Shown here piece after piece: positions 1 through 35,505 of a stretch of 35,505 nucleotides of DNA (positions within the stretch are counted from its first letter, which is position 1; the number at the start of each line of letters is the position of its first letter). Origin of the DNA: Verrucomicrobiales bacterium (GTDB taxonomy: Bacteria; Verrucomicrobiota; Verrucomicrobiia; Limisphaerales; SXTU01). Location of the stretch: NCBI GenBank assembly GCA_005791875.1, contig SXTU01000116.1, positions 1 through 35,505 on the forward strand, written 5' to 3'. Under the pieces are notes generated by a model. It was given only the letters and a program-made list of their open reading frames with translations, ran no database searches and had not been told where the DNA came from. A program made the position numbers and the translations under genes.

Positions 1-837
1 CTTCACATGGACATCGTGCAGGAACGCCTCGAGCGCGAAGGCCATGTGCAAATCGTCCAGACCGCGCCAACTGTGTCTTACCAAGTCGTCGTTCGCACCG
101 GCTCGACAATCACCGGCGCAAACAGCCAGGTCGTCCGCCCCGTCGATCCCAACGCGCTTCACTACGTCGCGCCCGGCCCCGGCATGCAGCTCCTCGAAGT
201 GCACAACCCCGGCGACCTCCCCGACATGGGAATCGTCGAAGAAATCCGCGAGCCGATCTGCAAACTCGACATCATGATCCCCAAGGAATACATCGGCGAT
301 GTGATGAAGCTCACGCTCGACCGCCGCGGCACGTTCAAAGCCCAGCAGTTCGTCTCTGCCTCGCGCGACATGATCCAGTTCGAGATCCCGCTCGCCGAAA
401 TCATCTACGACTACTTCGACAAAATGAAGAGCCTCACCTCCGGCTACGGAACTATGGATTACGAGGTTATTGCCTACCGCGCTGACAACCTTGTCAAGAT
501 GGACATCCTAATCAACGGCGACCCAGTCGAAGCACTCGCCTGCATCGTCCACCGCGACCGCGCAGAACAACGCGGCCGCGGCCTGCTCAAACGCCTCAAA
601 GAACAGATACCCCGCCACATGTTCGAAATCCCGCGTCAAACCGCCATCGGCGGCAAGATCATCGCCCGCGAAACCATCAAAGCCTTCCGTAAAGATGTTC
701 TTTCAAAATGTTACGGTGGCGACGTAAGCCGCAAACGCAAACTTCTTGAAAAGCAAAAGGAAGGCAAAAAGCGCATGAAGATGTTCGGCACGGTGAACAT
801 CCCGCAGGAGGCGTTCATCGAGGTGCTGAAGACGTGA
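1..837 (+). CDS. lepA: Elongation factor 4 (LepA), 3' part
   Basis: The reading frame is open from the first base, so the gene begins outside the window; about 278 C-terminal residues are present. LepA is a ribosome-associated translational GTPase that acts on stalled or mis-translocated ribosomes. The fragment opens with the LHMDIVQERLEREG segment typical of LepA. It continues through the EF-G domain V-like part (EPICKLDIMIPKEYIGDVM, near residue 85) and ends in the LepA-specific C-terminal domain, with SKCYGGDVSRKRKLLEKQ and a terminal basic KKRMK segment. The GTPase domain is outside the window. It is followed in the same direction by lepB, the classical lepA-lepB order. Identity is secure from the C-terminal domain alone. 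Confidence 0.96.
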   Translation, partial: LHMDIVQERLEREGHVQIVQTAPTVSYQVVVRTGSTITGANSQVVRPVDPNALHYVAPGPGMQLLEVHNPGDLPDMGIVEEIREPICKLDIMIPKEYIGDVMKLTLDRRGTFKAQQFVSASRDMIQFEIPLAEIIYDYFDKMKSLTSGYGTMDYEVIAYRADNLVKMDILINGDPVEALACIVHRDRAEQRGRGLLKRLKEQIPRHMFEIPRQTAIGGKIIARETIKAFRKDVLSKCYGGDVSRKRKLLEKQKEGKKRMKMFGTVNIPQEAFIEVLKT

Positions 838-872
838 TCGAGGAACTAAAGCGTGACCAATCAAGGGCTTAA

Positions 873-954
873 CGTGTTGCGTGTTGCGTGTTGCGTGTGG
901 GCCAAAGACGTCCGAGTCCCGTCTTCAACACGCAGCACGAAACACGCAGCACGC
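873..954. repeat. Inverted heptanucleotide repeat island between lepA and lepB
   Basis: The left arm (873-899) is three copies of CGTGTTG plus a partial copy. The right arm (926-954) is 7-base units of the AACACGC/AGCACGA type, which is the reverse complement of the left unit. About 25 bases separate the arms, so the transcript could fold into a long hairpin. The island sits just upstream of the likely lepB start and would be translated if an upstream lepB start were used. It resembles other short-unit islands in this window with different unit sequences. Confidence 0.75.
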
Positions 955-980
955 GATGGGGCAGGGGAGGGCAGCCGCCC

Positions 981-2210
981 GTGAGCATCCTGCTCCAATG
1001 GTTCCTCTCCGGCACGGTGCGGCAGGCCTGCGACTTGCGGAAGCATGTGCTGAACCTGGTCGCGGCGCAGCGCGACTTGCTCACGCCCGAGGGCATCCAG
1101 GCGATTGAGGAAGCCTGTGCGAAACTGCGCGCAGCGGTCGTGGCCAAGGCGGACAAGAAGGCGTTGCAGGCGGAGATGACGAACACGGAGGCGGTTGCCA
1201 ACAAATGGCTCAAGCCGCACCCTCATGCGAGCTGGCGCGAAAACGTGGAGGTGGTGCTCGTGGCCATCGCGGTGGCCATGGCGATCCGCACCTTCTTCCT
1301 TCAGCCGTTCAAGATCCCCACCGGCTCGATGCAGCCGACGCTCTACGGCATCACGGACAAGAGCTTTCGGAACGAGCCTGAGGTCAAGTTTCCCACGGGC
1401 CTCAACGCGTTCGTGGACTCGTGGTTTCGGGGGACCACTTACTACCACATCGTCTGCGAGGAAGACGGCGAATTGGAGGCGGTGGAACCGGCGCAGTTCC
1501 CCATCCCCGCGCTCAAGCGTTTCCCGTTTTTCCAACGCCAGCGCTTTCGGGTTGGGCAGAAGGTTTACACCGTCTGGTTTCCGCCGGACCAGTTGTTCGG
1601 AACGTTCTTTGGCACCACCGTGAACCGTTCGGGGATTCAACAGGGCCAACGTTTTCGCAAGGGCGAGGACATCCTCAAGGTCAGGGTCATCAGCGGTGAC
1701 CATCTGTTCGTTGACCGGCTGGCCTACAACTTCCGTCGCCCCGAGCGAGGCGAAATCATTGTGTTTGAGACGAAGGGCATCCGGAGCCTCCCTCAGGACC
1801 AGTTCTACATCAAACGGATGGTCGCCCTCGGCGACGAGCGGGTCCGCATTGGCGACGATCGGCATCTGCGCATCAACGACCGTCGTCTCGATTCAAGCAC
1901 GCCACGGTTCGAAAACGTCTATCACCTCACCGGCCCGCCTGAGGACAGCAAGTTCTCCGGCCATGTGAATGAGGTGGTCGCGAGGAGGTTTAACCGCTCG
2001 CTCGCGCGAATCTTCGAGGACGAGCGGCAGGAGTTCGCCGTCCGCCCCAAGCACTACATCGTCATGGGTGACAATACCATGAACAGCCTCGACTCACGCG
2101 ACTGGGGTGATTTCCCACAGGAGAACGTCATCGGCAAGTCCGCCTTTGTTTACTGGCCATTCCTGAGCCAAGGCGAGCGCCCGGGCCGGTTCGGCTGGTC
2201 ACATCGTTAA
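981..2210 (+). CDS. lepB: Signal peptidase I
   Basis: Membrane-bound Ser/Lys endopeptidase that removes signal peptides from exported proteins. With the GTG start at 981 the protein is 409 residues. An N-terminal region of about 85 residues leads into a transmembrane segment (VEVVLVAIAVAMAIRTFFLQ, near residues 89-108). The catalytic serine follows in PTGSMQPT (Ser116), the general-base lysine in YIKRMVALGDE (Lys278), and the conserved box GDNTMNSLDSRDWG lies near the C-terminus. The Ser-Lys spacing of about 160 residues is longer than in E. coli LepB and suggests an enlarged periplasmic domain. I chose GTG 981 because GGGGAGGG lies upstream and because the in-frame extension to 888 is only repeat DNA. 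It lies downstream of lepA, as in many bacteria. Confidence 0.93.
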   Translation: MSILLQWFLSGTVRQACDLRKHVLNLVAAQRDLLTPEGIQAIEEACAKLRAAVVAKADKKALQAEMTNTEAVANKWLKPHPHASWRENVEVVLVAIAVAMAIRTFFLQPFKIPTGSMQPTLYGITDKSFRNEPEVKFPTGLNAFVDSWFRGTTYYHIVCEEDGELEAVEPAQFPIPALKRFPFFQRQRFRVGQKVYTVWFPPDQLFGTFFGTTVNRSGIQQGQRFRKGEDILKVRVISGDHLFVDRLAYNFRRPERGEIIVFETKGIRSLPQDQFYIKRMVALGDERVRIGDDRHLRINDRRLDSSTPRFENVYHLTGPPEDSKFSGHVNEVVARRFNRSLARIFEDERQEFAVRPKHYIVMGDNTMNSLDSRDWGDFPQENVIGKSAFVYWPFLSQGERPGRFGWSHR

Positions 2211-2272
2211 AGAACTCTCAAAGGCCTTTGGCAAGCCTGCAAACATGATTTCCAATGTGGGTTATGTTTACT

Positions 2273-2301
2273 ACAAAGTTTCCCGTTTCAGGGAACTTTG
2301 T
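2273..2301. terminator. Hairpin between convergent lepB and permease genes
   Basis: ACAAAGTTTCCC and GGGAACTTTGT form an 11-12 bp stem with one bulged T around a short GTTTCA loop. It lies in the 94-base gap between two convergent genes and would be symmetrical in either transcript. Function as a bidirectional terminator is inferred from position. Confidence 0.6.
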
Positions 2302-2304
2302 CCA

Positions 2305-3453
2305 TTAATCCAAGGTCTTTAGCCCTTCCACCACGCTCATCTTCGCCGCAGCCAGTGCTGGGGCCAGGCTCGAAACCAACCCTAGCCCTGCCGCCACTAG
2401 TGAGCTAACGCCGACTATCCGGGGCGTGACCTCAAACGTCACAAAGATTCCGTTGGTTGCCTTTGAGATGTCCACGCCGTGGTTAAACAACCACCAAGAA
2501 CCACCCACGCCCAAGACAGCTCCAAGAAACGCCAAGCCGAAACTCTCCGCCAAGATGAACCCGAACAACTCCCAGCGCTGAAACCCCAACGCCTTCAGAA
2601 CGGCCAGTTCACGGAAGCGCTCGCGGATCGCCATGCTCATGGTGCTGGCGGACACCAACACCAGCGTGAAGACCACGACCGTCGAGATCGAGCCGATGAG
2701 GATTTTGATGTTGCCCCACATGGACACCATGCTCATCTGGAACGCCCGCTCCGTCTCGGCGCGCACCTCGGCGGACGTGTTTTCGAACGCCTTGTTGATC
2801 GCCTCAACGACTGTCGTCATCTCCTCGATGCTGCGCACCTTGACCCACCACGTCCCGACCTGGCCCAGGCTGCCGGAGGCCTCGTCCAGATACTTGTGGT
2901 GAAAGAAAACATTCCGGTCATCAATTGTCCCCTCGTAAAACCCCATCACCGTCAACTCCAAGTCACACGGCCAGATGGTCCCGGTGAACGGCAGCCGGTC
3001 GCCGAGCTTCATCCCGTATTTCTCGGCGGTGATCTTGCCCACGATGCACCCGCGCACGTTCTTCACCCATGCATCATGCTGGTCCATCGGCGTCTTCATC
3101 TCAGCCACCAGCGCGGGCATTGTCACCGGATCCAGCGCGAACTGCGCGAACGTCATGAACTTCTCATCGCGGAACTGCCCGCCGAAGAACGTGAACGGCG
3201 TCGCCGCCTCGACACCCGGAATCCGCTCCATCACCTGCCGCTGTCGCGACGGCAGCAGGTTCGCCAGCGAAATCTTGTTGCGCACGATCACCCGCAACGC
3301 CGCCCCGATGTCCTCCGGCGGCACCGTCATCTCGCGCACCACCACTTGCAGCATCACCAGCAGGAACAGGCTCACAGCGACGCTCATCAGCGACAGCAGC
3401 GCGCGCCGTTTGTTACGCAACGCATTCTTCACAATGAAGCCCGGAATGCTCAC
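2305..3453 (-). CDS. FtsX/MacB-type ABC transporter permease
   Basis: Inner-membrane permease of the FtsX/LolC/MacB family, 382 residues from GTG 3453. An N-terminal transmembrane helix (near residues 18-38) is followed by a large periplasmic MacB_PCD-like domain of about 200 residues. Three C-terminal helices then appear, including the FtsX-type segment with IRERFRELAVLKALGFQRWE. The GTG start is preceded by GGAGGAGGAT at good spacing; the upstream ATG at 3492 lies in repeat-derived sequence. The cognate ATPase gene lies directly upstream on the same strand but is broken (3534-4209), so this permease may be orphaned. No MacA-like adaptor gene is nearby. Substrate unknown; lipoprotein, peptide or drug export are the family options. 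Confidence 0.88.
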   Translation of the reverse strand: MSIPGFIVKNALRNKRRALLSLMSVAVSLFLLVMLQVVVREMTVPPEDIGAALRVIVRNKISLANLLPSRQRQVMERIPGVEAATPFTFFGGQFRDEKFMTFAQFALDPVTMPALVAEMKTPMDQHDAWVKNVRGCIVGKITAEKYGMKLGDRLPFTGTIWPCDLELTVMGFYEGTIDDRNVFFHHKYLDEASGSLGQVGTWWVKVRSIEEMTTVVEAINKAFENTSAEVRAETERAFQMSMVSMWGNIKILIGSISTVVVFTLVLVSASTMSMAIRERFRELAVLKALGFQRWELFGFILAESFGLAFLGAVLGVGGSWWLFNHGVDISKATNGIFVTFEVTPRIVGVSSLVAAGLGLVSSLAPALAAAKMSVVEGLKTLD

Positions 3454-3490
3454 GCTGGAAAAATCCTCCTCCCCCACCCTGCCCTGCCCC

Positions 3491-3520
3491 ATCTGTGTCC
3501 AACTGTGTTCATCCGTGGCA
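3491..3520. repeat. Three-copy 10-base repeat
   Basis: Three consecutive degenerate 10-mers, ATCTGTGTCC, AACTGTGTTC and ATCCGTGGCA, lie in the 80-base gap between the ATPase and permease genes. The period is 10 rather than the 7 of most other short-unit islands here. Confidence 0.55.
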
Positions 3521-3533
3521 AAATTATTTCCCG

Positions 3534-4209
3534 TCAGTCCGTCAGCTCGCCCTTCTCCAGATGCACCGAGCGCGACCCAAACGCGGCCGCCTTCGGATCG
3601 TGGGTCACCATGATCACCGTCTTGCCGGCGCTGCGACTCAACGCCTGCAAAATCCCCAGCACCTCCTGCGCGGAGTGCGCGTCCAGGTTGCCCGTGGGCT
3701 CATCCGCCACGATCAACCTCGGGTCCGTCACCAGCGCGCGCGATGGCCACCCGCTGCTCCTGCCCGCCCGACAACTGCCTCGGCAAATGGTGCGAACGGT
3801 CGCCAAGCCCCACGAGATCAAGCGCCGTCGTTGCCAGCCGCTTCCGCTCGCGACCGCCCAGCTGCGTCAGCAAGAGCGGCAACTCCACATTCTCAAACGC
3901 CGTCAGCACCGGGATCAGGTTGAACGACTGGAACACAAACCCCACGTTCTGGTTGCGCCAGTCCGCCAGCCCCGACTCGTCGAGCTGGCCCACGTCCACA
4001 CCTTGCACGAGACATTGCCCGCCTGTCGGACGGTCCACCCCCGCGATGATGTGCAGCAACGTGGACGTCCCCGACCCCGACGGCCCCATCAGCGCGAGGA
4101 ACTCCCCTGCCCCGATGTCCAGCGACACGCCATTGAGCGCCGTCACCTGGATGTCGCCCTGTTGATACACCTTCGAGAGGTTGCGGATGCTCACCACGGG
4201 TTCCGTCAT
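3534..4209 (-). pseudogene. ABC transporter ATP-binding protein (LolD/MacB-like), frameshifted and Walker A mutant
   Basis: Starting at ATG 4209 the protein reads as a LolD/MacB-type ATPase, with a Walker A region near residues 42-52 and the signature [14 protein letters not shown]. The frame then breaks in a run of alternating G and C at 3734-3742. The rest of the domain continues in another frame: [18 protein letters not shown] (Walker B and D-loop), then VIMVTHDP (H-loop), ending at 3534. Two missing bases would restore about 225 residues, the usual family length. Independently, Walker A reads [11 protein letters not shown]: the phosphate-binding lysine is Thr48 (ACG at 4066-4068 instead of AAG). 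A sequencing indel could explain the frameshift but not the lysine loss, so decay is the simpler reading. Confidence 0.82.
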
Positions 4210-4442
4210 GCGCGCGGAGAAATACGGCAACCCCGCCGCGAAAGCAAACCCGCCTGCGTAGGAGCCGACGTGAGAAGGCTCAAACTTTTCTTGCCCGCCG
4301 CAAGTCTGAGACTCGTCACCTCGTTTCCTACCATGAAGGCACCTTTCCCCTGCCCTTGCCGAACCTTGGCAGGGCCGCACTGCGCGAGACCTCGCTTTAA
4401 GCCGAACTTCGAAGTCGAGGCTGAAAGCCTCAGACATGACAG

Positions 4443-4563
4443 CCCGGGGCAACGCCCCGGGTAGCGGAACGGAAGCAGCACAGCCCTGAAGGGGCGAAAC
4501 ATTTTGTGCCGCCCTTTCAGGGCTCCGCGCCTCGTGCCGCACAACCCGGGGCGTTGCCCCGGG
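4443..4563. repeat. Nested inverted repeat of about 120 bp
   Basis: The outer arms are themselves palindromic hairpins: CCCGGGGC-AAC-GCCCCGGG at 4443-4461 and its exact reverse complement, with loop GTT, at 4545-4563. Inside lies a second inverted pair, AGCCCTGAAGGGGCG (4482-4496) against CGCCCTTTCAGGGCT (4510-4524), with one mismatch. The unit resembles REP/BIME-type or MITE-like dispersed elements. Mobility is not demonstrable from one copy. Confidence 0.7.
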
Positions 4564-4624
4564 CTGGTTTGTGATGCTCCTTCGGAGCGCCAGCTTCGGA
4601 ATTCGGGTTTAAGTGGAGGAACAA

Positions 4625-4643
4625 GGCCGTCCACAGGACGGCC
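4625..4643. repeat. Short perfect hairpin
   Basis: GGCCGTCC-ACA-GGACGGCC forms a perfect 8-bp stem with a 3-base loop inside the repeat-rich gap. No T-tract follows, so it is not an obvious terminator; it looks like another dispersed palindromic unit. Confidence 0.5.
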
Positions 4644-4860
4644 CTACCATCCTCCCGCAGGCAATTCTCCGCTTCGGCGTGCCGGCACTCCCCGGCGCGT
4701 CATCAACGGGAAGGAAGGCTCGGCGAAGGAGAGGTTCAAGTCAGAGAAATGTCACAGGGGCCAGCGGGAACCCGGCAAGGCCGTCGCTGCGAGCCGTCTC
4801 GGAGGACGAATGGATTAACGAGGACGACCGCAGGTCATCCCTATTGGATGCGGCGCGGGC

Positions 4861-5931
4861 CTAAATCCGCACCTTGAACTCCTCGCCGTGTTTCAACGAC
4901 ATCGCGAAGCCCGCCATCAGCTCGGGGATTTGCTCCAGGTCGCGAAGGTTCACCATTTCCACCGGCGAGTGCATGTAACGGTTCGGCAAACTGATCAGCC
5001 CGCTCGCGATGCCTCCGCGCGTCCAGAAAATTGCGTCCGTGTCCGTGCCGCTCGTCGCACTCGTCGCCTCGTGTTGGAGCGAAATCTTGAGCTGCGCCGC
5101 GACCTGCTCCAGCCGTTCCACGACCGCCGGGTGATTGCACACCCCGTGCGTCACCGCCGGCCCGCCGCCGAGCTTGATGTCCCCGTGGAGCTGCTTGCTC
5201 ACCGTCGGGTAATCCGTCGCGTGGGTCACGTCCACCACCAGAGCCACATCGGGCTTGAGCGTGTAAGCAATCTGCTTCGCGCCCAGCAGTCCGACCTCCT
5301 CCATGATGTTGGAGACGAAGCAAATCTCCGCCTTGAGCCGCTTCCTCTGCGGACGCAACAGCCGCAACGCCTCTGCCACCGCGAACGTCCCGATGCGGTT
5401 GTCAAACGCCCGCGCCACCGCGAGCTCCCCGCGCAGATGCTCGAACTCGTTCGTCATCGTGATCGGGTCGCCCACGCGCACGAGAGACTGCGCATCCGCC
5501 TTGTTCGCCGCACCGATGTCTATGAACAGGTCCGCGATCTCCGGCACCTTGCGCTCCTTCTCCAGCTTCATGAGATGCGGCGCGACGTTGCCGATCACGC
5601 CCTTCACCGGCCCCTTGCGCGAATGCACGACCACGCGCTGCGCCTTGGCCACGATGGCGTCCACCCCGCCGAGCTTGCGCACCCAGATGAAGCCGTTGTC
5701 ATCAATGAAGTTCACCACCAGCGAAATCTCATCCGCATGCGCCGCGAGCATCAAGCGCGGCCCGCCGCCCTTGTTCAGCACGGCCACGCAGTTGCCGTAA
5801 GCATCGGAAAACGTCTCGTCCGCAAACTCCTTCACGTAATCGAGCCAGACGCGCTGCCCGCGCGCCTCGTGGCCCGACGGACTGGGCGTGTTGACCAGCT
5901 TGGTGAGGAAGGACAGTGATTCAGAACGCAT
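4861..5931 (-). CDS. M42-family metallo-aminopeptidase
   Basis: Cytoplasmic co-catalytic metalloaminopeptidase of the M42 (FrvX/PepA/TET) family, expected to trim N-terminal residues from peptides; 356 residues from ATG 5931. The family metal ligands and catalytic residues are visible in order: His65 in LAAHADEI, the bridging Asp in ARAFDNRIG, the Glu pair in NIMEEVGLLGA, an Asp in VVDVTHATD and the final His in NRYMHSPVE. The N-terminal LVNTPSPSGHE is the usual M42 opening. Length fits the family. The upstream open frame to 6144 lacks conserved sequence, so I start at 5931, although no good ribosome-binding site is seen there. It stands alone between a repeat region and the peroxiredoxins. 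Confidence 0.92.
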   Translation of the reverse strand: MRSESLSFLTKLVNTPSPSGHEARGQRVWLDYVKEFADETFSDAYGNCVAVLNKGGGPRLMLAAHADEISLVVNFIDDNGFIWVRKLGGVDAIVAKAQRVVVHSRKGPVKGVIGNVAPHLMKLEKERKVPEIADLFIDIGAANKADAQSLVRVGDPITMTNEFEHLRGELAVARAFDNRIGTFAVAEALRLLRPQRKRLKAEICFVSNIMEEVGLLGAKQIAYTLKPDVALVVDVTHATDYPTVSKQLHGDIKLGGGPAVTHGVCNHPAVVERLEQVAAQLKISLQHEATSATSGTDTDAIFWTRGGIASGLISLPNRYMHSPVEMVNLRDLEQIPELMAGFAMSLKHGEEFKVRI

Positions 5932-6030
5932 GGAGGTGGAGGTTAAGCAGCGATAGAGGGCGAGTCCAGCCCGGGTGAATCGCGTGAACCAAGTCATCAC
6001 CCATCGCGAAGTCGAAGGCCGGCGCTCCAA

Positions 6031-6063
6031 CAAAAAATCCCCGCCCTCTCGCGAGGGCGGGGA
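6031..6063 (-). terminator. Rho-independent terminator of the peroxiredoxin gene
   Basis: On the minus strand TCCCCGCCCTC and its complement around a short CGCG centre form a strong GC-rich stem (6038-6063). Six T residues (6032-6037) follow immediately. It lies just downstream of the peroxiredoxin stop at 6086, the correct side for that gene. Confidence 0.85.
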
Positions 6064-6085
6064 TGTCGAGATTCGTTGGGGCGGA

Positions 6086-6628
6086 TTACTTCTTTTCCGC
6101 CACGCCGAGTTCCTTGAGCTTGGCGGCGATGTCTGTGGCGGCACTGGCTGGCTTCACAGCCTTGTCCACAAACAGGATTTTGCCGTCCTTGCCGATGTAG
6201 TAGGTCCAGCGCGCCGCCATGCCTCGCTCGTTGAGGACGCCGAGGGCTCCGGCGAATTCCTTCTTAGGATCGCTGAGGATGGCGTAGTCGAGGTCGAGGG
6301 ACTTGGCGAAGGCTGCGTTGCCCTTCTCGCCCTCGTGCGAGTCCACGCTGGCGGTGAAGTAGGCCGCGTCGAACTTCTTCAAGGCCGCGCCCTCGGCCTT
6401 GAGGTGCTTGCACTCAGCAGTGCAGCCGCCGGTGAAGGCTTTCGGGAACCACGCGATGACGAGGGCTTTCTTGCCCTTGAAGTCGGCGAGGCTGTAGGTC
6501 TTGCCGTCGCTGCCTTGGAGTTTGAAGTTGGGAGCGGCGTCGCCGGCCTTGAGGTCGGCGGCGGTGGCGGTCAGGCCGGTGAGGGCGAGCCCGGCAACGG
6601 TGGAGCAGAGGAGGGAAAAGGTTTTCAT
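6086..6628 (-). CDS. Exported peroxiredoxin (AhpC/TSA family)
   Basis: Thiol peroxidase reducing hydrogen peroxide or alkyl hydroperoxides; 180 residues. A Sec-type signal peptide ([19 protein letters not shown], cleavage likely after ATAA near residue 24) places it in the periplasm. The redoxin fold is complete: [19 protein letters not shown], then [16 protein letters not shown] with the peroxidatic Cys69. A second cysteine at 73 could be the resolving partner; the C-x3-C spacing differs from the C-x4-C of PrxQ/BCP. The gene follows a second, cytoplasmic peroxiredoxin by 34 bases on the same strand, suggesting one oxidative-stress transcript, and it ends at a strong terminator. Confidence 0.92.
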
Positions 6629-6662
6629 AGGGGTGACTTGGACGGCACGGGGCCGGCGCGGG

Positions 6663-7142
6663 TTACTGGAGCTTGGCGAGGCAGTCCTTCACGGCGGCGA
6701 AGTTGGGCAGGTCCTTCACGGTTGCGGTCTGCTCGCTGTATTGAACGACGCCGGCCTTGTCCACGACGAAGGCGGCACGTGCGCTGACGGCCCCGAAGCC
6801 AGCGAGGTCGGGGAGCAACACCCCGTAGTCGGCGGCGGTTTTCTTGTTGAGGTCGCTGGCGATGGTGATGCTGATCTTTTCCTTCTGCGCCCAGGCTTCC
6901 TGAGCGAAGGGGCTGTCCACGCTGATGGCGATGACGTCGGCGTTGAGGCCGGTGTAGGCTGAGAGGCCGGCGGTGATGTCGCACATCTCGGTGGTGCAGA
7001 CGCCGGTGAAGGCGAGCGGGAAGAAGAGGATGACTGTGTTCTTCGTGCCGAGATTGGCGGAGAGTTTCACGTCGCTGACGCCAGTGGCGTTCTTGGACTT
7101 GAGTGAGAAATCAGGGGCTTTGGTTCCGACTGCGATGGGCAT
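6663..7142 (-). CDS. Cytoplasmic peroxiredoxin
   Basis: 159-residue redoxin without a signal peptide, starting [17 protein letters not shown]. The active site [16 protein letters not shown] carries the peroxidatic Cys49, with Cys54 five residues later. A further Cys near the C-terminus (VKDCLAKLQ) could be an alternative resolving residue. The sequence resembles AhpE/BCP-type single-domain peroxiredoxins. It is first in the likely two-gene unit with the exported peroxiredoxin at 6086-6628. No clear ribosome-binding site precedes ATG 7142; the leader is A-rich. Upstream lies the inverted hexamer repeat island. Confidence 0.92.
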
Positions 7143-7238
7143 AGTTTTTTTCGAGTTTTGGGTTTAGCAACAGGCGGCGGGACATATACGGCCCGGCTGC
7201 GGGGGTGTCAAACGGCGTTTCCATCTTCCCCTGCTCGT

Positions 7239-7321
7239 AATCCTAATCTTGATCCTGATCCTGCTCCGCACCAACGAAGGGGCAGAGGGAGCAGGATCAG
7301 GGTCAAGATCAGGAGCAGGAG
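7239..7321. repeat. Inverted hexanucleotide repeat island
   Basis: The left arm (7239-7266) is degenerate 6-base units of the GATCCT type. The right arm (7289-7321) is the reverse-complement type, with units such as ATCAGG and AGCAGG. About 22 bases separate the arms. It lies between the peroxiredoxin start and the end of the membrane protein gene, both on the minus strand, so its hairpin would form at the 3' end of the membrane protein transcript. Confidence 0.75.
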
Positions 7322-7334
7322 CCGGGAAGGAGGT

Positions 7335-8045
7335 TCAACCACCGGTCTTTAGCGGGATGCCCGTCCGCAGCCGCGAGCGCACCTCGCACTGGCACTGGAA
7401 AATCACGTAGCCCACGCCTGCACCGAAGAATGCGCCGTAGGCCGCGCCCCAGCCCAGCATCGCAAGCATGGCGCGCTGCGGGCGGTTTAGCAGGCTGCCG
7501 AACAATTGCGCGCCGCCCTCGCCGGGCAGCCAGCGCCACCAGATTTCGCCGAGGAAGTAGCCCAGGGCGTTGAGCAGGACGAGCACTGCCGCCACGCGCA
7601 GAATTTCTCGTCCTGCGCTGAAGCCCCAAGCCATCACGCCCGCCATGGCCGCCGAACCCAGCACCGCGCCCGCCACTTCCGCCGCGAGCGTGCCTCTCAG
7701 CCCAAACCACGCCGCACACCACGCGACCGAGTAAATGACGAACGCCAGCGTGAACAGCCCGTAAATCCGCTTCGTTCCGCCCGGCCCGATAACGAGCTGC
7801 CCGAAGACGGCTCCCGCAAGCCCGATGAACACCAGCGCGCACACGGCGTAGAGGCCCGGTTCGCCGACGGCCCGGGTGAGCGTTTTGCCGCCGACCGCCC
7901 ACACCGCAAATGCCGCCAGCCCCACCAGCCCGAAGCCCACGCCGCCGATGAACAGGCTCTGGCGCAGGGTCGGCACACGCGGCGGCACAGCGGCCTGCGC
8001 CACGCGGCCAAGGATGCTTTCCGGGTCGAGGGCGAAGGGGTTCAT
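7335..8045 (-). CDS. Multi-pass membrane protein of unknown function
   Basis: 236 residues from ATG 8045 (MNPFALDPESILGRVAQ); I do not recognise the family. After a soluble start of about 27 residues there are six or seven hydrophobic stretches, beginning LFIGGVGFGLVGLAAFAVW, with further segments near YAVCALVFIGLAGAVFG and LFTLAFVIYSVAWCAAWF, and a glycine-rich last segment (GWGAAYGAFFGAGVGYVIF). The C-terminus is a short basic tail after QCQCE. The alternative ATG at 8084 adds 13 unremarkable residues. It is transcribed away from rpsO, with a promoter presumably in 8046-8167. The T at the peptidoglycan or transport level cannot be assigned. Confidence 0.75.
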   Translation of the reverse strand: MNPFALDPESILGRVAQAAVPPRVPTLRQSLFIGGVGFGLVGLAAFAVWAVGGKTLTRAVGEPGLYAVCALVFIGLAGAVFGQLVIGPGGTKRIYGLFTLAFVIYSVAWCAAWFGLRGTLAAEVAGAVLGSAAMAGVMAWGFSAGREILRVAAVLVLLNALGYFLGEIWWRWLPGEGGAQLFGSLLNRPQRAMLAMLGWGAAYGAFFGAGVGYVIFQCQCEVRSRLRTGIPLKTGG

Positions 8046-8167
8046 GGGTGATAACGGCTCACGATTCTGAAGTTTAGGGCGCAACTGTCCGCAGGCAACG
8101 CGAAAATCCCTTTACACCAACCATGCAGCCTCCTACGCTTCGGCCTTCATTATCGAAAAACGAAAGT

Positions 8168-8431
8168 ATGGAAGCACAGACTAAGAAGAAAATCCTCACG
8201 GACCACCAGCTCCACGCGAAGGACACCGGTTCCGCCGATGTTCAAATCGCCCTGCTCACGGAGCGCATCAATCACCTGACCGGCCACCTTCAGGGCAACA
8301 ACAAGGACCACAGCTCCCGTCGCGGGCTGCTCATCATGGTCAGCCAGCGCCGCCGGTTGCTCAATTACCTCCAGAAAACGGACAACAGCCGTTACCTGGG
8401 CATCACCAAGAAGCTCAAGCTCCGCAAGTAG
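8168..8431 (+). CDS. rpsO: 30S ribosomal protein S15
   Basis: 87 residues. S15 binds the central domain of 16S rRNA early in 30S assembly. Family landmarks are present: the N-terminal [20 protein letters not shown], the H-x3-H-x2-D-type HSSRRGL segment, and the C-terminal [15 protein letters not shown] plus [13 protein letters not shown] start at ATG 8168 (MEAQTKKK) because it gives the normal length; the in-frame ATG at 8123 adds 15 atypical residues. It is followed by pnp, the conserved rpsO-pnp pair. Confidence 0.97.
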
Positions 8432-8454
8432 CCGCGGGGCTTTTCACTTTCGAG

Positions 8455-8483
8455 GCCGGGCGGCCTTTGCGGCGACGCCCGGC
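8455..8483 (+). other. Hairpin in the rpsO-pnp spacer
   Basis: GCCGGGC at 8455-8461 pairs with GCCCGGC at 8477-8483 in the 180-base gap between rpsO and pnp. No T-tract follows. In enterobacteria the pnp leader contains a stem processed by RNase III for autocontrol; this hairpin sits in a comparable place, but the equivalence is speculation. Confidence 0.35.
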
Positions 8484-8611
8484 TTCGACACCACCCATCC
8501 CGCCGCTAAGAAACCGGCCCGTCACCATGGGGAAATTTCATTCAGCACCCGCCCCTGCGGTTGCTCACTGAAGTTCCTCCCGGTGAACGGGCTGAAACAC
8601 CAGTAAGAAAC

Positions 8612-11236
8612 ATGTCAGCCAAAGTCACCGCCCAAGTCGGAGGGCAAACTCTTTCCATAGAGTCCGGCAAAATCGCGAAGCAAGCCGACGGAGCCGTCAT
8701 CGTCCAGTTCGGCGAGACGATCATCCTCACCGCCGCCGTCGCCGCCGTGAAGGCCAAGGACGGGCAGGAGTTCTTCCCGCTCACCGTGGACTACCGCGAG
8801 AAGGCCGCTGCTTGCGGCAAGTTCCCCGGCAGCTACTTCAAGCGCGAAGGCCGCCCCACCGAGAAGGAAATTCTCACCATGCGCCTCACGGACCGGCCCA
8901 TCCGACCGCTGTTCCCCAAGGGCTGGTTCAACGAAGTCCAAGTCCAGTCCCTCCTCCTCAGCGCGGACGGCGAGAACGACCCCGACATCCTCAGCATCCT
9001 CGGCGCGAGCGCGGCCTTAATGGTCAGCGACATTCCCTTCGCCGGGCCGCTCGGCGCGGTGCGCGTCGGTCGCGTCGGTGGTGAGTTCATCGCCAACCCC
9101 ACGCACTCCCAGATGGCCGAGAGCGATCTCGACCTCGTCTATGTCGGCAACGAAAAAGACGTGGTGATGATCGAAGGCGGCGCTGACGAGATCACCGAGG
9201 CGGACTTGAACGACGCCCTGCGCTTCGCCCACGAAGCCTGCCAGCCGCTCATCGTCGCGCAGAAGGAACTCGCCGCGAAGGTCGGCAAGAAGAAGCGCGA
9301 CATCACGCTCATCCTTGTCCCCGACGAAGTCCTCAAGGACGCCAAGAAGCTCGCCGGTTCCCGCATCGCCACCGCGCTGCTCACCCCCGGCAAGCTCGCC
9401 CGTGAAGCCGCGTGCAAGGCCATTCAGGACGAGATCGGCGTGAAGCTCGTCGAGAAATACGGCGCGGAGAAGGTGACCAAGTTCACTATCTCTCAAGCCT
9501 TCTACTACATCCAGAAGGAAGCCGCCCGCGAGATGATCATGACCACGGGCAAGCGCCTCGACGGTCGCGGCTGCGATGACCTGCGCGCTTTGAGCAGCGA
9601 AGTCGGCATGTTGCCCCGCGCGCACGGTTCCGCCGTGTTCTGCCGCGGCGAGACGCAGGCGATGGCCCTCGCCACCCTCGGCACCACGGAGGACGCACAG
9701 TCATTCGACGCCTGGACCGGCGGCCAGACCAAGAAGCAGTTCCTGCTGCACTACAACTTCCCGAACTTCTCAGTCGGTGAGACGGGCCGCATCATGGGCC
9801 CCGGTCGCCGCGAGATCGGCCACGGTGCGCTCGCCGAGCGCTCGCTGGAGCCGGTGATTCCCTTCGACAAGTTCCCCTACGCCATCCGCGTCACGGCTGA
9901 GATCATGGAGTCGAACGGCTCCACCTCCATGGCCTCCGTCTGCGCCGGCACCCTGGCGCTCATGGACGCCGGTGTGCCCATCACCCGCCCGGTCGCCGGC
10001 ATCAGCGTCGGCCTCTGCTCCGAGACCGATGACAACGATGTCATCAGCGACTACCGCCTCCTCACCGACATCATCGGCTGGGAAGACGCGTTCGGCGACA
10101 TGGACTGCAAGTTCGCCGGCACCACTGCTGGCATCACGGGCTTCCAGCTCGACCTCAAGCTCCGCGGCCTCCCGCACAAGATTCTGGCCGAGTCGTTGGA
10201 GAAGGCCCGCATTGCGCGCCTGGCCATCCTTGACTCCATGCTCGCGGTCATCCCCGAGTCCCGCAAGGAGCTGAACAAGTATGCCCCGCGCATCGTGACC
10301 GTGAAGATCAACCCCGAGAAGATCGGCGCTCTCATCGGACCCGGCGGCAAGAACATCAAGCGCCTCGTCGAGGAGTCCGGCTGCGAGATCAACATCGAGG
10401 ACGACGGCACCGTGCACATCTACTCGATCAGCGAGGACGGCATGAAGATCGCCCGCGAGTCCATCGAGGGCATGACCGCCGAGGCCGAGATCGGCAAGAT
10501 CTACAAAGGCCGCGTTGTCACCATCAAGGAGTTCGGCGCCTTCGTTGAATTCCTCCCCGGCAAGGACGGCTTGGTCCACATCAGCGAGCTGTCCAACAAG
10601 CGCGTCAACAACACCGAAGACGTCGTCAAGATGGGCGACGAGATTCACGTCAAGTGCCTCGGCGTGGACGAGAAGGGCCGCGTGCGCCTCTCCCGCAAGG
10701 CCGCGATGGAAGACCGTGGCGAAGCCATCCCCAGCGAAGGCGGCGACAGCGCCCCCTCCGAAGCCCCCGCTGAAGGCGGCGGCGAAAGCAGCGGTGGCGA
10801 ACGCTCCGAGCGCAGCGAGCGTGGTGCCCGTGGCGAACGCGGTGGCCGTGGCGAGCGCGGTGAACGCGGTGGTCGTGGCGAACGCGGCGGCGAACGCCGT
10901 GAGAAGCCCGGTCGCAAGGAACCCGTTACCCCTGCCGAGGACGGCAAGGTCTATCGCGCCAAGGTCGTTTCGATTAAAGACTTCGGTTGCTTCGTGGAAT
11001 ACATGCCCGAGTCCGAAGGCCTCGTGCACGTCAGCGAACTCGCCAACTTCCGCGTGAAGCAGGTCGAGGACATCGTCAAGGTCGGCGACGACATCTGGGT
11101 CAAGTGCATCGGCACCGACGAGCGCGGACGCGTCCGCTTCTCCCGCAAGGCCGCGATGGAAGAGCGCGAGAAGGAACAAGGCGGCGGCGAAGCCGCTCCG
11201 GCCGCTCCTGCTGCTGACGAAGCTCCGAAAGTCTAA
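8612..11236 (+). CDS. pnp: Polyribonucleotide nucleotidyltransferase with two S1 domains
   Basis: Phosphorolytic 3'-5' exoribonuclease of the RNA degradosome; 874 residues against about 700 for the usual protein. In order: a first RNase PH domain (from [19 protein letters not shown]), the helical linker, the second catalytic RNase PH domain ([16 protein letters not shown] and downstream), and a KH domain with [13 protein letters not shown] near residues 570-582. A first S1 domain occupies about residues 625-700. Then comes a Ser/Gly/Arg/Glu linker of about 75 residues and a second S1 domain at about 777-850. The two S1 copies are clearly related (SRKAAMEDR and SRKAAMEER endings). Standard PNPases end after one S1. 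The start [11 protein letters not shown] is chosen because the upstream extension to 8561 is not conserved-looking. A terminator follows. Confidence 0.96.
10789..10912 (+). repeat. In-frame Arg/Gly/Glu repeat in the pnp linker
   Basis: The DNA between the two S1 domains is built from variants of a CGTGGCGAACGCGGT-like unit. It encodes repeats of R-G-E-R-G-G and S-E-R after [16 protein letters not shown]. The product is a highly charged low-complexity linker resembling RGG-type RNA-binding tails. The unit invites slippage, so copy number may vary between strains. Confidence 0.8.
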
Positions 11237-11257
11237 AGCGCAACCCCACTCACACGA

Positions 11258-11287
11258 ACGGCGGACTGGCAACAGTCCGCCGTTTTT
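11258..11287 (+). terminator. Rho-independent terminator of pnp
   Basis: ACGGCGGACTG (11258-11268), loop GCAA, and CAGTCCGCCGT (11273-11283) give a perfect 11-bp stem. T residues follow directly. It lies 21 bases after the pnp stop codon. Confidence 0.92.
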
Positions 11288-11476
11288 CTTTGGCTATGGC
11301 AAGGCCGCACCGCTCGCGGCCTCGTCAGCCATTCGACCTGAACTCCGAAGTCGAGATGGACAAGCACAGGCGCAGACTTGCACTCTGCCATGCGGCGTGA
11401 GAGCTCGACGTGGCGCGGAACCTTCTTCACCTTTTCACGCTGGGAAACTGCCGGGACGTGTATCGTTGAGCCAGCC

Positions 11477-12895
11477 ATGAACCGCATCGTCGGCCTTGAA
11501 ACAGAATACGGGTGCCTGAGCAGCGACCCCGCCGGGCCGCCCGCCGCCGTCGCGCGCGTGCGCAATTGGATTTTCGAGAAAAACCGCTTCGGCCTCGCGG
11601 ACATGCACCAGCGGGACTGGGACGAACCGGCGGGCAACGGCGGCTTCCTTTTCAACGGCGGGCGCTGTTACGTGGACATGGGCCACCTCGAAATCTGCAC
11701 GCCCGAGTGCCTGTCCCTCCGCGACCTGCTGCGCTTCGACCGCGCGGGCGACGCCATGCTCACCGCCGCCACGCACGACCTCGGCCTCGCGGACCGCGTC
11801 GGCTTCGTGCGCAACAACGTGGACTATTACTCGGGCGCGACCTTCGGCTGCCACGAGAACTACCTCGTCCGCCGGGGCGCGCCGCTCAACGAGGCAAATG
11901 TCCAGTCGCTGCTCGCCTTTCTCACGTTGCGCGTGCTCTACACCGGTGCGGGCCGCGTGCGGGCGTCGCCGGGCGCGGAGTCGCGCGGCGACATCGTCAA
12001 GCTCACCGCCGAGAGCGATTTCCAAATCAGCCAGCGCGCGGATTACATCAACAACGACCTCTTCGAGTGGGTGCAGTTTAACCGCGCCATCATCAACACG
12101 CGCGACGAGCCGCTCGCCGACCCGCGCAAGTTCCGCCGCCTGCACCTGCTCCACGGCGACACCAGCGTGCTGCCCGCCACGCTCGCGCTCAAGTGTGGCA
12201 CCGCGTCGCTCGTGCTGGACCTGCTGGAGATAGACAAGCTGCCGCAAGTCGCACTGGCCGATGCAGTGTATGCCTTCCGCGTGCTGTCGCACCAGCCTGA
12301 CGGCCCGTGGCGCGTGACGCTGGCGGACGGGTTGGAAGTGCCGGCGGTCGAGGTGCTGCGGAGGTTCTACGTCGCCGCGCAGAAGGAGTTTCACGGGCGC
12401 GACGCGGAGACAGACGCGCTGCTCGGCATCTGGGACGGCGTGTTGACGGACTTGGAAACGAACGTGGAGAACCTCGTGGGCACCGTGGACTGGGTGACGA
12501 AGCGGTGGCTCTACACGCAGTTCCTCGCGCAGGAAAAACTCCCGTGGACCGACCCGTGGCTCCGCGCACAGGACTTGGAGTTTCACGCCGTGGACCCCGC
12601 GCGCAACCTCGCCTGGCCGCTCGCACGCACACCGGAGCCGTGGGTTATTTCACACGAGGAACAGCACGCCGCCCTGCTCACGCCGCCCGCCGACACCCGC
12701 GCCGCGGCCCGCTCCAGCCTCATGCACGCGCTGGAGAAAGAGTCCTTCCGCTTCTTCGTGGACTGGGAGGTCATTGACGCCGAAGGCACGGACTCACTGC
12801 ACCTGCTCGACCCGTTCCAGCCCAAGCCGCCGGACGCCACCGCCTGGCTCCGGCGCGGCGCGCGCGTTCAGGCGCGGGAGTCGCAGACGGAGTAG
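11477..12895 (+). CDS. PafA/Dop-family protein (Pup-type ligase or deamidase)
   Basis: 472 residues, glutamine-synthetase-like fold of the Pup ligase PafA / deamidase-depupylase Dop family. Seen: the N-terminal ATP/Mg motif IVGLETEYG (Glu8, Glu10); GGRCYVDMGHLE with Asp67 matching the catalytic aspartate; CTPEC; NNVDYYSGATFGCHENYL; SQRADYI; and AIINTRDEPLADPRKFRRLHLLHGD. Between ETEYG and CYVD there are about 50 residues including an acidic HQRDWDEP stretch, which could correspond to the Dop loop and favours a Dop-like role, but I cannot separate ligase from deamidase by eye. Relatives outside Actinobacteria act with Pup or the Pup-like protein UBact. No Pup/UBact, proteasome or ARC gene is adjacent. 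ATG 11477 is preceded by GAGCCAGCC and gives the conserved N-terminus. Confidence 0.85.
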   Translation: MNRIVGLETEYGCLSSDPAGPPAAVARVRNWIFEKNRFGLADMHQRDWDEPAGNGGFLFNGGRCYVDMGHLEICTPECLSLRDLLRFDRAGDAMLTAATHDLGLADRVGFVRNNVDYYSGATFGCHENYLVRRGAPLNEANVQSLLAFLTLRVLYTGAGRVRASPGAESRGDIVKLTAESDFQISQRADYINNDLFEWVQFNRAIINTRDEPLADPRKFRRLHLLHGDTSVLPATLALKCGTASLVLDLLEIDKLPQVALADAVYAFRVLSHQPDGPWRVTLADGLEVPAVEVLRRFYVAAQKEFHGRDAETDALLGIWDGVLTDLETNVENLVGTVDWVTKRWLYTQFLAQEKLPWTDPWLRAQDLEFHAVDPARNLAWPLARTPEPWVISHEEQHAALLTPPADTRAAARSSLMHALEKESFRFFVDWEVIDAEGTDSLHLLDPFQPKPPDATAWLRRGARVQARESQTE

Positions 12896-12901
12896 GACAG
12901 C

Positions 12902-12980
12902 GCCGTAAGGGGGACACTCTCGTCCCCCCATCTCACCGTTGCGCTCCTGAACTGGGAGACAGGACTGTCCCCCTTACGGC
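12902..12980. repeat. Inverted repeat with perfect 15-bp arms between convergent genes
   Basis: GCCGTAAGGGGGACA at 12902-12916 is the exact reverse complement of 12966-12980. The right arm overlaps the last codons and stop of the amidohydrolase gene. A smaller G5/C6 palindrome lies inside the left part. It may act as a terminator for both convergent genes; it also looks like a dispersed element. Confidence 0.7.
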
Positions 12981-14545
12981 TGGTTCATCCGAATCACTTT
13001 GCCCGGCCGCGTGCCGAGGTGCTTGTCGTCCGCGACCACCACGACTCCGTTGACGGCCACGAGCTTGAAGCCGGTGGCGTATTGGTGGGGCTCCTTGAAC
13101 GTGGCCTTGTCCGTGACCTTCGCGGGGTCGAACACGACGAGGTCAGCCCACGCGCCTTCGCGAATGACGCCGCGGTCCTTCAGCTTGAAGGTCGTCGCCG
13201 GGAGGAAACTCATGCGGCGGACGGCGTCTTCGAGGCGGAGGAGCTTCGTCTCGCGCACATACTCGCCGAGGACGCGGGCGTTGTTGCCGTAGCCGCGCGG
13301 GTGAGGCACGCCCTCGCCGAACTTCCGCACGCCGCTGTCGGAGGCGAACATGGTGTTCGGGTGCTTCGCAAACTCGCGCAGGTCGTCCTCGCTCATGCCG
13401 TGGAAGACTGCGGACGCGCCACCGCTCTTCTCAATCTCCAGCAGCAGTTCCACCTGGTCGTCGAGCGAGTCGTTACCGCGCTTCTTCTTCGCGGCCTCGA
13501 CGACGTTTAGGCCGTTGAGCGATTTGTCCTTCGAGTAGTTGGCGATGACAGCGTAGGCGTAGTCGTCGCGGCCTTGCTTGCGGAGGCTGTCATTCATCTG
13601 CTTCACGATGCCGGGCTTCTGCGTCGGATCGCTGATCCGCTCGCGGAACTTGTCCGCACCGCCTTCGCGCGCGCTGTCGGGGATGAGCTGCGAAAGGCCG
13701 GTGCTGGAGGCGGGATAGACATACTGATCCTGCGTGATGTCTAGGCCGCTGGCGCGTGCTTGCTCAATCGCGCCAAAGACCTTGGCGGTCTGGCCCCAAT
13801 AAGTCTTCCCGGAGAGCTTGATGTGCGAGATGTGGCCGCGCGTGCCGCCCTCACGGGCGATCCGGAACAGCTCGTCGAGCGCCTTGAAGATGTTTTCGCC
13901 CTCGCTCCTCATGTGGCTGGCGTAAATGCCGCCGTGCGCACCGGCAACCTTGGCGAGTTCCACAATCTCCTCCGTCTTCGCGAAGGTGCCGGGCAGGTAG
14001 ATGAGGCCGGTGGCGAGGCCAACCGCACCATCCTTCATGCCTTGCTCGACGTAGCCCTTCATCTTTGCCAGTTCCGCGTCGGTCGGCGGGCGGAGGAAGG
14101 AGCCGCCCATTGCCTGACGACGCACGGTGTTGTGGCCGATGAGCGAGCAGACGTTGGGCGAGATGTTCGTGGTCTCCAGCTCCTTGAAATACTCACCGAG
14201 GTTCAGGCGCGAGCTGCCGCAGTTGCCGAGCACGAGCGTAGTCACGCCCATGCGCAGGAAGTTCTCGGCGCGCGGCTGGTCCTCGATGCCCTCGGCGTGC
14301 GTGTGCGTGTCCACGAAGCCGGGCGCGACCACGAGTCCCTTCACGTCCACGATGCGCTTCGCCGTGCCGGTCACGCGCCCGACGGCGGCGATGCGCCCGC
14401 CGCGCACCGCCACGTCGGCGAAGACGGCGGGATTGCCCGTTCCGTCCGCCACGCGCCCGCCCCGCAGTAGCAGGTCGTAATCCTGCGCGGGGGCAATCTG
14501 CGCGAAGACGCAGACCAACGCGCCGGTGAGGGAGGAGAGTTTCAT
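12974..14545 (-). CDS. Exported D-aminoacylase-like amidohydrolase
   Basis: 523 residues, amidohydrolase superfamily, N-acyl-D-amino-acid deacylase type. A signal peptide (MKLSSLTGALVCVFAQIAPA) predicts export. Core motifs: YDLLLRGGRVADGTG, the metal-binding DTHTHAE in place of the usual HxH strand, LGNCGSS with the metal-bridging-type cysteine, SHMRSEG, GHISHIKLSG, and FASDSGV with the catalytic aspartate. The C-terminal beta-sandwich returns with GAWADLVVFDPAKV. The likely reaction is hydrolysis of N-acyl-D-amino acids, for example from peptidoglycan or proteins, but related N-acyl-amino-acid or dihydropyrimidinase-like activities cannot be excluded. ATG 14545 is chosen because it gives the signal peptide. 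Its upstream region carries a 157-bp element with terminal inverted repeats. Confidence 0.9.
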   Translation of the reverse strand: MKLSSLTGALVCVFAQIAPAQDYDLLLRGGRVADGTGNPAVFADVAVRGGRIAAVGRVTGTAKRIVDVKGLVVAPGFVDTHTHAEGIEDQPRAENFLRMGVTTLVLGNCGSSRLNLGEYFKELETTNISPNVCSLIGHNTVRRQAMGGSFLRPPTDAELAKMKGYVEQGMKDGAVGLATGLIYLPGTFAKTEEIVELAKVAGAHGGIYASHMRSEGENIFKALDELFRIAREGGTRGHISHIKLSGKTYWGQTAKVFGAIEQARASGLDITQDQYVYPASSTGLSQLIPDSAREGGADKFRERISDPTQKPGIVKQMNDSLRKQGRDDYAYAVIANYSKDKSLNGLNVVEAAKKKRGNDSLDDQVELLLEIEKSGGASAVFHGMSEDDLREFAKHPNTMFASDSGVRKFGEGVPHPRGYGNNARVLGEYVRETKLLRLEDAVRRMSFLPATTFKLKDRGVIREGAWADLVVFDPAKVTDKATFKEPHQYATGFKLVAVNGVVVVADDKHLGTRPGKVIRMNQP

Positions 14546-14578
14546 GCCCGCTTGATAGCCGGAAGGTGCGCGGAGGAA

Positions 14579-14735
14579 AACCCAAAGATTCGGGGCGGAC
14601 AAAGATTGAAGAGCAAAATAATCCACCTGTGCGGATTCGCCTGCCGCGCGCGCTGACAAGTAGCCGACATTCCAATGGCGAGCTGCCGGCTTTGCGCATT
14701 CGCCCTAATCTTTGTCCGCCCCAAATCTTTGGGTT
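14579..14735. mobile_element. MITE-like element with 29-bp terminal inverted repeats
   Basis: The left end 14579-14607 (beginning AACCCAAAGATT) and the right end 14707-14735 (ending AAATCTTTGGGTT) are reverse complements at 28 of 29 positions. The 99-base interior has no open frame of note. Size and structure fit a miniature inverted-repeat transposable element. No clear target-site duplication is visible. It lies in the divergent promoter region between the amidohydrolase (minus) and the histidine kinase (plus), so it may shape transcription of either. Confidence 0.72.
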
Positions 14736-14816
14736 CCCTGTCACTCCGCAAATCACCCTACCGTGCCGGGCTTGCTTCGCCCTGCGGTGGGAACTAGTTT
14801 TGCCTTGTCAGCTCGC

Positions 14817-16034
14817 ATGAACTCGCCTTCCGCGTCCGCCTCTTCCACCGGTGCCAGTGCGGTATCGTCTGCGGCCCACCGGCCAGCGACGGCGGTTGAC
14901 GACAGCACCCTGCCCTCGCCCGCCGCTCAGCGGCTCGTCGCCAACTGGCAGGTGCCCGCCGCGTGCCTGAGCATGATGGTGATAGCAGCGTTGGATCTCG
15001 GCCAGCGTGCGGATTTTCCAATCGCCTCGTTTTACGTGGCGCCGGTGCTGCTGGCGCTCTGGTCGCAAAACACGCAGCACGCGCTCTACTTCGCTTACGC
15101 AGCCACGGGGCTTTCGGTTGTCGGCTTCATGCGCGGCCCGCTGACTGGCCCGCACGAGGCGGAGATGGCGAACCGCATTCTCTCCATCGCGATGGTCTGG
15201 CTCGCGGCCGCGCTCTCGCTCCAGCGCTGGCGTCGCGAGAAGATCTTGGAACGGGCCTTCTCCGACATGGAACGCCGCGTGCGCGACCGCACTGGTGAAC
15301 TGACCAAGGCGAACGCGTCGCTCGAAACCGAGATCGCTGATCGCAAGGGCAAGGAGGAATTGCTCCGCCAGCTTTCCGGCCACTTGATGCACGCGCAGGA
15401 CCAAGAGCGCCGCCGCATCGCGCGCGAACTCCATGACAACTCCGGCCAGACCCTCGCCGCCATTGCCGTGAACTTGTCCCGCATCGAAAACCTCATGCCT
15501 GACGCGCCGCCGAAGATGCGCAACCTCGTCGCCGACACCGCCGCGATGGCGGAGCAGACTTCGCGCGAAATCCGCACCATCTCCTATCTGCTGCACCCGC
15601 CTCTGCTGGAGGAAGCGGGCCTGCTCGCGGCCATTGGCTGGCTGGCCAACGGCTTCACCCAGCGCAGCGGCATCAAGACCGAGGTGGACGCGCCCTCCGA
15701 ATTCGAGCGCCTGCCCGCCGACATCGAAGTCACCATCTTCCGCATCGTGCAGGAGACGCTCACAAACGTGGCCCGGCATTCCGGCAGCAAGACCGCCTTC
15801 ATCAAGCTCACGCGCCAACCCGGCGAGATCGTCCTCGAAGTGCGCGACGAGGGCACCGGCATTCCTCCGGAGAAGCTGGAAAAAGTGCATGGCAACGTCT
15901 CCGCGCTGGGCGTCGGCGTGGCGGGCGTGTGGGAACGCGTGCGGCAATTTGGCGGAGCCTTGGAAATCAACTCAAACAGCCGTGGCACCACCGTGATGGT
16001 CGTGGTGCCGCTTCCAGAGGAACAACATTTATGA
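14817..16034 (+). CDS. NarL-type sensor histidine kinase
   Basis: 405 residues, membrane-bound sensor of the HisKA_3 group. After an Ala/Ser-rich N-terminus there is a hydrophobic block of three or four transmembrane segments (about residues 40-135, e.g. IASFYVAPVLLALWS and ILSIAMVWLAAALSL). An ERRVRDRTGELTKANASLE coiled-coil linker follows. The phosphoacceptor histidine lies in RRRIARELHDNSGQTLAA, near residue 205. A HATPase_c domain has the N-box VQETLTNVARHSGS and G-box EVRDEGTGIPPEKL. No PAS domain is visible and the signal is unknown. The TGA stop overlaps the ATG of the next gene (ATGA), so kinase and regulator are translationally coupled partners. ATG 14817 is used because the upstream frame runs into the MITE-like element. 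Confidence 0.92.
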   Translation: MNSPSASASSTGASAVSSAAHRPATAVDDSTLPSPAAQRLVANWQVPAACLSMMVIAALDLGQRADFPIASFYVAPVLLALWSQNTQHALYFAYAATGLSVVGFMRGPLTGPHEAEMANRILSIAMVWLAAALSLQRWRREKILERAFSDMERRVRDRTGELTKANASLETEIADRKGKEELLRQLSGHLMHAQDQERRRIARELHDNSGQTLAAIAVNLSRIENLMPDAPPKMRNLVADTAAMAEQTSREIRTISYLLHPPLLEEAGLLAAIGWLANGFTQRSGIKTEVDAPSEFERLPADIEVTIFRIVQETLTNVARHSGSKTAFIKLTRQPGEIVLEVRDEGTGIPPEKLEKVHGNVSALGVGVAGVWERVRQFGGALEINSNSRGTTVMVVVPLPEEQHL

Positions 16035-16687
16035 GCCTACTCAAACTACTGATCGCCGATGACCACGACATCGTCCGCGCTGGCATGAAGGCGCTCCTCG
16101 ACGACCAGCCCGGCTGGCAGGTTGTGGCCGAGGCTGCCACCGGCCGCCAGGCCGTCGAGAAGGCCAAGGCCACGACGCCGGAGGTCTGCATCCTCGACGT
16201 GACGATGCCGGAGTTGAACGGCCTCGAAGCCGCGCGCCAGATCAAGAAGCTCCTGCCGCACACGGAGATTCTCATCCTCACCGTCCACGAGTCCGAGCAA
16301 ATCGCCACCGAGGTGCTCAAGGTCGGCGCGCGTGGTTACATCCTGAAGTCTGACGCCGGCCGCGAGCTGGTCGCCGCCGTGAAATCCGTCAGCGCGCACA
16401 AGAACTACTTCACCTCACGCATCTCGCAGATGGTCTCCGACAGCACGCTCAAGGAAGGCGCGCAGGCGATCGAGGCCGAGGACATTGGCAGCCGCCTCAC
16501 GCCGCGCGAGAAGGAGATCGTGCAACTGCTCGCCGAGGGGAAGAGCAACAAGGAAGCCGCCAGCGTCCTGAACATCAGCGTGAAGACCGTCGAGACGCAC
16601 CGCACGAACATCATGCGCAAACTGCGCTTCCACTCGGTCGGGGAACTCGTGCGCTACGCGGTGCGGAACAACATCGTGTCGGCGTAA
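16031..16687 (+). CDS. NarL/FixJ-family response regulator
   Basis: 218-residue DNA-binding regulator. The receiver domain has the acidic pair Asp10-Asp11 (IADDHDIVRAGMK), the phosphorylated Asp56 in CILDVTMPELNG, a switch Thr in ILTVHES and Lys in YILKSDAG. The C-terminal LuxR-type helix-turn-helix reads LTPREKEIVQLLAEGKSNKE, then VKTVETHRTNIMRKL, with a final YAVRNNIVSA. Its start overlaps the kinase stop by four bases. The receiver-HTH spacing is about 25 residues longer than usual, with an EGAQAIEAEDIGS linker. Targets are unknown. Confidence 0.94.
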   Translation: MSLLKLLIADDHDIVRAGMKALLDDQPGWQVVAEAATGRQAVEKAKATTPEVCILDVTMPELNGLEAARQIKKLLPHTEILILTVHESEQIATEVLKVGARGYILKSDAGRELVAAVKSVSAHKNYFTSRISQMVSDSTLKEGAQAIEAEDIGSRLTPREKEIVQLLAEGKSNKEAASVLNISVKTVETHRTNIMRKLRFHSVGELVRYAVRNNIVSA

Positions 16688-16695
16688 GCGGGGAA

Positions 16696-16761
16696 GTTGA
16701 TGGTTGAAAGCTGTAAGTTGAAAGAAAACCAGCGTCCCTCTTTCAACTTTCACCCTTCACC
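16696..16761. repeat. Inverted heptanucleotide repeat island between convergent genes
   Basis: The left arm is four exact 7-mers in register: GTTGATG, GTTGAAA, GCTGTAA, GTTGAAA (16696-16723). The right arm is three in register: TTTCAAC, TTTCACC, CTTCACC (16741-16761). TTTCAAC is the reverse complement of GTTGAAA. Only 17 bases lie between the arms. The island fills the gap between the response regulator and gcvH stops and could serve as a bidirectional terminator. Confidence 0.8.
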
Positions 16762-16767
16762 TCCTTC

Positions 16768-17154
16768 TCACCCTCCAATCTGTGCCTTGTAAGCCTCCGG
16801 CGTGAGCAGCGTGCCCACCTCCGCCGCCTCCGCCAGCTTCAGCTTGAAGAACCAACCGCCCGTGTAGGGGGCACCGTTCACCAAGCCGGGATCGTCCGTC
16901 ACGGGTTTGTTAACCTCGACGACTTCGCCGCTCACGGGAGCATAGATGTCGCTGGCCGTCTTCACGGACTCGACCACCGCACACGCCTCGCCGGCTTTCA
17001 GCTTGCGGCCAACCGCAGGCAACTCGACGAAGACAATGTCCGTCAGCTCGTGCTGCGCGTGGTCGGTGATGCCCACGGTCGCCACGTCGCCAGCGACGCG
17101 CAACCACTCGTGGCTCTTGGCATATTTCAAATCAGCGGGAACTTGCGTGCTCAT
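16768..17154 (-). CDS. gcvH: Glycine cleavage system H protein
   Basis: 128-residue lipoyl carrier that shuttles the aminomethyl group from P-protein to T-protein. N-terminus [20 protein letters not shown], centre [12 protein letters not shown], and lipoylation site [17 protein letters not shown] with Lys65 are all canonical. The gene starts at ATG 17154; an in-frame open stretch reaches 17589 but is antisense to the P450 gene and not plausible. gcvT lies 2.2 kb away on the same strand, with the P450 and a PanB-like gene between them; gcvP is not in the window. Confidence 0.97.
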
Positions 17155-17249
17155 GTCGGGGCGGAGTGTGCTGGCACGATTGCATGATGTAAAGCCGTCG
17201 CCGCGCTTGGTCGCCATGTCCACGCGGCGGAGCGCACGTGCCCCACTGT

Positions 17250-18401
17250 TCAGCGCGCCACCAGCCTCACCGAAAGCGAGTCGAAGCCATTCGCGCGCTC
17301 GTATCTGGCCTCGTGCTCGATGTGCGGCTCGGCAGCCAGCACCTCGACTCTCGCCACGCGCTCGATGAGGCCATGCAGCAGGCTGCGCACGATCAGGCGC
17401 GCGTGCGGCGCTCCCAGGCAGAGGTGCGTGCCGAAGCCGAAGGAGATGTGCGGGTTGGGCTTCCGGTCGAGCCGGATTTCCCCGGGCGCGTCGAAAACTG
17501 TTTCGTCGAAGTTCGCCGATGCCCAGCCGAGCGACACTCGCCCGCCAGGCGGGACCTTGACGCCATGCACATCCGTTTCCACCGGGCACACGCGGCCGAT
17601 GTGCGTGAGCGGCATGAAGACACGGAAGAACTCTTCGCCCGCGTGGACGAGCCGCCTCGGGTCCGCCCGCAGATACTCGAAGGCATCAGGGTTCCGGCCG
17701 AGGTAGGCGATGATGTTCGAGATGCTGTGGATGATCGTGTCGCGGCCGCCTGCGAAGGTGAGGTTCCCAAAGCCCATCATCTCCTCGCGAGTGAGAGGCC
17801 GGCCGCGAAACCGGGCTTTCACCAGCGCGCTGAACAAGTCCTCGCCCGGGTTCGCCTCGGCGCGGTCGAGCTGCGCGTGCAGATAATTCTCGAGCACGTT
17901 CCCCTTCTTGAACTCGCCCCCCGTGACCTTGAAGACGTGAATGCCCCAGCCGATCCAGATGTCCGCCTCCGCCTCCGGCATGTTGAGCAGGTAAGTCAGC
18001 GCGCGCGACTGCACCGGCATGGCGAAGTCGCTGATGACCTCGACGGAATCGCGCGCGAGCGCCTTGCCCAGCATCTCAGCGATCAACGCCTCCACACTGG
18101 CGATCACGTCGGGCTGCTTGGCCCGCTGGAAGAATGGCTCGATGATGGCGCGATACTCGGTGTGCTCGGGCGGATCGGTTTCGATGGGAAGCTGCCGCAT
18201 CGTCCGCACCGCCTCTTCCGAGGGGATCGGCACGCGGAATGGCGCGTCCGAGCTGAACGTCTTCCAGTCCTTCGCCGCCTCGCGCACGTCCGCATGGCGC
18301 AGGATCATGGGCAGGGTTTCCCCTTGGAACGGACACCTCAGCACGCCGTCCCTCTGGCGCGCCTCACGGAACGGATCGCGCACGTTTTCGTTGTCAGCCA
18401 T
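17250..18401 (-). CDS. Cytochrome P450
   Basis: 383-residue soluble bacterial P450. The heme-binding loop [15 protein letters not shown] carries the axial cysteine (near residue 327). The I-helix has [13 protein letters not shown], where the usual acid-Thr pair is Asp-Thr, and the K-helix ExxR is EEFFR. The substrate-side [18 protein letters not shown] is typical of class I bacterial P450s. Electron donors should be a ferredoxin and a reductase; no ferredoxin is present, but a flavin/NAD(P)H reductase-like gene lies at 20918-21637. ATG 18401 ([11 protein letters not shown]) is preferred over the longer frame. It is divergent from the PanB-like gene, with 113 bases between. Substrate unknown. 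Confidence 0.94.
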
Positions 18402-18514
18402 TGGCGGAGCTTCTGAAATTGCGCGCCGGGCTTCAAGGAAACAGACACCGCGCATCCGATGGGATCCCGGTGAAGTTTGGTTGATGACCGTGCCGGTTTT
18501 GGCAACTCTCCGCC

Positions 18515-19333
18515 ATGCTCCGACCGCGCAAGAGATACACCGTCTTCGATCTTCAGCAGCTCAAAGGCACGCGCTGCCTCACCCACATCCACGTGAAGTC
18601 GCCGGAGGAAGCCGCCGCCGCCGAGGCTGCGGGCGTGGACTTGATGAGCTGCAGCTTCGATTCGCCCGAGGCGCAGGCGCGCCTGCCCCGCCTGGTCGCC
18701 GCCGCGCCGAACAGCTTTCTCTCCTGCGCCACACCCCACGGCCTGGCGACGCCGGAGGAGGCCGTCCGCATCGCGTTCCGCGCCCTCGAACTCGGCGCAA
18801 GCTCGGTTTACTGCTCGGCCAGCCCGTTCATCATCGAGGCGATGGCGAGAGAACGGATTCCAGTGGTCGGCCACCTCGGAATGGTGCCGCGCCACGTCAC
18901 TTGGACCAATTACCGCGCCATCGGCAAGTCCGTCGCCGAGGCGAGGCAGCTTCATCAGCGCATGAAGGAACTGGAAAGTGCCGGCGCCTACGCGGCGGAA
19001 CTCGAACTCGTCCCGCACAACCTCGCCGCCTTCCTCTCCTCGCAAACGAAGATGCTCCTCATGTCGCTCGGCTCCGGCAGCGGTTGCGACACACAGTTCC
19101 TATTCTCCGACGACATCCTCGGGGACTACGAGGAGCGCCTACCACGCCACGCAAAGGCTTACCGCAATTTCCTGGAGGAACACCGCCGCCTCCAACACGA
19201 GCGCGTCGCTGCGTTCGGCGAATACATCGCGGACGTGAAGTCAGGCCGCTTCCCGGAGCGGAGCAACCTCGTGGAGATGGAGGACGCGCTGCTGCTCGAA
19301 TTCACCGGCTCGGTCGCCAAGCCGGGCGGGTGA
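18515..19333 (+). CDS. Divergent PanB-like protein (ketopantoate hydroxymethyltransferase superfamily)
   Basis: 272 residues with clear PanB-type landmarks: VVGHLGMVPRHV (PanB VCGHLGLTP), the ESAGAYAAELELVP segment holding the equivalent of the catalytic glutamate, LGSGSGCDTQFLFSDDILG, and the tail LPRHAKAYRNFLEE. PanB transfers a hydroxymethyl group from 5,10-methylene-THF to 2-oxoisovalerate using Mg. By eye, the Mg ligands of E. coli PanB (Asp45, Asp84, Glu114) are absent, and Cys46, Cys71 and Cys100 fall at or next to those positions. A true pantothenate enzyme is therefore doubtful. It lies tail to tail with gcvT (7-base gap) and divergent from the P450. Reaction unknown; the superfamily also includes PEP mutase/isocitrate lyase-like enzymes. 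Confidence 0.75.
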   Translation: MLRPRKRYTVFDLQQLKGTRCLTHIHVKSPEEAAAAEAAGVDLMSCSFDSPEAQARLPRLVAAAPNSFLSCATPHGLATPEEAVRIAFRALELGASSVYCSASPFIIEAMARERIPVVGHLGMVPRHVTWTNYRAIGKSVAEARQLHQRMKELESAGAYAAELELVPHNLAAFLSSQTKMLLMSLGSGSGCDTQFLFSDDILGDYEERLPRHAKAYRNFLEEHRRLQHERVAAFGEYIADVKSGRFPERSNLVEMEDALLLEFTGSVAKPGG

Positions 19334-19340
19334 AACCAGC

Positions 19341-20474
19341 CTACGCCTGCTTGTAAATCGGCTTCTTCACAATCTCCGCGCCAAAGCGACGGCCCCGGAT
19401 CTCGATCTCAATCTTGCCCCCCACAACAGCGATCTGCGGTGGGACGTAGCCCATGCCGATTCCGTAGTTGAGTGACGGGCTTTGCGTGCCGCTGACGACT
19501 TCTCCCACCGCTGCGCCTCCGGCCCAGATCCCGTAGTGCGGACGGGGAGGCGGGGCTTTGTCCGTCATCTTGAAGGCGATGAGTTTCTTCTTCGTGCCGT
19601 TGGCTTTTTGGTCAGCGAGCACGGCACGGCCGACAAACTCGCCCTTATCCAGCGCGACGAAGAAGCCGACGCCCGCCTCGATGGGCGTGGAGTTCTCGTC
19701 CAGCTCGTGGCCGTAGAGCGGGTAGCAAACCTCCGTGCGCAACGTGTCGCGCGCACCGAGGCCGCAGGGCTGGAGGCAGAACTGGTGGCCGAGGTTCAAC
19801 GCCTTGTCCCAGACCGCCTCGATGAGCGTCGCGGGTGTGATGACCTCGAAGCCGTCCTCGCCGCTGTAGCCCGTGCGCGCCACGCAGACGAGCTGGCCGT
19901 CGAAGGCGAACTGCGCAATCTGGTTCTTCTTCAGCTCGCTCGGCTTTGCGACGTGTGTGCCGCCGGTGGACGCGGCGCGGAAAAGCTGGTCGAGCAGGCC
20001 GGGCGTCTTCGGCCCCTGGATGGCGACGGCTGCGGTGTGGTCGGAGAGATTGGCGAGCGTCACGTCCGCGTGCTGCGGAAAGGCCGCGAGGCGTTCCTGC
20101 AGCCACGCCACGTCCGGCTCGATACGCGAGGCGTTGATGATGAGCAGGTATTCCTGCTCGCCGAGGCGGTAAGCGTAGAGGTCGTCAATCACGCCGCCGT
20201 GCTCGTGGCACATGAGCGTGTATTGGCCGAGGCCGATGGTGAGCTTGCGCACGTCATTGGTGAGCGTGGCGTTGAGGAATGCCTCGGCCGCCGGCCCGCG
20301 CACGATGACCTCGCCCATGTGCGAGATGTCGAAGATGCCCGCCGCGCGGCGGACGCAGAGGTGCTCGTCCGTGATGGTGGAATACTGGACGGGCATTTCC
20401 CAACCGCCGAATTCGATGAGCTTGCCGCCCGCGCGCTGGTGCGCGGCGAAGAGGGGGGTGCGTTTGAGGGTCAT
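19341..20474 (-). CDS. gcvT: Aminomethyltransferase (glycine cleavage T protein)
   Basis: 377 residues. Releases ammonia from the aminomethyl-lipoyl H protein and makes 5,10-methylene-THF. Recognised by KRTPLFAAHQRAGGKLIEFG, FDISHMGEVIVRGP, LTNDVRKLTIGLGQYTLMC, GGVIDDLYAYRL, RTGYSGEDGFEV, GARDTLRTEVCYPLYGHELD and the C-terminal GVVSGTQSPSL-like block (EVVSGTQSPSLNYGIGMGYV). Length fits the family. ATG 20474 is the canonical start, MTLKRTPL. It is preceded closely by the DUF3088 gene on the same strand (31 bases), and these may share a transcript with the reductase gene upstream. Confidence 0.97.
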   Translation of the reverse strand: MTLKRTPLFAAHQRAGGKLIEFGGWEMPVQYSTITDEHLCVRRAAGIFDISHMGEVIVRGPAAEAFLNATLTNDVRKLTIGLGQYTLMCHEHGGVIDDLYAYRLGEQEYLLIINASRIEPDVAWLQERLAAFPQHADVTLANLSDHTAAVAIQGPKTPGLLDQLFRAASTGGTHVAKPSELKKNQIAQFAFDGQLVCVARTGYSGEDGFEVITPATLIEAVWDKALNLGHQFCLQPCGLGARDTLRTEVCYPLYGHELDENSTPIEAGVGFFVALDKGEFVGRAVLADQKANGTKKKLIAFKMTDKAPPPRPHYGIWAGGAAVGEVVSGTQSPSLNYGIGMGYVPPQIAVVGGKIEIEIRGRRFGAEIVKKPIYKQA

Positions 20475-20505
20475 TGGATATTTGCGATTGCGGGAACGCG
20501 CCGGT

Positions 20506-20853
20506 TTAGTGCGGCCTGCCCACGCCATGCACCTGTGACAGGTATTTCCCAATCGCCGCCGCGCCGGAGACGAAGTGCAGGCCATTGAAGGTGCCGATCT
20601 CGACGCCTTGCACGGCGGCAGGTGGGCCGTCGGCGATGACGATGACGGGGCAGCTTTGGTTCTCCTCGCCGATGAGGGAGAGGATGTCTTTCCGAGGGCG
20701 TGGGAAGTCAACGTAACGCACGTCGAGCGTATGGCGGAGCTGAGGGTAGTAGGCCAGCGCGCCCGTGATTTGGGCGCACTCGGGGCAGTAGTAGGGCGTG
20801 CCGGGGCCATCGGGGAAATCGTGCTTGAGGAGGAAGAGGATGTCGCGGTGCAT
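20506..20853 (-). CDS. DUF3088-family thioredoxin-like protein
   Basis: 115 residues. The N-terminal MHRDILFLLKHDFPD, a YYCPECAQ motif (CxxC, residues 23-26), VRYVDFPRPRKDILSLIGEE and the ENQSCPVIVIADG block match the DUF3088 family, which has a predicted thioredoxin/glutaredoxin-like fold. A redox or GST-like role is plausible but unproven. It is placed between gcvT and the flavin reductase on the same strand, so a redox partnership with the reductase is possible. A heptamer repeat island separates it from the reductase gene. Confidence 0.78.
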   Translation of the reverse strand: MHRDILFLLKHDFPDGPGTPYYCPECAQITGALAYYPQLRHTLDVRYVDFPRPRKDILSLIGEENQSCPVIVIADGPPAAVQGVEIGTFNGLHFVSGAAAIGKYLSQVHGVGRPH

Positions 20854-20865
20854 GCTGGCGATGTT

Positions 20866-20915
20866 CCGGGTTTTGAGTTTCGAGTAGAGGTTCCTAATTC
20901 CGAGTTCCGCGCTTC
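20866..20915. repeat. Heptanucleotide repeat island
   Basis: Read on the plus strand, 7-base units run GTTTTGA, GTTTCGA, GTAGAGG, TTCCTAA, TTCCGAG, TTCCGCG. The first half (GTTTNGA) and second half (TTCCNNN) differ, so this looks like two adjoining arms. It fills the gap between the reductase stop and the DUF3088 start. Confidence 0.55.
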
Positions 20916-20917
20916 GT

Positions 20918-21637
20918 TCAGCCCCACTTCTCCGTCTTCATCTGCTCCTTGGGCAGCTTGAGTTCATCCAGCACAAGATGTTCGGTGGCTTCGACCAATT
21001 CGTTCGTGCCGCAGGCGTAGAAGACGGTATTGGGCAGATCGTGGACATGTTCTTTGATCCATTCGGCGGTGATGCGGCCGCGACGGCCCGTCCACGGGTC
21101 GTCCGGGTGCAGGCGCGTGCAGGTCACGTAGAAATCAAAGCGCTCGTTCTCCTGTTCGAGCTGCTTGAACTCCTCGCGAAAGATGATGTCGTTGGTCGTG
21201 CGGACGCTGTAGAGAATGGTCAGTCGGGTATCGAGTCCACGGCGCGTGGCCTCGCGGGCGAAGGCGCGGAAGGGCGTCACCCCGCTGCCGCCGGCGATGC
21301 AGACGAGGTGCTTGCCCGGCGGGTCGAAGACGGGGAGAAACTTGCCAACCGGCTCAATGACCGTCAGTTTATCACCCGGTTTAGCCCAATCCACGAGGCG
21401 CGTGCCCATCTTGCCATCGCGCTTCACGGTCACTTCGTAAAAGCCCCGGTCCAGTGCACAAGAGGAGAGCGAGTAAGCCCGCTTGTAAGTGGGCGTGTCC
21501 GGCCAATACACCGTGATGAACTGCCCCGTCTTGAAATCCACGTCGTAGCCCGCCGGCCACTGGAGCCGGAGGGTCTTCGTGTCGGGCAGCTCCATCGTCA
21601 CCGACTCGATGAGCATTTCAGCAATCTGCTTCGGCAT
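20918..21637 (-). CDS. FNR-type FAD/NAD(P)H oxidoreductase
   Basis: 239 residues, ferredoxin-NADP reductase superfamily. FAD-binding beta-barrel with RAYSLSS (Arg53-Ser56) and VGKFLPVF; NAD(P)-binding domain with CIAGGSGVTPFRAFARE and a C-terminal FYACGTNELVEAT. No 2Fe-2S domain is fused. Such proteins pass electrons between NAD(P)H and a small carrier or a partner oxygenase. The nearby P450 and the CxxC protein DUF3088 are possible partners, but this is inference. ATG 21637 gives MPKQIAEMLIESVTMEL, a normal start. Confidence 0.88.
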   Translation of the reverse strand: MPKQIAEMLIESVTMELPDTKTLRLQWPAGYDVDFKTGQFITVYWPDTPTYKRAYSLSSCALDRGFYEVTVKRDGKMGTRLVDWAKPGDKLTVIEPVGKFLPVFDPPGKHLVCIAGGSGVTPFRAFAREATRRGLDTRLTILYSVRTTNDIIFREEFKQLEQENERFDFYVTCTRLHPDDPWTGRRGRITAEWIKEHVHDLPNTVFYACGTNELVEATEHLVLDELKLPKEQMKTEKWG

Positions 21638-21739
21638 AAGGTCGCGCGGAGCTTAGGGAGGAGGCACGCGAGCGCAAAGTCATTTTGCTCGGCAGCTAAA
21701 TTTCCTCTGCCCAACACCTCCGTGACCAGGCTCAAGATT

Positions 21740-21865
21740 CCTTCTCCCTTCGCGGAGCGAGGGGAGCAAGGTGGCCGCAGGCTGGATGAGGGGTGCGGCA
21801 CCATCACCAACGGGCGAAACCCCTCACCCCGGCCCTCTCCCCTTGCTCCGCAAAGGGAGAGGGAG
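21740..21865. repeat. 126-bp dispersed repeat, copy 1
   Basis: It starts CCTTCTCCCTTCGCGGAGCG and ends AAGGGAGAGGGAG, so the ends are inverted. The core holds GGATGAGGGGTGCGG and CCCCTCACCCC. A second copy of exactly the same length lies at 24940-25065. It resembles the CCCTCACCC-type dispersed repeats seen in many bacterial genomes. Confidence 0.85.
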
Positions 21866-21928
21866 TCAACAGCGCGGACGCGCGGTTCATCACACCAGAT
21901 GCCGCCGGGCTTCACCGCGACTTGCGCC

Positions 21929-22270
21929 TCACGGCGTCGGCGAAGGAGGAGGGGTTCCACCACCACCCTGCGGCGTCGGCCCGGTGATTTGTGCCAGCAA
22001 CGCCTTCTGCGCGTCCGTCTGGAGCAGGCCCGAGAGCGTTTTGAGCACGCCCTTGTTCTTCACGTCCAGCGGCTGCGACAACGCATCAATGTCCACCAGC
22101 AGCGGGCGCAACTGCGTCACCAGCGCGTTGAGCGACGCCACGTCTGCCTCCAGCGCGTCCGTCTCCGTCTGGTAGGCGACCATCGCGTAGCCGGGCAGGG
22201 TTTGGAACGTGACGCCGAGCTGCTGCATCACGTTGATGGTGGCGGTCGCGCGGGCGATGGCCGCCTGCAC
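21929..22270 (-). CDS. C-terminal fragment of an unrecognised protein
   Basis: About 113 residues from a GTG; I do not recognise the family. The sequence is helical and Ala/Leu/Thr-rich (INVMQQLGVTFQTLPGYAMV, then ETDALEADVASLNALVTQ), with a Pro/Gly tail PQGGGGTPPPSPTP at the end. The frame is closed upstream by TGA at 22286-22288. Precisely there, a 5'-truncated PSD1 gene begins on the other strand. The natural N-terminus is therefore probably missing, and the GTG may not be a true start. Coding status is moderate: composition and amino-acid pattern look protein-like. Confidence 0.5.
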   Translation of the reverse strand: MQAAIARATATINVMQQLGVTFQTLPGYAMVAYQTETDALEADVASLNALVTQLRPLLVDIDALSQPLDVKNKGVLKTLSGLLQTDAQKALLAQITGPTPQGGGGTPPPSPTP

Positions 22271-22278
22271 GTCCGCGT

Positions 22279-23268
22279 GGTGAACTCACGGCTGGCGAAT
22301 CCGGCCGCCTGCAACTCGCGCAGTGGATTGCCAGCGCCGACAACCCGCTCACCACGCGCGTCGTCGCGAACCGCATCTGGATGCATCACTTCGGGCAAGG
22401 CATTGTGCCGACAGCGGACACCTTCGGAGCGCAAGGCCGCCCGCCCACGCACCTGGAGTTGCTCAACTGGCTCGCTGGCGAGTTCGTCCGGCGCGGCTGG
22501 TCGTTCAAGGAAATGCACCGGCTGATTCTGACCAGCGCGACGTGGCAGCAGAGTTTGGCGGACAGTGTTCAGTATTCAGTAACCAGTAATCAGTCAGGCA
22601 ACAGCAGCGCGAAGCGCCTCCCACTGAATACTGACCTGCTGAACACTGAATACCCCAAGCCCCTGGCCGTTGACCCGGCGAACACGCTCTACTGGCGCTT
22701 CCCCCGCCATCGCCTCGACGCCGAATCCATGCGCGACGCCTCGCTCTTCGTCAGCGGGCGGCTCAAGACCGGCAATCCCGGCGCGCACCCGTTCCCCAAG
22801 CCGAACGACAAGAACGAATACCACTTCACGCAGCACCGGCCCTTCCTCGCGGACTCCAGCCACGAGTATCGCAGCGTCTATCTGCCGTCGCGCCGGCTCG
22901 GCAAGCATCCCTACATGGAACTCTTCGACGGCCCGAACCCGAACGAATGCAACGCCCGCCGCCCCGTCTCCACGGTCCCGCTTCAAGCGCTCTTCTGGAT
23001 GAACAGCGACTTCATCCGCGACAATGCCCGCGCCCTCGCCGCGCGCGTCCTCTTCGCCGGCAAGCAACCCGAAGACCGCCTCCGCCACGCCACCCAGCTC
23101 GCCTACAATCGCCCGCCCACCAAGGACGAACTCACCGACCTGACCGCCTACGCGAAGGACTACGCCAAGAGCGTGGACAGTAAGGACGCCACCGAAAAAG
23201 ACCTCCGCGTTTGGACCAGCGTCTGCCGCCTGCTGCTCTCGGCGAACGAGTTTGTGTATCTGGATTGA
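22279..23268 (+). CDS. 5'-truncated PSD1 (DUF1553) domain protein
   Basis: About 329 residues matching only the C-terminal half of Planctomycete/Verrucomicrobia PSD1 proteins. It begins in the block GRLQLAQWIASADNPLTTRV, then NRIWMHHFGQGIV, THLELLNWLAGEFV, ATWQQS, RFPRHRLDAESMRD and ends LLLSANEFVYLD. The usual N-terminal signal peptide and PSCyt2/DUF1549 part are absent; the intact relative at 33054-34916 shows what is missing. No start codon lies at the beginning (first ATG is 22381), so it is probably not expressed as normal protein. It also contains an in-frame heptamer repeat insertion. The next gene is its usual partner type, DUF1501. Confidence 0.82.
   Translation, partial: GELTAGESGRLQLAQWIASADNPLTTRVVANRIWMHHFGQGIVPTADTFGAQGRPPTHLELLNWLAGEFVRRGWSFKEMHRLILTSATWQQSLADSVQYSVTSNQSGNSSAKRLPLNTDLLNTEYPKPLAVDPANTLYWRFPRHRLDAESMRDASLFVSGRLKTGNPGAHPFPKPNDKNEYHFTQHRPFLADSSHEYRSVYLPSRRLGKHPYMELFDGPNPNECNARRPVSTVPLQALFWMNSDFIRDNARALAARVLFAGKQPEDRLRHATQLAYNRPPTKDELTDLTAYAKDYAKSVDSKDATEKDLRVWTSVCRLLLSANEFVYLD
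22565..22653. repeat. Inverted heptamer repeat inserted in frame in a PSD1 gene
   Basis: The left arm is five 7-mers: GTGTTCA, GTATTCA, GTAACCA, GTAATCA, GTCAGGC (22565-22599). The right arm (22622-22653) is ACTGAATACTGACC-like units of the reverse-complement type. It encodes about 30 residues (SVQYSVTSNQSGNSS onward) between ATWQQS and AVDPANTLYWRF, where relatives have only about ten residues. The frame is kept. Confidence 0.78.
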
Positions 23269-23295
23269 ACGCGATGAGTGCCGTCTTCCCCCATC

Positions 23296-23462
23296 TCATT
23301 AGCACCCGGCTTCAGCCGGGTGTCAGCGCACGCGCGAAGGCGGAAACCGTTTCAACGGTTTCCGCCCGGCTCGACTGTGCGCAAGGCAGACCAAGAAAGC
23401 CTTTAAAACGGCTCCCCTCGTTTGCCACCACAAACACCGGGCTGAAGCCCGGTGCTAATGAG
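23296..23462. repeat. Compound palindromic element with CTCATTAGCACC ends
   Basis: The ends are inverted: CTCATTAGCACCCGG at 23296 and its counterpart finishing GGTGCTAATGAG at 23462. It contains separate hairpins at 23303-23322, 23341-23364 (CGGAAACCGTT-TC-AACGGTTTCCG) and 23435-23454 (CACCGGGCTGAAGCCCGGTG). The last hairpin plus GCTAATGAG recurs identically at 32687-32714. It lies between the PSD1 fragment and the DUF1501 gene. Confidence 0.8.
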
Positions 23463-24939
23463 ACGGCTGCCGCTCCCGCCCGCTCCACGCGCCCGTTCCG
23501 GCGACTTGCAGTCGCCGTCCGCGACGCCACTCGCCCTCCAGACGGCGACTGGAAGTCGCCAGCACTTCAACACCCATGAACTCTCCCGCCGCTCACTGCT
23601 CCAGCGCTCCGCACTGGCCACCGGTGCCTGCGCCGGCTTCGGCCTTGCCGAGCGGCTCTTCCCGCTCTTCGCCGCGCCGGACGCAGAGCCACATCCGCTC
23701 GCGCCGCGCGCCCCGCACTTCGCGCCGCGCGCCAAGCGCGTCATCATGGTCTTCCTCACCGGCGGCATGTCGCACATGGACTCGTTCGACCCCAAGCCAG
23801 CGCTCGCGAAGCGCCACGGCGAGAAGTTCGGACGCGGCGCCTTGACCGCTTCCCCGTGGGCGCACACGCAGCGCGGCCAGTGCGGCATCCAGACCACCGA
23901 CCTTTTCCCGCACCTCAACGGCGGCGTGGACGACCTCTGCGTCATTCGCTCGATGACCGGCGACCACAACGAGCACTTCGAGGCGACGCTGCACATGCAC
24001 ACCGGCTCGCAAGGCGCCGCGCTTTCCGGCATCCGCGCGTGGGTGAGCTACGGCCTCGGCACGGAAAATCCGAACCTCCCGTCGAACGTCGTCTTCTGCA
24101 AAGACAAGCCTTACGCCGGCTCGCAGGTGTGGGACAGCAACTTCCTCCCCGCCTATCACCAAGGCGTCTGCATCACGCCGGGCAACGACCCCATCCCGCA
24201 CCTCAAGCCAAACGCCGACAACCCGCGCGCGTTGCAGGACAAGGAACTCGCGATGCTCCAGCGCCTCAACGAACACCACCGCGCCACGCGTCCGCACGAT
24301 GGCGAGCTGGCCGCGCGGATGTTGAGCTTCCGCACGGCGCAAAGCTTGGAAACCATCGCGCCCGACCTGCTGGACTTGCGGAAGGAACCCGACTTCATGC
24401 TGCGGCAATACGGCGTCGAGCGCGGCGACAACAAGAGCTTCGCGTGGCAGACGCTCGTCGCGCGGCGCATGGCCGAAAGCGGCGTGCGGTTCATCGAGTT
24501 GATTGACACTGGCGCGAGCGGCAACTGGGACGCGCACGGCAACATCAAGAGCCACGCCGGCCTCGCGAAGAAAGTGGACCAACCCGTCGCCGCGCTCATC
24601 CGCGACCTCAAGGACCGCGGGATGCTCGACGACACGCTGGTGATGTTCACCACGGAGTTTGGCCGCTCACCCGACGGCACGAACGGCGGGCGCAACCACC
24701 ATTGCCGCGCCTTCACCTGCTGGCGCGCCGGCGGCGGCGTGAAACCCGGCCTCACCTACGGCGCGACCGATGACATCGGCCACACCGTGGCGGACAAGCC
24801 GGTCCACGTTCACGACTTCCACGCGACCATTCTCCACCTCCTCGGCCTCGACCACGAGCGCCTCATCTACCCGCACGCCGGCCGCGACTTCCGCCTGACC
24901 GACGTGTTCGGCAACGTGGTGCGCGAAGTGATGGCGTGA
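23458..24939 (+). CDS. DUF1501 secreted protein with repeat-derived N-terminus
   Basis: DUF1501 (alkaline-phosphatase-fold, sulfatase-like) protein, the usual neighbour of PSD1 proteins; 493 residues from ATG 23458. A twin-arginine-type signal is visible (LSRRSLLQRSALATGACAGF). The core has VIMVFLTGGMSHMDSFDPKP, MTGDHNEHFEATLHMHTGSQ, NWDAHGNIKSH, FTTEFGRSPDGTNGGRNHH and HDFHATILHLLGLDH. The first 40 or so residues before NTHELSRRS are encoded by dispersed repeats (23458-23462 and 23500-23560). At the position of an expected Met the codon is TTC (FNTHEL), so the original start seems lost and the gene may depend on an ATG supplied by the repeat. Role unknown; associated with polysaccharide-degrading organisms. 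Confidence 0.88.
   Translation: MRRLPLPPAPRARSGDLQSPSATPLALQTATGSRQHFNTHELSRRSLLQRSALATGACAGFGLAERLFPLFAAPDAEPHPLAPRAPHFAPRAKRVIMVFLTGGMSHMDSFDPKPALAKRHGEKFGRGALTASPWAHTQRGQCGIQTTDLFPHLNGGVDDLCVIRSMTGDHNEHFEATLHMHTGSQGAALSGIRAWVSYGLGTENPNLPSNVVFCKDKPYAGSQVWDSNFLPAYHQGVCITPGNDPIPHLKPNADNPRALQDKELAMLQRLNEHHRATRPHDGELAARMLSFRTAQSLETIAPDLLDLRKEPDFMLRQYGVERGDNKSFAWQTLVARRMAESGVRFIELIDTGASGNWDAHGNIKSHAGLAKKVDQPVAALIRDLKDRGMLDDTLVMFTTEFGRSPDGTNGGRNHHCRAFTCWRAGGGVKPGLTYGATDDIGHTVADKPVHVHDFHATILHLLGLDHERLIYPHAGRDFRLTDVFGNVVREVMA
23500..23560. repeat. 61-bp inverted repeat at the start of the DUF1501 gene
   Basis: GGCGACTTGCAGTCGCCGTC (23500-23519) and GACGGCGACTGGAAGTCGCC (23541-23560) are reverse complements at 19 of 20 positions, and each arm contains its own small hairpin. 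It is translated into the N-terminal extension of the DUF1501 protein. Confidence 0.8.
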
Positions 24940-25065
24940 CCTTCTCCCTTCGCGGAGCGAGGGGAGAAGGAGGCCGAAGGCCGGATGAGGGGTGCGGTCA
25001 CCAACCCCGTCGCACATAACCCCTCACCCCAGCCCTCTCCCCTCATCCGATGAAGGGAGAGGGAG
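24940..25065. repeat. 126-bp dispersed repeat, copy 2
   Basis: Same structure and length as 21740-21865: identical first 24 or so bases, a diverged middle, CCCCTCACCCC near position 85, and the closing AAGGGAGAGGGAG. It begins on the base after the DUF1501 stop codon and could act as its 3' hairpin. Confidence 0.85.
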
Positions 25066-25089
25066 AAGAACTTCGTGTGCTGTGCGCCG

Positions 25090-25842
25090 CTACTTCTCGC
25101 TAACTTTCTCGCTCACCCAACGCAGCCCATTCGCCACGGTGCGCCGGAAGGATGGGCTCTCCATGTCGTTGGCGTAACCGAGCGCGAAGTGGAAGAGCCG
25201 CGCGCCGCGATGCACGCGCGTCCACGCCACGGGCATGACGCCGTTCTTGTTCTCTCCCTCCATCAGCACCTGCACGTCGAGCGCGACCGGGCCGTAGCGG
25301 TAGATGTCGCACTTGGTGTTGAAGTCCTCAGTGCCGACCCAGATGGGATGCGGCTTGCGCGTGAGCTTGTCCACGTTGCCGAAGTTGCCGCCCTTTGCGC
25401 CGCCGTATTTCGCACCGAGCACCTCGACGTCGAAGTTCGGCCAGTTCTCCCACGCGTGACTGGTGGAGCGTAGCGCGACGAAGCCTTTGCCCGAGGCGAA
25501 GAAACGCCGCAGCACCTCGAGGTTGTGCGCATTGGGCGTCTTGCGCCGGACGAAGAACACGGCAGCGTCCGCTTCGAGCAGCTTCTCGATGCCTTTGAAC
25601 CCCGCGCTCGCGGCGTCCCATGTGAGCAGTGTGCAGGTCATCTTGTGCTCCGTCTCCAAGTAGCGGGCCAGCGCGGCGAGCGAATCATCCGTGCTGTAAG
25701 GCTTGGAGTCCTGCGAGCCGGAGACGAGGCAGACGCGAAGCGGACGTTGAGTTGGTGAATCGGCGGCGAATGTTGACGCGACAAGACAAAGGGCCAACGC
25801 AAACGAGCCGAGCACGAGGGAGCGTCGGGTGAGGTGTTGCAT
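25090..25842 (-). CDS. Exported ThuA-domain protein
   Basis: 250 residues. An N-terminal RR-containing signal (LTRRSLVLGSFALALCLVAS, cleavage near TFAA) predicts export. The mature part is a ThuA-like, glutamine-amidotransferase-fold domain: PLRVCLVSGSQDSKPYSTDD, LTWDAASAGFKGIEKLLEAD, ADAAVFFVRRKTP, FVALRSTSHAWENWPNFDVE and VAWTRVHRGARLFHFALGY. ThuA domains are linked to sugar metabolism and are abundant in Planctomycetes and Verrucomicrobia, but the reaction is not settled. ATG 25842 is preferred over the longer frame because it gives the signal peptide. It stands alone between a 126-bp repeat and the bcp gene. Confidence 0.88.
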   Translation of the reverse strand: MQHLTRRSLVLGSFALALCLVASTFAADSPTQRPLRVCLVSGSQDSKPYSTDDSLAALARYLETEHKMTCTLLTWDAASAGFKGIEKLLEADAAVFFVRRKTPNAHNLEVLRRFFASGKGFVALRSTSHAWENWPNFDVEVLGAKYGGAKGGNFGNVDKLTRKPHPIWVGTEDFNTKCDIYRYGPVALDVQVLMEGENKNGVMPVAWTRVHRGARLFHFALGYANDMESPSFRRTVANGLRWVSEKVSEK

Positions 25843-25870
25843 GCACGGAGTGATAAACCGCCAACACATA

Positions 25871-25887
25871 AGCTGAAAGTTGAAAGG
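25871..25887. repeat. Short two-unit heptamer remnant
   Basis: AGCTGAA and AGTTGAA in register, the same unit type as the island at 16696-16761 (GTTGAAA). Only two copies and no opposing arm, so this is weak. Confidence 0.3.
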
Positions 25888-25909
25888 CACGCGAACGCAT
25901 GGCCCTACT

Positions 25910-26380
25910 TCACCCCAGCGCCGCGAGCACTTCCGCCGCGTGCGCCTCGGGCTTCACCTTGGGCCAGACTTTCCGAATGCGCCCGTCGCCGCCGATGAGG
26001 AAGGTGACGCGATGGATGCCTTGATAGCGGCGGCCCATGAAGGTCTTTTCGCCCCACACACCGTAGGCGTCCACGATGCGCTTGTCCTCATCCGCGAGGA
26101 GCGTGAAGGGCAGCTTGAACTTCTTCACAAACTTGTCGTGCGACTTCACCGAGTCGGCGCTGACGCCGAGCACGACCGCGCCCTTCGCCATAAAGTCCGC
26201 GAAAGCGTCGCGGAAGGCGCAGGCCTCCTTCGTGCAACCGGGCGTGTCGTCGCGCGGATAGAAGTAGAGGATGACCGGACGGCCCTTGAAGTCTGCAAGC
26301 GAGACCGACTGGCCGCCGTTGGTCTGGGTCGTGAACGCGGGTGCGGCGTCACCTTCCTTGAGTTTTAGGTCGTGTGGCAT
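25910..26380 (-). CDS. bcp: Peroxiredoxin, BCP/PrxQ type
   Basis: 156-residue thiol peroxidase of the BCP/PrxQ group. The active site YFYPRDDTPGCTKEACAFRD has peroxidatic Cys49 and resolving Cys54, the classical C-x4-C pair. It continues VVLGVSADSVKSHDKF, LPFTLLADED and GIHRVTFLIGGDGRI. Cytoplasmic, thioredoxin-dependent. ATG 26380 (MPHDLKLKEGD) is used; ATG 26392 is four codons earlier and possible. The 5' end overlaps the end of the phosphatidyltransferase gene by about 32 bases, so the two are probably co-transcribed. It is the third peroxiredoxin in the window. Confidence 0.94.
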   Translation of the reverse strand: MPHDLKLKEGDAAPAFTTQTNGGQSVSLADFKGRPVILYFYPRDDTPGCTKEACAFRDAFADFMAKGAVVLGVSADSVKSHDKFVKKFKLPFTLLADEDKRIVDAYGVWGEKTFMGRRYQGIHRVTFLIGGDGRIRKVWPKVKPEAHAAEVLAALG

Positions 26381-26993
26381 GAGTGATTTCATTGAGCTGG
26401 TCTGTCTGGAGAATTTTTTGCGCAGGCGCGCTGTCCGGGCTGGCGCTGAGCAGCTTCATTCCGTCCATCACGTAGATGACACCGGAGACGGCGGTGCAGA
26501 CAGCGGCGGCGAGCGCAAACCAACCGAGCCAGTCCATCGGCCATTTCAACAGCGCCCACGAGACCGTAAGCATCTGCAGGACGGTCGCGGCCTTGCCGAT
26601 GAGGCGCGGACGCACGGGCACCTTGCCGCCGAGGGTGTAGTGCAGCACCGCGAAGCCGATGGCTTGGATGACATCGCGCCCGATGACCGTGCCGGCGAGC
26701 CAGAGCGGGAGATTGGGCAGGTGCGGGCGCTTGTCGAACGTGAGGAGCACCAGCGCGGAGACGAGGAGGAGCTTGTCCGCCACCGGGTCGAGCAGCGCAC
26801 CGAGCTCGCTCCACTGGTTGTAACGCCGGGCGAGATAGCCGTCGTAGGCATCGCTGATGGCGGCGACGGCAAAGGACAAGATCGCGGCCAACCGGTGCCA
26901 CTCGTCGCCCGTGCGCTCGTAGTAGAGCACCTGGACGACAAAGACGGGCACGAGCAGGATCCTTAGCACTGTGACTTTGTTCGCCGTGGTCAT
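26349..26993 (-). CDS. pgsA: CDP-alcohol phosphatidyltransferase (PgsA-like)
   Basis: 214-residue integral membrane enzyme. The family signature D-x2-D-G-x2-A-R-x8-G-x3-D-x3-D is complete (Asp48 to Asp73: SDAYDGYLARR, then LGALLDPVADK). The N-terminus MTTANKVTVLRILLVP is typical of CDP-diacylglycerol-glycerol-3-phosphate 3-phosphatidyltransferase, the committed step to phosphatidylglycerol. Five or six transmembrane segments are apparent. A cardiolipin synthase of the same family cannot be excluded. ATG 26993 is preceded by GGACGA. The C-terminal 40 residues after the last helix are hydrophilic and overlap the start of bcp. It is divergent from the carbonic anhydrase gene. Confidence 0.88.
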   Translation of the reverse strand: MTTANKVTVLRILLVPVFVVQVLYYERTGDEWHRLAAILSFAVAAISDAYDGYLARRYNQWSELGALLDPVADKLLLVSALVLLTFDKRPHLPNLPLWLAGTVIGRDVIQAIGFAVLHYTLGGKVPVRPRLIGKAATVLQMLTVSWALLKWPMDWLGWFALAAAVCTAVSGVIYVMDGMKLLSASPDSAPAQKILQTDQLNEITHATRPKTQGR

Positions 26994-27093
26994 TTCGTCC
27001 GGATCAAATTGGGACAGCAGCGAAGAGACGTCAACGCCGGTGGAAGGATTTTCTTGGCGCGGGGCGAGCGCTCCCGCCAAAGTCGGCGCCATC

Positions 27094-27735
27094 ATGCAAC
27101 GGCTCATTGACGGCGTTCATCGCTTTCGCTCCGACGAGTTCGGCGCGTATCGCGCGCTGTTCCAGCGGCTCTCTCGCGAGGGGCAGAATCCGCACACGCT
27201 CTTCATCACCTGCTCGGACTCGCGCGTGCTGGCGGAACTCATCACGCAGAGCCAGCCGGGCGATTTGTTCGTCGTGAAGAACGTCGGCAACATCGTCCCG
27301 CCTGTCGGCGTGACGGGTGAAACCAACTCGACCGCGGCCGCCATCGAGTTCGCGGTGAGCACGCTGGGCGTCAGCGACATCGTCGTGTGCGGCCACTCGC
27401 AGTGCGGCGCGATGCAGGCGCTGCTCGAAGGCCTCCCCCAGCCCGAGGCGATGCCGCACCTGGCCGCGTGGCTGCGGGTGGCGACTCCCGTCCGCGACAT
27501 CATCCAGCGGGGCTACCAGCACTTGACCGACGCCCGCGCACGGACGAACGCAGCCGCCCAGGAGAACGTGCTCTTCGCCATCGAGAACCTCGAGGCCTAC
27601 CCGGCGGTGAAGGCGCGGCTGGACAACGGCTCGCTGCATCTGCACGGCTGGTTTTTCGACATTGCGACGGCGGACCTGTTCGCCTTCAACCCGGAGACGA
27701 AGCAGTTCGAGTCGTTCTCGCAGGCGGGGGTTTGA
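27094..27735 (+). CDS. Beta-carbonic anhydrase
   Basis: 213-residue zinc enzyme interconverting CO2 and bicarbonate. Zinc ligands and the dyad are visible: Cys40, Asp42 and Arg44 in FITCSDSRV, His101 and Cys104 in CGHSQCGAM. VVKNVGNIVPP and the C-terminal LHGWFFDIATADLFAFNPET are typical of bacterial beta-CAs. ATG 27094 (MQRLIDGVHRFRS) is the conserved start; the frame is open further up but overlaps the divergent phosphatidyltransferase start. It ends 6 bases before the stop of the convergent nitroreductase-like gene. Confidence 0.95.
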   Translation: MQRLIDGVHRFRSDEFGAYRALFQRLSREGQNPHTLFITCSDSRVLAELITQSQPGDLFVVKNVGNIVPPVGVTGETNSTAAAIEFAVSTLGVSDIVVCGHSQCGAMQALLEGLPQPEAMPHLAAWLRVATPVRDIIQRGYQHLTDARARTNAAAQENVLFAIENLEAYPAVKARLDNGSLHLHGWFFDIATADLFAFNPETKQFESFSQAGV

Positions 27736-27741
27736 GCGCGC

Positions 27742-28778
27742 TCACACCGCCGGAATCAGCACTTCCTCCACCGTCCGGCAGGGCGTTGGGTTTAGGTTCG
27801 GACCGTAGCCCAAGCGCAGGATGTTTTGCGCGTGGCCCGCGTGGCCGATGACTTCCGTCACCTTGGGCCGGAGCGAAGGCACCTCGATGGGCTGGTCGAG
27901 ATAGGAGGCCCAGACCTCGTCCGCGGGCGCGCAATAGCACGCGGTCAAGCGCCTGCCCGCCGCCAGCCAGCCTGCCGGCCCGTCCGCGTCCGTGCCGAGC
28001 ACGACCAAGCCGGGCGAGTAAGCCGCGATGTCGCGGTCCTTGGCCGCATGGCCTTCGCCCAAATGGAAAGTCCGGATCACGATCGACCCCGCCACAGAGA
28101 GCAAATCGCGGGCGTTCTGCGCGGATTTGGGGATGCCGTCGCGCGCGTCGCCGGCGTTCGGATGCAGCCACGCGGCAAGTTCGAGGCGAAAGTGCTTGTT
28201 CGCCCACTGCTGCCGGTCGCCTTCAGCGATAAAATCGGCGATGACATTGCGCTGCGCACGGTCATCGGCGAAGCGGAGCCACGCGCCCTCGCGCTCCGCC
28301 GCCTTGACCAGCTCGTGCTGCAACTCGTCCGGCAGCGGATCGTCTCGGAAAAGCTGGCGGTTCGTGCGGCGTTTCGGAATCGCCGCAAAGAACGCCTCCT
28401 GCTTCGGCGTGGGCGCATCCTCGTCGCCGAGGCTCACGCGCGCGAGCAAGTCCGGGTCACCCGGCACCGGCCGCACCACCGTGCGGTCGAGGTAGCCAAA
28501 ATGCCAGATGGCCACGCGCAGGTGGGGAAGAGCGCGGAGCCGCAACTGATTAGGAGATGGCGGGCGGCGGGGTCGGTCACGTGCAACTGTCGGGTGCGGT
28601 CAGCGTGGATCTCCAGCGAATTGCCGTGCACCCGGAACTTCCACGCCGGGGTGTTGTTTTTCGAGGGCGCGAGCACGGCGTAGTGGAGGAGAAACCGGAG
28701 TTTGTCCGCCGCCGTCCCCAAGCGGGGGAAGTCGTCTTCGGACACATCCCAAGCGAGGCGATTCGAAATCGTTTGCAT
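27742..28778 (-). pseudogene. Nitroreductase-like (Acg family) FMN oxidoreductase, frameshifted
   Basis: Two frames make one protein. From ATG 28778: MQTISNRLAWDVS, then LLHYAVLAPSKNNTPAWKFR (the nitroreductase FMN-binding opening), DPAARHLLISCGSALF. The frame then breaks in a run of four G (plus strand 28524-28527). One extra base restores HLRVAIWHFGYLDRTV and the rest: KRRTNRQLF, AYSPGLVVLGTDADGP, WASYLDQPIEVP and ILRLGYGPNLNPTP near the end. The restored length is 345 residues, fitting the larger Acg-type nitroreductases. A homopolymer site is the classic place for a sequencing indel, so the gene may be intact in the organism. Substrate unknown. Confidence 0.82.
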
Positions 28779-28943
28779 AACATTGGGCCGGGGGTTCACC
28801 GGCAGGGCAAGCAGCCGACGCCCAGCCTCGGTGACTCGCCCCCGCTTGGCCGAGTGTCTCCCTGTCTTGCCCGGTGCGCGGCAAGGAATGTTCTGGCGCG
28901 CAGTCCTTGAACCCCATCCGCCTGCCCGCTACAACCGGCGCGC

Positions 28944-30374
28944 ATGAACAACAATCGCGGCCTCCCGCTGCCCGCTCCGCGCGTCACGCCGGTGCTTGAC
29001 CCCGCCTTCCGCCCCGCCGTGCTCGCCACGCACGCCTTCCGCGACGCCGCCCGCGCCACCGGCCAGGCCGTGCCGGTCACGCTGGCGCTGGAGCAGTCGG
29101 ACGGCTCCGTCTTCCACTTCCGCACGGAACTCGCGCCCGCTGGCCACGCGCTGGCGGCGGCGAACTTCAGTCACATCGAGCGACTCGCGAAATTTCTGCT
29201 GTGGCAACGCGGCGGCTGGCGCTTTTGGCTGGCAGCGGTCAGCGGTCAGCAATCAGCGGTCAGCGCGCTGGCGGCGCAGCTTCAAGCCCACTTCCGCGAC
29301 ACGGCCACGGGCAAGTTCGACTCCAACCTCATCGGCGAGCGCGTCTATGACCGGCCCATCGAAGTCGTCGCGTGCGATGCCGCGAGCCTGCCGCCGGAGC
29401 GCGCGAACGTGCAGTCGCTCGGGCGCAATCTCGACGGCTGCCGCATCGGCTTCGATCTCGGCGGCAGCGACCGCAAGGTCGCGGCGGTGCTGGACGGCAA
29501 GGTCGTCTTCAGCGAGGAGACGGTGTGGGACCCCTACTTCCATCCTGACCCGCAGTATCACTTCGACGGCATCATGGACTCGATTCGGAAGGCCGCCGCG
29601 CACCTCCCACGCGTGGACGCCATCGGCGCCAGCGCGGCGGGCGTGTATGTGAACAACCGCGTGAAGGTCGCCTCGCTCTTCCGCGGCGTCGCGCCAGACG
29701 TGTTCAACGCGCGGGTGAAGGACCTCTTCCTCGAAGTTCAGCGCGCGTGCCACGGCGTGCCGCTCGAAGTCGCCAACGACGGCGAAGTCACCGCGCTCGC
29801 GGGCTCGATGTCGCTCGGCGTGAACGGGGTCCTCGGCATCGCGATGGGCACAAGCCAAGCCGCCGGCTACGTCACGCCATCCGGGAACATCACCACCCGG
29901 CTGAGCGAGTTGGCCTTCGCCCCGGTGGATTACAACCCCGCCGCCGCATGCGACGAGTGGAGCGGCGACTACGGCGTGGGCGCGCAATACTTCTCGCAGC
30001 AAGCCGTCGGACGGCTCCTGACCGCGTCCGGCATCGAGACCGACGCGTCGCTGCCGTTGCCCGAGAAGCTCAAGCTCGTGCAGTCGCTGATGAAGTCCGG
30101 CGACTACCGCGCGCGGAAGATTTACGAGACGCTCGGCACCTACCTCGGCTACGCGCTGGCGCACTACGCAGACTTCTACGACTTCAACCACCTGCTGATT
30201 CTGGGTCGCGTCACCAGCGGCGCAGGCGGCGATGTCATCATCGCGGGGGCGAAGGAGGTTTTGCGCACCGAGTTTCCCGCGCTGGCCGCGCGACTCCAGT
30301 TCCACGTTCCCGATGAACAGGACAAGCGCCACGGCCAGGCCGTCGCGGCGGCGAGCCTGCCGAAATTGCACTGA
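28944..30374 (+). CDS. ROK-like ASKHA-fold ATPase or sugar kinase
   Basis: 476 residues. From about residue 168 a ROK-like ASKHA domain is visible: phosphate-1 loop IGFDLGGSDRKVAAVLDG, an IGASAAGVYVNN segment, EVANDGEVTALAGS near residue 275, and phosphate-2 loop GVLGIAMGTSQAAGYV. The C-terminus has LGRVTSGAGGDVIIAGAKEV. The first 165 residues are not recognised and contain an in-frame heptamer repeat (29233-29265). The exact substrate is unknown; the LGG-S and GTS loops favour a nucleotide-dependent kinase or ATPase. It starts at ATG 28944 and is divergent from the nitroreductase gene. The DUF692 gene follows 123 bases downstream. Confidence 0.75.
   Translation: MNNNRGLPLPAPRVTPVLDPAFRPAVLATHAFRDAARATGQAVPVTLALEQSDGSVFHFRTELAPAGHALAAANFSHIERLAKFLLWQRGGWRFWLAAVSGQQSAVSALAAQLQAHFRDTATGKFDSNLIGERVYDRPIEVVACDAASLPPERANVQSLGRNLDGCRIGFDLGGSDRKVAAVLDGKVVFSEETVWDPYFHPDPQYHFDGIMDSIRKAAAHLPRVDAIGASAAGVYVNNRVKVASLFRGVAPDVFNARVKDLFLEVQRACHGVPLEVANDGEVTALAGSMSLGVNGVLGIAMGTSQAAGYVTPSGNITTRLSELAFAPVDYNPAAACDEWSGDYGVGAQYFSQQAVGRLLTASGIETDASLPLPEKLKLVQSLMKSGDYRARKIYETLGTYLGYALAHYADFYDFNHLLILGRVTSGAGGDVIIAGAKEVLRTEFPALAARLQFHVPDEQDKRHGQAVAAASLPKLH
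29233..29265 (+). repeat. In-frame heptamer repeat within the ROK-like gene
   Basis: Four 7-mers in register, CAGCGGT, CAGCGGT, CAGCAAT, CAGCGGT, plus a partial fifth. They encode AAVSGQQSAVSA. No opposing arm was found nearby. The position is inside the unrecognised N-terminal part, where an insertion would be tolerated. Confidence 0.75.
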
Positions 30375-30497
30375 GCGGCGGGAGAAGTTTTCCTTGGCTT
30401 GATCGGCACCGATGGAGAAGACTTCGCCCCGTGAACACCATCGGAAACCAGCTTGGATCGCGCGTCGGCGTGACCGGCGGACGCCGTTGACCGCCAC

Positions 30498-31358
30498 GTG
30501 GGCCGCAAGACCGAAATCACCAACCTCCTCGCCAACCTCCCGCGTCTGGGCGCTGGGCTGGCGTATCGAGAACCGTTCCGCGACGAGCTGCTCCAGAAAC
30601 AGTCCGAAGTGGATTTCGTCGAGATCATCGGCGACCACTACCTCGACGCGCCGCCCGAACGCATGGACGAGCTGGTGCTGCTGGGCGAGCACTTCACCCT
30701 CATCCCGCATTTCACGAATCTCTCGCTCGGCAGCGCGGAGGAGATTGACCCTGTCTATGTGGAGAAGATCACCTCGCTCATCAAGCGACTCAGCCCGCCG
30801 TGGTGGAGCGAGCACATCGGCTACACGCGCGCGGGCGGCATGACACTCGGCCATCCCGCGCCGCTGCCGTTCACGAAGGAGTCGGTGGACGTGATGACCC
30901 GGAACATCGTCACGGTGCGCCGGGCCATCGCCACACCGCTGATCTTGGAGAACATCTGCTCGCCGCTGCTCTGGCCCGGCGCGGAGCTGGCCGAGCCGGC
31001 CTTCATCAGCGAAGTGCTCACCTCCGGCGGCTGCGGACTTCTGCTGGACGTGACCAATCTCCTGACCCACGCCACCAACCTCGGCGGTAGCCCGGAGGAC
31101 TTCCTCGCCGAGCTCCCGCTCGACCGCGTGGTCCAGGTGCATTTCTCCGGCGGCCACGAGACGAACGGCCGGCTGGTGGAGAGTCACGCCCAGCCCGTCT
31201 CCGAGGCGGTCTGGAAACTCCTCGACGCCGTTGTCGCGCGCGCGCCCGTGCGCTGCATCTGTCTCGAGCGCGACGACAATTTTCCGCCGCTGCCGGAGGT
31301 TCTCTGGCAGGTCGAGCGCGCCCGCGCCATCGGCAGGCAACACCGGCGATGGAACTAG
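30498..31358 (+). CDS. DUF692-family (MNIO) iron-dependent oxidase
   Basis: 286 residues, TIM-barrel DUF692 family. Members MbnB, TglH, ChrH and BufB use two or three iron ions to modify cysteines or other residues in RiPP precursor peptides. The conserved ligand set is visible: Glu42 in DFVEIIGDHY, His71 in IPHFTNLSLGS, His106 in WWSEHIGY, Glu151-Asn152 in LILENICSP, Asp184 and Asn187 in GCGLLLDVTNLL, His215 and His220 in QVHFSGGHE, and Glu257 in CLERDDNFPPLPE. The first codon is GTG 30498. The last codons overlap the start of the next gene by 10 bases, implying coupling. No precursor peptide is evident within 130 bases on either side. Substrate unknown. Confidence 0.87.
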   Translation: MGRKTEITNLLANLPRLGAGLAYREPFRDELLQKQSEVDFVEIIGDHYLDAPPERMDELVLLGEHFTLIPHFTNLSLGSAEEIDPVYVEKITSLIKRLSPPWWSEHIGYTRAGGMTLGHPAPLPFTKESVDVMTRNIVTVRRAIATPLILENICSPLLWPGAELAEPAFISEVLTSGGCGLLLDVTNLLTHATNLGGSPEDFLAELPLDRVVQVHFSGGHETNGRLVESHAQPVSEAVWKLLDAVVARAPVRCICLERDDNFPPLPEVLWQVERARAIGRQHRRWN

Positions 31359-31924
31359 CCCTCCAGCAAAAGCTCGTCGCCCGGCTCGCAACCGACCGCG
31401 AGTTCCGCGAGAAATTCTTCGCGGACCCGGCGGGCGTGGCCGCGAGCGAGGGACTGACCGTCGCGGCTGAATCGTTCGCCCAAATCCACCCAGAGCAAGT
31501 CCGCCAGCTCGCCCGCGTGCTGCGCCGCCGCCGGCTCGCGGTGGTCGGCATCCATCTGCCGCTCACGCGCAAGGCGCTGGGCGAGCGGTTCGCCGACCTG
31601 TTCCGCAACTACGCCGTCAGCCCGCCGCCGGGAAAGCAGCCGTTCGAGGACGCGCTGGGTTTCGCCGCCTTTCTCGAGCAGCACGCCGCCGAGAAGGGCC
31701 TTGATCCCCAATGGGCGCCCTCCATTGCGCGCTACGAGGCTGCGGAGCTGGAGGCCACATGGCTGCGCCGGCGGCTGCTTGTCCGTTGCTTTCCCCATGC
31801 GATCAAGCAGCTCGCCGCGCTGCTCACCGCCGGAGAAGTCCCGCCCGGCTCCTACCAGCGCAGCACCACCGCCGTCTGGTGGCGCACTGCGGCCTCCAGC
31901 CGGCTGAAGCACTGGCTCGGTTAA
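31349..31924 (+). CDS. Probable partner protein of the DUF692 enzyme
   Basis: 191 residues, overlapping the DUF692 stop by 10 bases. The N-terminus (LVARLATDREFREKFFADPA then GVAASEGLT) looks like the short helical element of Nif11/LigA-type leaders. The middle has LPLTRKALGERFADLFRNYA, and the C-terminal half EDALGFAAFLEQ, then WAPSIARYEAAELEATWLRR. The latter is reminiscent of DUF2063/BufC-type partner proteins, which present precursor to the MNIO enzyme. These are resemblances by eye, not a firm family match. It has a single cysteine (RCFPHA), so it is unlikely to be a cysteine-rich substrate itself. Promoter presumably upstream of 30498. Confidence 0.65.
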   Translation: MELALQQKLVARLATDREFREKFFADPAGVAASEGLTVAAESFAQIHPEQVRQLARVLRRRRLAVVGIHLPLTRKALGERFADLFRNYAVSPPPGKQPFEDALGFAAFLEQHAAEKGLDPQWAPSIARYEAAELEATWLRRRLLVRCFPHAIKQLAALLTAGEVPPGSYQRSTTAVWWRTAASSRLKHWLG

Positions 31925-32027
31925 GCCCCGCGCCCGCAAGGAACGGCGCGCTTCAGACAATTCCCGTGAAGCCCGCGACACGCGACTGGCTGACTCTCCC
32001 TTGGCAGCAGAAAACCAATTCACGCTT

Positions 32028-32546
32028 ATGAAAACAAAATCCGCCAAAAAGACAGCACGCACCGTCGCCGCCAGGCCCGCGACGGACAACTCTGCGGCAC
32101 CGGTCATTGACCTCGTGCCGTCCTTCCTCCGCCTCAAGAAAATCCTCGTGCCGGTGGAGTTCTCGGGTTTCTCCCTCAAGGCACTGAAGTATGCCGCACG
32201 CTTCGCCGAGCCGTTCGGCGCGACGCTCGTGCTCGTCCATGTGGTCGAGCCGGTCCGCTATCCGGAGAGCGTGATCATCCCGCCGGAGATGGATGAGGCC
32301 AACCGCGAGCGGCTCAAGCTCGCACGCGCCTCGCTCGCGGCCTTCGTGAAGAAGCAAGTCCCGGCGGGCCGCGCCGCGGAGGCAATCACGCGCCTCGGTC
32401 ATCCCTTCTCGAAGATCGGCACGGTGGCGAAGGACTTCGATGTGGACCTCATCGTCATCGCCACGCACGGACACACGGGGTTGAAACACCTCTTCCTCGG
32501 CAGCACGGCAGAGCGCGTGGTGCGACTGGCCCCTGCCCCGTTCTGA
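32028..32546 (+). CDS. Universal stress protein, probably frameshifted near its end
   Basis: Universal stress protein (UspA fold), 172 residues as read. N-terminal extension of about 45 residues (MKTKSAKKTARTVAA), then the core LRLKKILVPVEFSGFSLKAL, ATLVLVHVVEP and the nucleotide-binding loop IVIATHGHTGLKHLFLGSTAERV. The protein stops abruptly at APAPF. If one base is added near 32540, the next codons read PVLTVREREHEFV and stop at 32578, exactly the usual USP ending. So the natural gene is probably 32028-32578, 183 residues. It could be an assembly indel. ATG 32028 is used; upstream repeats the in-frame start at 32001, which is less likely. Confidence 0.88.
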   Translation: MKTKSAKKTARTVAARPATDNSAAPVIDLVPSFLRLKKILVPVEFSGFSLKALKYAARFAEPFGATLVLVHVVEPVRYPESVIIPPEMDEANRERLKLARASLAAFVKKQVPAGRAAEAITRLGHPFSKIGTVAKDFDVDLIVIATHGHTGLKHLFLGSTAERVVRLAPAPF

Positions 32547-32578
32547 CGGTGCGCGAACGGGAGCACGAGTTCGTTTGA

Positions 32579-32714
32579 GTTGCCGGGAGCGCGGCCCGGA
32601 GCAGGCGGAGCTGAAACCGCTGGATCGGTTTTAGCTGGACACTGGAGCCAAGCCGTTGAAACGGCTCGGCTCCTCGCCGGCGGGCACACCGGGCTGAAGC
32701 CCGGTGCTAATGAG
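32579..32714. repeat. String of three palindromes ending in the 23296-23462 family
   Basis: Hairpins at 32609-32636 (AGCTGAAACCG / CGGTTTTAGCT), 32645-32672 (centre GCCGTTGAAACGGCT) and 32687-32706 (CACCGGGCTGAAGCCCGGTG), then GCTAATGAG. The last 28 bases are identical to 23435-23462. The middle hairpin resembles the 23341-23364 one in design. It lies directly after the universal stress gene. Confidence 0.78.
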
Positions 32715-32738
32715 AGGGGACGATATCACGACGCTGCA

Positions 32739-33034
32739 TTACTTAGGATCTTCTCCCATTGAGTTAGCAAAGGCCCCCTCCTTTTCATGCCACATCTGTG
32801 CTCCCATGAGTCCACCAAAACCGAGAGTGTAGAAGCAGGTTCTTATCACCAGAGAACTCTACTCCGGTCATGGTTCCCCAAAGAACTTTGGAACGAGAAG
32901 GTGAACCCCGACCATAAGAGACCAAATGGGACGCCTTTCTGCATGACCCCTACGTGCCAAACGAAATGGCCTCGACCAGCGGGTCGCACCCGTTGCCACG
33001 ATTCTCTCTCGCTCGTTGTCATCGGTTTTGACAT
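32739..33034 (-). pseudogene. Small frameshifted gene, likely a short membrane protein
   Basis: From ATG 33034, with AGGA seven bases upstream, the frame reads MSKPMTTSERESWQRVRP, then GRGHFVWHVGVMQKGVPFGL and LWSGFTFSF, and hits TGA at 32846. A second frame, open from just before that stop, reads SLVIRTCFYTLGFGGLMGAQ, then MWHEKEGAFANSMGEDPK, and ends at 32739. Joined, they give about 98 residues with two hydrophobic stretches, a basic aromatic start and a charged tail after MWHEKE, a layout I associate with small two-helix membrane proteins of unknown function. The region is less GC-rich than its neighbours. The shift must fall within about 32848-32860. Confidence 0.5.
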
Positions 33035-33053
33035 CACGATTCCTCAATGCCGT

Positions 33054-34916
33054 TCAGTCCACATACAACATCTCATTCGCCATGAGCAGCGCCTGCGCGT
33101 ATTGCTGCCAGCGCGTTACTTCGCCCGTCGCGGGCTTGCGCAGGAAGGCCAGCGCGGCGGCGGTCTCCGCGCTCTCGGGGTTGCGACCGTAGAGGAGCTG
33201 ATACGCGCGCTGCATGCTGGCGGCGTCAGACTCGCTCGCGTCCGTGGTCACGCGCTCGGCCAGCGCCTTCGCGCGCTCCAGCATGAACGGGCTGTTCAGC
33301 ATGAAGAGCTTCTGCGTCGGCGTGGTGGTGGCGGAGCGCTTCTCGGCGTGGACGTTCGCGTCCGGGTAGTCGAACTGCATCAGCAGGTCGTTCAGCTTCA
33401 GCCGGCTGACGCGCGCGTGGACGGTGCGGCGCAGGTTCTTCGCGTCGTCGAGTTCGAGCGATTTTCCGCCGGACAAGTCCAGCTCGCCCGTCACCGCCAG
33501 CACGCTGTCGCGCCATTGCTCAATGGACAGCCGGCGGCGGTTCACCCGCCAGAGCGATTCGTTCGCCACGTCGGCGGCGGACTTCTTCACGTCCTCGCGC
33601 GAGCTTTGGCGATAGGTCGCGGAGAGCGCCAGCTCGCGCACGAGTGACTTCACGGACCAGCCGCCCGACATGAAGCGCACCGCGAGGTCGTCCAGCAACT
33701 CCGGGTGCGTGGGCATCATGCCGGAGTGTCCGAAGTTGCTCGCCGTCGCGACCAGCGGCTTGCTGAAGAGGACGCCCCAGACGCGGTTCACGAGCACGCG
33801 CGCGGTGAGCGGGTTGTCGCGGCTCGCGATGGCCTCGGCGAGTTCGCGCCGACCGCTGCCGTCGGCGAAGGGCTTCGGCTCGCCGGTGGAAAGCACCTTC
33901 AGGAAACTGCGCTCGGCGACCGCGCCCTTCAGCTCCGGGTTGCCGCGCAGGAAGATGCTCAAGTTCTGCGCCGTGCCTTCCTCGACCATGTGGACGGCGT
34001 CGGCGGGCATCTTGTCGGCCTGCACCTTGCCCTCGACGGCTTTTCCGTCCGCCGTCTTGTTGACCATCTTCACGCTCGCGAAGACCCCGGCCAGCGCGTA
34101 GTAGTCGCGCTGGGTGATGGGCTCGAACTTGTGGTCGTGGCAGCGCGCGCACGCGACCGTGAGGCCGAGCGTCGCGCGCGTCACGGTGTCCACCCGGTCC
34201 TCCCACTCGTCCGCCATCACCTCGATGCGCCCGCGATTGTAATACTTCGGGCCGAGTCCGAGGAAGCCGAGCGCCGCCAAATCCTCCTGCTTCGCCGCCG
34301 GGAACTTGTCCGCGGCAAGCTGAAACCGGATGAACTGGTCGTAAGGCAGGTCGCGGTTGAACGCCCCCATCACCCACTCGCGGTAGCGGAACGCGTTCGC
34401 GTAAAACATCGTCGAGTCCGCGCCGACCTGATGCGCCTGGTCCTCCGCGTAACGCGCCAACGGCAGCCACACGCTCGCCATCCGTTCGCCAAAGCGCGGC
34501 GACGCCAGCAACCGCTCGACAAGCTGCTCGTAGGCATCCGCGCGCTTGTCCGCCACGAAGGCCGCTGCCTCTTCCGGCGTCGCGGGCAAGCCGGTCAAGT
34601 CCAGCGTCAGCCGGCGAATCAAAGTGCGGCGCTCCGCTTCAGGCGACGGCGAAAGCTTCTTCCGCTCCAGCCGCGCAAGGATGAAGTAATCCACCGGCTG
34701 GCGCGCCCACTTGGCATTCTTCACTGCGGGCTTGGGCTGCGCCTGCGGAACTTTGAAGGACCAGAATTGCCGTTCCTTGTGCCAGTCAATCGCGTTGCCG
34801 GGAGGGACTGCCGTCTCCGGTTGGCCGGCCAGCACGGCACCAATCGCGGACAAGCTCACAGCAGCGCCGAGGAGCGCCGTGCGGCGGAGCAAATCAAATC
34901 GGTGGCCGAATGTCAT
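33054..34916 (-). CDS. PSCyt2/PSD1 (DUF1549-DUF1553) secreted protein
   Basis: 620 residues. Signal peptide in the first 30 residues (RRTALLGAAVSLSAIGAVLAG). The DUF1549/PSCyt2 part follows: WARQPVDYFILARLERKKL, RRLTLDLTGLPATPEEAAAF, ERLLASPRFGERMASVWLPL. Then a heme-type CARCHDHKFEPIT motif (CxxCH, near residue 257) and the DUF1553/PSD1 part: GRRELAEAIASRDNPLTARV, NRVWGVLFSKPLV, LSATYRQSS, VNRRRLSIEQWRDSVLA and ALLMANEMLYVD at the end. These proteins are expanded in Planctomycetes and Verrucomicrobia and are often paired with DUF1501; no DUF1501 gene follows here. Function unknown, possibly extracellular polymer or sulfated-sugar handling. It serves as the intact comparison for the fragment at 22279-23268. 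Confidence 0.92.
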   Translation of the reverse strand: MTFGHRFDLLRRTALLGAAVSLSAIGAVLAGQPETAVPPGNAIDWHKERQFWSFKVPQAQPKPAVKNAKWARQPVDYFILARLERKKLSPSPEAERRTLIRRLTLDLTGLPATPEEAAAFVADKRADAYEQLVERLLASPRFGERMASVWLPLARYAEDQAHQVGADSTMFYANAFRYREWVMGAFNRDLPYDQFIRFQLAADKFPAAKQEDLAALGFLGLGPKYYNRGRIEVMADEWEDRVDTVTRATLGLTVACARCHDHKFEPITQRDYYALAGVFASVKMVNKTADGKAVEGKVQADKMPADAVHMVEEGTAQNLSIFLRGNPELKGAVAERSFLKVLSTGEPKPFADGSGRRELAEAIASRDNPLTARVLVNRVWGVLFSKPLVATASNFGHSGMMPTHPELLDDLAVRFMSGGWSVKSLVRELALSATYRQSSREDVKKSAADVANESLWRVNRRRLSIEQWRDSVLAVTGELDLSGGKSLELDDAKNLRRTVHARVSRLKLNDLLMQFDYPDANVHAEKRSATTTPTQKLFMLNSPFMLERAKALAERVTTDASESDAASMQRAYQLLYGRNPESAETAAALAFLRKPATGEVTRWQQYAQALLMANEMLYVD

Positions 34917-35169
34917 GATGGTGACAAAGCCTGAGCCGGTGGCATCCACGCGGCAACAGCAAACACTGACGGACGTGCGTGGCGAGGTGTTCGCCCCGGA
35001 TGAAACACGGAAGCCCGCCTCCGTGAGTCCGGCGGCGGACGCTCATCAGTTGCCGATTCCTTTGAGCAATGCGGCACTTCGGGATGGACACAGATGGGCA
35101 TTCGGCGATTCCATTGGCTATGAGCCTTGACGCCCTGCCCCCCGCGTGCGGCCAAACTCTGTCTCCATC

Positions 35170-35505
35170 ATGAAACTGAAACTCCTCGCCCTTCCCTTCG
35201 CCCTGCTGGCCCTCGCCGTCGGTTGCAACAAACCCGCAGAGCCAGCCAAGCCAGCCACCACCAGCACGACAGCCGCTCCCGCCCCCCCCAAGAAAGGCAC
35301 CATCGGCGTCACGCTGCTCACGTTGCAAAACCCGTTCTTCAAAGTCATCGGCGACCACATCACTGCCGAGGCCGCCAAGCACGGCTACGACACCATCGTC
35401 CTCAGCGCCGACACCGACGTCGCGCGGCAGGCGAACCACGTGAAGGACTTCATCGTGAAGAAGTGCGTGGCCATCGTCCTCAGCCCGTGCGAGTCGCGCT
35501 CCATC
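35170..35505 (+). CDS. Sugar-type ABC transporter substrate-binding lipoprotein, 5' part
   Basis: The frame runs off the window end; 112 residues are present. A lipoprotein signal MKLKLLALPFALLALAVGCN puts the lipobox cysteine at residue 19. A Pro/Ala/Thr linker (KPAEPAKPATTSTTAAPAPP) follows. Then a periplasmic-binding-protein type 1 (RbsB/Peripla_BP_4) domain begins: KGTIGVTLLTLQNPFFKVIG, AEAAKHGYDTIVLSADTDVA, VKDFIVKKCVAIVLSPCES. The last segment matches the hinge strand leading to the sugar-binding asparagine region. It is divergent from the PSCyt2/PSD1 gene across 253 bases. Probably the first gene of a ribose/xylose-type uptake operon continuing beyond the window. Confidence 0.88.
   Translation, partial: MKLKLLALPFALLALAVGCNKPAEPAKPATTSTTAAPAPPKKGTIGVTLLTLQNPFFKVIGDHITAEAAKHGYDTIVLSADTDVARQANHVKDFIVKKCVAIVLSPCESRSI

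Follow-up and report, generated by a model that had tools for sequence, protein, structure and literature searches.

How does a bacterial genome come to carry, at scattered places, short tandem arrays that face each other as inverted pairs and differ in unit from place to place? The question is raised by a window of 35,505 nucleotides (the whole stretch of DNA analysed here, from contig SXTU01000116.1 of the Verrucomicrobiales assembly GCA_005791875.1), in which the initial annotation listed at least six repeat islands and described them as one architecture of short units, mostly of 7 bases, with a second, inverted arm at several loci. We call the genome of the window G000 and its sister species G002; other G-numbers are further genomes and L-numbers fetched loci. 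All six islands are present in the sequence where they had been placed, and the common architecture holds for part of them: two inverted arms are found at four of the six loci, while 20866-20915 is a direct array and 29228-29266 a single arm.

873..898, plus strand: island 1, left arm, CGTGTTG in 3.7 copies (sequence, Tandem Repeats Finder)
927..954, minus strand: island 1, right arm, CAACACG-type, after a spacer of about 28 bases (sequence, Tandem Repeats Finder)
7240..7267, plus strand: island 2, left arm, period 6 (ATCCTG; GATCCT-like) (sequence, Tandem Repeats Finder)
7288..7322, minus strand: island 2, right arm (GGAGCA/CAGGAT) (sequence, Tandem Repeats Finder)
16696..16724, plus strand: island 3, left arm, GTTGAAA-like, weak (by eye)
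16740..16761, minus strand: island 3, right arm (sequence, purpose-made scan)
20866..20915, no strand assigned: island 4, degenerate direct array GAGTTTC/GTTCCGA, without a clear second arm in G000 (by eye; in neither scan)
22381..23268, plus strand: piece of a PSD1 domain gene, host of island 5 (Pfam PF07587, E 6e-63)
22563..22596, plus strand: island 5, left arm, CAGTNNT, in frame within the PSD1 (DUF1553) gene (both scans)
22623..22653, minus strand: island 5, right arm (ACTGANN) (sequence, Tandem Repeats Finder)
29228..29266, plus strand: island 6, single arm, CAGCGGT (sequence, purpose-made scan)

Island 1 separates the LepA C-terminus (1-837) from a signal peptidase gene that starts at about 981; island 3 lies in a convergent gene gap, and island 6 in a predicted gene (28944-30374) with no Pfam match; an Rfam search of the window gave no match. 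Within the window alone several islands are marginal, since with the lowest threshold of Tandem Repeats Finder the arms of four loci score only 32-54, and 16696-16761 and 20866-20915 go unlisted. A purpose-made scan recovers five of the six and misses 20866.

Excess, unit families and turnover

Genome-wide, the islands are real and their excess lies far beyond chance. In a scan that compared 21 bases at lags of 4 to 24 and required at least 17 matches, 252,671 bp of G000 gave 25 arrays at lag 7, against 0, 1, 0, 0 and 0 in five dinucleotide shuffles. At lag 14 there were 15, at every other lag no more than 7, and at lags 5, 10, 11 and 13 none. Comparison with shuffled sequence was the check set by the initial annotation, and the arrays pass it widely: 79 at lag 7 in 644,664 bp of G000 against 1, 1 and 3, and 57 in 800,000 bp of G002 against 1. 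In 80 of the at least 117 loci from a scan of genome contigs in one orientation, 219 arrays were counted against 1 and 0 in shuffles, 86 of them not CAGTNNT; loci L163-L279 and L331-L412 had been fetched with CAGTNNT or CGTGNNG as bait. Chance or assembly artefact is thus ruled out by the shuffles together with the islands in relatives.

The units had been taken as unrelated, so that no repeat had spread. This does not hold, as island 1 and CAGTAAT-like stretches are each matched many times elsewhere in the genome: with both strands counted and 40 of 84 candidates scored, island 1 has 40 further matches in G000, and the number for CAGTAAT-like stretches is 70, against 21 for a backward control, with overlaps counted separately and a single island possibly entering such pattern-match counts more than once. 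Of the 124 mismatches in the 70 matches, 93 lie at the two variable positions and none at the A or the G. G000 and G002 have 12 exact unit classes in common, against 1.3 expected. Across phyla, with bait excluded, the shared classes stay near expectation (4 against 3.2 for G000; 5 against 1.9, maximum 6, for G002), so no clear general set of units emerges; CAGTNNT pairs as such are spread over nine or more phylum-level groups and also occur in phages.

The claim of a different unit at each locus is half correct: an orthologous site can bear another unit in another species, but the main units are dispersed families. Orthologous islands with indels or other units were seen in the pairs L017/L295, L027/L285 and L146/L131, and such replaced units support the earlier suggestion of an island-making process, one that goes on forming islands or exchanging them. 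For island 1, orthologues are found in G002 (spacer identical) and G005 (site identical, spacer different); by eye, its arm lengths are kept between G000 and G002 while bases have changed, so island length does not change fast. Island 2 is missing from G002, where its flanks are contiguous, and degenerate arms can be made out by eye at that point in G001 and G005. The site of island 3 has GTTGAGA-type islands in G004 and G005 and another palindrome in G002 and G008, and arrays related to island 4 occur in G002, G004 and G005. A bulk orthologue comparison aligned 24.6 kb of the 800 kb of G002 to the G000 set and held three islands.

The reading that we prefer, tentatively, is that the islands are a multi-unit form of dispersed bacterial heptanucleotide repeats, a class to which the Xanthomonas GGGAATC pairs, TAACTGA and STRR belong. 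Each island is one or two arrays from a repertoire common to the genome and partly to the genus, and paired arrays converge on a short spacer. New arrays would be seeded by units copied from other loci; they would then lengthen by 7-base slippage, each arm separately, and would be retained where they do little harm, mostly between a stop codon and the next start in co-directional pairs, or in frame within variable segments of proteins. The conserved arm lengths of island 1 and the fixed direction described below count against this reading.

Relation to known heptamer repeats

The heptamer STRR repeats of cyanobacteria, which are dispersed and of period 7, had been named as the nearest parallel, and this likeness is supported; unlike the islands here, STRR repeats are not described as paired in the literature covered. 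Only few heptamer pairs are given for Nostoc by Rehm et al. (2015, PMC4692102), whose subject is the GGGAATC repeats of Xanthomonas. There, 70 and 75 cases of two convergent arrays are reported, so a paired inverted heptamer architecture is not undescribed: the islands of G000 are a multi-unit variant of published paired heptamer repeats, in which the multi-unit form is new and the pairing was already known. Both systems have dispersed 7-base units with variable positions (GGGANTN in Xanthomonas), and in both the gaps that hold them lie chiefly between genes of the same direction. The Xanthomonas repeats are mostly intergenic and form one family with G-runs, capable of quadruplexes and 7-11% intragenic (PMC4692102), whereas the islands here belong to many families, mostly without G-runs, are intragenic in half of cases and also occur in phages. 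GGG is absent from the leading units CAGTNNT, CGTGTTG and GTTGAAA.

The TAACTGA repeats of Beggiatoaceae (MacGregor 2015, PMC4679880, as far as covered) read TCAGTTA on the other strand, which is a CAGTNNT unit; that family includes TAACTGA, and its G000 matches are mostly the AAT, ATT and GTT variants, the search having been seeded with AAT. TAACTGA arrays lie just before start codons, and also inside ORFs in reverse; one inverted pair is given among 170 sets, and other heptamers are seldom repeated there (PMC4679880). Heptamers are also the commonest of the long simple sequence repeats of Mrazek et al. (2007), as here, and no inverted architecture is mentioned for them in the covered parts of the citing papers (PMC4692102, PMC4679880). 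As cited in those later papers, the heptamer excess among bacterial tandem repeats has so far been ascribed to a proposed slippage of the polymerase. The islands set three hard constraints on any explanation: the direction is single, the arms are independent, and one orthologous site can bear different units.

Direction and independence of the arms

Two-arm islands converge, with the inward strand richer in G than in C, in 24 of 26 islands and 13 of 14 families of G000 (a set, used also for the spacer-motif and folding counts, that was partly fetched by CGTG and CAGT matches) and in 13 of 15 two-arm islands of G002. The exceptions are two in each genome, one being a clear reversed pair in L152. 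For CAGTNNT the opposite arrangement was found in none of 288 genomes, and in viral stretches 0 times against 74 convergent. The Xanthomonas pairs would share this direction, as we interpret the word "convergent" in the covered text of PMC4692102. Slippage, one of the two processes put forward in the initial annotation, can explain the sameness of units within an arm (0.36, against 0.20 between arms and 0.086 for random partners) but not the fixed direction, which slippage and dispersal alone do not predict.

The other process put forward was template copying at hairpins, in which strand switching copies one arm from the other. The inversion of the arms would suit it, as would their strong folding (mean z of -5.7 in 38 islands) and a few islands whose arms match in order, L174 and L213 among them, but we consider it very improbable because neither arm is a copy of the other. 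In 137 CAGTNNT islands the variable bases match in order in 5, against 5.35 expected after permuting units, and arm similarity is 0.22 within an island against 0.27 between islands of the same genome (68 islands, 25 genomes, again CAGTNNT only); nor does such copying give a reason for a single direction.

Independent, always convergent arms would follow if a break or a paired nick left two 3' ends that each gained G/T-rich 7-base units in a telomerase-like manner and were then joined. In favour of this, the direction rule spans families and phyla; arrays start at AGT, with 68 of 197 arms losing the outer C only (the next most frequent single loss is seen in 21); in 6 of 99 islands, by our parsing, the spacer is only 0-1 base long; and the RecG locus appears to have had a stretch replaced, beyond mere insertion, when set against what we take to be the usual RecG sequence. 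A precedent for making tandem-repeat DNA unit by unit is the telomerase-like reverse transcriptase DRT10, whose product, in the part of PMC12632851 covered, is a defence cDNA and not a chromosomal island. Against extension of ends, the many units per genome would demand many templates or none, variable NN positions inside one arm are odd for a fixed template, and neither G000, a draft of about 91% completeness, nor 9 of 10 genus mates had a match to the RVT_1 model, which a diverged enzyme could escape. We regard end extension as unlikely. Its more specific form is slightly more doubtful still: a sequence-flexible but direction-strict activity, not based on known reverse transcriptases and present in many phyla and some phages, would build and join heptad 3' ends at breaks, each lineage with its own words, and genomes would in this way acquire their convergent heptad islands, both at junctions between genes and within loops of proteins.

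Small mobile hairpins of REP or MITE type, with incidentally repetitive arms moved by a Y1 or other transposase, are quite improbable. The motif GTCCG/CGGAC does recur in spacers across unit families, in 13 of 25 in G000 against 2.8 (at most 9 in 200 controls) and in 6 of 14 in G002 against 0.9 (at most 4), and the other palindromic element at the island 3 junction in G002 and G008 points the same way. However, other phyla show no enrichment of the motif (3 of 65, with 3.7 expected), further genus mates have it in 0 of 2 islands, spacers vary from locus to locus, and their self-pairing is above shuffles in none of four sets, which removes a palindromic spacer centre. REP/RAYT palindromes are reported to have a GTAG or CGTC tag at one stem end (PMC3733652). 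The accompanying Y1 transposase does not track the islands: Y1_Tnp has two matches in G000, none in the genus mates G003, G009 and G010, and 48 in G052, a genome without a CAGTNNT pair. Neither reverse transcriptase nor Y1 transposase is associated with islands, and both were rejected as makers. Comparison within the many-unit genus and among the island-rich phages offers a way to search for the maker.

Placement relative to genes

In G000 and G002 together, an island is present in 37 of the 383 co-directional gaps of 40-400 nt, in 4 of the 99 divergent gaps of that size and in 1 of the 88 convergent ones (p 0.002). With start positions from a simple purpose-made gene finder, an island edge of any unit lies within 10 nt of a start codon in 22 of 40 cases, against 10.4 expected, a placement like that of TAACTGA. 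Half of the G000 islands (33 of 66) fall within predicted genes, and the hosts of in-frame islands include RecG, UvrD, LpxB and EPSP synthase; islands thus add in-frame peptides to housekeeping proteins, which is relevant to annotation and to protein evolution. At the baited viral loci, 106 of 199 co-directional gaps have an island, and among the convergent and the divergent gaps the count is 3 of 6 each, so a co-directional preference is not demonstrated there.

Such placement could also reflect selected regulatory sites, with arrays bound by protein or acting in junction mRNA, for instance by affecting how the following gene is translated, a role proposed for TAACTGA (PMC4679880, where the placement is reported likewise). 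The excess in co-directional gaps and beside start codons, a constant core with other bases variable, and phage locus L340, where 10 of 12 junctions longer than 15 nt carry an island, would accord with this. The islands inside genes do not, nor do different units at orthologous sites, and short gaps would by themselves place islands near both codons. A strand-selected mRNA hairpin was rejected for lack of bias in folding energy (sense lower in 16, antisense in 22; 51 against 55 in viral loci). We judge regulatory selection improbable, to about the same degree as end extension. Replacement of Shine-Dalgarno motifs was set aside because such motifs are scarce everywhere (1 of 23 against 27 of 453), and terminators were rejected as the main role because convergent gaps of the two genomes are nearly free of islands. 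Island 3 and the viral convergent gaps run against this last rejection.

Of 202 breakpoints in viral loci, 70 are no more than 50 bp away from an island, where random placement gives 17% (at most 26%). Islands as viral rearrangement points were nevertheless rejected, since gaps with an island have no more breakpoints (25 of 95 gaps) than gaps without one (11 of 52; p 0.55). A mixed-arm pair in L340, at junctions 1184-1301 and 2263-2521, is no more than suggestive of rearrangement.

Islands of the window, their period and their units

All six loci named in the initial annotation are present in the window, which is contig C52 of a 4.7-Mb draft genome (G000); only four of them have two inverted arms. 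Tandem Repeats Finder detects four of the six and our own array scan five, and two lie inside predicted genes.

Short-unit islands of the window
Island 1, 873-954: flanked by lepA and a signal peptidase gene
Island 2, 7239-7321: adjoins a redoxin gene
Island 3, 16696-16761: gap between response regulator and gcvH genes, which are convergent
Island 4, 20866-20915: single degenerate array, between a reductase gene and the next gene on the minus strand
Island 5, 22563-22653: within a gene region encoding a PSD1 (DUF1553) domain
Island 6, 29228-29266: single arm, within a predicted gene without a Pfam match

Comparison with shuffled sequence bore out the excess: in 252,671 bp (20 sampled G000 contigs plus the window), with an array called where at least 17 of 21 bases match at a given lag, there are 25 lag-7 arrays, against 0, 1, 0, 0 and 0 after shuffling. 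The same sequence holds 15 arrays at lag 14, 6, 7 and 7 at lags 6, 12 and 18 (multiples of three), and none at lags 5, 10, 11 or 13. Widening the G000 sample to 644,664 bp gave 79 arrays versus 1, 1 and 3 in shuffled sequence, and 800,000 bp of its sister species, G002, gave 57 versus 1. A period-10 repeat type (ATCTGTGTCC / ATTCGTGTTC) occurs at window positions 3489-3522 and near 15800-16250 of the fetched locus L285, and is paired and inverted in G002 at a glycogen-synthase junction.

The 79 arrays of G000 occupy 42 of 1,172 possible unit classes, 28 of them met a single time. Since the main classes hold several arrays each (nine for AACACTG, the CAGTGTT unit, and six for AACACGC, or CGTGTTG), their units are dispersed families, and the idea of a different unit at each locus does not hold for them. 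With the bait family CAGTNNT excluded and expectations taken from shuffling letters, G000 and G002 have 12 exact classes in common (1.3 expected), while loci of other phyla share 4 with G000 (3.2 expected) and 5 with G002 (1.9 expected), so that the unit repertoire belongs mainly to the lineage. In a set of 70 CAGTAAT matches, 93 of 124 mismatches fall at the two N positions and none at the A or G.

Direction and independence of the arms

In every two-arm CAGTNNT island found, CAGT reads inward. The convergent pattern occurs in five of 288 genomes of the phylum, G000 included (33 matches: 11, 8, 3, 3 and 8), and neither the reversed pattern nor a scrambled-core control occurs in any of the 288. 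Viral contigs hold 74 convergent CAGTNNT stretches versus no reversed and no scrambled ones, and eight convergent CGTGNNG stretches versus no reversed ones. In bacterial and archaeal genomes at least 117 convergent CAGTNNT stretches were counted, from records (many of metagenome-assembled genomes) whose titles name Verrucomicrobiota, Planctomycetota, Chloroflexota, Acidobacteriota, Bacteroidota, Cyanobacteria, Proteobacteria and Deltaproteobacteria, Bacillota (Ruminococcaceae, Oscillospiraceae) and Nitrospira.

The direction extends beyond one unit: G outnumbers C on the inward strand in 24 of 26 islands (13 of 14 families) of G000, in 13 of 15 islands (7 of 9 families) of G002, and in 79 of 93 islands in the loci of other phyla (9 opposite, 5 even), including 8 of the 10 that do not belong to the bait family. 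G000 and G002 each have two exceptions, among them a plainly reversed CGTG pair in locus L152.

The arms themselves appear to be independent. Across 99 CAGTNNT islands, likeness at the variable bases is 0.36 within an arm, 0.20 between arms and 0.086 for random partners; among arms of the same genome, however, it is 0.27 for different islands versus 0.22 for the same island (p 0.11; 68 islands, 25 genomes), and ordered arm-to-arm matches occur in 5 of 137 islands against 5.35 expected by permutation. The two arms of these islands therefore look as if drawn separately from a common repertoire. Template copying at hairpins, as earlier proposed, would derive one arm from the other and is unsupported, since ordered matches stay at the permuted level and arms of one island are no more alike than arms across islands. 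The spacers of G000 and G002 islands are enriched in GTCCG/CGGAC across unit families, an enrichment not found in islands of other phyla.

The best supported explanation is that lineage-specific units would have dispersed to other loci, that arrays would grow within each arm, and that islands would be retained where they are harmless, although this leaves the direction of the arms unaccounted for. Both the fixed direction and the independence of the arms would be explained if end extension at breaks made the convergent arms; no enzyme is known for this rival process, however, and no RVT_1 match turned up in G000. We also considered a transposase-driven origin, for which the association of transposase with islands fails.

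Gene junctions and orthologous sites

Of the 66 islands in the G000 sample, predicted genes contain 33 and co-directional gaps 22, while 7 sit at a gene 5′ edge, 2 in divergent gaps, 1 in a convergent gap and 1 at a contig end; the corresponding counts for the 48 islands of G002 are 16, 23, 3, 4, 1 and 1. In-frame hosts include RecG, UvrD, LpxB, EPSP synthase, PSD1 proteins, an FtsJ-type methyltransferase, a heptosyltransferase and a nickel insertion protein. Among gaps of 40-400 nt in the two genomes, an island is present in 37 of the 383 between co-directional genes, in 4 of the 99 between divergent genes and in 1 of the 88 between convergent genes. The downstream edge lies within 10 nt of a start in 22 of 40 cases versus 10.4 expected (maximum 20 in 5,000 simulations), with starts taken from our own hexamer gene finder, which possibly favours starts beside arrays, though several look correct from their protein sequences; the stop-codon side has no proximity excess (9 versus 10.4 expected). 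The islands may have a selected function where genes meet, although RNA tests give no strand preference.

In viral loci fetched by bait, islands occur in 106 of 199 co-directional gaps, but also in 3 of the 6 convergent gaps and in 3 of the 6 divergent ones. One of them, L340, which carries a tail tape-measure gene, has islands at 10 of 12 junctions longer than 15 nt. The arms at its junctions 1184-1301 and 2263-2521 are swapped (AGTAGGG with AGCGAAT, and the reverse), which would fit the insertion of a two-gene block into the middle of one island.

Among genus mates (G001-G010), G002 keeps island 1 with the same spacer, G005 has an island there with a different spacer, and seven other relatives have none; G009 yielded no LepA orthologue. 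At the island 2 site the flanks are contiguous in G002, without an island, and by eye the island is degenerate in G001 and G005. Site 3 holds GTTGAGA-type islands in G004 and G005, another palindrome in G002 and G008, and nothing in G003. At site 4, inspection by eye shows arrays in G002, G004 and G005 but not in G008. Upstream of one gene start, which from its sequence we take to be glycogen-synthase-like, the island has a period of 7 bases in G000 and of 10 bases in G002. Within one PSD1-type gene, 84% identical between the two genomes, the position of a two-arm CAGTNNT island in G000 is taken by (CGGCAAT)4 in G008, a difference that could come from gene conversion among the many PSD1 paralogues. 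Orthologous sites can thus persist with units that differ.

Upstream of an ispD-like start, G000 (L022, 3360-3397) retains one arm only, similar to the right-hand arm of the island in G002 (L292, near 13990-14077), and the upstream neighbour gene differs between the two, a picture that a rearrangement across the island would produce. A palindrome, GTCGCAACCTTCAGGTTGCG..., lies at G002 and G008 junctions (L105, L106, L301) where G000 instead has a heptamer island or its neighbour gene.

Related repeats and other elements of the window

In the literature searched, which covered few subscription papers, we found no description of paired islands built from many units, of a rule of direction that holds from unit to unit, or of islands of this kind in phages. 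For two Xanthomonas genomes, Rehm et al. 2015 (PMC4692102) describe 70 and 75 cases of GGGAATC arrays paired in convergent orientation and state that inverted repeats can form stem-loops or cruciforms; MacGregor 2015 (PMC4679880) describes TAACTGA arrays preceding start codons, with one inverted pair. The present islands fit both.

The LepA fragment at window positions 7-834 has 56-58% amino-acid identity to LepA of G001-G008 and G010, although its 3′ DNA end looks far closer than this; it is possibly a mixed or unusual copy. A dispersed palindromic element of about 128 bp (CCCTCACCCCGGCCCTCTCC type) lies at 21738-21867. Many copies of it, about 81-90% identical, are among the matches listed from six genus mates. 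Further, closely spaced palindromic stretches at 4440-4566 and 4618-4650 (CCCGGGGC..GCCCCGGG and GGCCGTCC..GGACGGCC) look like other dispersed elements.
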